64,000 nucleotides of DNA from Siphonodentalium dalli. Lineage: Eukaryota; Mollusca; Scaphopoda; Gadilida; Siphonodentaliidae. The stretch's first letter is position 1; every line of letters begins with the position of its first letter. Below the pieces are notes generated by a model. It worked only from the letters and a program-made list of their open reading frames with translations. It did not search any database and was not told where the DNA came from. Made by a program: the position numbers and the translations under genes. The stretch spans positions 130,529,282 to 130,593,281 of the forward strand of contig CP136062.1 of assembly GCA_032622095.1 (NCBI GenBank), written 5' to 3'. This document shows, in pieces, positions 1 to 64,000 of this stretch.

Positions 1-1464
1 CATATGAAAGAAAAATATTCCACAACTAGTCCAGCAACCGACTCAGACAACCCTTAGAATTTTGGTCCGGCCAAAAACTGGTACATAGCTGCAGCGGTGA
101 CTCGTTTAGCTACGGCATGCATAGCAGCCTCTCGATGCCTCCGCACAGTAAGCCGGGTGTGAGTATTACTTGATTAAAACATTCAAAAATCAACAAGACG
201 AAATTCAAAGAAACGTGAAACGACAGGACCATGATACATGACTAAACAGAACATAGAACTGCAAACATCTGGTACATAATAAGACACATAACATACATTT
301 AATCTGAAACACTATATATGCAGAGACGTGAGTAGTCGGTTGATTTAGCCGTGTCAACCCAACCACCCGCATTGGAGCGATGTATATATACCTAAGTTGA
401 CCGAGCGCTAATGCGAACCCGCAGGTCGATGCCTCACATGACATGGCCGCCCATCATCACCCATCAGCGGATGCATCCCACGGCAAACGGGGTGCTACAT
501 TAGGGGGTCCTTACCCATCGCATTGTGGCTGTGGACATGTCTACACCCCGGGCCCAGACGGGGGATACATGCAAATATGTTTGTTGCTGTGCGTAAATAG
601 ATGTACATACATGCTGGTCCATAAGTGGTTACCAAGCTGTCTTTTATACACGCACATGCACGCGCATGCTAATTCGTTCACACCCTGTTGGTTGTTACTG
701 TTATGTAATGACGCAAGTTTTAGCGGCGTTCTACCTAGAGAGTTCCAATTTCAATCTCCCAGTGTTCTGTAACGTTGTACGCGCATATCTCAATCCATAT
801 TGCCTTTTTGAAAATTAGTTTACGGATTGTCTAATTGCCAATTGGGAAACGGAAAAGGTAATTACAAAAGAGCATTTATTTTCCCAACCGTCATCCATGT
901 TTCGCTTGAGACCGTTCAGTGCCGGGAAACTGCGTCATACGGCAAGATATCACGCCTGATTATTTCAACATTTGATATTAACAAGTTGGTAGACTAATGG
1001 GCTATCACAACTCATCTCGCTTATTCTGTGTAAACTGAATATGGAACAGACTTGTTTCATGGAGATCTTGGCGTTCAAAGTCCACGGCCTCGAATAATGG
1101 AGACCGAAGTCACATGAATACTTTGCCAACAGTCATGTTTATATTGGGGATGCTATTCATAGTGATCTAGCAAAAATAGACATCAGTTATATGTTCTGGT
1201 TGAGTTAGTTATATATTGGCGACAAAACAATGAATACTCACTTCGATATGAGACATCTTGCTGATATTTGTTTCACATACATATGTTCCCGACCCTGACA
1301 TTATTGAATTTGCATGGTATAACGCAGTCTATAAGTGTAAGTTAACTACAGACCTACATATAAACAGTGGGTCTGATTACTTGTCGCAGACTTCATATTT
1401 CCCGAACCGCGGGATTCCATACCAGTAGCGCCAAGCAGAACTCACTATTAGTATATGTAGCACC
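1..1464. other. No gene recognised
   Basis: Unique-looking AT-rich DNA. The longest frames are about 80 to 110 codons, rich in Cys, His and Leu, and show no domain I recognise. No repeat shared with the rest of the window was found here. Confidence 0.5.
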
Positions 1465-1861
1465 ACAACATATCCTCGCCGAAATGCGCACATAATCGAC
1501 CTATAATGTGACATAGGCACATAATGTGACTATTTGATTCATAAATAAGCAGATAATGCACCCGTCATTTCGTTTATGGCGCGCGCCACAGTGAAAACAC
1601 CTGTTAAATAGTGAACACCTGAAAAGTCGTGAGTTGGCTTATTTGTGTTATTGTCCGCACATAGTTTGCTTAGAATCTCCTCCTTATGCAAACTGCCTTA
1701 TGAGTCGAATATGACTCGATATATAATGTGACTAACATGTTTAAATGTTCTCATTTTCAGCACATTATCGACTCAAATATAGGCGTATCTTAGCAGATTC
1801 TCCACCTAAAACGAGTTGTATTATAAGCAGATAATGTGCTGATTTTCGGGAGACCAGACTG
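1465..1861 (+). mobile_element. Dispersed ~400 bp non-autonomous element, copy A
   Basis: One of four copies in the window (also near 13.4, 31.5 and 35.2 kb). All share the order: a CGCACATAATCGACC block, GCAGATAATG, a segment ending in GGCTTATTTGTG, an internal imperfect palindrome built on CACATTATCGACTCA and its complement, and an end reading GCAGATAATGTGC followed by a CAG-CTG-type terminus. The motif GCAGATAATGTG recurs in both orientations. No coding capacity is seen, so it is non-autonomous. The superfamily is not clear: the ends are only weakly inverted and no target duplication was resolved for this copy. Confidence 0.7.
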
Positions 1862-2990
1862 AACACCAAAATAAAAAATGTCCAAATAGAAAGCGATGTG
1901 AGGTAAAGACCGCAAGCATTCCGATAAATGAAAAGAGACTCAGCATGCAATATGAATGTTAGCACAGACTGTGCATATCGCTGAAATATCCGCACCGGCA
2001 ACAGCATAAAAAATACCTTTGTTATTTGAAATGTGTTTATGTGCAAAATTGGAAGTTAATTATAGACATTGAAAATGGGAATAAATGCTTCTCCGCATAT
2101 CACACGTTTTAATATAAGCGTCACGATAAAAATGCCATAGCCAGGTCCCTTGGAAAAAATACCAGATATACAAATTATATATACCAGACACCATGTTGGC
2201 AAAAACACACCATGTATCATATTCCTCATTTATTTTATTTTCGTTTGATATATAACTCGAGATAATTAAACAAAAGGAAGTCGATATATCGTATCGATAA
2301 CTTGATAAATATACCGTCAAAAAGCGGTCGTAAGTATGGGTTACCCCTAAGTAATTATAAGTGATTATACAGATATATGTATTCAATTATTATTATCTCG
2401 AAAGCCGAACTTACGAATTCCCGCGTGATACGATATATTGCCTTCGCTTCAATTTTTTTAATGTGAGGTTATACATCACGAAAGGCAATTATATGGCCAA
2501 CAAGATACACTGGGGATATGTTGGCTGATTTGACAGTTTTGGAATTTTAGAGTGAGGCTATTAGACGGACACCCACGTTAACGACCCATTTTTCAGTTCG
2601 CTTCCTTTATAAATGATGTGGTGTTTTGTATCACCTGATACTAGGATTAAACTATCGCATCGTGCATGGTGCTCATAATTAACTAATACATACGCATTCA
2701 AGCCTCGTTTTATATACGAAAATTGATATTTATTTACTCGCGCAATCAGCGTTCGCACACCAAGAACATAATATAGATCTATAAACTGCAATGAAATGTG
2801 ACCATTCCATCTGCAATACAGGGTCGTCGTGTATACAGGAAAAGTAATAACGCTCTTTCTCAAAGCTTTCGGATAGTAGGCCTATGCATGTATTATTAAA
2901 TAAATGTAATACGCCATTGCCTAGATCTGCATACAAGGCTCGTCCTGATTGGTCACTAGCCTGTGTTCCCATTGATACATACACGTCGTT
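1862..2990. other. No gene recognised, AT-rich
   Basis: AT-rich sequence without a recognisable frame, RNA gene or shared repeat. Frames of about 90 to 110 codons on the minus strand look like chance. Confidence 0.45.
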
Positions 2991-3028
2991 TTGTGGTACA
3001 ATTCTAGATGTTCTGAATTGTACCACAA
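2991..3028. repeat. Short perfect inverted repeat
   Basis: Two 14 bp arms (TTGTGGTACAATTC and its exact complement) flank a 10-base loop. A further partial copy of one arm (TGTGGTAC) follows at about 3033. It may be a MITE remnant; no target duplication was seen. Confidence 0.6.
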
Positions 3029-3192
3029 ACAATGTGGTACAGTCAGTGCAATGCTGCCAACGCCTCAAACTTTCAGAACGCTCAAACCACAGGTGAAGTG
3101 GTTAATATCATGCTATAGACCTAAAAACATATAATGGCTACCGGCTAATAGTGATTTGTATTTAAGATAGAAAAAAAAGGTATTATCTGCAA

Positions 3193-4386
3193 ATGTTTGC
3201 CAGAGAGGCAACGAAAGGGGGTCTCCGTTCAGTAGAGACGTCATGTTTGACGTTACAGATTGAAGAGAAGAACTGTTTGGTGAAAAGTTATATCACTGAA
3301 TGGAAATTACTATTATTTAACACAATTTTCCAATACGGTGGTTTGGCCATGCTTAATTTAAATAAGCCCAGTTTGTTGAGAATATCAAAAGAACTGAATC
3401 CCTTCTGGAGATATGTAATATCTGCATACGCATTGATAGCTTCGGAATCGATAAATGTAGAAGATTATAAGAGTCAACCGATTTTCCATAATGTACATAT
3501 GAAAATACAATATAAACCCATATTTTAGACAATGGATAGACAAACAGGTTTTATATATTAATGATATTTTGCGAGAGGATGGCACATTCATGAATACAGA
3601 AGAACTATCGAGCAAATACAGTTTGAAATGAACTACCCTTCAAGGAGTAATACACTCCATCCCTTCAACTTGGAAAAACATAATAAAAGCCTCGAAAAAT
3701 AAATTGGAAAATATTTAAAAAATCGAACTTGTTGGAAAAATCACACAAGAAGACAAGTTGAATAAATACCTCTATTGGAAATTCATAAACTCGCTAGTTC
3801 CACACAAACAGTGTGCGCAAGTTGGGTGGTGCCAAAAGCTAAATCTCGATCCAATGCAAATTAATTGGCAATTTATCTATGCAAGAGTCTTTCAAGTTAC
3901 AAAAAAACACAAAACTGCAAGCCTTTCAATTCCAAATAAATCATAATACTTCGGTGACAAATGTATTCCTAGAAAAATGTAAAATTACTACATCAAATCT
4001 ATGCACTTTTTTGTGAGACAGAAAGGGAAAGTATACAACATTTACTTGTTGCCTGTCAAAAGGTAAAACAAATATGGAACCAACTATCGGTACTGTTGGA
4101 CTGAAAATGTAATTTACAACTTCCCTCAAAAACAGAAGATATACTCTTTGGGATAAGTACAGGAACAAATATACTTGCAATAAATAGCATAATTCTGTTG
4201 ACAAAGCGGTATATATACGTAACAAAATGCGGCAAAAACAATTTAAGTTTTGAAGCAGCCGTTCTTTTCCTTAATCAAGAGCATAACATTGAAAAACAAG
4301 CATGTAAATGGAATATCTCACTTAGAAATGCATTTGTGAAAAAATGGGACAGTGTCCTAAATATGTTCTCTTCACTCGATCATTGA
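3193..4386 (+). pseudogene. L1/Tx1-like LINE ORF2 C-terminal relic
   Basis: This is the region after the reverse transcriptase in an L1/Tx1-type non-LTR retrotransposon. Conceptual translation gives a KGGL then YGGLAMLNL motif (about 3217 and 3346), NPFWR, then KPIF and a QWIDKQVLYINDILREDG stretch (from about 3530) that matches the W-x-x-x-I-x-Y-I-x-D-L-L-x-x-x-G signature of these proteins. Next come a KLQAFQFQINH motif (3912), a C-x(n)-C-E-T-E-x-E-S-I-Q-H-L-L-x-x-C zinc-binding-like block (about 4012 to 4060), and a LFGISTGTN to AKxxIY-like tail ending at the stop at 4384-4386. Frame changes near 3524, 3909 and 4012, plus in-frame stops at 3629 and 3716 and a stop near 4103, show it is dead. 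The clade is inferred from motif order. Confidence 0.8.
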
Positions 4387-4805
4387 GAAGTTTCCCCAAA
4401 GAGGTTTAAAAGCCAAACATTATTTATTAATCCCAATCAATATATTGTTGACATTTGTCCCAATTATGTTAAAAAAGATTATCTATTAAATCCCAAAACC
4501 ATAGTGTACATAGCACAGCATAAAAGTCCATTATTACAGAACTTTGAACTTTCTTAAAACCAGTTTCCTCTACAGTTTCATAAAGTATAAGACCAAAATC
4601 ATCAGACGAAAAACATTTCTGGCAAATATCGAGTAAAACACATTTGAGTGGCATGGCGACAAATTAATTTATACACAGGGTCATAATACACAGTGTCTAT
4701 GATTATTAATTTATGTATGTATTATGTATTTATGAAATACACCACTGTAATAATTGATAAATTGTATCAAAAATATGAATAAATGATAAAAAAAATAAAT
4801 AATTT
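4387..4805 (+). mobile_element. Probable 3' untranslated tail of the LINE relic
   Basis: This directly follows the terminal stop of the LINE relic and becomes increasingly A/T-rich, ending in an A-rich run (ATGATAAAAAAAATAAATAA) near 4783 to 4803 that fits a decayed retroposon tail. The end is an estimate; no target duplication could be matched because the 5' boundary is unclear. Confidence 0.4.
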
Positions 4806-5159
4806 ATATCACGCAGAGACAAAAACTGGGCCATTATGTAGCAGGTTGCTCGTCTGTCACTACAATTTCAACCAAAACATACAGCCGAATTACAAAAGAA
4901 ATAAATAGGCCCACGCTGCGCATCGGCGTGTACATGTATAGTCGAATTTGACCACAAAGAAACTGATTGTAGGACGACGCGAATGCAAATCTCAAAATCA
5001 GAAATGTAATAGTTCCGGAAGTATGCTGAGGTCAGTGGTCGAAAGCTTCGAGACAGAGTGTTATAACAATCTGTATAAAACCATATGGATATCAAACCTT
5101 GTTTGGTAAGTCCCTGATGGCAATCTCTCAACTAACGATCCTCGAACAATAATATGCTC

Positions 5160-5460
5160 CCAGTAGTCAATTGTTCTCATGTAGAGTCTCAAAAGAATTA
5201 TGTGCTCACTTATACATTCATTGGTCCCATCTTAACTTTTGTTTGGAAGTACGCCAGGGTGAGCAATTTCTTTCGCTTGAGACTTATTTATCGCTTCTTT
5301 GTCGAGACAAAATTGACTCCCGAGGGATCCCAAAAGGGCAAGTAAACGAGAGCTATTGTTCAATGGAAGGTATTCTTTCACTCGAGAGCAGACGATTTGT
5401 CGACAAAATGTCTCTGAATTATGCAACATCTTATTACAACAAACAATGCCTAATCTGATT
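5160..5460 (+). pseudogene. Possible L1/Tx1-like reverse transcriptase scrap
   Basis: One frame reads F-x-L-E-V-R-Q-G-E at about 5244 to 5270, resembling the RGVRQGxPLSP motif of L1/Tx1 reverse transcriptases. About 45 codons later another frame reads RADDLS at about 5385 to 5402, where the Y/F-A-D-D catalytic motif would lie. Spacing is about right for this family, but the two motifs are in different frames and intervening sequence is weak. It could be a second fragment related to the LINE relic at 3.2 kb, on the same strand but out of normal order. A chance match is possible. Confidence 0.35.
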
Positions 5461-6110
5461 AACGTCTGCACAACAGGCCTGAGAATAATGACTCGATATA
5501 TAATCGAATTGAGATCTACTACCAACACTCGTCAAATAAGTGGCTTCTGTATCCACAGTCATGTGCAACATACATGCTTATGGAAACCAAACATCGATAT
5601 ATCGTGGAAGACATGAAATGCTGACACATTCGTGCATGTTTATCGCATCATCCTTGACTTGACTGACTTGAGTGACAAGAAACGCGATTAACTGTACGAT
5701 TCGTGACTCGGCATGTATCAGTGCACGCAAGCAAGCCTTTCTTGTGTAGTAATTCCATATCAGAGAATAATGTTTTGTTGATTTTATCGACATTGCTAAA
5801 GTCTTTGTCTTCTGGTGATGCTCTCTGAAGAATATTGTGTTTAGTGCTGTGAAAGTTATGGTGTTTTTGGACAATTGTAGATGAAGCCACCACATGAGGC
5901 TAAACTATATATAGCCCTATTGTAGTTGATACTGAGCAAGACTCAACAGCTAGAATAAATATTGCCGTCGCTCGCATTGACCGTGACATAGATTATCCAG
6001 TCGAGGCTAGTTGACTATACCGTAATTATGAGTGCCACATGGCTAGTGGTGACAGTATATACTCTGGCCGTTATACCTCTACCAAACAAACTCGCTTGTT
6101 TATTAAAAAA
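5461..6110. other. No gene recognised
   Basis: No coding, RNA or repeat signal I can support. Frames here on the minus strand (about 80 to 105 codons) overlap each other and show no domain. Confidence 0.4.
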
Positions 6111-6111
6111 A

Positions 6112-6185
6112 CAGCTCGGTCGTCCAGTGGTTAGAGTTGATATTTCGGCTTGTCAACACGGGGGTGTGAGTTCTACGCCCACCAA
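6112..6185 (+). repeat. tRNA-like sequence, probable SINE head
   Basis: Contains an A-box-like GTCCAGTGGTTAGAG at about 6121 and a B-box-like GAGTTCTACGCCC about 35 bases further on, with a possible anticodon-loop region CTTGTCAA between them. The stems are too poor for a working tRNA and the B box departs from GGTTCGANTCC. A tRNA-derived SINE head or decayed tRNA pseudogene is the best reading. Confidence 0.35.
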
Positions 6186-7361
6186 CGGACTATTGTATTT
6201 CCAACAGTGGATTGGTTTCGAGTTGTGCGATATGTGGCAGTCGTGTGCTGTCCAAATCTCGCGTCAAGTTGTGACCATTTCGCAAGGCCAGACCACAGGC
6301 CACAGACCACATATGGCTTGTTGGGTAAACATAAGTTTATGCAAAGGATTATGCGTTTATATTACTCGCCTCTCCAGCAAGGCAGCACTCATTAGATTGG
6401 CAATTGCCCAACAACTGGGGTAATAATGTAAATGTTAAATACGGGCTTAGTGCCTAAAGCTATAAGCGCTGTATAATAATATGCATTATTCTCACTTTAG
6501 GGTGGAACGGTAAAATATAGCTTCTCCCCGGAAGACCGGTGTTTAAACTTTCGATATCGGACAAGGCGTTCGTCACCGAAGACAGCTGAAAGCGATGACT
6601 CATGCTTGTACCCAATCATGAGCTTCACAGTTACAAAGCGGTTCACGTCTTCCAATCGAGCGCACCCGTTTTTGGTATATCAGCATCACCATCACGACAA
6701 GTTTAATCCCTTTTCTAATTCCACGTACATAATTACCCATATTAAAGAAATCTATGTAGCCCGAACCGAATTTGATTTCCAATTCGTCAATTCAATCAGC
6801 TATACTTCATCGCATATTCTTTTGAAAACTAAAGCTACCAGACACGGGAAGATTAATCGCGACGGAGTAAGGAGTCTTATATCGACCAGTAAATCTATTG
6901 TTAGCTGTCTTGATCAAACTTTGTACGTCCCAGAAGCAGGCATGTTGTATTCTCTGTACACAAGCTACTGCTCAAAAGGCGACCGGTTTTCATATGATCT
7001 CTATTATACCAGAATGTTTGTTGAGATACAACAGTTTCCTATCTCATTGGAAATCAAAATCAACGAAAGTTATTTCAGAAACTCGTCATAACAACAAATA
7101 GTTTAATGATTAATTGGTTATCGGCCCTTCGAGATATGTCTTTATGCTTACTCTTTCTTCTGACTGTCGTTCGCGATATCATCTGACCTTGGTCGTCTGG
7201 CAGTGAGTTACTGACTGATTCCATTCACAATTGATATTGCGAGGCAGATTAGATAGGCTAACGCTGCCACGGCGGGGTCTGTGCGGACTGCTGTTCAAAC
7301 CAACGGGTCACGCGATCTATTAAATATTTCAGGCTAATGGTCTTCTCCGCCGAGACATGTG
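6186..7361. other. No gene recognised; one 161-codon frame
   Basis: The frame at 6606-7091 (+) is among the longest non-transposon frames in the window, but has a run of His codons, a composition like random AT-rich DNA and no domain. Near 6450 to 6480 the text AAGCTATAAGCGCTGTATAA resembles the end of an L2/CR1-type LINE or related SINE, too short to call. Confidence 0.35.
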
Positions 7362-7540
7362 GTTAGAGGGTCTCCATTTGAGCTGTCCAACTGCACAATC
7401 CCTTGAACAAAATCCAAATTCCCAAGTTCGAGAAACGTATTTTCCAGCAAGCACCTCAATATTTCCAACAGTGGGAAATGCAAGTCAATATCCCCTAACA
7501 TTGGACATTTTCCAACTGACTTTTGACCTAAAAGCAATCT
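7362..7540 (+). repeat. Diverged dispersed repeat with TTGGAAA/TTTCCAA motifs
   Basis: Carries spaced TTTTCCAGCA, TTTCCAACAGT and TTTTCCAACTGAC words that echo the repeat copies at 37.2-37.9 and 47.5-47.9 kb, which also contain CAACAGTTGGAAA. Similarity is patchy and the call rests on repeated short words, not on a full alignment. Confidence 0.3.
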
Positions 7541-8360
7541 GAAAATTGCTAATGCTGTGTCAGGCGTGAAATTTTAATCGCAGAAGACACCCCAACCCGT
7601 GTTGCCACGTCCCTGTCTCCGCGATACCACGAATGTGATAGACACATGGCGAAAGACAGCGAATACAAACACAATTAAGATGCTAATGCCAACCCCAAGG
7701 AGTTGAAAATGAAGAATATATATGCTCCTATAGACATACGAATGTTTCTATAGGCAACTGTTTCACACATTTATTACGTGAAATATCAGTTATGCTCCAT
7801 TGCAAGTTCCTAACACTTTCGAGAGGAATAATACATCGCCAGAACTAAAACTACAATATATTACAATACCATTATCGCTACTCCCTACACGTATATAATG
7901 ACTCTGACTTATGATTTAAAAGTCGGAAGCTAGATTACAATCCTTCTTGATTTCACACCGGGCCCTGCGGCCGAATAATCTCACTCACGTGACACGAGCA
8001 TTAGAGGTTCCGATTGTAACATGTGGCTTGTGGCTTGTAAGATAAACGACAGCATCGTCAGCGACAATGAATATGAGATAGAAAACAGATATATTCAGTT
8101 AGGGAACATCTCGTTACATCGATTCTCAACACGTAGACAGAACAATAGCGGTCGTATCTGCAGAAGGAATAACTCAATAGAGTTGTCGTAGATGTATACA
8201 GAACCTGTTCGGTGATAACTGGTTATATTATATATTCGAAGGGTCCATCATCATGGTCCATTCTATTATAACTAACTCTGACATGTCTCCCAAACAGAAG
8301 GTGTAGTGTTGTACATGTATGATTGGATATCGTCCTATAGTATATGTGTAATGCCTACAA
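7541..8360. other. No gene recognised
   Basis: No coding frame of note. A GGCCGAATAATCTCACTCAC word at about 7969 is shared with the tandem repeats downstream and may be an outlying monomer. Confidence 0.4.
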
Positions 8361-8700
8361 TATATAGGTAGTGCTGACGTACTCTAAATGTAGCAAACTG
8401 TAACTAAACTCCGTTGTCCTCGCTGATACACTCCAACTGTGGCAAACGGAAACTACAACCGACATGGTTTGCCATGAGTTCGAATAATATCACTCATCCA
8501 CTTATGTGTAAACCACTGGCAGTGCTGACACCTTCTAAACGTAGCAAACGGAAGGTAAGCTACATGTATGTTGTTCGCTCTGCGGTCGAATAATCTCACT
8601 CACCCACTTATGTGTTACAAACAAACTATAGGCATTGCTATCGCACAAAATGCGGCAGCCGGAAACTAAACGGCATGGTTCACCAATACCTACACGTGCA
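8361..8700 (+). repeat. Diverged ~105 bp tandem repeats
   Basis: The words TCGAATAATNTCACTCA-CCACTTATGTG recur at about 8478 and 8583, and variants of TAGCAAACGGAAAC recur at about 8392, 8440, 8540 and 8652. The interval is roughly 105 bases. Three to four diverged monomers are present, with a possible outlier at 7969. No transposon ends were seen. Confidence 0.55.
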
Positions 8701-8936
8701 TAGTAATGACCCAGTGAGTTCATTTAATCGTACACAAAAGTGAATGACACAATATCTAACTTTAATAGTAGGAAACATTCACTCGGTCAATGGGATAATT
8801 TCGCCTATTCATCTGACCATAGCGATGAAGATCGATAAGCCGATAGTCTTGTTACTGTGTTTTAGTCCTGGTTGCTATGTGCGTATTGCATGTGCATGGA
8901 TGCTTGTCTGTCTTACCAATACTAGTTGTAGTATAG

Positions 8937-9395
8937 TTAAAGGTACTCAATCCGATCAGACGGTACCCATATCATCACGTTACAACAACAAACAACATTT
9001 CTTCAAAGTACGCTTTTGTTATCAGAATCGATTAATTACAACAAAATAATGCTAACCGCTGTCAACTATAAGGTATAAAATTTCCCAAAAATGTGTTATT
9101 TATCAACATGTTGTTCAACGAAATATGGCCGTATTATCACTTTCGAATCACGATATTTGGCCGTATTACCACTTGATTTTTAGAGTTATCCATCTGCATC
9201 CGCAATTTTGTCCGAGACCATCCGTTTGGCGACTCTTTTCTGGGCCACAAATAATTATACATATCGAGATCGAGAAATAACAAATTTCAAAAATCGATAT
9301 CTGATCACTCAGAGCTTTGATGGATGGGTTCCCCGACTCAAATCAAATAAAATTAATTCACCCCGAAGCAAAAGAAATAGTCATTTGGGAGCGTT
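8937..9395 (+). repeat. Dispersed 350-460 bp repeat, copy 1
   Basis: Shared with copies at 49136-49487 (+) and 50752-51176 (-). Common landmarks in order are TTAAAGGTAC, an AAC-rich run followed by ATTTCTTC, TTATCAGAAT, AATGCT-ACC-CTGTCAACT, GTTCAACG-AAT, TTTCAAAAATCG, CTGAT-ACTC-GAGCT, and GAAGC-AAAGAAATAG. This copy contains two NTTTGGCCGTATTA-type words about 40 bp apart. No coding potential is seen; likely an old non-autonomous transposon or SINE-like element. Confidence 0.65.
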
Positions 9396-10719
9396 ATTTC
9401 GGATTTTGCAACTTTAATAAGAATTATCAATAAGTCATGAGAATTTGTGTTATTACAATCCATTGTCGTGTTTCCATGTCCGTATAGTTGCGATGACGGT
9501 GTCGGGTTTTCAACAAATAAATCATATATGTATAGTAATAAGATCGAGAGTGTTTCTCCTGTACTCGATGTGGGAGCTGACTCTGAGATTGTTCTTGAAT
9601 TGTCATCGCCATGCATGTGGCCTTAAATGCGATCTCTTGGTGGAAATCAAGTCATTAGTCGCAGTGAAACACACAAGAATATTTCGCTAAGCTGTCACCT
9701 GATAACAACATAATTACGTAAACAATAATCACGAGAAACAACCATTTCACCTTACTGCGAATGGCAAAAAGTTTGAACGGCATACATGAAATTGTCTCGC
9801 AAACGGACTCGTAGTTATCAATTCTGCGAAAGGTTTTATATTACATAAAAGATGTCTAATTTGGGGATACACTTGACTATTGCCGAATTGACATTGTACC
9901 GATATTCGTCCCGTTTCAAACGCGGAAAATAGCACTGTACCACCCACCCTTAAACATAACACATCGTTCTCACCTTTAATCACCACATCGCCACGGCATC
10001 TTTGATTGAGAAATTGGCAACTAATCCATTCTGTCATAGAACATCGTTGACGAATCTGTTAAAGAGATAATATCGCTATTGTAAAAGCCACTTGGCACCT
10101 CTCCCTGAAATTCTTCGAATTCAACTTGAATTTATCGTATTTTAATTAGCATGCCCAACATATAAATGCATTCCGGGTATCTGGTGAGATAGTTACATCA
10201 AGCAGGGTTCATATATGTTATATAAATGCAGAAGGTGTCGAATCTGTTGAGTGCACAGCATGCTCTTGGTAAGTTTGTATGAATTACACCGCTGTACAGG
10301 AAAAAAATTAAGTGAGTGCACGCACACACCCTTCGCGTGAATCCAGACATCCAGTGAAAAGACTACAAGCGAATGTTAATGAATTGCAGTGCAAATAGAG
10401 TTTTTTATTTTGCATGAATCCGATCATTTTTCTTGCGAAACATTTGCATAAACGGCACTTAGTTGCGCTGATATGTATAATGCAGTAATTGTTGCATAAT
10501 TCTGTGCATTAGCTGGGATGTCACGAAAACTGATTGACGTCCGCGGTAAGACAGCAGGTTAATCATTGAGCTCAATCCTGTTTCACCCCAGTTGTGATCA
10601 GTTGCGTATTGACAAGACAATTGCTACACGTAATATGTTGCTGAATGCTTTCTTAAATAAACTTGATCCAATTGTTTTTTTAATATATAATAACATGCCC
10701 TGCAACAGAATCTCCCAAT
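9396..10719. other. No gene recognised
   Basis: No domain-bearing frame. Two TATATAAATGCA-like boxes occur at about 10160 and 10219, the second followed by a CTTGGTAAGT donor-like word at about 10264, but no exon or coding frame supports a promoter. Confidence 0.35.
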
Positions 10720-10870
10720 AGTTCTGGGCCCAGTTTCATGAAAACAACTTATGACATAGTTGGGACTTAAGAAGGTCTTAAGTTCAAACTTCAGTCATAC
10801 GTGCGTTTCTTAACTTTGGTCCTATCTATAAGTCTTAAGATAATCTGAAAGTTAAGACCTGAGTTATGGT
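10720..10870 (+). repeat. Dispersed repeat with GGGCCCAGTTTCATGAAA start
   Basis: Begins TGGGCCCAGTTTCATGAAAA and then has alternating CTTAAG and GTTAAG words on both strands (ACTTAAGAAGGTCTTAAG, AAGTCTTAAG, AAGTTAAGACC). Sequences of the form GGGCCCAGTTTCA followed by TTAAG repeats are common in marine invertebrate genomes. No ends or target duplication were found. Confidence 0.4.
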
Positions 10871-11096
10871 CCGCCTTTGGTCAGAACATTGGATGGGATC
10901 TAGTTCATGTATATTATTATAAATACATCTAACTGAGTAAAATCTTGCGAACAGGGAATGCTCCTGAAATGGTACTAATTAATAACCATCTAAACATACT
11001 GGCAGGGACAGTAGTTCTAAATGGCGAAACAAATACGGGGTAAATTAAGATCAGATGATATTGGGATATGAATGTTACACACCTAAAAGTTAATGC

Positions 11097-11312
11097 ATGG
11101 ACACATTTGATGCGTATATTAAAATCAAAGTTGATAACTTCGAAAAGAATTGCATCACCAAAATTGAAGCAGACAATTCAGAAATTGAAAAGAGATTACT
11201 GAAAATGGAACCAAACATGTTGAAGCTTGAAAAACGCGTGATTATATGTGGAAAGCAAATGAGATGGGGAGAAACAAATAGAGGCACAAAAACAGAAAAA
11301 CAGAAAAATTAA
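11097..11312 (+). pseudogene. Coiled-coil stub of a LINE ORF1-like protein
   Basis: A 71-codon frame rich in Glu, Lys and Ile with heptad-like spacing (IEADNSEIEKRLLKMEPNM) suggests a coiled coil. It lies about 130 bases upstream of a better ORF1 signature on the same strand, the normal domain order for CR1/L2-type ORF1 proteins. Alone it would not be callable, and the start codon is not evidence of expression. Confidence 0.4.
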
Positions 11313-11429
11313 TCAAAGAATTAGCATAAAAAGAATATGTTATCATTCGAACAAAAGCGAACATAAAATAAGAAATACACACTATATATGTTAGAAACAA
11401 TTATATAAGAACAACTAAAAACACCCACC

Positions 11430-11720
11430 CACACATGCAGAGAACCCTATCGGCATTATAGAATCTAAGTACCATACCATAGTACTAGCAAATATTCCCG
11501 GACCACAGACACAAGAACTTTCAGGAGAACAGGACTGGCAAATGGTAAGCAATCACATGAAAGAAACGTCAACACATTATGACAGCGACGTGTTGCCATT
11601 TTACAGGATTGGCCACAAGTTTTCGAACAAAATTTTACCTACCAACATAGTCCTGACGTCGGAACAACCCAGATGCAAAATTATTAACCCTTTCTATACT
11701 AAATACTCATTGGTGAGTTG
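11430..11720 (+). pseudogene. LINE ORF1-like relic (YRIG..SNK motif)
   Basis: The frame through 11488 and 11542 reads TIVLANIPGPQTQELSG and then DVLPFYRIGHKFSNK and PTNIVLTSEQPRCKIINPF. This matches the pattern in ORF1-like proteins of invertebrate CR1/L2-type LINEs: a short strand ending in PxP, a variable stretch with D, then x-R-I-G-x-K-x-x-N-K-x-R-P-x-x-V/I, then E-x-R-x-x-I-L. Downstream sequence runs into a small MITE. The coiled-coil stub upstream is in another frame, so the copy is broken. Confidence 0.55.
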
Positions 11721-11791
11721 TTCCCTTATGAAATGTTCAGATAAGAAGTTCAACAAAAGGACTTATTATTTGAACATTTCTCACCAATGAA
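11706..11791. mobile_element. Small palindromic MITE, copy 1
   Basis: Inverted ends CTCATTGGTGAG / CTCACCAATGA, with TA on the left and ATA on the right. The core has AAATGTTCAGATAAGAAGTTCAAC and a partly complementary AAGGACTTATTATTTGAACATTT, so it folds on itself. Related copies lie at 15.57 and 48.55 kb, and half of one at 31.47 kb. The TA flank suggests a Tc1/mariner-type origin, an inference from 2 bases. Confidence 0.6.
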
Positions 11792-12729
11792 TAGAAATTA
11801 TTCAGCACTTATATTATCTCTTCGTCATATCCTTTCGTCATACTGTCGCCTGGTAATTTATCCTGAATAGGTAACAAAAATATTACCCTACTAGGAATTT
11901 CCGCTTTGAAGGGAATCGGATAGTGGACAATAGTACTATGTTAGTGTACTACAGTGTACGCAACGTTATTGTGATGTCAAAAATATAAATGTGTATTATT
12001 TATCAACGGCTGACAAAGTTCTAGTTCTCAAATACAGATGATGATGATGATGATGATAAACATAATTATCAATTGCTTTCGATGATTACGTCACATAGTT
12101 ACAGCTTACTGGGGTTTTAACCCATTGGAGAGTATCTGTAACGCCATATACATGACGTCATGAGTAAATTTAACATCTACGTCATAGCAATAATTATTGA
12201 CAAGTTCTGATCAAAAGGTAGTCTCGTACCTGGCTCAGACACTCCGCTCACTGTTCCGTCCAACTCCACGACGTAACGCTTCCACCGTCGCTACTTGCCG
12301 GAACGTTGAGCCTTAAGTAGCGTAGTGGAGGTTGAGCGCTAGGAACGAGTCCAGTCAAAAGGGTCCAATAATTCGTTTTAAATTTATGTGCATTTTTTGT
12401 TAACGTGCGTTATCATAATAGATTGCACGTATACATTTGGGACATTATATTAATCAAAATAACTCCTATACAAATCATTTATAAATCAGATGATTTATTG
12501 AAGTTATGGCTACATAAAATAACACTTCCTGAAACGACATATATGTCGTTCTACTCCTCAACCGATGAACGAAATATATGTCGTTCTATTCGCCAAAGGG
12601 TTAATAGGCCCGAATCACCTCGTGAATTGATTACTACAATAATGTCCACAGGGGTATAGCAACATACGAGACTAGGCTGGTTGATATATCGTGTGTCAGG
12701 ATTTAATGATGGAAACAACTTAACGTGTC
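11792..12729. other. No gene recognised; minor repeats
   Basis: Holds a GAT trinucleotide run at about 12037 to 12056 and a direct repeat of ATATATGTCGTTCTA at about 12539 and 12576. A GC-richer patch at about 12220 to 12350 has loosely complementary halves. No coding signal. Confidence 0.4.
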
Positions 12730-13150
12730 AAATATAGGGAATTAACGTTAGCATTACATTCAGATTAGATATGTTTCTAGCCGTTTATATCAACCAATCT
12801 CCATTGTCGTTAACAATACTATCAAAGTAAATATGAGTCTAGCCGTCGAAATAACTCAACTATCATTGTCGGTAACGTTACACTCATTTTATATATGAAT
12901 ATGTGTGTTGATATCAACCACACGCCATTGTTGTCAATATTACATTTCGATTAGATATGAGTCTGGTCGCTAAGATCACCCCTCTCCATTGCATTACCAT
13001 TAAATTCAAATTAAATGAGTTTGACAGTGGAGATCAACCAATATACACTACCATTGTATTCATATTGGATAGCCAGGGCGTTGCGATTAAACCGTCTCCA
13101 TTATGGTTACCGCTGCATTCAGATTGTATATCAACCATCTACATTGTCCT
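12730..13150 (+). repeat. Diverged ~60 bp minisatellite
   Basis: About seven imperfect monomers with the consensus order ATATGAGTCTAGCCG, GATATCAACCA, TCTCCATTGTCGTTAAC, GTTACATTCAGATTAG. Landmarks recur near 12767, 12830, 12896, 12954, 13012 and 13067, spacing 55 to 66 bases. Decay increases to the right. The open frame at 12957-13280 lies mostly in this array and is a by-product of it. Confidence 0.6.
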
Positions 13151-13257
13151 CTGGATACCTGAGCGGGTTGTAATTATTAGGACAGCCACTAAGATGCCTC
13201 GGCCTTTCCGTATATCAAATATCTGGGTATCACGAGGTAATGTAAGTAAATGCACAT

Positions 13258-13390
13258 TTAGATACCTTGTTACCGTCTAGTCTGCAGATACTCCGAAGAT
13301 GCTATAGAATGGCTATAAAACTGGGACAGAAAAATATTCAACTACGTGTACCATTTAAGCAATTTTATTCACGGCAGTGCACCAATAACC
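13258..13390 (+). repeat. Duplicated segment, left part (copy 1)
   Basis: Aligns with 15888-16040: shared GTCTAGTCTG-AGATAC, ATTCAACT-GTGTAC and TCACGGCAGTG. Together with 13745-13935 it forms one segment interrupted by the element at 13391-13744. The second copy at 15.9 kb lacks that element. Confidence 0.65.
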
Positions 13391-13744
13391 CAACATAACC
13401 TCGCGGAAATACGCATCAAATCGACCTATAATGTGAAATAGGTACATGATGTGATTATTTTATTCTGAAATAAGTAGATAATGGACTATTACTCGTTATT
13501 TAGTTTTATGGCAGCGGGCCACAGTGAAAGCAGATGTTAAAGGGCACACACCTGAAGAGCCGTGAGTTTGCCCATTTGTGTCTTTGTGCGCAAATAATCT
13601 GCTTAGAATCGCCTTATTATGTGTCGAAAATGTGACTAAAATCTTCTAATTTTCAGCCCATTATCGACTCAAAACATAAAAGTGACGATTCTAAGCAGAT
13701 TATCAACCTAAAACAAGTTCTATTATAAGCAGATAATGTGCGGG
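13391..13744 (+). mobile_element. Dispersed ~400 bp non-autonomous element, copy B
   Basis: Same family and orientation as 1465-1861: AACATAACCTCGCGGAAATACGC, CGACCTATAATGTGA, GGCAGCGGGCCACAGTG, CCCATTTGTG, TTTTCAGCCCATTATCGACTC and a terminal GCAGATAATGTGCGGG. It sits inside a locally duplicated segment; the sister at 15.9 to 16.25 kb runs from GGCAGTG straight to TTACCAC without it, which fixes the insertion limits to within about 15 bases. Confidence 0.75.
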
Positions 13745-13935
13745 TTTACCACTTGACAACGCCTTGTAACTTTTCACACTTTTTCTGAATGAACGGCCCC
13801 ATTATACATACACATGTATGTGCAAATAAAAGACTGATGGTTGTTTCATAACAATTGGTGGCGAATGTTATCAGCGTTCGAACATGCATGCCATTTTAAA
13901 ATACTTAGCGTTTGAACGGAATATGCCCAAAGAAT
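13745..13935 (+). repeat. Duplicated segment, right part (copy 1)
   Basis: Aligns with 16035-16235: TTACCAC-TTGACAA-GCC, the CATACACATGTATGTG / CGTACATATTCATGTG pair, ATGGTTGTT, TTCGA-CATGC and ATTTT-AA-AC-CTTAG are in the same order in both. Confidence 0.6.
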
Positions 13936-14029
13936 CTGGCGTAGTCCGAGTAAAATCGGTCTCGTGCAAGATTTATGCAAGATGCTTCACCCGCAAAGAC
14001 AAAATTTGGTGTATTTATATGTATATATG

Positions 14030-14345
14030 TATATATTAAAGGGCATAGGAGCTGTCTATCTGTATGTCCATTTGTCTGTTCGCAACTGTTCTCCAATACC
14101 CCTGGACCGATTCCAATTAAATTAGGTGTGGTGATTCGTGTGTTATAACGGCGTTAGGTTTAAAAAAAATTGATTTAAAAATAAGAAAATATAATTTTTG
14201 TTAAATGAAAAAATTGTGTTAAATTGAGTAAGGAGTTGAATCTAAATGGAAACAAAATTTAAAAATTTAGATTAACATTTGTTTGTTTTAAATTTAATTA
14301 ACTTTTTTATTAAATTAAAATGTTCAAATGATCAAAATGTGCACA
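14030..14345 (+). repeat. Probable dispersed repeat with AT-rich tail
   Basis: Text CTGTATGTCCATTTGTCTGTTCGC, then a CTGGACCGATTCCAATTAAATT-type phrase, resembles a widespread invertebrate repeat that encodes nothing. It is followed by about 180 bases of nearly pure A/T made of AAATT and TTAAA words. Boundaries are not clear. Confidence 0.35.
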
Positions 14346-14497
14346 AAGCCCCTCTGGCGTTGAATAAAGTCTCCATAATCGAGTCAATCCTGGACCAAGA
14401 GGCCAGTCAAGTAAAGGCAATTTGCTTATGAGTGCACACCATAAGCGGCATCTGAACTGTTGGAAGTGGGTAACCATGCAGAGGAACAGCTTTTAAT

Positions 14498-14650
14498 CAA
14501 GAAATATATTACATGCGTTGATTTTTTGTTCAATGTCATAAATGTCCCGCCATGCAGCAAATCAATAAGGTTCCCAGGTTTTGAACTGGTAGAATATTAT
14601 GGGAATTTATGGGCGTAGCCAGAGTAGAGTTTTGTGGCTGAATCTACATC
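14498..14650 (+). repeat. Paralogue of the 58.6-61.7 kb element arm (empty site)
   Basis: Matches 59020-59143 joined to 61667-61698: AAGAAATATATT, GGTTCCCAGGTTTTG, ACT-GTAGAA, GGGCGTAGCCAGAGTAGAG. It runs without interruption across the point where the 59144-61666 element is inserted in the other copy, so it works as an unoccupied site. Confidence 0.65.
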
Positions 14651-15018
14651 AAAATAAGTTATAAAATTTGACTCATATAGCAATATAAGTTTAGGATTGC
14701 AAACTATGTGTATAGCATATCTTGTCATGCAATAGCATCGTTTTGGTGTCAAAATTAAAACGTTGAACCCTTCAAATGTATTCGTAGAAAACACCAGTAA
14801 TTGTGATTGCCACAAGCCAAACAAAACAAACAACGAGATAGTTGTAAAAATCATATATTTAGGAACATGTCCATATCTGAGAAAAGCTCGCGTGCGAATG
14901 AATCAACTGTGACATGATAACACCAGTCGGCAGTCGCCATTTAGACACGCCCTCATTCGAGATTATTTACAGCTTTGACTGATTGTTTGACAATTCTAAA
15001 CCGCGATGAAGAAAAGAC
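14651..15018. other. No gene recognised
   Basis: AT-rich with one 85-codon minus-strand frame lacking any domain. Confidence 0.4.
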
Positions 15019-15456
15019 GGATTCGTCATCTCAAGTTTAGCCTCGATAAAGCTGGTTTAGTTGGACCGCCGAATTAGATGGTTTAGTTGCCGGTTTAAGC
15101 TTATAAAACGCAAAAACAATATTGAAATTGACAAAAACTTATCCCCATACGCTGTATATGTGTGACGGCTTCTCGCTTATAAATATCCAATCAAATTATG
15201 ACCGCTGTCGTAATTATTGATTTTCGCAATCAATAAAACGAGGCGGTCCGCATTAGGAAAGTACGTTTAATTATCTCGACGATACAGAGACACTACTGCT
15301 AAACCACTGGTCTGGCGAGACCAGGTTTAAACCAGAGATGACGAATGCGTCACTTAGACCTGCGGATTCGGGTTTAAACCACGGATTTTGCTGACTCACG
15401 GCGGTTTAAACCTAGAGGTTTACGTAGACCAGATTTAAACCTGAGATGACGAATCC
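15019..15456. mobile_element. TIR element with TTTAAACC words, copy 1
   Basis: Inverted ends GGATTCGTCATCTCA-GTTTA (15019) and its complement ending at 15456. Subterminal GGTTTAAACC-type words recur at about 15326, 15390, 15409 and 15433, with CTGGTTTAG at the left end. A partial second copy in the opposite orientation lies at 52178-52333. No protein is encoded, so non-autonomous. No target duplication was resolved. Confidence 0.6.
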
Positions 15457-15568
15457 GGCCTATACATCGGAGTGGTCTATTATTCATTTAAATGGTGTTA
15501 GTTAAGAATATTTTAGGAGACCACAGCCAAACGAACTGATAGTATACGTGCATACAGAAGAATTCAAA

Positions 15569-15669
15569 CTCATTGGTGGGAAATGTTCAGATAATAAGTT
15601 CAGCAAACGCTCTGTAATTTGTTGAACTCAATATCTGAACATTCCCTGAGGGAACTTCTCGTCAATGAG
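15569..15669. mobile_element. Small palindromic MITE, copy 2
   Basis: Ends CTCATTGGTGGG / ...TCGTCAATGAG with core AAATGTTCAGATAATAAGTTCAGCAAA and complementary TTTGTTGAACTCAATATCTGAACATT. Same family as 11706-11791. The extra CCTGAGGGAACTTC near the right end is partly self-complementary. Confidence 0.6.
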
Positions 15670-15887
15670 TATTAAGTATAGAAATAATAAACCTACCAAA
15701 TATACGGCATTCAATGCATTGTCATTAATAGTGTGGCTAGATTCGAGTTCAGCCCACCGCATGGGATAACACAGCTCCTTTGACCTCTGCATACACGGTG
15801 CCTTAAAATCCTTCATTGTGACAGCAACTAAGGAGCATCAGCTTTGCTCTGTATCACGTATGAGTATCACCAGGCCCAGAATGTACA

Positions 15888-16250
15888 GAGTTAATCACGT
15901 TGTCATCGTCTAGTCTGTAGATACAGCGAATTCGGTATTGAAGGGCTATACAAGATCATACAATGGCGATACAAAATAGCAGAAATTCAACTCTGTGTAC
16001 TCGTTCGGCCATTATCCTCACGGCAGTGTTGCATTTACCACATTTGACAAAGCCATGTATCATATCCCACTTTGTCCGATAAGAATGACCCGATTATTGT
16101 TTTCACGTACATATTCATGTGTAAAGAAAATATGTATGGTTGTTACAGAGCTTAAGGATGCATAGTGAGAGCTCCAGTTTTCGACATGCTATTTTGAAGA
16201 CACTTAGAATACTACGTATGAACCGGATATTTGAGCAGTAATTCTGACCT
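15888..16250 (+). repeat. Duplicated segment, copy 2 (unoccupied)
   Basis: Sister of 13258-13390 plus 13745-13935, about 2.6 kb downstream in the same orientation. It lacks the element inserted in copy 1. Divergence is high, so the duplication is old. Confidence 0.6.
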
Positions 16251-19200
16251 ATTTGAGTGAAAACCTGTCCGTAGAACCGGTTAATTGTCGTTACTCACCT
16301 ACACAGTGTGTTGGTACCTCCCTGTGTCGCGATTATCCAGACAAATGTCTCTCAATACATAGGACACACTAATAATGGTTCGATAGCAAAACCAGCAAGA
16401 GGTTTTCCAAACAAAGAAAGTCGGGAGATGATTTAGTCGATTACATGCTTTCCCGGTGTGAGATCATATTGGTTATTTGCTAATTATTGTGCACAGGAAC
16501 TGCACCAGTGTGGCCTTTATCCTTATCGCATCCCGTTGGGGGCGATCAATCACACCCAATCGGGCAGAAAACAAAATCATCTCCCTTTAATATGGACGTT
16601 GATGCTTAATTCGAAAAACGCTATGTGGGAATCAACAGTTCGCAATTTGTACTCTTCTTTGAGACTACGTCCACTTGTAGAACTAGCAAATGACGTACAA
16701 ACGGCATCATCCAATCAATGGCCGTCACTTTTCATAAGGCAACTAGTTTAACATGAATGATGAATCGCATTTTGTGGAAGGCACATTGCACGGTGCCAAT
16801 CTACGTCTCATTTCAAGCTAGCATATAGATCTTCCCGCTTCGAAAGGTATCGATCTTAGACCAGTCGTCTCTAATTGATTAGCGACAAGTCTGAGCCAAA
16901 TTTGGGTATTTATTGTAAATAATACATAACGTGGAAATTGCGGGTCACGTCTGGTTTATAATATCCGACAGTTTGGCTCCAAAGACGGCTATGTTGTCAC
17001 GCACGGTTGCACGAACAAAAATACAGTCGCGGAAATAACCCACTGCCTCTGTATGTCTTTCTTGAATCCACTTAACAATATATCCAAAAGAAGAAATATA
17101 CTCAAACCATCTCATGTGAAATACGATGTATAGTTTACGGAGAACAGTATAGTCTTCAAACTTCCCCCGGATAAAATTTGAAATGACCGGCGTTGTAACA
17201 AAACGCTATTGAGATTCCCGATCAGTTGATTCGGGTTCAACAATAATGCGTCTATGAAAGTCCTTATGAAAGTCGCTGATATAACAATCGCTTAATCGAC
17301 TAAAGGTCTATGCACGTAAAAACGAACGAGAAGTGTGTCAAAACAATAGTGTTATGACAAAACGTTGATTCGTATCGTGCCATATGTGATGCGCCGTAAG
17401 AACGGTGAATACTACCTTAATCCGATAGCCTAAAGTTTCACATCGTATGTGTCTGGTCGAGACCTTAGAAACACTCGTCAAACAATCAGGTCGAGTATGT
17501 CATTCCCGGAACCATCAAATACACTCAACATTAGAAGCCACAATGTGTATATTTACGTCTACGTTTTGTAGTCACGTGCTCCGCGACGTCATCGAAATAT
17601 GTAGTCCAATTTGTCAACGCAACATTTGGCTGATGCATGGTTTTCAATAAATATCGAAATTGTCATAACCACCTCTGTCATAATGTTAAGGGATAGTTTA
17701 TTACGCAACAGGGAGACGATGAAGACCAACATATATGTTGGCCGACTTTATCTTCCACATCTCCTGGAAGGAATAAAATAAGACTGGATGATTGAGTAAT
17801 TCAGTGAATTCAGTTCTGGCCGCTCTTCGGTGATAACCACTGATGCTGATACCAATACATTATACTCTAAATACAGTGTAATGGGTACCTGCATTGTGAG
17901 ACACATATTTGTCGTGTCATCAAACCAACGAGTGCGATACGTAGTTTTATGTCGGAGATATGGAGACCATGTCGTGGGAAGTATCACATAAACAATTAGT
18001 TGGCGTTAGCTGCTTTTGTGCCGAATGCATATGGTGTTTCAAGTCTGGCCATTGACCAGACAATTGCAAGAATAAGGAAATTATCTGTGTGACAGATGCC
18101 CCATTCTGGTTGTGGTCACAACAACTATTTCAAAACAAATGTTGCAACTGTCAGAGTTTCATGTATCATTATACAGAAATTTCAGGCAAATAAAAAATAA
18201 TCGCACGACAATGCTAGATGACAACCAGACAAAGCTATTATGCTGATGCCATAACACATACTGCTGTATTATATACACCAGGATAAACTCAAGTGAAAGA
18301 AAGATAACTGTTCCAGTTATGTGCATTTTGCGGAAGATACGAGTCCGTCACAGACATCTGACCAGACTGTAACAACTACAGGATCATCTACATGTAAACA
18401 CTTTTGTGTAAACACTTTGGTACAATCTGCGCATCGCAACAATAAAACAGAGAAAACAAGAGCAATACTCCCGTTGGCTTGTTTCAAATTGCAGTTCAGA
18501 AAGATTCCATAACTTGGAGCTGACACACGAATAAAATTAAAATGATAAGTTAAAAAATGGCACATACGTCTGGTGAGATTAATTTGACCGATGCCCGATT
18601 CAAGTGAGGTTTGTAATTTGAGCAAATTCAACCACATAAGAATTATGTTTCATGGTAATCAACCAAATAACAGCTATCAACAGGAAATCAAGAAAAATTC
18701 CAAAGTAAAAAAAAGTCCGCAGCTCTAGAACAAATGTTGGACAGAACCGAAAATCACGTTGATCGGTATTTTATGGCGGTAAAACAACATACCCAATTTC
18801 ATTCCGTTCTGTAAACATTAATAGTCCAGGCAAAAATGGGCTTAGTTGTCGCACCGAGAGGGAATTTATGAGACCTACATTTTTGGTTAGCATAATCACT
18901 AATCTTTCAGAATCCATATGTTGGATTTGTCATGTAAGTGTACTTTCTTCTCGCCGCTTGGTTTTCTTGGGACACCTGATGAAAAATATCGGTCAGTTTT
19001 TAAATAAAGCCGATATAGTTGGCAGAGTATATTCACGCAGAAGAGATATTTGTCCCGTTTTTATACCTGAGAATAGGGCGATGACCAGAGTAAAGTAATC
19101 CATGTAAGTATTAAATCACGGATGACAGTCATGGAGTCATGCGGCATCAAATAACTTTTAGGGTGAGAAGAATATGACGATTCACACAAAACGTTGTATT

Positions 19201-19330
19201 TAGTTTCCGATAACACCTAAAGCAAGATTGCTATGCCCAATTAGTTTATGTGGAAACAACTACTGTATATTAGCTATATTATAGTATATCATTATTCGCT
19301 TTAGACCGCACTATTTGTTCTCATAAGTAG
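16251..19330. other. No gene recognised
   Basis: Three kilobases with no frame above about 105 codons that shows a domain and no repeat shared with the rest of the window. The 16458-16751 (+) frame and the 18317-18637 (-) frame have no features supporting translation. Confidence 0.4.
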
Positions 19331-19387
19331 AAAAATCCACCCTCCCCAAAAGCCAAGAGCTGTCATGCTGTGGCATAAGGCATACAT

Positions 19388-19760
19388 GACACACACGATA
19401 ACTTGCCAAATGGTGTAACTGACACAACGACCGTTGTCTAATATATTTGTATCTACAGACACGAACATTAAAATATAAAAATGTATATAATGTATCTCCT
19501 GACTCGAATTTATTATCAATTAAATATAAATTTCAAGGGAAGGAAAAAAAGAAAAGGAAGTGGTGTGCGTGGAGGTAATTAGTGTTTACGGCAATTTCAT
19601 GCCATCTTGGACTACAAAATGGCCTACTGGGTCCCAATATAGCTGACAATATGGTGGCCGTTATGTGGGTCGAAATTGTGAAATATGTAAGAACACACGA
19701 TTACATGCCATTGATGCCAATTGGCTTAACTAGCACAACGGTTGTTGATAAACTGCCAAA
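19388..19760 (+). repeat. Two diverged copies of a ~60 bp unit
   Basis: ACACACGATAACTTGCC followed by GTGTAACTGACACAACG at about 19392 to 19430 resembles ACACACGATTACATGCC followed by GCTTAACTAGCACAACG at about 19693 to 19740, both then reading GNNGTTGT. Direct orientation, about 300 bases apart. Confidence 0.4.
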
Positions 19761-19802
19761 CTGTGGGTTAATATATAGATAAAATATTGATCCGTTATTT
19801 TG

Positions 19803-19935
19803 CAAAGTAATGCATTACCAATACCAATAATTGTCATTTTCTGCCATTACAATTACCATTACAATTACTTTCAAAATAAGAAGTAAGCATTACCATTACT
19901 TTCAAATGTAATGCATTACAATTACCATTACTTGG
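19803..19935 (+). repeat. ATTACC/GTAATG-rich repeat
   Basis: Short words AAGTAATGCATTACC, CCATTACAATTACC and ATGTAATGCATTACA recur, in part inverted around GTAATGCATTAC. Similar arrays often mark hAT-type element ends, but no 8 bp target duplication was found. Confidence 0.4.
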
Positions 19936-20672
19936 AGGTTTTTTTTAGACTTCGTTTGGAGTTTTCCTCCTATCCTAAAACATCTATATCTCCAACCCTA
20001 CTTTTAGTTTAACCACTTGTTCTATTGTAAATGAACGTTTTAACAAAAATATAAGTTTTCATCATGTGCTACTGATTGGATGAGATAATGGTAGAGTAAT
20101 GTCCTTTGTCATAAGCAATATAAGCAATTGCAATATATATACTAAAGAGACAATCCCTACGCAATGGAATGCTACCTTATTTTGGCCTTAGGTAAATGAC
20201 AATATGTTTCCCCAATATACTGTACTGATATAACATATGATTATATAGAGAATATCAACACTTTTGGAAATAGAGATATTAGATATGGGAATTATCTCAT
20301 GAGTGATGAACAAAATATGAATTTCCACGATAATGACCATATCCATCCAAAAAAGTATAGATGTTCTGTTTATTATAAACCCCGCTCAGTTAGCCCATGG
20401 CTCAACTCGAAAGAAGAGAAAAAAGTTAAAATTTGTAAACCCAAGAACAGCCATGGTAGTGAGTGTGTCCATATATATATATATATTTCCATGTTCTGAG
20501 ATTGGTTGAGAGATAAAGCGGGCTAAAATGATAGTATGTTTAACAAAAACAATTAATTAATCACATATTTGTTTTCAATCAATCTGAACACTCAGGGATT
20601 TTTAGCGCAGTCTTCCATCAAGAAACCAAATCACTTTAAATTTTAGCGCAGATGGATACGAATGAGATTAAT
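19936..20672. other. No gene recognised
   Basis: AT-rich, with a short TA dinucleotide run at about 20473 to 20486. No coding signal. Confidence 0.45.
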
Positions 20673-20827
20673 ATTATCCATCATGACCTGGGGTGTGGGA
20701 TGGAAAAATCTCACCCGAGGGGCCATATATTTGGCTCGGACACGAGGCTTGCCGAGTGTCCGGACCAAATATTTGGCCCCGAGGGTGAGATTTTTCCATG
20801 CCCACATCCCAGGTCATGATGGATAAT
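20673..20827. repeat. 155 bp near-perfect palindrome
   Basis: Arms of about 70 bases (starting ATTATCCATCATGACCTGGG and ending in its complement) meet around a short centre GAGGCTTGCCGA. Mismatches are few. The arm contains CCGAGGGGCCATATATTTGG. It resembles a foldback MITE, though no other copy is in the window and no target duplication is obvious. Such a sequence can extrude as a cruciform. Confidence 0.8.
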
Positions 20828-21700
20828 TTTTCTCCCAACCCAAGAGCCTCACATTCCGATTTTGTGTTTATACCAATCTTTGGTACATTCCAGTAGCTTC
20901 GTAACGGTACATCTGGGGAGAAACCTGATGCGATATTCGTGATTATCTGGGATGGTTTCGGTATATACTGTAAAGACAAAGCGCGTTACCCGTGCGCGCA
21001 GGGTTAATACGTTAGAGTGAAATCGACATGACATGGTCTGGTGAAGTCGACATGAATACGTCACATCGTTGCACCTGCATAGATTCCAAGAAACGCGAGT
21101 ATTGATATGAAGTATATACAACTAGACTAATCGTGTTTGTCATGGGAAATGTCCATATCGGTACCATTAGAAAAGGAAACATATGTATATATGACAGACA
21201 AATGTTAGTTAGACGCGTTCGTCGATTTATTGCTACGATGACAACTGCTCGAATGTGGAACTATTTCGTTCGTCATTTGTGAAGCGGATATCGTATACGT
21301 GTTACAAAATGTGCAAATCAAATTAGTCGTTTAACTTGCATGTTATGCAACTCTGCGTCTACAAGTGATGTTATGCTGAAGGTTCTTCGCGATTATCATG
21401 TTGGAGGCTTATCCCCATTTGTATTAGCGTCCACGAATTCGTCCGTATTTATTTACTTGAAACGTGAAGCTTATTTCATAATCAAATAAGTTCCATATGA
21501 ACCTAAGTGAATATTTAGGTCATATATGAACCCATCTGCATGAGGATCTGTTGAATAAACTCAATCAATCTACCATTGTTGCAGATAGATACTCAACTTG
21601 GTGCTCGATCTTTACAATACAATGATAATAAAACTAACAGTAACCCTCAAAATCAACTCCACACAGTAGAAATTATGCAACAAAAGCTGTGACAAGGAAA
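20828..21700. other. No gene recognised
   Basis: No coding signal or shared repeat. Frames on the minus strand just right of the palindrome are chance. Confidence 0.4.
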
Positions 21701-21706
21701 TTAGCT

Positions 21707-22080
21707 CTTTCTGTCACTGCACAATAAATATCTTCTATCCATTAAGGAATTATGGGATTATGGATTTACTGCTGTTCGTGTAGATAATATTAAATATGTA
21801 TTGGTCATGAATGAACTAATTAGCTGCATTTATGAAGGTAACACATCCATATACCAATTAAACATTAAGCCATATGATCAATTTTTAAATAATCTCCACT
21901 GGGGAATGCGATATCATTGGAACAATGTTAGATAAATATGACCATGATATCATACAATCAAAACGTTCATTATTGCCAATAATTCATTATGTTGGGCGCA
22001 AGCATCATTCAACAATAACGTATAGGATCATTGCATTATCCTAAGTAGGCGCCCAATTCGTGAATTGTCAGAAAATCTCA
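21707..22080 (+). other. Possible coding relic, unidentified
   Basis: One frame is open for about 78 codons ending at about 21941 (containing IKELWDYGFTAVRVDN) and a second continues after a frame change with DKYDHDIIQSKRSLLPIIHY to about 22040. Composition looks more protein-like than neighbouring frames. I do not recognise the family. It may be decayed transposon coding sequence or chance. Confidence 0.2.
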
Positions 22081-22084
22081 AATT

Positions 22085-25000
22085 CAAACAATCAATTTGA
22101 AGGAAAGAATAATTATCCTTTATAACCAATGTATGTTATAGTACTATAACATCTGTTTACCCTCACTATGAGAGATTTGTTCTAATTATGTAAAACAAAA
22201 AGTGGTTAAAAATAAAAATAAATTATTTTAGGTAGGCCGATAGAGTTTGATAGGTAATACTTGCAAAAAAACACACTGCATTGTCGAGCTTATGAACCCG
22301 ACTAGTGTATGCGCTAGGTGAACCATCTGAAATCACTGTCTGCGAGAAAATAAATAAAACATTTTTCATTGCATATTTTAATTTTTTGGGTAACTATTTG
22401 CAGAACATTTCTTTTAGGAAATATCACCATAAAACAACATAATGTCTGAAAAGATTAATCAGTATTGAGTGTTTATGTCTGCCAGATTACTGCAAACGTG
22501 GTTGAATAATATATATCTTGTTGTGCGTTGTTTTTTGGACCTCCAAACAAATACAGTTACATTTGGGCATGCCATATATCGACCTGCTGCTGCAAGTGTC
22601 ATTAAAATGTAAAAGCCATGTCATTGGTGCATCAATCTGGCTGTATGCAATATTCTTTTTATCCTATAGGCAAAACGGGCGGAATAAATGTGGCGAATCA
22701 CACCTCGTCCCCATATCATCCCGATTCTACAGTCGCATAAGCATGCATGCTGTGCAGTAAAACACAGCTACGGCCTTTGTGTCTAGTTACTGATTTCGCC
22801 CAGCACATTCGCATGTTATTGGTGAGTTATCCATAGATCAGATTCTGATAAGACCAAGGTTGTTGCTGTGTGTCATTGCTGATGTGCAGTCAATAAGCAT
22901 GATCCCGATTTTGCTTAATCACACCCAACACTACCATAAAATAATACCAGGATATGCGCCAAAAACGATCCACTCACACCTCGCTTAGTGAGATAACTAC
23001 AGATACATCTTTTAACTGGTGTTTTGGAATCGTAATGCTGAAATCATACCAGAGTCAAAATATGGTATTTTCCAGACACCCGACCTACTGGTATAATGTG
23101 TTACATGCCCAAATTATTTCTGGAATTGTCCAGAAAGTATTTGTACTCTTCCTGGTATACATAATTGTAGTTTATGGAGTCATTATGACCTAAAACCTCC
23201 ATTGGGTCTCCTTCATAAAATAAAATTTCAATACCTCAATATATAGGTTGTTCTCTGCATATGCAGTCTTCCAAAAAACTAAACTCCAATTACCTACCCA
23301 CAGTATGGGGTCACAGAAAAATATGGGTACTGTAAACTCATATATATTGAATAGTGGCACAATAAAAATAATATCACAGTAGATCATCTGATTCACATGA
23401 CAGCTCGGCCAGTCAAATGTGTGTCAGATAGAGAAAATCAGCGGATGTAGGTATTCTCAATTGCAACAATAGAATGCTTGATAATAATTGTATTTCCTGA
23501 TTTATTTGATGTTGCTCTAGCATAGGAGTCTTATTCGTTTTCGATATTTCTGATAGTCGATATAATGTCAATAAGCATGTAGCAGCAGTAATATTATACA
23601 TGGCTACAAAATATTTGCAAATATCGTCTTGCCCTCTGAGACTTTTAAACCACTAGCAATCAATCACTGACATATTGCCCAGTACATTAGGATGTCACAT
23701 TGGGTGTAATGGCCAACATACTATGTTGGCCAACACTCTATGTGCACATGCACTATAAGAATTTTGAGGTGAATGTTATAGACCAAAGATGAAATCCCTA
23801 TACAGAATGCATATCTTTATGTATTAGAAGTATTTCAATGTTGATACCTATGACTTTGCTTCCGATCATGCTACTACCATTCCTATTTGTGTGTTATATG
23901 AATATGCTAAATAGTAATTGCTGGAAATAACCAGGCTGGTATAACTTTGTTACTTCTTCTGATTTATATAATTATTTTTGGGGGTGGGTCCCAAAACGTT
24001 TGCTTGGAAAAATATTTGAACAGAGGGAGGAGTGGGTGGTCAAGTATCAGAAAGTATTGTCACGACACCCACCCTGGTAATTTTGGTAATAATAGGCTGA
24101 TAAAAACAGAAATGACGCCAAGGTGTTTTATCAATTATGATTCAATGGAAGTTCAAACTAGACGTGAAATTGACAATTGCAATTATTCTATGGAATACGA
24201 GCACCGTTTTTCAACACTCATAATCCGTACTCTGATTCAATAATCTAGTGAATTGAATATCTTGATAGTTTGCTATTTATTATTAATTGAAACCCATTCC
24301 ATGTGCAGATTGAGTGTATGGTGTAGTATAGTGGATATGCATTCTGTACCCCAATATAACACATTCGTGCTCTAGTTTGCTCTATTTGTACATATAAATG
24401 TCTTTAATTTTAGTCTAATCGAGTATTGCTGTTCACAGCTGCTATAGTTAGTGCGATAAGAGATAGTATCCCTCAAATGGTTATGCAGATTATTTTATTC
24501 TAATGTTATTGTTTCTGTGGTGAATAGACAGTTGCCAATATATAAAGGTTGTTTGCATTATAATTTCCCAGTCCGGGCTCATTTTCGGGGGGTCCCTTGA
24601 TTGGAGGTTATGTTGTAGTTTGTAGTTGCTGAGCGAGCCGTGTTTGTGCGCTGGAATGAAGAACGGTGCCCGTGTTAATATGTTATCATATTGTTGGTTG
24701 TGTTAATGGAGGACATCCCCGGCATTGAGGAGCGCGCCGTGTCCCAAAAAGCTACACAGGGCCCAGAAACTTTTTAGAGAGTTTTTGCATTTTATATAAC
24801 ATGTTGTCAATATTTCTCTCTAACGCCCATCCTCCCCCGGGCACGGGCGCAGATAAAAGCATGTGTTGAAAAATTGTATATACAATTTAATAGCTGACAA
24901 TATGTGAATGGCATTTAACAAGAGATATGCACATAATACACATTAAATTGATTTTTTTGTTTTTGTTTTTGTATGTTTTTTTTGTATTTTCCTTTATTTT

Positions 25001-26069
25001 TAATAAAAGTTTTTATGTAGATATTTGGACAATGACAATGTGTTTGTCCAAATTCCAGACTATATCAAAATCCTCGTGCCCTTTTTTATGATGTGGTGAA
25101 ACACGTGACCTATATGGCATCTCAACAGCCGACGAATGACAAACGCCATATGTGTGGGGTCCACCATTCAAGGAGGGAAATTGATATTGTCTTGATTGTA
25201 GGCCATCGAGTTCAACAGAGAACCGGAATTAATTACATTTCCAGCAGTTTGCTATCGACAAATAACAGGGTAACATCGGACTACGATCTTATGTAATAAA
25301 CTGTATTTAGGGTCCACATGTCAGTGTAAATATCCACGAAAAATTGGGGAAGTGAATATCTCCGTTCCTCAAACGAGGATGACACAATGGTCAGGTCCAC
25401 CACTATCAGATCAGAATAAATAAACTGTAATATAGACATGTAGTTCCTGTTCTTAGTACCTGAATAAATTCTCAAAACCATACTGCCTTTAACCCTTAAT
25501 TTATTTACAAAATTTAAATTGAGTTATAAATAAAAGTATACACTGGAATTGTCTGTTATTTCTCTTGGTGCTTTTCAGAAAATATCAGCAGACGATATAT
25601 AGACAAACATATATTATTATCCATTCCTTAACTAACACTATTTCTGATTGGGCAAAAGCCATCACATGATAGTCCGGGGAAAAAGTCATACTGGACCCCG
25701 AAAGTCATATTGGACATTTGCGTTCCAAGAGCGTTCCGTGTTATTCTATTCCTGATATGGTAGCAATAAAGAGTATTTATTTGACTTTTGGCGAAAAACT
25801 GAAACCGCTGGAAAATGGTTGTGACTTTGGCAAGTGTCTTTCAAAGCATATGAAGCCCGCATACCAACAGTTCGAATGTATTTATCACCCTATCGTAGCC
25901 GTCCCTCCAAATTACGTAGACAAAATTATTTGGGGATTGAATTATGAGCCATGTCCGTTTAACAAAGTAGTGGCAAAATAAGTAACTTATTTACATCTGC
26001 ATATGATGAGAGTGGGGACTGATGACCGGAGAATATTGTAACAGATTATCGAGGAAGGACTATGTGTGG
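22085..26069. other. No gene recognised
   Basis: Four kilobases without a supportable gene or shared repeat. Notable only for a short palindrome GGCCAACATACTATGTTGGCC at about 23712 to 23732 and a T-rich run at about 24950 to 25010. The 87-codon frame at 25718-25981 (+) has plausible composition but no recognised domain. Confidence 0.4.
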
Positions 26070-26071
26070 TA

Positions 26072-26408
26072 CAGTAATGCCCTAAATAGTCGACTCCTTA
26101 ACCACAGCAGAATTATGGGTAATTTTTCAGGATTTAGTCGGAAATATGGCTTGTTGCCATTCATAGGAAAGCTCTCACTGAGAGCATTCCGATGAATGGC
26201 AACAAGCTTTCCGATGAATGGCAACAAGCCATATTTCCGACTAAATCCTGAAAAAGTACCCATAATTCTAGTGTGAGCGCTTTCCGATGAATGGCATCTC
26301 ACTGAGAGCTTTCCGATGAATGGCAACAAGCCATATTTCCGACTAAATCCTGAAAAATTACCCATAATTCTGCTGTGGTTAAGGAGTCGATTATTTAGGG
26401 CATTACTG
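26072..26408. mobile_element. TA-flanked palindromic MITE, copy 1 (337 bp)
   Basis: Ends CAGTAATGCCCTAA and its complement, with TA on both sides (26070-71 and 26409-10). Arms continue through AACCACAGCAGAATTATGGG, TTCAGGATTTAGTCGGAAATA and TTGCCATTCAT. Compared with the 213 bp copy at 52800-53012, this one carries an extra, partly inverted duplication of the centre: the word CTTTCCGATGAATGGCA occurs four times. TIR sequence plus TA duplication fit a pogo/Tc1-mariner MITE. Confidence 0.85.
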
Positions 26409-26924
26409 TAGTTGGGGTGCCAATGTCGATTGTGCGTGCTTGCTGAGGCGAAAACATACGTTTAATTGATAATGTGAAAAAGTTAACTAAATTCGTTTAG
26501 TCTCCGCAATAAAATGTTGATACATCTCCGTTCGTTCTGACTGGTAGCAGGGACGCACGAATCAGTAATGATAGGCATCTTCACACTGGTTGCCTGACAC
26601 AACGTGTTTTGAAATTTGACGGACTGAAGATCACTGCAATAGTTCCGTAATCTGGTGTGAAATACATTATATTGCCTACGTCCTGAATGGTAATATACTT
26701 GGGGTCTAGTGGTAGGGTAAATTAACTATGTCAATATTTGCTAATGTCTGTTGTATGTCTCTCTATCTGTCTGTCTTCTATCGAAATTAACCGGGGACTA
26801 TTCCGAGGGCTGCAAAGGGGCCAACCGGGAGTATTTGTTATGAGGAAGATAATGGTGCATGCTAAATTTTCTTTATTGGCGCTGTTGGTGTCAGAGACAG
26901 AAAACGGCAAAACAATCATTGACA

Positions 26925-26984
26925 TTTTTTCCGCCGATGTCCACCAAACTTATGAGCCATGACCCGAGGAGTCTAATGGTGTGG
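26925..26984 (+). repeat. Left remnant of ~130 bp tandem array
   Basis: CCGCCGATGTCCACCAAACT...GAGGAGTCTAATGGTGTGG matches the monomer of the array that resumes at 27549; the hAT-like insertion separates the two. Confidence 0.65.
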
Positions 26985-27548
26985 ACAGTAACTGTCGCGC
27001 TGCCACTTGCCAAATTTGCCAATGGCAAAAATAATTCACATTTGGCAAAACATATTTTCATTTGGCAAAATTTTTGGCAAGTCACTTTTTAATTCCTCAA
27101 TAAAGTTGAAAAATATCAGTCAATCAATACCATTAATTTTAGGAAACTACTACACTTCCATTAATCTCCGTTAATCTGGTAGCATTATTATCGGTGGGTG
27201 GATGGATTAACAGTATTTAGTGTGGTGGTGGTGGTGTTTACATAGCTAATCCTCTTGTGATGTTCCCTTCTGATGTAGCAACTCTTCTACCATTTTATTG
27301 TTCGGTGATTGGTTTATTGTTGTATGATAAACCACAATAGATATGCGAGTATAATTATTGACTAACTGCTTTCCTACCGATATCAAACGTCGTTCAAACC
27401 GCGATTGTCGAAATATAAAACTCAATCAAGGTTGCAGAAAATGATACTATCAGGGATAACATTTGGCAAATTTTAATTGAATTTGGCAAAAAATATTTTC
27501 ATTTGGCAAATTATTTGGCAAAAGTAAATTTCGGTCCAGCGCGGACCT
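26985..27548. mobile_element. hAT-like non-autonomous element, copy 1 (564 bp)
   Basis: Flanked by TGGTGTGG (26977-26984) and GGGTGTGG (27549-27556), an 8 bp target duplication with one mismatch. Ends carry CGCGCTG / CAGCGCG, and subterminal regions are packed with ATTTGGCAAA and TTGCCAAA words (27010-27085 and 27470-27530), likely transposase-binding sites. The same right end AATTTCGGTCCAGCGCG occurs in the larger relative at 38153-39250. It encodes nothing. The target duplication length and subterminal repeats indicate the hAT superfamily. Confidence 0.8.
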
Positions 27549-28900
27549 GGGTGTGGTTTAACGATGCAAAAGTGGTGGAGCAACAAAATTTACCAAAATA
27601 GTTTTAGTGCCGAATTCCACCAAATTGATACACGTTCTTCTCCATAATACGATGAATTTAATCTTGTTGGTGCCGAATGGATCAGAGATGGGGGAGGGAC
27701 ACTAAATTAGATAATAATGTGTTTAGTCGCCGATATCCGCCAAACTGATATATAGTCATCTCCGTGATATGAGGAGTCTAATTGTGTGCTTTAAAGATGT
27801 AAAAGTGGCGCATCTTAATTCAGGGATGGGGAGGAGAACCAACAGTGATCAAAATAGTTTTAGTACCGCATTCCACCAAATTTATACATATTCACCATTA
27901 TTATACGATGAATTTAATCATGTTGTTTAAACACGCCAAATTGTTGTCGTATGGGTCAGAGATAGGGAGGGCACTAAATTTGATAAGAATGTGTTTAGTC
28001 GCCGATATCCACCTAACTGGTATATAGTCAGCTCCATGATATAAGGAGTCTGATTGTGTGGTTTAAAGATGTACACCTCTCGGGTCAGGGATGGAGAGGG
28101 GAGGGCACCAACATTGAAAAAAATAGGTTTAGTGCCGATTTCCACCAAATTGATACATATTCTTCTCCATGATACGAAGAATCTAATCGTGTGGTTTGAA
28201 GACGCCAAATTTGTGCCGTCTTGGATCAGAGATGGGGGGGGGGCACTAAATTAGATAATGTGTTTAGTCGCCGATATCAACCAAACTGATATACAGTCAT
28301 CTCCATGATATGAGGAGTCTAATTGTGTGGTTTAAAGATGTCAAAAATTGGGACCGCTCGAGACAGGAATGGTGAGGCCGCCAAATTGATAAGAATATTT
28401 TTAGCGCCGATTTCAAACAAAGTGATACATATTCCATGATACGCGAAATATAATCCTGTTTGTTTAAAGAAACCACCTGTTTGGGTCGGAGGAGAGACAA
28501 TAACATTGATAAGAATGTTCTAGACGCCGATTTCCACTAAAGTTACATATAGTCACCTCCATGAATACGAGGAACCTAATGATGTGGTTTAAAGAAACCA
28601 AAGTGACACTATTCGAGTCAGTAGTTGGGAGGGGAGGGGCACCAGAGGATAATGAATACAACTGTGTCGACGAATTTACCAACCTTATATAATCAACATA
28701 TATAATGGTGTGGGCTTAAATGCAGTGTCATTTGGGCCAGGGATTGAGGACAGGAGGGCACCAGAATGTCGAGATAAAACATTGTATCGCCAATTATTAC
28801 CAAAATTAGATATAATGTAGGCGTCCCCATGAATCGAACAATGTGGCTAAAAGTAAACAGCGATGACAGGGCCAGATATACCTACGTCATGAATTACTCT
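27549..28900 (+). repeat. ~130 bp tandem array with alternating monomers
   Basis: Landmark GTTTAG-GCCGAT-TCC-ACCAAA recurs near 27601, 27720, 27855, 27990, 28127, 28260, 28400, 28515, 28662 and 28785. Monomers alternate between a GTCGCCGATATCC type and a GTGCCGATTTCC type, giving a ~265 bp higher-order unit. Each holds GA-GATACGA-GAATCTAAT-GTGTGGTTTAAAGA and GGGAGGGGCAC blocks. Divergence rises to the right. A further weak monomer may lie at 29150 to 29280. Confidence 0.75.
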
Positions 28901-30570
28901 AAATTTGAACATTCGTTTTGTTGTATATATTGAACACATATCTTTTCAACTGTCATCACGGCATGTACAGGGAACTGTATCAAAACTGATACATAGCTCG
29001 TTTGCTATCTTTTTATTGGATGATATTTCTATATGGCCAGTACTTCGATGTGAGACATGCATATTGCTGCCATTTTCGAGCAATGTATGGCGTAAGTATA
29101 TGGCCCTGAGAGATATTGGGGACGGGGAGCTAGGGACACCAATATTGATAAAACCGTGTTGGTTACGAAATATCCCCTAAATGTATATTAGGCATTAACA
29201 TGATACGATGAATATATGGTGTGGTTTGAAGATGCCAATGTGGCACCCTCTGAGTTAGGGCAGGGTCGCGGTACCAAAATGGATGAAACTAAATTGTCAA
29301 TATAAATATTAACAATATATAAAATGATTGGTTACTTTTTGATGGCAAACTGCGCGCCAATGTGACAATCATCTATTACTGCCGAGAATTCCAGGCACGT
29401 CGATAGTGCAATTTCAAAAAATATAACGTCTGAAGTGAGCGCAGTTGTAATTAACTCTTTCTTCATCCATGAATATACAGATATAACTGTCACAGAACCC
29501 TGGATTATCAGCTTGCCAAAGTTAAATTATGTGTCCCTGATGTGTTGCTGCAGCACTACCGTTAGAGTGATGTCGGGTATGGCAAATTACGTTTTTTATG
29601 ATCGTTAACAAGTGACCTTCAATTTATGTTATGTACCAGTTGTGGTTTCACATCTAAATGATATATCAGGTGTGTGCAGGTGAGAACCGAGAAGGGACAT
29701 TGAACCCCAATATATGCTATAGTGGCACGTATCACCTGTATCTGGGATATCCATTTCGTATATCAATGTTTTCCACAAATACATACACTGTACATGTTTG
29801 TGTCATTCTTTGCAAGTGTTGTGTATAAACGTGGTTGTTATGACACCCTGCATGGTTTCAAATGTTTTACCAATCAGTTCATTGAACATAATTGCTTTAT
29901 CAAAGGCAAGAGCAGACCAGTACTAACCTAGCTAGTACGCCTAAGAGATGCCATTTGACCGAAACAGACATATACTCCCACATTTAGCAATTTTAGACTC
30001 ACAGAGATTTACTTGTCAGTAAGTTGAGGAATTATGAGTAACATTCCAAATAAAACAACTGCCAATGTCCTGATCGGATTCCCAAAATGATTATGAATGT
30101 CGATGTCATGTTTATAATATGCACGTGCAGCTGTTATTAAAGTCGCGGCGTTGTGCGGCACTGTGATTTCCGTAACATTGCGTCGAAAATAGGAGACATT
30201 AGACGGATACCACAAGTAAAACATCGTTAGAAAGGTCAACATTATCTTCTTTATTTCATAAACGTAATCTTATCGGTATGTTTTTGTGATAAACAATAAA
30301 CCAAAATCAAACGTGACTCAAAACACCACACCTGTCGGCAGCATATTGCGTCATCGATTTTTAGGAAACCCCAAAATAGTAATCGTGACGCCATACAGGT
30401 GCTGTCTATATTTAGGCCCGGAAATTCTAGTAATGGCGTACATGCTAGGTATTCGTGCGTTCCAATAAATCAGTATTGATACCGAATATCACCCAAAGGA
30501 TATACAAGTCGCCAACCAATAAAATCATTCGTAAATCTCTGGAAATATTGTATTATTCCCGATAATTGCG
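28901..30570. other. No gene recognised
   Basis: Possible outlying array monomer at about 29150 to 29280 (GAAGATGCCAATGTGGCACC). Otherwise no coding, RNA or repeat signal. Confidence 0.4.
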
Positions 30571-30633
30571 CTCTGCCGCTAAAGCGGGCTGCCGGGATGA
30601 ACGTAAATTACGTAGTGCCCGCTTTAGCGGGCT
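30571..30633. repeat. Inverted repeat, arms GCCGCTAAAGCGGGC
   Basis: Arms of about 15 bases, each itself nearly self-complementary (CCCGCT-AAGCGGG), around a 31-base spacer that contains TAAATTACGTAGT. Unusually GC-rich for the window. Confidence 0.6.
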
Positions 30634-31056
30634 TCCTGGTTGAAAGAGTTAAATAGGCACCTTCTTCTTTACAGTGGGACGAATTAATCGCAGTAAACAA
30701 ATTGCAAGTATTCCGACAATGTGAGCCACTGCTTATAATCCATGTATGGGAATGACGTTTTGTGATGTCCAGTTGTGTACGAAATGTATGAGAATGACAC
30801 TTTGAGCAAGCGCATACTTCTATTCTCACAAAATAACCACAGCGGAGGGTTCCACGTGACTTTAACCTGGTCAACGCCGGATCACACTGCTATTTCTATG
30901 ATAAAATCTAAAATCGTTGGGGCTTCTATTATTGCGAACGTCATTTCACGCTTTTATGGTTGATGAGAAAAACCTTCTGTTTAATGCTCAGTATTGCTGA
31001 AATATGTGAAAACTTTTCGTGGTCTCTGAATTCATACTCGGATATATCAGGTAATG

Positions 31057-31329
31057 TTATCTGGGTGGTAATATCTTAGTGGGGTAAGTAGGAGCCTTCT
31101 GATTTACAAGTTTATACAAAGTTTGTAGTTTGTGACGTTGGCGCCTCTTTCTTATCGGGGCCCAGCCGACATCTGTCATGATGTCTTTGTTTGAGACGGA
31201 GCGCATGAGTCCGCTGACTATTCTGACTGCATCAATCCGTAAACATGTGTTGAGTTCTCTCCTACTTCCGTGATGCAAGTCACTAAGTATTTCCAGTCGA
31301 TATTCGGACTCAAATGGCCCCAATGACAT
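31057..31329 (-). pseudogene. LINE ORF2 C-terminal fragment
   Basis: A 90-codon open frame reads RIDAVRIVSGLMRSVSNKDI, then GWAPIRKRRQRHKLQTLYKL and APTYPTKILPP. This follows the post-thumb part of jockey/CR1-type reverse transcriptases (A-x-R-I-V-T-G, L-G-W-x-P-L-x-x-R-R, H-K-L-x-x-x-Y-K-I-x-N, A-P-x-Y-L-x-x-L-L-P). The reverse transcriptase core is absent on the right side, so it is a short fragment. Confidence 0.65.
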
Positions 31330-31473
31330 AAAGGCTTTGGTGTTAAACTATTCTTGACTAAATCGATTCTCCCACTCACTTATAAAAGTACACAAATATA
31401 TATTATTCATTTGGAGGGGTTGTTCATGATAAATTAACAGACGGCATATAATAACAGTGCAGAAATAATCATA

Positions 31474-31516
31474 GTTATTGGAGAGAAATGTTCAGGTAAT
31501 TCAAGTTCAACAAACG
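31474..31516 (+). mobile_element. Small MITE, half copy
   Basis: TTATTGGAGAGAAATGTTCAGGTAATTCAAGTTCAAC matches the left half of the 15.57 kb MITE. The right half is missing. Confidence 0.45.
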
Positions 31517-31525
31517 TGTGTTTCA

Positions 31526-31978
31526 CAGCCTGTTCTCCCGACATCCGCGTATTATTTGCTTATAACAGAATTATTTTAGGTAGTTAATCTGCTTAGAATT
31601 GCCTTATTTGAGTCCATAAAGTGCTGAACATGAGACCGTTTAGTCACATTATCGACTCATAATGAGGCGATTCTAAGCAAATTATGTGCGGACAATGCCA
31701 CAAATAAGCCAACTCACGACTTTTCAGGTGGACGATCTTTAACATGTGTTTTAACTGTGTCCCGCGCCATAAAACTAAATAACGGCTAATAGTCCATTAT
31801 CTGCTTATATTTCAGAATAAAATAATCATATTATGTACCTATTTCACATTATAGGTCGATTATGTGCGTATTTACGCGAGTATATGTTGATATGCTTATT
31901 TCAGAATCAAATACTCACAGTATGTACCTATTTCACAGTATAGGTCGATTATGTGCGTATTTGTGCCAGGATATATTG
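31526..31978 (-). mobile_element. Dispersed ~400 bp non-autonomous element, copy C
   Basis: Reverse orientation relative to copies A and B. The internal palindrome is clear: CTGCTTAGAATTGCCTTATT versus AATGAGGCGATTCTAAGCA. The 3' side as read on plus has a duplicated terminal block: the phrase TATGTACCTATTTCACA-TATAGGTCGATTATGTGCGTATTT occurs at about 31833 and again at about 31921. That makes this copy about 80 bases longer than D. Confidence 0.75.
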
Positions 31979-33339
31979 CGTGTTTAATTTATTAGCCGAT
32001 CATTTACTATGGTGTAACTACATGCGTTAGTGTAGAAAGGGTTAACTGTGTGTGTGCCATTGTCGATAAGAAAGTTGGGTACTCCTGAGTGAAGCTTTGT
32101 GACCCCTATATAACCAGACACTGTTTGTTCCTCTTCATTGGCTTCCTTCGGTTAGAGAATACTTTGAAAATCACTTCTCTATAGTACGAGTACTAAGCCA
32201 CCAGTTCCCTGAGTCAACGTGCCATTCCAGGTTATAATACACCAAATACAAATTAGTAAAGTGATTTCCACTGGAACCCCCAAGATAGGATCAGCATAAA
32301 TAAAACCTGGCAGCTGGATGGTCAATGATACATGGATGACAAGTGCACGAAAATACACAAACGTCTTTCCCGATGAGAAACATAAAATATAGCCACACGG
32401 TGAACAGTTACGGCTGTCAAATTGGCGAATAATTTATGGGAGGGGTTGGTGTTTTTTTCGATGTCACTTTTTGCTCCTTTTTAAGGGTAGTGTGGCGTTT
32501 GTCAAACTGCAGCGTGATGCAATACGTTAACTTTTGGGCACATTTTCGTGTGTCTAAAAGAACGTTCTTCAATTTTTGATACTCGTGCAGGGTCAAATCT
32601 TTCCTGCGAATACAGGCCAGCGGGATTTGTTAATACTGAGGCCTATGCAAATCATTTGGTGTATTGTAACCTCCACATATATCCTATTAACCTTGTCTGA
32701 ATATGCTCTTAGCTGAGGGCTTCCACGTATAATCACATTGATCGGTCTCAAATACATGTAACAGTTGTTGCATTCATAACGAACCCATAAAATGACATAT
32801 TAACGACCCTTCGAGTTCACTGCGCGAACACTCACAGCTTTTCACTAAGAAACCCTCAACACATTCAAAATATTATCGCAGCGAATTAGTCGGCACCATT
32901 AACAAATTATTGGATGTGCAAATCGCATGTCTAACACATGGACAATTGTTACTGTAAATGCAATGTTTAGTACTAAACGCAGTAGAAGGCGTAATAGTTC
33001 ATGTCAATATACGAATAATGCCGATATATCGTTGTGAACACTTTGATAAGCTAACACTTAACATCTTTACCATCTTAAGTTCGGGGTGGGGTGTACATAA
33101 ATCAATCACATGTCGACAGTGAAAAAACGACATTTTTTTTATAACGTTGCAACTGCAATTATGTTATGACTTCGTGGGGAAGGTAAAGCTTTAACAGACG
33201 GGCTCGATCGTTCTGTTTATACCTACACGGTGCTTAGGGAGCACACGGTGGTTCGGGAAATCGGAACCTTCGCAGAAGGTCTGCATACTCAATAATCTCT
33301 GTGGTGGAACATCATTTAAATAAAATTAAGGAGGGCAGT
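31979..33339. other. No gene recognised
   Basis: No domain-bearing frame and no shared repeat noted. Confidence 0.4.
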
Positions 33340-33577
33340 ATGCCATAATGGCTAAGTGCTTGGTTGGTGGATTTTCTGCGTTTCGGAAGATTTCCAGTTT
33401 TGATGAAGGAGATACCAATTGTTCGGGTGGATGGAAATCAATCCACTGCACGTAGAAACCACCGTCCCTGTGGGCGGATCAGAAATCCGAGCCTATCAGG
33501 ATCAGAACCAGCTTCAATATTGCTGTCATAATGTATGTGTCACGCACCTTACCAACTGAGCCAACGTGGCCTCCAAC
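33340..33577 (-). mobile_element. tRNA-derived SINE
   Basis: Minus strand begins GGAGGCCACGTTGGCTCAGTTGGTAAGG, an A box (TGGCTCAGTTGG), followed after about 45 bases by GGTTCTGATCC, a near-canonical B box. The body has GACGGTGGTTTCTACGTGCAGTGG, a core also seen, more decayed, in the SINE at 44.3 kb. The 3' end near 33340 is a guess, since no simple-repeat tail or target duplication was identified. Confidence 0.6.
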
Positions 33578-33971
33578 AGCGCAACTAGAGGGTCATTCCC
33601 AAATCAAATAATTTATACTCATATACCACCATACATGGTTTTGAAACAAACATCGAAATATCCGTGTCCATGCCCTTTGGGCATTATGGATGATAATAAT
33701 TTTTATGGTTAATTTAGTCACTTTAAATTATTACAGTACAGTTTGAGTTAATAATGTCATTTCCGTAAATCATATCTTGTGGAATAGAAAGAGTGGATTA
33801 ACTGTTGACATGGCAATCTCATATGGAATGAAACCATGCTACTGCACGCATATGCAACCGCCGACACCAGTCTTGCACAAAACAGTAATTCCCCGTCATG
33901 AAACCCCAGCCCGTGCATATCAGAAATTGACATGGCTTCATCGTCGCTGGACGACTGATCGTCCTAATTAA

Positions 33972-34353
33972 GGGGGAGATCAAGTGACCGATTTTGAATG
34001 GGGAATTCCATGCAAATCTGCGGAGCAAAAGTTACAGAGTTGCATATACTTCTAAGTGTGAATTGATTTGGTATTGAAGACAATATAGGTATTTAATTGG
34101 CGTATCCGCTTGGAACCTGTTCCATTATAATTTTGGTGTATTTATTTTTTAGTTCTATATTGATTTTTCAAAAGTAGGTGTACTGTTGTAATTCTAAAAA
34201 AATTCTAAAAAATAAATCTATAGAAAATGTTATAATTTACCAAGCGCACCCACCAGTTCAATGATATACCTCCTTTTGTCACCAGATAACTATCTTTTTC
34301 TCCGGAGAATTGCATGGAAATGCCCATTCAAAATTTGTCACTTGAGCGCCCCC
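33972..34353. mobile_element. TTAA-flanked foldback element, copy 1 (382 bp)
   Basis: TTAA on both sides (33968-33971 and 34354-34357). Ends GGGGGAGATCAAGTGAC / GTCACTTGAGCGCCCCC; arms continue through TTTTGAATGGG, CCATGCAA and TCTGCGGAG/CTCCGGAGAA. The centre is A/T-rich. A second copy lies at 53887-54311. TTAA duplication suggests piggyBac-type transposition, although the ends do not match the CCCTTT type seen in the other TTAA elements here. Confidence 0.75.
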
Positions 34354-34357
34354 TTAA

Positions 34358-35201
34358 TGTGCTATAGCAAGCTTACGATTTGTGGTCACATGAATACTAA
34401 AATCGTTGTTGTAGAATAGCATGCGGACTTCGCAAATAAAACATGCGGTTTGTCATACGTAGATATACAACCCTTCCGACCAGGGTCGTATAACGCCAGG
34501 GACGTCGCTAGAAACTGTTTCCGTTGGGTACGCCCAGCTTGGAATTTCAGCTGCAATTCAAGCTTTCAAATTTCATGCAATTTCAACCACCATCACCACG
34601 TCTCTGTACGACGCGCTGGTGTCTCAACAAGGTCGATGTTGTCAAAGTTGTTAATGAGGGGCTAATGAAGATGTAGTTGCGTCTTGTTACGAAGCTTTTG
34701 TGGATAATAACGCATGACATGACTGAGCTCGAGGCACGTAGCAAATTAGTTTAACACTCCCATCTAAAGAAGCTCTTTATCTTGTAACTCTTGTATACGA
34801 GGTCGTATATTGAGTACGAAATATGTCTCCAGCTGACGCCTACTTTATTTGACGTTTAAATCTATAATGCTGATGTAAATGTATAGATTATTATTCAATT
34901 CCTGTCATCTTATAATTTAAATCTATGTCAAGGTCGCTTGCACTATTTTTCCTGTTTACATGTTTTGGCAAATTTGAAACAGTTCTTATAAACCTTCATG
35001 CCTGGCAATTTATGCCACTTGGCTTCAAATTATACTAGCTTTTGTTACACCACGGTCCGGTTCATGTGATCGAAATAGGTCGGTAATTGCGATAAGCAAT
35101 TTTAGTAGGATTTTATATTCCACAAGATTTGTTGAAGTTATATAGAATTTTGAAATATCGGGTCCCGACTTTCCTTTTTCGTGGCTTTCAATGACAGTAT
35201 A
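34358..35201. other. No gene recognised
   Basis: No supported feature. Confidence 0.4.
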
Positions 35202-35510
35202 CAGCCTGTTTTCTAAAAAATCCGCATATTATCTGCTTATGATGTAACTTATTTTATGTAGAAAATCTGCTGAGAATTGCCTCATTTTGAGTCGATAATG
35301 TGCTGAAAATTTTAGTCACATTATCGACTCATAATGAGGCCAATTTACGCAGATAATGTGCGGATGACACAAATAAGCCAACCCACGCCATAAAACGAAA
35401 TAGAGGACATGACTCCATTATCTGCTTATTTCAGAATCATAGCCACATTATGTACCTATTTCACTTAAAATATCGATTGATTATGTGCGTATTTGTGCGA
35501 GGATATGTTG
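35202..35510 (-). mobile_element. Dispersed ~400 bp non-autonomous element, copy D
   Basis: Minus orientation. Has CAGCCTGTTTTC end, ATCCGCATATTATCTGCTTATGATG, the palindrome TTGCCTCATTTTGAGTCGATAATGTG / CACATTATCGACTCATAATGAGGC, and a GATTATGTGCGTATTTGTGCGAGGATATGTTG end. Shortest of the four copies. Confidence 0.75.
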
Positions 35511-35639
35511 CAGTGTAGCTCAACTTGAAGAGGTGTTAATGTTATGTTGATCAGTCAATGGAATGGTAAAGAAAAAAACAGTGAAAACGTTTTAGTGAAG
35601 GGATTGTATTGTGTTAACTGTTTTCATTTTAAGCATTTC

Positions 35640-36080
35640 TCCAATAAATGTGGTGCGCAGGTGTGTCGATGGATTTAAATATGAAATTCAAGATGGTTAA
35701 CTGGAGGGTCATATTTTCGAACGAAAAAAATCTAATATAGCTCCCATTTGGGATCCGGATTAAGTTTGGTTACGATCGGGTGGCGGGTGTGGCCTATATG
35801 GTGTGCAGACGAATTTAGTTATGCAAAGAGTGAATCCTAGATGGCTGACGGCGGCCATGTTTTTTTCTTATGGAATATCGTTCAAATTCAACAGCTCCCA
35901 TCTAGAGGTTATCCTTGCATGCCCGTAAAATTTTCAAAACATTTCTCCGCTAAAATGTGGGCTACATGGCTATGTTTTCCAACGAAATTTTGAAAATTTC
36001 AAGAGCTCCAATCTATAAATCACCGTGAAGAGTGCCAAATGAAGTTTGGTAACGATTGGATGATGTTTGTCCTCTCTTAA
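35640..36080 (+). repeat. Old repeat with GGCGGCCATG and CAGCTCCCATCTAGAGG words
   Basis: Contains GATGGCTGACGGCGGCCATG, ATCGTTCAAATTCAACAGCTC, CCCATCTAGAGGTTATCC and GGTAACGATTGGATGA. These words recur around 39.85-40.2, 40.64-40.9 and 41.56-41.83 kb. Within this stretch the unit appears about three times in decayed form. Non-coding. Confidence 0.5.
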
Positions 36081-36973
36081 AAATTTTCAGATTCTATGTA
36101 CAATAAAGCTGATAGGATAGGATTATTTACAATATACATACATGGGAAATACAAACAAATATAATATATATATATGTATATTGTTAGGATGATATAGTCA
36201 TGACTGACTGTCTTCCTATCACCCCCTGATGATATATGAAATTCAGGATTCCTTGTTGAAAATCTCCACAATTTGTGCCTGTATTTGTGCAATGTACGCG
36301 TCTAACCCTCAAGAAGCGTTCTGTTGTAGTTTTCTTTTAACTGTAACCACTTAATGCTATAATGTAACAGTGCAGAAGTCCCTTCGACGACTGACTATTT
36401 CCCCAACTGCCTTGTATTATATACTCTGAAGCCATGTCTTGCATCAACAATATCAATACTAGTTTAGATAGGGTTGCAAACTAACGGAAATGACGCTTTC
36501 TAGAACGCCATCCAATGTGGCATTTTACGCGATGTAGATGTCCTTCGTCTCGTGGTGAGACCTTGCTACTACAGTGCTTTCTTATCAATACGTCTATTTA
36601 TATATTCGCCCAAGGCATACCTACCAATTATATGGGACTATCCCATGACTCCATTGATCGCTAGCTTAATTTTACTTCACTAGATGGTCACCCATCCAAT
36701 ATTCTAATTGTTCACTTCAGTGCTTTGTCTTAAAGACATATTATGGACTTGTTCGAGTTCGTGAAACTGATAAGTTAGTATTCAGGCGTTATGCCAACCT
36801 GGAGAATGTACCATTCTACTAACAGGGCCGACAATTTCAAAGAAATCGACCATACCACTCAATAGAAAACATCAAAACTACGCTCAATTATAAACATTTA
36901 CATCTGGTTCGTGACGCAACAATCGGCGACAAACAAACGAAAATGGTTTCGCCATCCAGAGTCAGTGTCAGAT
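36081..36973. other. No gene recognised
   Basis: A TA-rich run at about 36162 to 36180; no other supported feature. Confidence 0.4.
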
Positions 36974-37112
36974 AACATTATCAGCTTTATCTTTTGTGAT
37001 TACACTATCAGCTTATATTGTTTGTGATCTTCATGACAATATCAGCTTGTATTCTTTGTGATATTCATGACATTATCAGCTTTGTTTTTTGTGATCTTCA
37101 AAAGGATTCAAC
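36974..37112 (+). repeat. ~34 bp tandem repeat, four units
   Basis: Units read ACATTATCAGCTT-AT-CTTTGTGATCTTCATG with small changes, starting near 36975, 37005, 37038 and 37070. Confidence 0.7.
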
Positions 37113-37194
37113 TCAAGTTCAATTTAATTTAGTTTCTAAAAATAGTTTATATATTTCTTTACCATCCCGTGTGAGAGTTCCACCAGCAGCACCT

Positions 37195-37335
37195 GCAAAG
37201 TTGGAAGTACATTCAAGGACGTGACGAGAGGGGTGTAGGATTTTCGGTTGCCAACTTTGAGCAAAATTCTCAACAGTTGGAAATTTCATGACTGACACAA
37301 CATTAGTTGAAACTTTCTGACCAAACTAGGTTTAA
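37195..37335 (+). repeat. Old dispersed repeat, left part, split by MITE
   Basis: TTGCCAAC, TCAACAGTTGGAAATTTCATG and CTGACACAACATTAGTTG match 47590-47650 (GACAGTTG, CATGCCTGACACAGTAGTTG). The matching continues to GACCAAA just before the TTAA-bounded element at 37336. Confidence 0.5.
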
Positions 37336-37717
37336 CCCTTTACCCAACAAACCGGCCAAAACCGGGCAAATAAAGCTTCAACAGCCTAAAATATCTTCGG
37401 TCTGTCTCAATAGAACCATACAAATATGGATATCATTGGAACCGGCTCCTTGACCACATTGTGATAGTTACAGTTTTGCCCTGTGCCAATGCATTCTCTT
37501 ATATATGCGAGTCGACCATAGGTCGCCTCGCATATATAAGAGAAGGCATTGGCCTAAAAAAAAACACTTTTTACCATTTTTTCTTACATTCTTTAACAAT
37601 TTTATAATTTTGAATGTATTACGCCAATGCATTCTCTTATATATGCGAGGCGACCTATAGTCGACTCGCATATATAAGAGAATGCATTGGCACAGGGCCG
37701 TTCTGTTGGATAAAGGT
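37336..37717. mobile_element. TTAA-bounded piggyBac-like MITE with two hairpins
   Basis: TTAA at 37332-37335 and 37718-37721. Ends CCCTTTACCCAACAAACCGG and complement of ACCTTTATCCAACAGAACGG. Inside are two palindromes of about 80 bases (about 37477-37551 and 37622-37695) built on ATGCATTCTCTTATATATGCGAGGCGACCTAT and its complement, separated by about 70 bases. The hairpin core is shared with elements at 50.4 and 57.2 kb. piggyBac affinity rests on TTAA plus CCCTTT-type ends. Confidence 0.75.
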
Positions 37718-37721
37718 TTAA

Positions 37722-37945
37722 ACTGTTATGATATGTTGATATCCCAACAAGTATAGTTAGTGTTAAATGTACTGATATTAGACTTAGACCAAAAGTCGAA
37801 TATTTTCTAACTTTTGATCAAATCTTCGGTCTGAAATAGCCATCAATTGCAAAATTTTCAACCATAGGGGGTGATGTTTCACATTTCCAACAATTATACA
37901 TATTCCGCTATCAGTGGAAAATTCCAACCCAACGTGGGGTATCAA
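37722..37945 (+). repeat. Old dispersed repeat, right part
   Basis: AGACCAAAAGTCGAATATT, CCATAGGGGGTGATGTTTC, CATTTCCAACAATTATAC and GGAAAATTCCAACCCAAC echo 47680-47900. With 37195-37335 it formed one copy before the MITE inserted. Confidence 0.4.
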
Positions 37946-38070
37946 TCAGGCAAGCAATTATGGGTACAATGGAGAGCCACTCGGTCTTGGCTATGCTATG
38001 CTTTAAATTTCAACGATGCAAATTAATGCAGAACATGGCTATATACATATACTCAATGGGGTCACTTACA

Positions 38071-38152
38071 TCGTCATAATCATCCTCATCGTCATCTTCG
38101 TCGCAATCATCATCATCTTCATCGTCATCATCAGCAACAACAACATCATCAT
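38071..38152 (+). repeat. Imperfect ATC/GTC trinucleotide repeat, left part
   Basis: Runs of ATC, GTC, TTC and AAC triplets, continuing at 39251 after the inserted hAT-like element. Confidence 0.7.
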
Positions 38153-39250
38153 CAGTGTTCGCGCTGTCGGTAGCCAAATTAGCCAATGGCTAATCTTTTT
38201 CGAATTTGGCTAATCAAAATTTCATTTGGCTAAACTTTTTTTTACCCCAAATGGAGAATGAAAGCATGGAGTCAGAAAGCTAATTAATAAAAGCGTTCAA
38301 TAGATCGACATTCAAGACGAAGTTAGGTGACGAAAGTATTTCATTATTTTCGTACTTATGAAATATCGTTCCGTAGCAGCAAAAGGTAAGCTCTAACATT
38401 TAGTGATGTGAACGATCTAGTCCGAAAACAACGAAAGTGGGAATAAATATATCGCCGACTGTACAAAGGGAAACCCGATCGCGGACAGTACAAAGGGAAA
38501 GCGATCGACAACTCTATCAACCAAGCGATCACAAAGTGATATGCAATCATATTTAGTGTTTTAATCTGGAGAATGATTACGTCACTCTGCACGAAACAGC
38601 AAAAGGTCATTATATTACATTTAATCCCCTAATCCCCCATTGTCTGTCTGGTCACTCACGGGGCCTCTGCACAATGCATGTTTATGATGACATTGTATTT
38701 ATGACCGTCGAGGTTTATGAGCACCAAGTGTAAGACAATAGCTTAATCAGCCAAATGTGAATCACGACAGATATTTTGTGGCTATTTGTCGTCAATATCG
38801 ATACAGTCAAAATAATATGCATGCTTTTATGACAGATTGTAATTTGATAATTGCGTAACAATATTAAGTTATTAGTTTCCAGATGTCACTTAGATATTTT
38901 CGCAAGGTTAAATATTTAATGATTTAAAAAAAGATATTGATATAAAACAAAACAAAAATTAAGGACAATCCCGGGTTACCCCCCCCCCCCCCCCCCCCCC
39001 CCTCCCAATCACTCTTTCACATAAAGATTAAATAAATTTTTAATAAATGATGTATATAAAAATACTTCTAGTTCATCAAAATTATTTAAATTATTGTGTA
39101 TTTTACCTGTGTCTGTTAGATTTAATTTGGTCAAAGTTTTTTTTAATTTGGCCAAAAAACATTTGGCTAAAGTTTTTTTCATTTGGCTAATCAAATTTTC
39201 ATTTGGCTAAACTTTTGGCTAAAAAAAATTTCGGTCCAGCGCGAACACTG
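38153..39250. mobile_element. hAT-like non-autonomous element, copy 2 (1098 bp)
   Basis: Terminal inverted repeats CAGTGTTCGCGCTG / CAGCGCGAACACTG, flanked by the 8 bp direct repeat ATCATCAT (38145-38152 and 39251-39258). Because the insertion is in an ATC microsatellite, the target duplication alone is weak evidence, but the TIR and the subterminal ATTTGGCTAA words (38205-38232, 39120-39220) agree with hAT. The right end AATTTCGGTCCAGCGCG matches copy 1 at 27.5 kb. The interior has no transposase and includes a 24-base C run at 38979-39002. Confidence 0.85.
38979..39002 (+). repeat. Poly-C tract (24 C)
   Basis: An uninterrupted run of 24 C inside the hAT-like element, G-rich on the minus strand. 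The exact length may be unreliable because homopolymers are assembly-prone. Confidence 0.8.
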
Positions 39251-39480
39251 ATCATCATTTTCATCAACATCGTCGCCCGTATCATCCCTATCGTTGACAT
39301 TTTTGTCGCCGTCTTTATCAATCTTCGTCAACATCCATCCCATCTTCACCGCCATCATCCTTATCATCAGCATCATCGACGTTGTTATCGTCGTCGTCAA
39401 TCGTCGTCGTGGCTGACATCTTTATCCTCATCATCACCAACGTCGTCATCATTATCACTGATCGTCATAATCATCATCAT
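39251..39480 (+). repeat. Imperfect ATC/GTC trinucleotide repeat, right part
   Basis: Continuation of the triplet array at 38071. The open frames here (for example 39203-39529) arise from the triplet periodicity and are not genes. Confidence 0.7.
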
Positions 39481-39849
39481 TTCCGATAATCCGCTGTTTG
39501 CATCCCCGCCCCATACCAATATATCCTGACTTGACAATATATATCTAGGTCACGAGTTTGGAATTTTTTTGTGAGTGTGTGATGCATATCATATTTGGCA
39601 GAACGACTTGTGTATAGGCTTATGTGCCATGATATATAATGGTCAAACTTTGACATATATAATGTGGATACGCTTAGGTCACCACTCAACATATAAGGAA
39701 CTCTCGAAAGCGTGTCCATTTGAAAACACTTTGCGGTCTGAAACCTCAAATTGTATTTACAAATGGTCACTCCTATCACAGTATACGATCTGGTTCCCGT
39801 TTCAATGAAAGTGTCGTTGACAGTGAGAGCACTCGGAGAGCAGATATCA

Positions 39850-40200
39850 TACATTAAAGTCGATGGATTCAAATGTGAAATCTCAGATGACCGGTGACAG
39901 CCACTGGTGTTTTTTGAATGACATTCGGAAATTGTTTTGTAGCTCCCGAATTAGTAATTGTTATTTAAGAATAACACACAAGAAAGTTGATGGTGGCCTT
40001 GTTTTTGATGGAAAATCGATCAAATACGATATTTATAGAAGTGTTCCTAGACATGACTGTCATTTTAAAACATTTCTCCAATAAGGGTGGGGCTGCAGTG
40101 TATGCCGATGGATTTTATCTAGAGGTTACCCCGACGAGTCATATCCGTTTTGGTCAATCAGATGATTGCAGGGTGTGCCCAATAATTTAGTCATGCAGAG
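39850..40200 (+). repeat. Old GGCGGCCATG-type repeat, second locus
   Basis: GATGGATTCAAATGTGAAAT, TGATGGTGGCCTTGTTTTTGATGG, CATTTCTCCAATAA-G-GG-GCTGCAGTGT, and ATCTAGAGGTTACC occur in the same order as in 35.64-36.08 and 41.56-41.83 kb. Confidence 0.45.
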
Positions 40201-40639
40201 AGACACGGTTGGGGAATCGCGTGGCTTCGAGTTGATGAGTATCACGCATTCACAATGACCGAGGCGACCGCAAACGCGACCAGAAACGAGGAAAAGGGTT
40301 ATATACCAGAATGATAGTAGTTGGCAGCTACGAGCATATGCTATACTATTTTTCAAACAAAGTTGTCAGTCGAAGGATTCTCCTAGATGTATGGAATTGT
40401 GTATTTCACGAACCTCCGACTGGCAACTTTGATAAGAATGTTATAGAAAACTATTCAGAATTTCCGAACAAATAAGGTATCAACTTGTTTTTAAAATAAA
40501 CTCGCATAATTATGCTCGTAACTGTCAAAATGCTATGTTTTGTGTCAGTTCCTAATAAATTATGTTTGTGTGCGTTTGCACATTTTTAATTCGTGGTACT
40601 CACCTTGCAGCCTCGAAACCACGTAATTCCCCACCGTGA

Positions 40640-40915
40640 AAGATTAATAAACAAGACGGCTGTTGGCGGCCATGTTTTTAATCTAAAATCGTTCAAATTC
40701 GTTAGCTCTCATCTGAAGTTCATCCCGAATATCCGTATGGAGTTCGTGACCAATCGGATGGATAATGCTGGTTGTATGGTGCACCGAAGGATTTCGTCAT
40801 TAAAGAGTAAAACCAAGATGGCTGCTTGCGGCTATGTTCGTGATCGAAAATCGTTCAAATTCGATATAGTCAGGCAGCCGAACCGGTATTTTACTTTGTG
40901 GATTCCGGTGACATA
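40640..40915 (+). repeat. Old GGCGGCCATG-type repeat, third locus
   Basis: Contains TTGGCGGCCATGTTTTTAATC, ATCGTTCAAATTCG, AGCTCTCATCTGAAG, ACCAATCGGATG and a second partial unit AAGATGGCTGCTTGCGGC. The frame at 40593-40916 is carried by the repeat. Confidence 0.45.
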
Positions 40916-41559
40916 GGGATTCCGTTTGAATAATCCACCGGGTGACCAACCGCCAGCCTTGTGGAATTTGATCAATTCGGGGTTAATTAATGAGACGGTT
41001 TACTGGGAAAGAACCGGAAAAGTATAGCACTAGTACAATAATATATGTCGTCCGAATTTGTGATGATTGTCTCAAAGAAGGCCGCTGGGGCGATGCTTGC
41101 AATCGTGAAAATCTTAGGTTTGACGCAATTTCGAACAAAAGCCCTCAGTAGCGGTATATGGAATCCTAATGGTCATAAATTGGTATTTGTCAAACTGGTG
41201 GTCAGTCCAACAAAGATATAGCCATCGAATGGGAACATTGTTTAAATACGTAAATAGGACGAAGATCTTATGGTGCCCGATAATTGTAGAATGATTTTGA
41301 TATCATGCCAAGTAATGGGAATACGACGTTGCAGTGGATAGAAATGTATTGTTTAATCTTTTGTTTCATTCCGACATCATTAAGCCACCAAATTAGAACC
41401 TTATTCGGGCGTACCTAACATGCTGATCAGCAGTTTACATACTAAAATGCTGATTACCAGATTTCCCGACCTCAGTTTAACTCATTTTTAACGAAGAGAG
41501 TTGTTAGTCGTGTAAATGAAAGGAAATTAGAAGGTAAAGCGTAGGAGCCCAAGCTAACA

Positions 41560-41825
41560 TTTCTTCGATAAATGTGGGCTGCAGTGTGTGTATGTGGATT
41601 CAAATTTGACATTCCAAATGACTACTGGCGGCCGTGCTTTTCAACGAAAAAAAATCGAGAAACAAATCGACAGCTCCCATCTAGAGGTCACATGCACCAA
41701 AGATCAAACGAATTTTGGTAACGATCGGATGAGGAATGTGGCCTGTAGGGTGTTCCAAAGGAAATTGTTGACGGACGACAGCCGCCGACACACGACAATA
41801 GCTCAAACTTGACTTCGTCAATTCG
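41560..41825 (+). repeat. Old GGCGGCCATG-type repeat, fourth locus
   Basis: Reads TTCTTCGATAAATGTGGGCTGCAGTGT, GGATTCAAATTTGACATTCC, ACTGGCGGCCGTG, CAGCTCCCATCTAGAGGTCA and GGTAACGATCGGATGAG, the best-preserved unit of the family in this window. Confidence 0.5.
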
Positions 41826-42575
41826 AGTTAAAATACATGTATGTCAATAAATACATGGCATATACATGTACGTTTGTACTTTGTACGGATTTGATATACA
41901 ATGTACAATGCATTTCTGCCATTCTATATTATACAGTTCATTTCGGATATTTTGTAAAAGTTACCCGAAATAACGCGTTCCATTCTCTTATTGCCCCAGA
42001 TTATCGGTGTAAATGTTCTAACAACTTCTAACTTTCACAAGTTGTATAGCAGCTGGCACATTAATGATGTTCCACTCAACATCAGATAGTATTTTCTTTC
42101 GTCTGCATACTAATTTATCATAATATACTTCCGGAATTAATTACAACGAATTACAAACTAAACGAACACTAATATTACTCGGAATCCTACCGCAAACAGG
42201 CACAAATAGAAACCAGAACCACTCCCGGTCCAGCAAGGAGCCATAAATCGGCTATATAGCGTAACATTTAAACCCAGATATTTATTTTATCGCTGAAAAC
42301 CACTGTATCTAACAGCACATGCGACGGCCATGTACTAATTTTTGCCTATGATGGCTAACCTAAATTACAATAATACTCGATTTTATTGCTTCCATACAAA
42401 GCTATACACTGAGGTGCTTTGCTATCCGGGACGTGTCTACGCTGATGAGTTCAGCGAAGCTAATATAAACCAGAGTTCTTGTTATTACATTGCTAACTTC
42501 AATTCTTTAATAACTGAATCAACATGGAGTAAGGGAACATATGTACACAATATTTACAACATAGTTATTCCTTCA
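41826..42575. other. No gene recognised
   Basis: No supported feature. The 157-codon frame at 42342-42815 begins here and has no domain; its last third covers a triplet repeat. Confidence 0.4.
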
Positions 42576-42660
42576 TCATATTCTTCGCAGTCGCCGTCAT
42601 CACCATCGCCATGCATGATCATCATCATAATCGTAGTCAGTCATCGTCACCATATGCATA
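42576..42660 (+). repeat. Imperfect ATC/GTC trinucleotide repeat
   Basis: Triplets TCATCA, GTCATCACC, ATCATCATC and GTCATCGTCACC in an imperfect run, as at 38.1 and 39.3 kb. Confidence 0.5.
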
Positions 42661-42815
42661 TACATGTACTGAATTGGATCTATCAAAATGCTATGATATA
42701 TCTCAGGAACCTTAATTTCGTAACTCACGTCATTCGCTTTATTTTTGCACAACTAGAGGCGGGACTGTCCCAGTTGGCCAAAGATACCACTGCAGTGCAA
42801 TTTGGGCTACATTAA

Positions 42816-43027
42816 CCCTTTAAGCCGAGTGCCAAGTCCGAGTTTTGTATCAACCCATATTTCCTTGATCATTTTTCAAATTTATTGATTATAATAATGT
42901 GACACATTGATGGAAAGAGCTCTAAGAGCCCTTTCCATCAATGTATCACATTATTATAATCAATAAATTTGAAAAATGATCAAGGAAATATGGGTTGATA
43001 CAAAAATCGGACTTGACACTGAAAGGG
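42816..43027. mobile_element. TTAA-bounded piggyBac-like palindromic MITE (212 bp)
   Basis: TTAA at 42812-42815 and 43028-43031. Ends CCCTTTAAGCCGAGTGCCAAGTCCGA versus complement of TCGGACTTGACACTGAAAGGG. The whole element is a near-perfect palindrome around GAGCTCTAAGAGCCC. The subterminal phrase TATGGGTTGATACAAAAATCG is shared with the 50.4 kb element, but the hairpin core here is different. Confidence 0.85.
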
Positions 43028-43084
43028 TTAAGGGTAGCGATATTAGCTTAAAAATTAACAACAACTCTCTTCAAATGATTGTGA

Positions 43085-43990
43085 TTAACTTCACAATTAC
43101 ATGAGCTACGATTCCTATGATGGTAAATATATGAACCAAGAAGATGATAAATAAAAGCTTGGACAAAATATGTATGTCGCAATAAAGTCAATAAAAGGCC
43201 GCGACACCTGGCGACACGGTGGCTTAATTTTGAGCGGAGGCTTTATAGAAATATATTATATGGAATAAATATGTGTGCATTGTCTTATAAATGAGCTGCA
43301 TACAAAATAACCAGATCTGAAAACAAAATCTTAAAAGTCGAAATATAACCTCAAATTGGCACAAAATCAACAACATTCTAAGAATACAGGTTCGGACAAA
43401 TTTGCATCTCAGGATGTACGATACTATGTCGAATATTGGCAATAACTCCGCCAAAATGACTCCGACTGAACTCAAAATCGCAGGTGTGCATGTTCGTATG
43501 TTGGTTGACATCTATGCCAAGTTTTAAAACAAATTGACTGGAACATGACGGAATACAGACTCGAACAAAAGATGTGTCCCAGGATGTAAGAGTGTATGTC
43601 GAAAAAGGACAATAACTCAGCCAAAATGACTCCGACGGAACTCAAAATCGCAGGTGCGCAGGTTCCCATGCTGGTTGACATATGTGCCAAGTTTAAAAAA
43701 AAGAAAATGACGGAATACAGCCTCGGACAAACTTCCGGGGGGACGGACGCTCGGGCACACGGACGAGGGTCATTATATGTATATAGTCCTCCGACGGAAT
43801 ATCGGGTGGGGGGGGGGGACAAAAATGGGAATAACTACTAAATAAATCAGCCATACCTCATAATTGCAGGTGCATACACTGCATAGGTTCCCGTGATGGT
43901 AAATACATAATTTATGCCAAGTTTCAAAACAATTGACCAGGAAATGTAGAAACGCACGATCGACAAAGTTGCGTCCGCACACAGAGTTAA
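43085..43990 (+). repeat. ~170 bp tandem repeats
   Basis: The phrase AAAATGACTCCGAC-GAACTCAAAATCGCAGG occurs at about 43453 and 43622 (169 apart), with GTTGACAT-TGCCAAGTTT and GGAATACAG-CTCG-ACAAA in each. Weaker monomers are at about 43090 to 43140 and 43855 to 43985 (CAGGTGCATA, GATGGTAAATA, TGCCAAGTTTCAAAACAATTGACC). The GGACGGACGCTCGGGCACACGGACG stretch and an 11-G run at 43808-43818 lie between. Confidence 0.65.
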
Positions 43991-44316
43991 CAGGATATTA
44001 CGTTCTAAAGGCGTCAATCAAAGCGGAAATGAAAATAATATACGGTCCATTTGTTTTCATTATTTGTATAACTATGTGCTTAACTTGGACAAAGAATATT
44101 GCTGAGGCAGATAATACGGAAATGATCTATACAAAAAAAAGGGAAAAATAGGTTGATTGATGCGAAAACAATTAGAACAATATTCGCTATTTGGCTATTA
44201 GACTACCTGTATATTGGGCGTTATGGCATTTGGTTATCGAAACTGTGTACAATGTATTTGTGATTGTAAGCGCTGGTTTATCAACTCTCGTTATATATAG
44301 ATAACCATACCTCGTG

Positions 44317-44520
44317 GGGCAGTGACTCAGTTGGTAAGGTTAATGACGAATTGGGCCAGCATAAGCGGTCCAGCGATGCCGATGCTGGTTAGAATTCTGA
44401 TAACAGCGGGTGTGTGGTCCACACACAGATTCGTTATTCCCATTGAACAGTTTGTCCGTAAAACGGTTCTTTTCGAGGCAACGATTGTTTCTATGTGCAG
44501 TGGTAAGATCGTCCGGTGAA
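44317..44520 (+). mobile_element. tRNA-derived SINE, decayed
   Basis: Starts GGGGCAGTGACTCAGTTGGTAAGG with an A box; the B box position reads GCTGGTTAGAATTCTGA about 60 bases on. Downstream GATTGTTTCTATGTGCAGTGG matches the core of the SINE at 33.4 kb (GGTGGTTTCTACGTGCAGTGG). No tail or target duplication was found. Confidence 0.5.
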
Positions 44521-44799
44521 ATTTGCCCTCTTTATTCAACCCCTAAGACGAAATACGTCGTGATATTGTATGGCGAATGGATTAACTCAGTTTATTCCGA
44601 CAGACTACATATACTCTAAATGTATGTGGTAAAAATATAGGCGACGAATTTTACGTAATATTGGAATGTCTGTGTTTAAAAGACTTGCGAGTCGAATAGG
44701 CCTATATGAAGACATACTATTACTCTAGAGCAAATACCACCAAACTATGCATATGTGTTAACTGTAAGCGACGGGAAACATTGAAAAACCTTTATATTA

Positions 44800-44968
44800 G
44801 GGGATAACGGTGTGGTGTGTTGTGATTTCGGAAAGGTACGTTAATATACTGTGGCAAATTTAGTTTAACCGGCGACGGCGGAGCCGGAACCGATTAACGC
44901 AATTTGCCACAGTATATTAACCCTGTACTTCCCGAAATCACAAACAAAAACACCACATTGGTATCCCC
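44800..44968. repeat. 169 bp inverted repeat
   Basis: Arms of about 75 bases: GGGGATAACGGTGTGGTG and GTGATTTCGG at the left, CCGAAATCAC and CACCACATTGGTATCCCC at the right. The inner arm CGTTAATATACTGTGGCAAATT pairs with its complement. A GC-rich centre (GGCGACGGCGGAGCC) contrasts with the AT-rich arms. Likely a single-copy MITE in this window. Confidence 0.75.
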
Positions 44969-47544
44969 ATTCTAATTGTCTTCGAACCAAAAACGTTATT
45001 TCAGCACACATCCCTTATAATTATCAACGAAATGTCCCGCCATAGAACACACTCAGCCAAATCACGACTGTTTTAATGCGCTGGGTAAAATATAGTATCT
45101 AAATTAGCATCGCTTTTTGTTGCGTTTATGCAATTAAAATTGTGATATATATCATACATGTATACGCATAACCATGCTTCATATATACACTGAATCGATT
45201 AAACGATTTGATACAAATATTAACTGTCTCAACATATATAGGAAGACTATTTCTTGCTAATTGCTGCATGGGGTGTCGGGAAACACAATTCTGACACGTA
45301 TGGTACGTTTTTACCCACTGCTCGATCCAAATTGTTTTGTTTTTTTATCAAGTTTTTTCCGACCATTTTTCGATACCAACCCACCCCCTAGAAACGCGAT
45401 ATAAAAGAAATTCGGAAGAATATTAGAATTTTACCGCTTACTTCTGTTTCCTAGCAACTACCTCTTACATGTTGGTGTGTGCGATTAGTTCAATTGGACA
45501 TGGCAGTGATTGTTTATGCAATATGTCCATGCATTTTATGTTCGGAATGACATAGACTGACATATACCGGATGTTTCAGTGTGTTAAGTAATTTTACAAC
45601 AAGAAAGAACATATACTCAGTCTAAAGGCAGTTTTAGTGTTAAAACAACCGTATTTCTAAGTTTAAAATAAAAAAATATGTAGTTGAAAAGCATGGAGGA
45701 CAGTTTTTTTTTAGCTGCGGAAATAATTAATTTTGGGTCCTCTTGATCACCCACCCCTCCCCCACATACGTACTCGAAAAACAATGTTTAACCAACCCCA
45801 ACCCCCCCCCCCCCCCCCGCCTGCGCGTTGTAGAAAAAAAAAACCCTTATCCTTTTTGGGTCCACAACGTCTGGTACTTCTGGAAATAGTTTATGACATT
45901 TAGATTAGATATGTCTTATTTTGTGCATGATTCTTTAAATCTAGTCAATCAATCAGGAATGTCTTCTATTGAAGATCGTCCCACGTGATTTATGCTGTAA
46001 GTTTGTGTTTCTTTGTCATTTATGTCGGGAGAGATAGATCATGCAATATTACGATAACTTAAGACTGTTTAGTGTTTACACACATGCGACCATGCGTCTA
46101 TGGATCTAAGGCTATAACTCAAGCCATTCATCGATAAAGATCAGACAGACCATAAGTGCAACAAATTATTATAAACCCTCAGATATATGTGTAGACTCCA
46201 AAAACATTGAGTTCAATCAAGCGTTGGACGAGTTCCATATTAGGATTCGGCGGCAGACAGATTCGTCACGGCATACCTCAGAGAGGGAAGATGAAGGAAT
46301 AGTGTTGTCATTACTCATTCAACTCATCGCCAGCGATATAAGCTTTAATGGCCCCGACCCCTATATTCTCTCAGTTTTCAATATCAGTTGTCTCATCATC
46401 ATACGAAACGAATGCATCAAACTAGTATCCATTTCATTTACATAAGCGCAATTACGATTGGATATCAGTCAGATATTTCCCGGCGTGCCCTTTGGGTAAT
46501 CAGAAATTCACGAACAGGACATTGAAGTGGAATATATAGTGAATTGATAGTCTATGGCAGTGCCAACTTATTTTCAAAGTGGAGCCAATTTGTGATGTGT
46601 GTGACCTGGGTACCACCTCAGTCGGTGTCAATTACACACGTGACTCTTTGGGAATATGAAGCTGGTTCAATCCGATTCATCAGTAAAATAAACATCGAAC
46701 TTTTTTATCCGAGTCACAGATCATGATATTGAATTCCCATCCCTATTTGAACCAAGATAGACTCGTTGATAAGAAGTATTAAGAAAGAACGTGTAAATGT
46801 TGTCAAGTAATAAATTTAAATGTATCGTATATGCTATAAAAGATTCAATATCTGATTCGAGAGAATCCGTATCATCTATAGGTTACAATAACTACATCGG
46901 TAAAAAAATTACTTCCTTCGGTGATTGGCGAACTGCCCATACATACCAGAAAGACGACCAGTGTAAGTATCAAATTGTCGAACATGTGTGACCGAGACCG
47001 AGACGTCTCAATCTCTACCAGAGTTCTCTATCTTAACAAGATTCTTGTAAACTCAGAGATATGTACACGTACAGTAATGATTTCGACAGCGACAACACAG
47101 ACTGATCACATAATACCAGATTCGTGTTCAAACCGGCCCATAAATTATGAGTTTCCCATTTAATTTACAAATTTCATTTTGCCTGGGACTATTTTGTCTG
47201 CCTAGTATTACATGTCATTTTGCATTTATACTGATGCACCACATTACAGTGAGTATAATTGTTTACGATACAAGTTGCATATTTCGCAGTTGCATGTTTT
47301 GCGCATAAAATCGGTGACATTATCAGATTAGTTAAATTACAGGCAGCATTTTAATCAGTTTTGTGACAGAGGTTAATATCGGTAATATGTACCAAGATCC
47401 CTCAGGCAGTGCATAAACATTTCCAATTATCTCCCCTTTCTCTGCTCTTTTCATTTTTCGTCATAAAAATGTTGTATTCATCATTGTAAATATTGAGGCA
47501 AACTATTGTTTAAACCAATAATCAGGTCAAAATAGTAAGTCGGT
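44969..47544. other. No gene recognised; poly-C at 45802-45818
   Basis: A 17-C run lies at 45802-45818, followed at about 45832 by an A run of 10 or more. No domain-bearing frame; the frames at 46224 to 47163 look like chance. Confidence 0.4.
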
Positions 47545-47905
47545 GACAGGGGGTTTGTGGTGTCTCAATCACCAAACATTGGCTAATTTTTCGACAGTTG
47601 TAAATATCATGCCTGACACAGTAGTTGGAAATTTAAGACCAAAAGTAGTTTGAAATGTTTCTCACACTGTGTACGATAAGTCGAATATCCTCCTGCGTTC
47701 TGTCAATTTAAGGAGAGAAATTGCCATTAGGTGGCAAATTTCCAAACTGGGGGGGGGGGGGGTGGTGTCAAGTTGGAAATTACCAACAGTTGGAAAGTTT
47801 GATGTATACCATTTAAACAATTCCAACCTTAGGGAAATTGGAATTACCCGGATTTTGGGTCTGGTCGAACTGCAGTTGGACATTATTACAATATTGGACA
47901 CCCAA
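47545..47905 (+). repeat. Old dispersed repeat, uninterrupted copy
   Basis: Parallels 37195-37335 plus 37722-37945: CATGCCTGACACAGTAGTTGGAAA, AGACCAAAAGTAG, AAGTCGAATAT, a G run of 14 (47749-47762) followed by TGGTGTCA, CCAACAGTTGGAAAG and CAATTCCAACC. It serves as an unoccupied relative for the MITE insertion at 37336. Confidence 0.45.
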
Positions 47906-48389
47906 CCAACGGAGACTCTCTGAGGTCAAATTACCCATAAACACAAGTTGTATTCAAGCGACGTATTCACGTTCAATCTGAGCTCTCTGGATTAACAAAA
48001 TCGGGTTTATTTAACCAAACGAGACCCGCCAACTACATGTATATCCCTTGAGTGGGTGTCCTATTCTTCATATAAGTGTGGTGTCAAATCATGTGATATC
48101 AATGAAGATAATTAAAAATAATTTTCAGGAACCATAGCGCCTCATATTTTTCCATAAATTCAAGGAACTCGGATTTTTGTTTGAGTTTGTTAACCATTTT
48201 TATCACATAATTTGGCCATAAAAGCAGTTTCATAATTATCGGTAATAGACACGTTTAATATCAGCGCGTGCGATGACGTCACGGCGTTCTTCAAATAACT
48301 TGCGATCGCTGTAGTTTATGATTGTTGTTTTCGATGAATATTGCGCGTTGCTTCTGGTTGCTTCGGGTTTATTTGATCATGTGATAAAA

Positions 48390-48532
48390 GGTATCTCACA
48401 CTCGTCCTATTTTATACGTAATTTATCAACCTCGTCCTCTAAGTTCTATTTGAGCCTCGGTAAACCTCGGCTCAAATCGAATTTAGTGAACTCGGTTGAT
48501 AAATTCCGTATAAACTAGAAACTCATGTGAGA
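48390..48532. repeat. ~143 bp inverted repeat
   Basis: Outer arms ATCTCACACTCG and CTCATGTGAGAT, then TTTATACGTAATTTATCAACC / GGTTGATAAATTCCGTATAAA, and inner ATTTGAGCCTCGG / CCTCGGCTCAAAT around TAAA (the two CCTCGG-type words are in the same orientation, so the very centre is imperfect). Confidence 0.7.
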
Positions 48533-48552
48533 TCCTCTATATATACTAAACA

Positions 48553-48627
48553 ATCATTGGCAATTAGCTATCCCTTACGAAATGTTCAGATAATAAGTTC
48601 AATAAGTTGAACATTCCCATCAATGAA
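48553..48627. mobile_element. Small palindromic MITE, copy 3
   Basis: TCATTGG, CCCTTACGAAATGTTCAGATAATAAGTTCAA, then GTTGAACATTCCCATCAATGA: same family as 11706-11791, with a shorter centre. Confidence 0.5.
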
Positions 48628-48871
48628 TATGCATCGTTCTGCACTTTCTAGTGTCTGCTAATATTTCCTGAACATCCCTCCAGATGAATAGATTCTTCCA
48701 ATGTATACTTTTATGACTGAGTGGGAGAATCCATTTAGTGTAGAAAGGGCACTGATATGACTAATTTGTTCACCCTTACAAAAAATATAGAATGCTCACA
48801 CCTGGAAAGACTACATTCCATTGATTTGTATGTATAGTAAACTGGACATCCATTATGAATTGTACCTATTA

Positions 48872-48928
48872 TTAGAATTCAAAGGGTGAAATTCACGCCT
48901 TAGAATTCAAAGGGTGAAATTCACACCT
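48872..48928 (+). repeat. 28 bp tandem duplication
   Basis: TTAGAATTCAAAGGGTGAAA plus TTCACGCC is repeated once with two changes. Confidence 0.8.
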
Positions 48929-49135
48929 CCGAATTAAGTGGCATACATATCTACAAACAAAATTCAATAAAACTCTAATTGAATCCTCATAAAGACACAA
49001 AACTTGAAAGCTAATGGTGCGATATAATACTTTCATTGGTTCATTAGTTCAAAGGCATTTTTTTGTTGGAAAAATGGTTTGTGTTTTTTTTCCTAGAAAA
49101 CCAGATTTGTATATTTGAAAGTATGCATGCTAGCT

Positions 49136-49487
49136 TTAAAGGTACACAATTCGATTCGAACGTCCCCGTGTCATCAGATTCCAACAACAACAACATTTCT
49201 TCAAAAGACAACTCAGTTATCAGAATAAATAATGCTTACCACTGTCAACTCTAGTATAACATTTTCCAAAACGTGTTAGATATCAACATTTTGTTCAACG
49301 CAATTTGGTATCGAGAGTATGTCGGTCTGTTTGTCAAATATTTGCTAGGCCGCCAAATATTCCAGGTGGTGAAAAATAACATATTTCAAAAATCGTTATC
49401 TGATAACTCTGAGCTCTGCTGGGTGGGTTCCTCGAATCAAATATGTTTTATCCTCGAAGCGAAAGAAATAGTAATTTATGGGCGTTA
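49136..49487 (+). repeat. Dispersed 350-460 bp repeat, copy 2
   Basis: Same landmarks as 8937-9395, including TTAAAGGTACAC, CCAACAACAACAACATTTCTTC, AATGCTTACCACTGTCAACT, TTGTTCAACGCAAT and GAAGCGAAAGAAATAG. Shorter in the middle, where copies 1 and 3 have a second GGCC-TATT word. Confidence 0.65.
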
Positions 49488-49819
49488 ATTCCGATTATGT
49501 ATCTAACAGTATATTTACCAAAATATAAACTAATGCTTGCATCACTTTAAGTGCTCTATAGCTTTTCAAGTGAAAGATATCGTTTAATTTATGAAAGATT
49601 TAGTTGTTGAAAAATTTGCCATGCCTTTCAATGCTGAAAAAAAACTATATCTTCTAACATCTGAGCCACCTTAAGAATTTCGCAAATATTCCAGAACACA
49701 GAGTTCATTCTTTCAAATTCACTTCGATCTTAATACTCATCGGCCATCTGTCCTTTTGTCTTTGCAGAAATGCGGTATCAATTTTTTCATCTTAGTTATT
49801 TGTATGAATAGCACGTGTT

Positions 49820-50002
49820 GCGATACACATGCATCACTTTTCTATGCCATTCTTTTATGTAACGTGCAAACTCTCTTCAGAGTTTCCGCCTTGCATAATA
49901 GTACAGCCTTGCGATACGCAGCATTTCTCTTGTGTGTCGTTCTTTTATGTAGTGCCCTTAAATCTGCAATAAAGTGCAAGCACTATTCAGAGTTTTCTCC
50001 CT
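49820..50002 (+). repeat. Diverged ~90 bp tandem duplication
   Basis: GCGATACACATGCATCACTTTTC...CATTCTTTTATGTAACG...CTCTTCAGAGTTTCCGCCTT is followed by GCGATACGCAGCATTTCTC...CGTTCTTTTATGTAGTG...CTATTCAGAGTTTTCTCCCTT. Non-coding despite an open frame across both. Confidence 0.6.
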
Positions 50003-50431
50003 TATAATTATTGAGTCGACCCATTGTTGTTCTCTTGTCAACATCATCAATGAAATCATTCTTAAAGCCAACAGAATCGTTATATTGCCAAGAGATCTTT
50101 CACCGACAGTGAAAGGGCATAATAATTACTCGCCAATACCGACGATATTAGAACATGGGAATACAACGACCAATTTCAACCAACTAAACATTCCAGAACA
50201 ATTAGGAGTGTTTAAACATGCCCGACCAAATTAATCCCACAGTTCTGGTGCCTGTATATGCACCATATGACACAAGCCATTGTAAATCAAATATAATGTC
50301 ACTTAAACACCAGCTCTATAAATGAATTATGATCGAAATGTACAAAATACTCTTTGGACTGTACAACATCGAACAAGATAAAAACATCAGGATAGAACGA
50401 GTTTCCAAGGACATTCGGAAATACTTCTTAA

Positions 50432-50664
50432 CCCTTTGAGTGCCAGGGGCCGATCTCATCGGCCCTAAACCTACAAAATAAGTCTGTTAAAGAATATAAG
50501 AATATATTATAAAAATTGTAAAAAAAACAAACAAACAAACAATTGTTAGACCAATGCATTCTCTTATATATGCGAGGCGACCTATGGTCGACTCGAATAT
50601 ATAAGAGAATGCATTGGCACAGGGTATATGGGTTGATACAAAAATCGACCTGGCACTCAAAGGG
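50432..50664. mobile_element. TTAA-bounded piggyBac-like MITE with one hairpin (233 bp)
   Basis: TTAA at 50428-50431 and 50665-50668. Ends CCCTTTGAGTGCCAGG / CCTGGCACTCAAAGGG. Subterminal TATGGGTTGATACAAAAATCG is shared with 42816-43027. The core is the ATGCATTCTCTTATATATGCGAGGCGACC hairpin also present in the 37.3 and 57.2 kb elements. The left half has a small GGCCGATCTCATCGGCC palindrome. Ends and TTAA fit piggyBac superfamily MITEs. Confidence 0.85.
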
Positions 50665-50751
50665 TTAATATTGTCGCAGATAGCCATGTCATCGTGGAAT
50701 GCGTTGCCCGTACGTGTGGTTAAAGATGCGTTATCCGAATTAACGATCGTA

Positions 50752-51176
50752 AATTACTATTTCTTTGGCTTCGGGAGTAAAACACATGATTTGATTCGAG
50801 TCAAGTGATCAGATATCGATTTTTGAAGTTTGTTATTTCTCGAGATGTGCAATTATTTGTGGCCCAGAAAAACGTGGTCAAACGGACGATCTCGGACAAA
50901 ATTGCGGACAAAGATGGATAACTCTAAAATCAAGTGGTAATATGGCCAAATTTCGTGATACCCAAGTGATAACACGGCCATATTTCGTTGAACAAATTGT
51001 TGATAAATAACACGTTTTTGGAAATTTGATACCATAGTTGACAGTGGTTAGCATGATTTTGTTGCAATTAATCGAATCTGATAACTAAAGCGTATTTTTA
51101 AGAAATGTTGTTGTTGTTGTTGTTGTTGTATATTGATGATATGGGGACCGTCTGATATCATTGAGTACATTTAAAG
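50752..51176 (-). repeat. Dispersed 350-460 bp repeat, copy 3
   Basis: Reverse orientation. Retains both GGCC-TATT words and ends at TTTAAAG on the right. The AAC run (TTG on plus) is expanded to about seven units at about 51105-51129, compared with two or three in copies 1 and 2. Confidence 0.65.
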
Positions 51177-51713
51177 CGGTATCGTTCAAAGAACAATATT
51201 ACAACTACCACCAGAATGAGTATTAGGCATACGACTAACATAAATTTTAACATTAATATATCAATAAGGGGCAGAAGTCATTTCGACTTATTCTCCAAAT
51301 ATGATAATCATTTTGCTTAAATCTAAAGCATTCAAGATGTTCATGATTCATAATCTCCAGAGTGCCAACAGTGGATTTCCCTAACACAGTCAGCGTGCAT
51401 ATAAAGTTGTCCAGTGGTCGCTGTCAATATCCCTAGGCACGTCGGTGGAATTTTGAATTCCTTATATGTGGAAATATTTACACTCATACAGCCGTGGAAC
51501 ATGAATGCAGAACGTTGGTTGGTTCAAATCACGTAATCATTGTGATGTCGTCCGTAGACCACAACTTGTTCCATTAAGAAATTTATGTTGATACTCACAC
51601 AACATCAAATTGCTCCTTTGACACTATCATATTTGATGAAGCTTATTTGTGTCCTTGTGGGCAGTAGCTGATTCGATAATGTACATAACACATAAATCGA
51701 TCATAACCAGCTA
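51177..51713. other. No gene recognised
   Basis: No supported feature. Confidence 0.4.
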
Positions 51714-51727
51714 TGGCGAAGTTGGTT

Positions 51728-52038
51728 GATTGATTGATTGATTAGGGTTTTATGTCGCTTTAGCCACTAAGGCCATATCACGACATTGCCAGTGTTAATG
51801 GTGGAGGAAATCCGCACACTTACGGCTAATCTAACAGTGATTTCAATGGCTGATAAACTCGTCGACCATGTGCGGCAAACCACCGGCCATCGGCAAGTAA
51901 CTGGCAACTTTCCCAGATAACTATTTCGAGTTACAAAGTCCACGATGGAAACATGTGGATTTGAACCCTTATCGCCAGCGCTGGAAGGCGAAACGGCTTG
52001 GAGTTGTACCTCTAACCGATTGGGCCACCGAGGCCCCT
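51728..52038 (-). mobile_element. Complete tRNA-derived SINE with 14 bp target duplication
   Basis: Flanked by the exact 14 bp direct repeat TGGCGAAGTTGGTT (51714-51727 and 52039-52052). On the minus strand it starts AGGGGCCTCGGTGGCCCAATCGG, has an A box (TGGCCCAATCGGTTAGAGG, 52029-52011) and a B box (GGGTTCAAATCC, 51968-51957), then a ~220 base body ending GCGACATAAAACCC and a tail of (AATC)n, written as (GATT)n on plus at 51728-51743. These are the parts of a Pol III-transcribed SINE mobilised by a LINE. The 174-codon frame over it is not a gene. Confidence 0.9.
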
Positions 52039-52177
52039 TGGCGAAGTTGGTTCGAATCCCGATGAGCAGGATAGTGTTCTGTGCCAAAGAATGATAGCCC
52101 CATTCGTGTATTTGGACAAAGTTTTCAATTGTTTTTCGCGATTTTACCGTGTGTAGTTCGGTAGTGAAACTAACCTT

Positions 52178-52333
52178 CTGGTTTAAACTCGAAATTGCAG
52201 GTCTAAGTGATGCATTCGTCTTCCCTGGTTTAAACCCCGTCCAGCCAAACCATGGTTTAGCAGCAGTGTCTCTATATACACGAGATTCCAATTAGAAACA
52301 AATTTGTCACCATGATAGCTGTAATTCGATTGG
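52178..52333. mobile_element. TIR element with TTTAAACC words, partial copy 2
   Basis: Complement of about 15180-15395: GGTTTAAACTCGAAATTGCAGGTCTAAGTGATGCATTCGTC, CTGGTTTAAACC, GGTTTAGCAGCAGTGTCTCT and GTAATTCGATTGG. Both outer ends are missing. Confidence 0.6.
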
Positions 52334-52797
52334 TGAAAATCAGCTACTTCGGTTTCGCAACCGATCGTATTTTCTCTTATTCCGATATATCGTCGGCGTC
52401 CCTTTGTCGACAGCATTAAACATATTGATTAGATGGCTGATAGATGGAGCCATTCTTGTTAACTTGTTGTCATAGATGGACACCGTGATCTCGATGTGTG
52501 TGATTTTGTGTACACCGTTATTGCGATTCTCGGCGATATCTTGGGGGGGATATATGTTATTTTACGATAATTGTATTGAAATCGACATCTTTTTATTTTT
52601 TGGATTATGGGTCAGATTTTATCAAACTAGTTCGCTTTATACTATTTTATGACTGTTAGTTTTGAAGAATAATGTCAAAGGAAGGGGAGTTGGTGTCAAC
52701 AATAGTTGTATTTTAATAAAAGTGTCTTTGAAGCCATTTTCCCAGACTTTGTGAGATTTCATCGAAAATCGACCTGGGACCCTTTTAAAATATTATG
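52334..52797. other. No gene recognised
   Basis: No supported feature. Confidence 0.4.
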
Positions 52798-52799
52798 TA

Positions 52800-53012
52800 C
52801 AGTAATGCCCTAAGTAATCGACCTCTTAACCACAGCAGAATTATGGGTAACTTTTCAGGATTTAGTCGAAAATATGGTTTGTTGCCATTCATCGGAAAGC
52901 TCCCGGGGAGAGCTTTCCGATGAATGGCAACAAGTCATATTTCCGACTAAATCCTGAAAAGTTACCCATAATTATGCTGTGGTTAAGAGGTCGATTACTT
53001 AGGGCATTACTG
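52800..53012. mobile_element. TA-flanked palindromic MITE, copy 2 (213 bp)
   Basis: TA on both sides (52798-99 and 53013-14). Ends CAGTAATGCCCTAAGTAATCGACCTCTTAACC and the exact complement; nearly the whole element is one palindrome meeting at GCTCCCGGGGAGAGC. This is the simple form of the family seen expanded at 26072-26408. Ends plus TA fit pogo/Tc1-mariner MITEs. Confidence 0.9.
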
Positions 53013-53014
53013 TA

Positions 53015-53886
53015 TAATACAAAATAATAATAAAAAATATTCCCTAACCCCTGTGTTTCCTATATAAATGGAAGTTTATCAAGAGTTATTGAAGATTCTC
53101 AATTGGTGGGCAATAAATACGATAATGGAGCACCAGTTGATGTTTCCATGCCAACGGGTGTGTAAATAGTGCCAGCGATTTATTCAGGAGAAAAACAATA
53201 TCTTGACCTATAGGTATATAGATGCATATATATCAAACACAACTAGGTCAGAGCATAACGCTGTTGACAAAGTCAGCTTCAATGACAAGCTTATGACTTA
53301 TTGATTCAACTGACATTGATACTCAGTATAGATCCTTTGTTTGTGGTCAAAAATACATGAACACGATTATGCTGATAATGATATGTAAATAACTGGATTT
53401 CAATTTGACCTTGGATATGCCAATGCGGTATGTGGACGTGTATGCAAGTACAAAGTGCAAAGTTCAATGACTGAGATACACGGAACCACACGAGTGTGTA
53501 CTCTTGTGATGACATAAGAAATAACTTGCAGATCGATTGGGGTCATTGGAGCTTGACCAGCAGAGTAATTAAAGTGAAACACACACCATCGCCACCATGT
53601 TGTTGTTGTTGAAATCCGATGTTCACTATCTGTTCCTAACGCTTCTGTAAACTATATGCATGGTTTATCTCCCCTGATGACTCAATCTAATGCTATAAAT
53701 AGATTGAGGGTATCCCCGCATGGCTTCACGAAATCGTAATAAAAAGACAGATATATTGAGCGTAAATTGGCAAAACGCGATCAAATAAGAAGAAGTTTTC
53801 GTCAGCGCGAAGATGCGGAAACAAATTGGAAAGAGCGGCGAAGTGTGTGTCTTCCGCCATTGATTTTAGGCATCACAAGGGCTGAA
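53015..53886. other. No gene recognised
   Basis: A short Arg/Glu-rich frame at about 53766 to 53870 (LAKRDQIRRSFRQRED) looks protein-like but is too short to name. Otherwise nothing supported. Confidence 0.35.
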
Positions 53887-54311
53887 GGGGGAGGTCCACC
53901 GTCAAGTGAACAATTTTGAATGGGGATTTCCATGCAAATCTGCGGAGTAAAAGTTACACAGAGTGGCACACACTTCTTAGTGTGACTTGATGTGGTATTA
54001 TAAACAACAGGTATTTAGCTGGTGGGTCCGCTTAGTAAATTATAAAATTTTGCAATAAATATATTTTTGAGAATTTTTTTCTGGAATTACATCACTTGAC
54101 CTACATTTGAAAAATCAATATAAAATTCAAAAATAAATACACACCAACAACCAATCATTATAATGGAACAAGTTCCAAGCGGACACGCCAGATAAATACC
54201 CGTTGTTTTCAATACCACATCAAGTCACTCAGAATATGTGCAACTCTGTAACTTTTGCTCCGCAGATTTGCATGGAAATCCCCATTCAAAATTGGTCACT
54301 TGACCTCCCTC
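53887..54311. mobile_element. TTAA-flanked foldback element, copy 2 (425 bp)
   Basis: Left flank TGAA (53883-53886, probably a mutated TTAA), right flank TTAA (54312-54315). Ends GGGGGAGGTCCACCGTCAAGTGA / TCACTTGACCTCCCTC. Arms match copy 1 at 33972-34353 in TTTTGAATGGGGATTTCCATGC and TCTGCGGAG, AAAAGTTACA, GTGGTATT, and the right arm repeats all of these inverted, so this copy is the better palindrome. Confidence 0.75.
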
Positions 54312-54317
54312 TTAAAT

Positions 54318-54787
54318 AGGTTAAAAGTTAAATCAGTCACAGGCATGCTGTCTGAGCTAAAGCTCCCAACCCTCGAAGAAAGAAGGAAAGAACAACGACT
54401 GGTTCAATACCACAAAATAGTCAAGGGGTTGGTCCTAGATCATGCCATGATCTAGGTTGGTCCCAGCCCTTCCTAATCCTGATTATCTAAAACACAAGAC
54501 GAAAGACACAAGGAAAATAAAGCCAACAAAATTTGAGGACTGTGTCAGTCAAAATCTGGTGGAGAAGGAGGTGTGTAACAACACAGAATCGTTCCCAACT
54601 TCTGAGTACCAGCAGCTCACAATACGAACACTCCTTCTTTGTTAAAACAACTGTGGAATGGAACCACCTGGAACAGTCGGTTGTTGATATCAGTGACATT
54701 GACAGTTTTCTATCTGCTCTGCGAGGGGAACAACAGTATGGGGTGCTTTCAACAATGCTAACAAGGAGCTATTGCTTAACTATTTAA
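54318..54787 (+). pseudogene. LINE ORF2 3' end relic, frame-broken
   Basis: Three frames in succession carry the C-terminal signature of CR1/L2-like LINE proteins: SVTGMLSELKLPTLEERRK then QYHKIVKGLV (54255 frame), PNPDYLKHKTKDTRKIKPTKFEDC (54457 frame) and YEHSFFVKTTVEWNHLEQSVV then SFLSALRG (54533 frame). They match the pattern L-x-W-x-x-L-x-x-R-R, F-Y-K-I-x-N-x-L-V, R-S-T-R-G and N-S-F-F-P-R-T-I-x-x-W-N-x-L-P. The frame changes fall near 54450 and 54600. It abuts the foldback element at its left, which may mark the truncation point. Confidence 0.75.
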
Positions 54788-54914
54788 AATTTATGCTTGT
54801 TTATCATATATAATAAATTATTTTTCAATTATTTCGCTTGTTGCTTATATTTATACTCCAAAATCATTTGGATGGCTCAAACAACAACATTGTCATTGCA
54901 TATATTAAGTACTA

Positions 54915-55317
54915 TATGGGAGATAAATTTAACATTTAATGGCTGATTACGCTTAAGCGTAACTCCATTACGCTTAAGCATAATTGGTTTGAATTGCCTT
55001 ACAACCTTATATGTAATGGTAGGCCTACATGTATCTAACTTAGTAAGGTTTAATGTTCTGGGCGGATGGTAACCGACTGCATCAATTTCAGCTTCAGGGG
55101 AGTTTTTCCAATTCTATTACGCTTTACTTTAGCGTAAATGCATTACGCGTAATCGTAACTGAATTACGCTTAAGTCATAATGTAATACACTTAAGTATGG
55201 TATAATGGAAATCTAAATTACGCTTAGGCATTGCGCATTAAGCTTAAATTTATGTTTAAGCATAATGAATTACACTTAAGCGTGATTATCAATTAAATGT
55301 GAATTTGGCCTCCCATA
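54915..55317. mobile_element. TIR element with CTTAAGCGTAAT subterminal repeats (403 bp)
   Basis: Ends TATGGGAGATAAATTTAACATTTAAT and complement of ATTAAATGTGAATTTGGCCTCCCATA. Just inside both ends are many copies of a ~12 bp word, TTACGCTTAAGCGTAA and variants (54945-54985, 55125-55285). It is the short relative of 59144-61666, which has the same ends and TTAAGCGCAATT words. No coding capacity. Subterminal short repeats are typical of hAT and Kolobok-like elements; superfamily not decided. Confidence 0.75.
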
Positions 55318-55321
55318 TGTG

Positions 55322-55458
55322 TACTATTGTTGTTTCGTACACTTTGCACCACGCTTGGTTGTTTCGCACCATATATTTGGCCATTTCGTACCATTGTTGT
55401 TTCGTACACTTTGCACTAATGCGTTTGGTTGTTTCGCACCATATATTTGGCCATTTCT
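55322..55458 (+). repeat. 67 bp tandem duplication
   Basis: TTGTTGTTTCGTACACTTTGCAC and TTTGGTTGTTTCGCACCATATATTTGGCCATTTC occur twice at 67-base spacing, directly right of the TIR element. Confidence 0.8.
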
Positions 55459-57247
55459 CACCACTTGTTTTGTCGTTTTCCACAACTGTCATGCGTAACT
55501 TTTGAAAAAAATACTTTGAAAAAGAACATATTAAGTTACGTGATGACAACCCGCCAATTAGACACATTTCATTTTTTTGGGAAAAAATCACAAATTGTGA
55601 CAACAAAGTTCACGTTATTTAAAAAAAACATCATATCAATAGACCCAGTCAATCAACTTACGAGTCTGGATATTTATTAGACTGCAATATACCTTATAAT
55701 TATACCAAATTATACCGGTATGAAATTGTCACTTGGAAGGAAGCGTTTATGGGGGATACAAACCCGCTGTGACATCGTCACCACCTCCACGACAGTCTGA
55801 AGTTAAAATGAACCTGGTTTCTCAATGGATGAGTGATTCACCGATAATTGATACTTTTGCCTCTCATAACAAAATGCAATATATACACAAGTGTATGGTA
55901 ATAGCGTATATGAAGACTGGAGAAAATTTCATGTGTATATACCAAGTACATGTATATTTAGAGTTTTAAAAAGTTTCTGAACCCCTTTGGTTGTAAATAG
56001 AATGCATTCAGCGATTCTGACTTCAAACTTGTGCCTCCTAATTATATAGCTTGATTGAGTTGAAAGGTTAGAAAATCAGTGCCCTCTCTTGAAATTATGT
56101 CTTATTGAATAATCTCTGTTTCATATTGTAATTACAGTTTAAAGATGGTCTATATATTCCTATTACAAGTGTTATATATTTTCCTGGGTATAAAATAATA
56201 AATATGAATCGAAAACCCCTGTCCGGAAAGGCTTCTATCAATTACTGTTCATTTTATTTTGAATTTTCTGGTATATACTAGCATAAATACAAATAATTCG
56301 CGACATTTTACCGCTTGAGGAAACGTTCGGAACATAGCAAGCAGGAAAATAGTAAAAAAAATTGTCCCAACTGATTATCAATCAGTTGTAATATTAAATG
56401 ATAGAAGCGTTTCTGGACTGGTGTCTCTGACAACTTGACTTATCATTATTATTTTATACCCCAGAAATTATAGAAAACATTTAGGAAGAGATGATCCATC
56501 TTTAAGCCAAATCACAAACTCATAAATAGCTTTGTGTTTCGGCATAAAGCCTTTGGCCTGTGTAATTATATTAGGATACAAAGATTATTTATATTTATAA
56601 ATACATCTCAGTAAAAAAATATCAACCTAAATTGTATTTGACTGGGAAATATTGTTAAATATTATATTGGGAATTTATAGTGATATTGATGTGACACTGT
56701 GTGTCATAATGAATGTGCACTTCTCGTTTTCTGGAGAAATATCAATAATGAACATAAGAACAAAGTTGATCTATTTCTCCATGTTCTAATAGGTGATGTT
56801 TTTATCGAATATATTTGCACATTTTACCCACTGCCGCACTGCGAGTGCATTGGTCCATTTAATATTTCATGTAAAAGTGGTGAAAACTGTAATATTAAAC
56901 AAGAACAATGGCTTTAGTTAACACAAAATTCACTGAAATATTTTCAGTGGGGTTTCTGTGAGGAAAAAAAAATAGTTTTTCCTCATAGAATCTCCACATA
57001 TATATTCAGACAGACAGATGGGGAGGCGTGTTGAAAAATGATTGGGGGAAACAAATGTTAAGAGGGAAAGAAATTGGTTGTGGGGTGGGTGACTCGCAGA
57101 AATGGCCAAAGGTAAAAAAGTATCATACGTGTCTGAATATATATTAACACCCCAGAGCAAATTGAAATAAATTTAAATCCATATACCCTGCTTTTCTCAT
57201 GGCATTTTGTTGGTGTTTTGTTGAATAAAATTAACTTATGACTGAGA
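55459..57247. other. No gene recognised
   Basis: AT-rich, no domain-bearing frame, no shared repeat. Confidence 0.4.
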
Positions 57248-57251
57248 TTAA

Positions 57252-57838
57252 TCCTTCAGTCTTGATACTTTTCCAAAAATGCCATTTTTTGGCATTTTTG
57301 TCTGTTTAACAAATTATGGGGCATAAATAGAAAAAAACAACCAGTCATGCTTATTCTTTTATATATGTGAATCTCCCATAGGAAGCCTCGCATATATACA
57401 ATCTTATATATAAGAGAGTGCACTGGCTTAGAAGTTCAATATAAGTATTGTTAGCTTAATGCATTCTCTTATATATGCAAGGCATCATATGGGAGACTCG
57501 CATATATAAGAGAATGCATTGGCACAGGTTTTCAAAACATTTCAGGAAGCTCCAGTTATGGAAGGATTAATAATAGATAATGGTCTCCCATATGGCACCT
57601 TGCATATATAAAAGAATTCCCTTAGGTAGCCTCACATATATAATAGAATGCACTTGCTTACAAGGTCAAGATAAATATTGTTAGGCCAATGTAATGTATT
57701 CTCTTATATATTCTAGGATCCCTACTGGAAACCACCGTATATAAGAGAATGCATTAGCACAGGATTTTTGCAATATTTCCAACGCTCCAGTCATGGAAGG
57801 GTGAATGCTGCACTAGCGCTGCTCCCATCATGAAAGGG
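57252..57838. mobile_element. Composite TTAA-bounded element with stacked hairpins
   Basis: TTAA occurs at 57248-57251, 57567-57570 and 57839-57842. The right terminal phrase GCTCCAGTTATGGAAGGATTAA appears at about 57550, then as GCTCCAGTCATGGAAGGGTGAA at 57784, then GCTCCCATCATGAAAGGGTTAA at 57821. Between them are several hairpin modules of the ATGCATTCTCTTATATATGC type (57350-57425, 57460-57530, 57580-57650, 57690-57762), in varied states of decay. It appears to be one piggyBac-like MITE enlarged by duplication of its hairpin and right end, or two elements sharing a TTAA. Confidence 0.6.
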
Positions 57839-57842
57839 TTAA

Positions 57843-58640
57843 TTGATTTTATTCCTAAATAGACAATTTTTGTTGTAATTAGTTTTAGTTCGGACCCTCC
57901 GGGTTTGGTATTTTGTCTCATAAATGAACCACATAGTTTGTATTACTCTCACTACTGATGGTATACTAGCACCTCCCATAAATCCTGAATAACAGAGGTG
58001 AATCATGAGTACCGGATAAAAAAATATAGGATAGAAGCCATGGTTATTTCACACTATTATAAATATGAAAATGTTTACATTTTTGCTGCTGAAGTATTGT
58101 CCATAACTTCAGCTCATCAAGAAGTATGAGACTGAATTATATCAAAATATGTCATTTTGACAGAGAAATAATCAATTTGATGTTCAATGACAATCATTCT
58201 CAGAGAGATATATCTTACAGTTCCAGAAGATTTCACTCCATTGTCACTATACATATTTTCTTATCTGGTACACAGAAAAATCACCTATTTGTTATTAGTA
58301 TTCAGTATAGGAGTCTGGGGTCTGCCATGGGAGCCGGGGAGGGACACCATCAATGATATCATAAAGAGATATATTTAAGAAGACTAATTTTAAATGATTT
58401 ATTAATATGGTACTTAACACATGTATGAATTTTCACTAATGAATTAAATTTAATATAATTAAAAAGTCTGTTAATAACTGAACACCACAACTGACACTAG
58501 CTGTGATAGACTTGCAATTGCATTTATTAATTGAGTAAATGGCAATGATGAATATTTTTGTGGGACAAACCCCAGCTTCTGGCGTGATTCAGTCCTTGAT
58601 CAATTATTATTGAATGTTGGGTCAACAGCCTGGAGCTAAC
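57843..58640. other. No gene recognised
   Basis: No supported feature. Confidence 0.4.
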
Positions 58641-59623
58641 TAGATCGTGCCATGAATCTTTACTCTGCTTAGCGCCGGTAGGGATCTTATTCCATCAGTA
58701 CAAAACTTGGGAACTTTTTTATGTTTTGACAGGGAACTTTATAACATTGAACAAACAAGGCAGGAACATATTCGTTTGTTCATATTTGTTCCTCGATAAT
58801 CAACTTCAAAGTATGGGGTGGTCCCAGCTCGAAAATGCATGCTTTTGTGGCTTTAGTGAGCTGATATCACAAAAACACTGAATTAATTACCCTGGAGAAA
58901 TTCCATGATTGTAAGTGGCGCATCGCAAACTCACCCATCAAGTCTGTTATTAAAATAATGTCATCTCGAGCTGGCACTTTCGCCTACTTATGAATAAACT
59001 ATTAAGCGACAGGTATTAACAAAGAAATATATTCCCCTTGTTATTTTTTCAGCTTTCTAAGGTTCCATGTCAAAACTTCAAACAAGTTCCCAGGTTTTGT
59101 ACTAGTAGAACAGGGTAGAATAGGATTTCTACGGGCATTAGCCTATGGGAGGCCAAATTCACATATAATAATGAAGTGCGCTTAAGCACAATCAATGTGC
59201 TTAAACGCAATTAATTGCACTTAACGCAAATAATTACACGTAAGCACAATTAGTTGAACTTAAGCACAATCGATTGCGCTTAAGGATAATTATTTGTTCT
59301 TGAAAACATGATTATTTGTGCTTAAGCGCAATCAATTCTGCTTAAGCGCAATCAATTGCCTAATCTTAAGCACATTTCATGGTAATATGTAACTAAACAC
59401 CCCTGGTGAATAAATAGGTTTATCCATAACTCAACCTTAGCTCTTATTGACATATCACCTCTTGTTTTCATTGGTTTGGATGGGTAGGGAGCAAGCCTAA
59501 GTTCTTTATCAAAATGGTAGACTCGCGATAGCATTACCTTCTGTTTTAGTTGTGGCAACTTGGGATAGCATTAACTTATGTATGAGTTGGGGCAACTTTG
59601 ATTTTCGAGTATCTATACAGGTA

Positions 59624-59935
59624 CACCATATGAGGGAAGCAAGTCCTCAGTGACACCATATTCGCACTATATGACAATGTAAATACTATAGATCTGTGCA
59701 AGAGACGCTGATTTAAAAAAAACTACCAGAGCTCGAGGAGTGAGACACCAAAGCTCCTGGAATGAAACACCAATTTTTGGGACAGGGATGCTGATAATAT
59801 GAAAATAGGGGTTTTCACACGATTTAAGTCAATAAGTAAACCATATGAGGTAAGCAAGCCCTCATGCAGTGACACCACAGTCTTGCTACATGTATATGAC
59901 CATATTCTATGGTCCTAATCTGTGCAAAAATTCTT
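59624..59935 (+). repeat. ~215 bp internal tandem duplication of the TIR element
   Basis: ACCATATGAGGGAAGCAAGTCCTC...CAGTGACACCA...TCTGTGCAA at 59630 is repeated as ACCATATGAGGTAAGCAAGCCCTC...CAGTGACACCA...TCTGTGCAA at 59841. GGGATGCTGATAATATGAAA occurs at 59785 and again at 61253, the second beyond the LINE. Confidence 0.7.
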
Positions 59936-59943
59936 TTAAAAAA

Positions 59944-59973
59944 TTATATTATTATTATTATTATTATTATTAT
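59944..59973 (+). repeat. ATT trinucleotide tail of the LINE
   Basis: About nine ATT units in a row; this is the 3' tail of the minus-strand LINE, not an independent microsatellite. Confidence 0.85.
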
Positions 59974-61220
59974 AGATACATTTAGAACGCATTATACAAT
60001 AAATTAGTTTCAATGCGCTTACAATACAAACATGGCACACATTCTAAAATAATAATGCTCGAATGGATAAAATTATATATAAACAACCTAACTAGATAAT
60101 ACCAACTTAACCTAATAATCAACCGCAGTAAGGCAATAATAACAGCTAGACCATTTAAAATACACGAAGATATACGATTGAATCACAACTAAAATTATAT
60201 GGTGAAAGTAAAAGTTAATATATGGGTTAAACGGTCTAGACTCGCACGCACATAACAGACTCTGGTAAACAGCTATCGAAGAACACCTTTTTTTGGCAGA
60301 TTGAAGCATATCTCGAACAAGTGAGTCTTAAGTTTTGACTTGAATTTGGGGAAAGTAGCACAATTCCGGATGTCCATTGGAAGTCTATTCCAGTTGTTGA
60401 TGGAAGTCTCTTGGAAGCACCTAATTCCGTAGTTGATGTTATAGGCTTCCTGGTCGCTCTGCGGATATCTTTCCCACTGGTATTTGTATTCCATTCTAAA
60501 CTGAAAAGTCATTATATGTTCACTAATCAACGTCTTGGTTATATGGTCGTATTTGCTTTTATTGTCAATAAGTCTTGCACAGTTGTTAATTAAGACATCA
60601 ATCCGGTGCATATTCTCCTTGGTGATATTTGTCAGCAGAGAATTCAGACTATCAACACGTGACATGACAAGCGATAAGACTGCGCGTTTCATAGCTTTTT
60701 TGCTCAGGTGACATCGAACTCTGCGCAGGCATCTAAGGTGGTAGTAACATGTTCGCAGTATGTCAGATACCATTTTGTCAAGACACATGGTAGAATCAAA
60801 GTGCGCACCAAGGTTCCGAAGATCACTACACGGTGGAATAACGCTGTCGCCCAGCTGAATTTCAAACTCTGGCTCTGTGTTTTTAACCACAGAGAGCGAT
60901 AGTTCTTTGATGGAATATTTGGAGCCAATTACCATGAACTCGAACTTGTCGTCATTAAGTTTAAGTTTGTTATTCTGCATCCAAGATTTTACTTTACAGA
61001 AACACTCTTCCAGGCAATGTATTGCGTTGTTATAGCCATTCGGATCATTTCTAGAAAATTCTACATATATTTGAGTGTCATCAGCATACAGATGGTATTT
61101 AACCGAATGACCTTCGAGAATCCGTCCAAGTGGCAAGGTGTAAATGAGGAATAAGAGCGGTCCCAATATAGATCCCTGAGGCACTCCGACATCAAGACTG
61201 ACTTCCCTTATTAAAACATA
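59945..61220 (-). mobile_element. 5'-truncated L2/CR1-like LINE insertion
   Basis: Read on the minus strand: truncated reverse transcriptase ORF, then a 3' region with TTGTAAGCGCATTGAAACTA and ATAATGCGTTCTAAATGTAT, then an (ATA/TTA)n tail at 59944-59973 on plus. A GTAAGCGC-TT-GA, short AT stretch, GCG-T-TA-AAATGTA and trinucleotide tail are the hallmark 3' end of L2/CR1-type LINEs and SINEs that use them. The right limit is an estimate: the reading frame upstream of GVPQGS meets a TAG about 35 codon-bases on, where sequence similar to the host tandem unit resumes. Confidence 0.85.
60273..61184 (-). CDS. Partial LINE ORF2: reverse transcriptase C-terminal part
   Basis: A 303-codon open frame from the middle of the reverse transcriptase domain to the end of ORF2. 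Residues 1-12 continue a [13 protein letters not shown] motif (the G and V lie just upstream), YADDTQIY is at 33-40 with both catalytic Asp, NKLKLNDDK at 72-80 and LRNLGAHFD near 125. The tail has [24 protein letters not shown] (265-269) and [10 protein letters not shown] near the end. The TLPLG-before-YADD phrase suggests the L2 clade over other CR1-like groups. The endonuclease and the fingers of the polymerase are missing, so it cannot be functional. The frame is nevertheless uninterrupted, implying a recent insertion. The usual LHWLP stretch between HITK and the tail appears shortened. Confidence 0.9.
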
Positions 61221-61698
61221 CTAGAGGAGACATCCATTTTTTGGATATAAGGGATGCTGATAATATGAAATTATGGATTATCTTTGATTGTTGTACACAT
61301 ACTCACAGCTACATGTAACTGTACTAGGCTTTGATATTAAAAAAGATTAAAATTAGCCCATGCTCCTCTTGTGTTGTTAGTCGATACTCCAGGTTATGCC
61401 AATTAATATTTTATGGGTAGGTTAGATATTAGTTACAATTAATTGCACTTGGTCTTGGGCGCAATTAATCATGCTGAAGTGCAACGCATTATGCTTAAGC
61501 ATTAATGCCCTATTTATGCTTAAGCACAATATGTGTTATTTGCACTTAAGTTCAATTGTTTGCACTTAATCACAATAATTTGCCCTTAAGTGCAATAACG
61601 TCGCTTAAGCGCATTCAATTGCACTTAAGCGCAATTCATTATTAAATGTGAATGTGGCCTCTCATATTAGCCAGAGTAGAGATTCATGGCATGATCTA

Positions 61699-63365
61699 CC
61701 CTTCCCCCAACATATCTAATACTGGGCCACACATTTTGAAATTAGTCATTTTAATACTACAGGTCACTGTTGAGACTTGAGTTGAATTTGAATCTGTAGG
61801 GCCTGTAGGCCTAATGCAGCCAGTCCAGTCCAGTCCAGTCCAAAGCCATACATGTAAAGTTTAGTGTCCAATTGCACTTGCTACATATACATTTTTCTGA
61901 AGCTATCTACCCACACTGTTTTTTTAATCTGCGTGTTTGAACGATAGGTTCTCCAACAGTTCCCATTGAGACCTGAGTCACTATCCTGGGTCATCAGGCT
62001 GATAATTCCACTGTTGACAATATTCAATTAAAATGTCAACAACATAGCCCGATCACACGAACTTCAAGTTCAATTCGAACCGAGATTTTTACCAGTTTCC
62101 AGGCAATAATCGTTGAATTCATATGCTCCCATTCAACACACCATACACCGAGTTAAAACTCCGATAATCTAATTCAAATATGCGTTCTAACTAATTAAGT
62201 TTTAATTAATTTACTTCGTTTTTAGAATGAGAGTTATTATTCTCAAGTCGTAAAAACAATCGTATCAAATTGGTGACGAAAGTTCGCCGACCAATCGGAT
62301 CGCGCGGATTGGAATTGTGGCTAAAAATAGTTATCTTCGGGATTCCGCCGTATATATATATATTATTGCTTCAGTCAATCGGGGTATATCGGGGAAGATT
62401 TTTGTGACTCTTTAAACAAAGTGTGTATATCCCGAAGGGAGGGATTCGCACGGACCAATTACCACAATTGGTCTGCAAGTAAATTGTTATAATCATATAT
62501 CAGTACATTATAATAGAACATTACAAATTTGAACAACTTTTCAAAACTACCACAGCAATTCTAAGTAGCATATATTGTTCAAATTCCAACACAGTCTCCC
62601 ACACAGCTATAAGTGACGTAGCTGGTTCATCGCTTTTTGTGAAGTGTACCCACGCACCGAGCGCGTGCACACGGTCGGCTTGGAGTGACGCGTTTGTTAA
62701 TCGCTGTTTTTGAAGTGTCGACTTCAGTTATATTGCCTGATGACTTTCGGAAACATTCGTGGAACCGTATCACGATTTGTATACACTGCTTATTAAGGAA
62801 GCTAGTTGTGTGAATGAAGATGGCATGTGATCGTAGAAGAATAAATCTCGATTTTTGTCAACCCAAATTATTTTCAGTGTTTATAAAGGCCATGGGAGAG
62901 GAGGTTATGCATAAGTGACTCGCACTTATCATCCAATCCCAGTTTGTATTGTAATACATATTGATAATAAATATGTTTAAATAATTTAATCATAATCTGT
63001 CAATCTACGGAAAACTATAAAACCTTTTATTGTCACACATTTAGTCATTAAGGTTATTTCTCGATAACCAAAATTTCTTGATTACTCTCCGCTATAGAAA
63101 TGACAGCAGCATCGAGTGATATGACCAAGTATATTTAAAGCGTGCCTAAAATGTACACGAAAACTATTCGATACTTCGTACGATATAAAAAAATTCCCTG
63201 TTCCCTGCAAATAACCTTACTGCTAATTAACCCTGAGTGCATAAGTACCTATACAAATCAATAAGAGTCGTGCTAACATTGACAAAGAAATGGAATTTGA
63301 AACTAACACGACTCTCGCGTTACAGTCGATATTTATCAAGAATACTCGCTGCTACGATGGAACAC
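61699..63365. other. No gene recognised
   Basis: Contains a (CAGTC)4 run at 61821-61841 and a TA run at about 62348-62362. A somewhat GC-richer patch at 62620-62710 has no coding frame. Confidence 0.4.
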
Positions 63366-63455
63366 GCACTGAATTGTTCGTGACCGCTGCCCACTAGCCA
63401 ATCAAATGCACTGAATTGTTCGTGACCGCTGTCCACTAGCCAATCAAAATGCGAT
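63366..63455 (+). repeat. 42 bp tandem duplication with partial third unit
   Basis: GCACTGAATTGTTCGTGACC plus GCTGCCCACTAGCCAATCAAAT repeats at 63408 with one change, then GCGATGAATTGGTGACGCC begins a third, decayed unit. Confidence 0.8.
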
Positions 63456-63580
63456 GAATTGGTGACGCCACTTGATCAACCGATAATTATATGTCTTTTT
63501 CAACTTTCAATGTGTCTCGAAGTTTTACTAATGTTACTTCTAACTTCTACTTATGGTGGTTCTCCTATGAAATGACATTA

Positions 63581-63734
63581 TAAGAAATAACTCTTGTTTC
63601 GATTAAGGTTATGACTTATAACCGAAAAAGTTTAAAGACAAATTTACTACAAATTTGTCACGCGCTATAGAATTTGCCTTCAAACTTTTCGGTTATAACT
63701 GCATAAATTTAATCGAAGCACGAGTTATTTCTTA
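63581..63734. repeat. 154 bp inverted repeat
   Basis: Arms of about 65 bases: TAAGAAATAACTCTTGTTTCGATTAA and TTATAACCGAAAAAGTTT at left, complementary to the right with few changes. The loop is about 25 bases around CAAATTTGTCACGCGC. Another single-copy foldback sequence in this window. Confidence 0.8.
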
Positions 63735-64000
63735 AATCAACTCGATTCCTTCGGCCTCTCGTGTCATAAGCTGACGGTCAGGAGCACACGCGTGTGATTT
63801 TCAGTGTTTATTACACGCCAGACCGACATCTCATAACTGATCATTTCTGATGTTTTCCTAACAGTTATTTCATGCAATTTCCTGATAGTGTTATAATGAT
63901 GCTTTTATTTTAATATTCATGTTTCCATTGTCAAGTGGAACGTCATTTACGTCGCATTCACGATGACGTCGTCATATTCCACATACGAGTGTGGAACTAC

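Follow-up and report, generated by a model that had tools for sequence, protein, structure and literature searches.

Four short elements in a 64,000-nt stretch of contig CP136062.1 from the scaphopod Siphonodentalium dalli (hereafter the window) are, with a probability that we put at about 0.65, non-autonomous MITEs of the piggyBac type between which ends and core have been exchanged by recombination; the same hairpin sits in three of them (E1, E3 and E4) next to differing end or end-like sequences. Judged by sequence comparison, E3 is a mosaic that joins an E2-type right end to an E1-type core. The evidence for mosaicism comes from four loci in one window, and the single mosaic E3 bears most of its weight.

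Results

The four elements are listed below; the original prediction had given the coordinates of their interiors, TTAA excluded.

37332-37721, no strand: E1, TTAA-bounded MITE with type A ends (CCCTTTACCCAACA / ACCTTTATCCAACA), 390 bp when both TTAAs are counted
42812-43031, no strand: E2, TTAA-bounded near-perfect palindrome of 220 bp with type B ends and a core that is not related to the hairpin
50428-50668, no strand: E3, TTAA-bounded MITE of 241 bp, CCCTTTGAGTGCCA at both sides (14/14)
57248-57842, no strand: E4, old TTAA-bounded composite of 595 bp
50446-50465, no strand: small left subterminal palindrome of E3, GGGGCCGATCTCATCGGCCC
50625-50668, minus strand: right end of E3, 44 nt, 91% identical to the right end of E2

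TTAA flanks both ends in all four elements, which bears out the prediction of four TTAA-bounded loci with CCCTTT-like ends. The combination of TTAA with a CC[C/T]T tip is described as a piggyBac hallmark (PMC2872659), and the suggested piggyBac MITE identity fits, since the tip is strictly present in six of the eight ends (always as CCCT) and the other two each differ from it by one base (ACCT at the right of E1, TCCT at the left of E4). Over the 14 nt that follow TTAA, left and right ends agree at 14 positions in E3, 12 in E1, 8 in E2, which has a small indel near its left tip, and 7 in the decayed E4. An unguided scan for TTAA pairs agreeing at 12 or more of 14 positions found seven pairs in the window and none in 20 first-order Markov windows; E1 and E3 are the sole elements of the present set among the seven, and E2 and E4 fall under the cut.

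E2 is self-complementary at 92.8% over 209 columns. The phrase TATGGGTTGATACAAAAATCG is carried by just two elements of the window: E3 holds an exact copy, E2 holds one in its right arm and an inverted one with a single mismatch in its left arm, and the phrase is absent from the left arm of E3. The likeness between the right end of E3 and E2 scores 59.0 bits, the best of 50 order-2 Markov windows reaching 31.9. Apart from these ends, none of the other three elements matches the core of E2 at E<=0.01; the claim that E2 and E3 share a subterminal phrase but have unrelated centres holds, and two cores of unrelated sequence are found with end type B. Past the first 10 nt, 5 of 45 comparisons among ten ends reached p<=0.01, and none of the five linked types A, B and C, so that "family", the word first applied to E1-E4, is best kept as a loose term. 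The right end of E1 offers just 15 nt past the tip, which gives little power to its comparisons, including that with the left end of E1, which did not reach p<=0.01. On the left side of E1, about 110 nt are assigned to no part.

The core of E1 and E3 consists of a CCTGTGCCAATGCATTCTC-hairpin and an AT-rich spacer, and the hairpin is also found in E4. Its parts are as follows.

37478-37562, plus strand: E1 hairpin copy a, with its CCTGTG side towards the left terminus, some 148 nt in from the start of the left TTAA
37558-37618, no strand: AT-rich spacer that separates the hairpins of E1
37616-37698, minus strand: E1 hairpin copy b, in inverted orientation, with its CCTGTG side towards the right terminus
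50485-50519, minus strand: part of the E3 spacer that matches the spacer of E1
50542-50625, minus strand: hairpin of E3, with 95-97% identity to those of E1
57343-57434, plus strand: E4 hairpin a, a decayed copy that contains a short insertion
57448-57529, minus strand: E4 hairpin b, well kept
57529-57570, minus strand: type C end-like sequence inside E4 (TTAATCCTTCCATAACTGGAGC...), adjoining hairpin b
57578-57664, plus strand: E4 hairpin c, strongly decayed
57678-57765, minus strand: E4 hairpin d, with a preserved stem and a diverged loop
57764-57805, minus strand: type C end-like sequence inside E4 (TTCACCCTTCCATGACTGGAGC..., TTCA replacing TTAA), adjoining hairpin d

The hairpin had been predicted in one, two and about four copies in E3, E1 and E4. 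The first two counts stand (those of E1 being inverted), and E4 holds two well-kept and two decayed copies. The core of E3 matches that of E1 over 82 nt at 95% and 74 nt at 97% (130 bits; best of 50 order-2 Markov windows, 28.3), and the likeness runs on into the spacer for 35 nt (37564-37598 in E1) at 83%, a match of 37.4 bits that was equalled in none of 1000 single-base shuffles (best of 50 order-2 Markov windows, 30.1). In the window, the hairpin has no match beyond E1, E3 and E4 at E<=0.01.

In the five well-kept copies the outer hairpin junction lies at the same base, CCTGTGC, preceded by A-type sequence in two (E1), B-type in one (E3) and C-type in two (E4), and in all five the CCTGTG side faces a terminus or an end-like sequence. 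The sequence comparisons support the presence of one core with end types A (E1) and B (E3), and the same core was probably also associated with type C, now an end-like sequence found twice inside E4, with an intact TTAA in only one of the two. Within the window, then, the proposed exchange of modules finds support in one core with ends A and B, probably C, and in one end type with two cores. In two other foldback families that were inspected among the repeats of the window (26.0/52.8 kb and 33.9/53.9 kb), the copies are alike in ends and cores at once. The body of E4 occurs twice in tandem (57406-57571 and 57636-57806, 76% identity) inside one TTAA pair, and E4, the one such case, looks like an old tandem duplication of its body.

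Searches for a transposase and for relatives covered several sources. The window has 222 stop-to-stop open reading frames of at least 62 aa, of which the 150 longest, minus four lying on the elements, were compared with Pfam at E<=0.01, the 72 shorter ones being excluded; these 146 contained no transposase domain, RVT_1 being the sole strong match (E 1.3e-15), and none of eight other families at E 0.0027-0.0092 is a transposase. A tRNA scan of the window gave no genes. Exact-pattern scans for the hairpin and end patterns in viral contigs, and for the hairpin in prokaryotic genome contigs, returned no matches. An end 19-mer was present in seven stretches of prokaryotic genome contigs (six from Levilactobacillus, one from an uncultured Lactobacillus MAG), which we regard as unrelated, a TTAACCCTT-like tip lying within 100 nt in none of the seven. 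A literature search with six motif strings of the elements found no paper. As RNA, all five well-kept copies of the hairpin give strong folds (z -5.1 to -13.0), as expected of any palindrome, and a miRNA precursor was not adopted as an explanation; a search of Rfam gave no matches at the gathering score.

Discussion

If the elements arose as we propose, their movement would depend on a trans-acting transposase that cleaves at the CC[C/T]TT tip and inserts them at another TTAA, as inferred from the family. The ends of E3 would apparently be both ends of one parent transposon, the left with the small subterminal palindrome and the right with the phrase; E2 would be an apparent inverted duplication of that parent's right end, of the type seen at the right of E3, and the ends of E1 and E4 would derive from other parents. 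The core, a separate unit of hairpin and AT-rich spacer, would have moved among elements by recombination of end and core, the likeliest routes being repair of an excision break with a second hairpin element as template, or else ectopic conversion of one palindrome by another. At a later step, to judge from the repeat, the body of E4 would have been duplicated in tandem. The core could perhaps serve as a palindromic site for the paired C-terminal domains of the transposase. The mosaic is read from the sequence itself; this route, and this role of the core, we infer.

The identical outer junction in five copies, together with the fact that the E1 core alone is a 221-nt inverted repeat with CCCTGTGCCAATG ends, would also be expected if the hairpin-spacer-hairpin core were an independent palindromic element that nested in unrelated TTAA elements and has been carried along since, for which coral CMITE-IN is a precedent (PMC2872659). 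We consider this unlikely, though a real competitor: no target-site duplication is visible at the core of E1 (...CAGTTTTG before, CCGTTCTG... after) or of E3 (...CCCATATA on one side, only the AT-rich spacer on the other), and a hairpin confined to E1, E3 and E4 in the window speaks against it.

Less probable still is descent from a single ancestor, with the core kept alike by selection or gene conversion and the ends diverging under changing transposases. The authors of the CMITE study also propose that the internal region is important for transposition (PMC2872659), and among the seven hairpin copies tested stems are better kept than loops in E4b (2/43 against 6/25 mismatches, p 0.044) and E4d (3/43 against 13/25, p 0.00005), but no such excess is seen in E4a or E4c, and pairing covariation in five of the seven copies is weak, with four two-sided changes against a shuffled mean of 1.8, a count that 29 of 500 shuffles reached. 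Moreover, the cores of E1 and E3 are 95-97% alike while their ends have no match at p<=0.01, and the ends lie at unequal lengths from the core, 25 nt (E1) and 44 nt (E3) on the right. As for the reading in which there are two MITE families, unrelated to each other and each with a fixed core, and E2 and E3 have the phrase in common by chance, the carriers of the phrase are indeed just two elements of the window, but a chance origin is ruled out because 44 nt at 91% score 59 bits against at most 31.9 in 50 simulated windows, and this reading is by far the least probable.

Recombination of ends and core remains our preferred reading. It is a long shot that the hairpin core is a portable cassette whose stem (CCTGTGCCAATGCATTCTCTTATATA) is constrained and recruits or stimulates the transposases of several piggyBac lineages; if true, such a cassette would let an element switch ends, and with them the transposase that helps it, without giving up its amplification module. 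The shuffling of ends and cores is already in print for coral CMITEs (PMC2872659) and for Galileo (PMC3573991), and E1-E4 are a fresh example. Should the pattern hold genome-wide, it would provide a second lineage, after corals, in which piggyBac MITEs swap ends around a conserved core; the help of the core in transposition would become testable, and caution would be due against classifying MITEs by TIR or internal sequence alone. A survey of piggyBac elements in small animal genomes excluded MITEs (PMC10813416).

Xenopus T2-MITE and Kolobok also target TTAA, and T2-MITE has an amplified internal segment (PMC6004289). Their tips are given there as AGGRR (T2-MITE) and RR (Kolobok), whereas those of E1-E4 are CCCTTT-like, and we rejected this assignment. 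In Galileo of Drosophila mojavensis, TIRs of one subfamily are found with the internal region of another, and the authors put such chimeras down to ectopic recombination or conversion; unlike E1-E4, Galileo belongs to the P-element superfamily and has a 7-bp target duplication and long TIRs (PMC3573991).

The CMITEs of Acropora corals (Wang et al. 2010, PMC2872659) can be compared on more points. Their internal sequence is unrelated to that of E1-E4, the best match of a published 60-nt CMITE query in the window being 12 nt (E 0.15), and membership was rejected. Unlike CMITEs, moreover, the core here is a near-perfect hairpin, doubled in E1, the elements are longer (220-595 bp against about 100 bp), and one end type (B) also carries two cores. 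CMITEs form tandem arrays; here only the body of E4 is doubled. Like E1-E4, CMITE families I-VI are short and non-coding, target TTAA and have CC[C/T]T tips, and they have been linked to piggyBac-like transposons, as we propose for the elements described here. Above all, CMITEs have several types of TIR around one conserved internal region, as seen here; among the first eight to be found, internal variants tracked TIR families with one exception, an element in which TIR family and internal type disagree.

TTAA-bounded elements and their tips

The four TTAA-bounded loci of the original prediction are all present as stated and, with both TTAAs included, are as follows.

37332-37721: E1, 390 bp
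42812-43031: E2, 220 bp
50428-50668: E3, 241 bp
57248-57842: E4, 595 bp

Over the 14 nt past the TTAA, left and right ends agree at 12/14 positions in E1 and 14/14 in E3, at 8/14 in E2 because of a small indel, and at 7/14 in E4 because of decay. Six of the eight ends carry a strict CC[C/T]T tip; E1 right (ACCT) and E4 left (TCCT) deviate by one base. An unguided scan returned seven TTAA pairs agreeing at 12/14 or better, against none in 20 first-order Markov windows. Only two of these belong to our elements (E1 and E3), and by inspection the remaining five sit in or beside other repeats:

26098 and 52826: within the palindromic family having CAGTAATGCCC ends
33968: border of a third foldback family
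44841: within a palindrome
59260: among tandem repeats

Probable exchange of ends and cores

By sequence comparison, E3 is a mosaic of an E2-type end and an E1-type core. It had been claimed that E2 and E3 share a subterminal phrase around unrelated cores, and this is borne out: the final 44 nt of E3 are 91% identical to the E2 right end and 84% to the inverted E2 left end, and nothing in E1, E3 or E4 matches the E2 core at E<=0.01. Identity between the E3 hairpin and E1 is 95% in an 82-nt match and 97% in a 74-nt match, and the likeness extends past the hairpin into the AT-rich spacer, where 35 nt are 83% identical, a value reached in 0/1000 single-base shuffles. Set against the best scores from 50 order-2 Markov windows, the end match reaches 59.0 bits vs 31.9, the core match 130 vs 28.3, and the spacer match 37.4 vs 30.1.

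The hairpin core, a palindromic unit starting at CCTGTGC, has five well-kept copies of CCTGTGCCAATGCATTCTC, listed here with the number of nt separating CCTGTG from the start of TTAA/TTCA; in all five the CCTGTG side faces a terminus or end-like sequence.

37480 (+): E1 left, ~147 nt
37696 (-): E1 right, 25 nt
50623 (-): E3, 44 nt
57528 (-): E4, 42 nt
57763 (-): E4, 42 nt

Ten ends were compared in 45 pairs, with the shared first 10 nt removed and a cut at p<=0.01. Five pairs passed (E2L-E2R, E2L-E3R, E2R-E3R, E3L-E3R and E4inA-E4inB, the last being two end-like sequences within E4), and three end groups are therefore distinguished: A (E1), B (E2, E3) and C (E4). The E1 left-right pair misses the cut because its right end gives only 15 nt past the tip; both C ends are internal to E4, with an intact TTAA in one of the two, and the outer ends of E4 fall in none of the groups at p<=0.01. 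Since the E1 pair lies below the cut and the C ends are internal with one intact TTAA, our firm claim is limited to A and B: the alignments argue firmly that a single core carries end types A and B, and that end type B carries two cores, while the same core probably also occurs with end type C. In contrast, the two foldback families used for comparison among the window's repeat families (26.0/52.8 kb and 33.9/53.9 kb) keep their ends and cores together.

Architecture and possible constraint

E1 contains two hairpins, inverted to each other around a 61-nt spacer, and folds as a single long foldback. E3 has a single hairpin, a small palindrome (GGGGCCGATCTCATCGGCCC) in its left end and, at the right side only, the subterminal phrase that it shares with the right arm of E2. 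In E2 this phrase lies at both sides, as would follow if E2 arose when a right end of the type seen in E3 was duplicated in inverted orientation, which we infer. The body of E4 is present twice in tandem (57406-57571 and 57636-57806, 76%); of its four hairpins two are well kept and two decayed, so that the predicted copy numbers (one in E3, two in E1, about four in E4) hold.

Mismatches to the E1/E3 consensus were counted in the stem and loop of seven core copies, three of which (E1a, E1b and E3) are the source of the consensus and too alike to be informative. The stem is spared in E4b (2/43 stem, 6/25 loop; p 0.044) and E4d (3/43, 13/25; p 0.00005), and no such bias is present in E4a (10/43, 6/25) or E4c (24/43, 10/25). 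Two-sided pair changes among the five well-kept copies number 4, against a shuffled mean of 1.8, equalled in 29/500 shuffles. These counts hint at conservation of the stem, and fall far short of proof.

Other repeats in the window

Several further repeats were observed:

11684 (+) and 32037 (-): two TTAACCCTTTCTAyACTAA stretches with common end-like sequence; no partner end seen
12117-12604: additional TTAA-bounded candidate, absent from the original prediction, with ends TTAACCCATTGGAGAGTA / TTAACCCTTTGGCGAATA agreeing at 11/14, a level that also arises in simulated windows; AACGACATATATGTCGTT-type small palindromes lie close to its right end
26069-26410 and 52797-53014: pair of palindromic MITEs ending in TA-CAGTAATGCCCTAA, mariner-like in appearance; the 26 kb copy holds additional partial core copies
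27574-28644: diverged tandem array, unit ~136/269 bp
33963-34357 and 53902-54320: foldback family, two copies, GGGGGAGATCAAGTGACC-like ends; flanking TTAA at the 33.9 kb copy
60276-61220 (-): open reading frame of 315 aa that encodes part of a reverse transcriptase domain (Pfam RVT_1, E 1.3e-15), probably a retrotransposon fragment

Relation to known elements

The hallmarks described for piggyBac elements and their MITEs are insertion at TTAA and a CC[C/T]T tip (PMC2872659); Kolobok also targets TTAA, with the tip AGGRR/RR (PMC6004289). The scan of 146 of the 222 ORFs of the window yielded no transposase domain. Judging by the MITE types and the reverse transcriptase fragment, the DNA is likely eukaryotic. 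In piggyBac and piggyBat, subterminal palindromes are the binding sites for paired C-terminal domains of the transposase (PMC11707139), and one may speculate that the hairpin or the small palindromes described above do likewise. Exact-pattern scans of viral and prokaryotic collections found no relatives, which carries little weight as this was expected there; a stretch in lactobacilli with the 19-mer TGGGTTGATACAAAAATCG (7 records, L001-L007) is unrelated to the MITEs and has no TTAACCCTT-like tips nearby. Six strings from the hairpin core and ends occurred in no paper of the open library searched, and repeat databases may already catalogue the elements.

Modular exchange has precedents. Coral CMITEs have differing TIRs around a conserved internal region, one of them with a TIR family at odds with its internal type, and they form tandem arrays and have given rise to a new element by nesting (Wang et al. 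2010, PMC2872659); Galileo copies with the TIRs of one subfamily and the internal region of another are ascribed to ectopic recombination and conversion (PMC3573991). The hairpin core of E1, E3 and E4 differs in sequence from the CMITE core. In view of the CMITE and Galileo precedents, E1-E4 are thus a further example of known behaviour.
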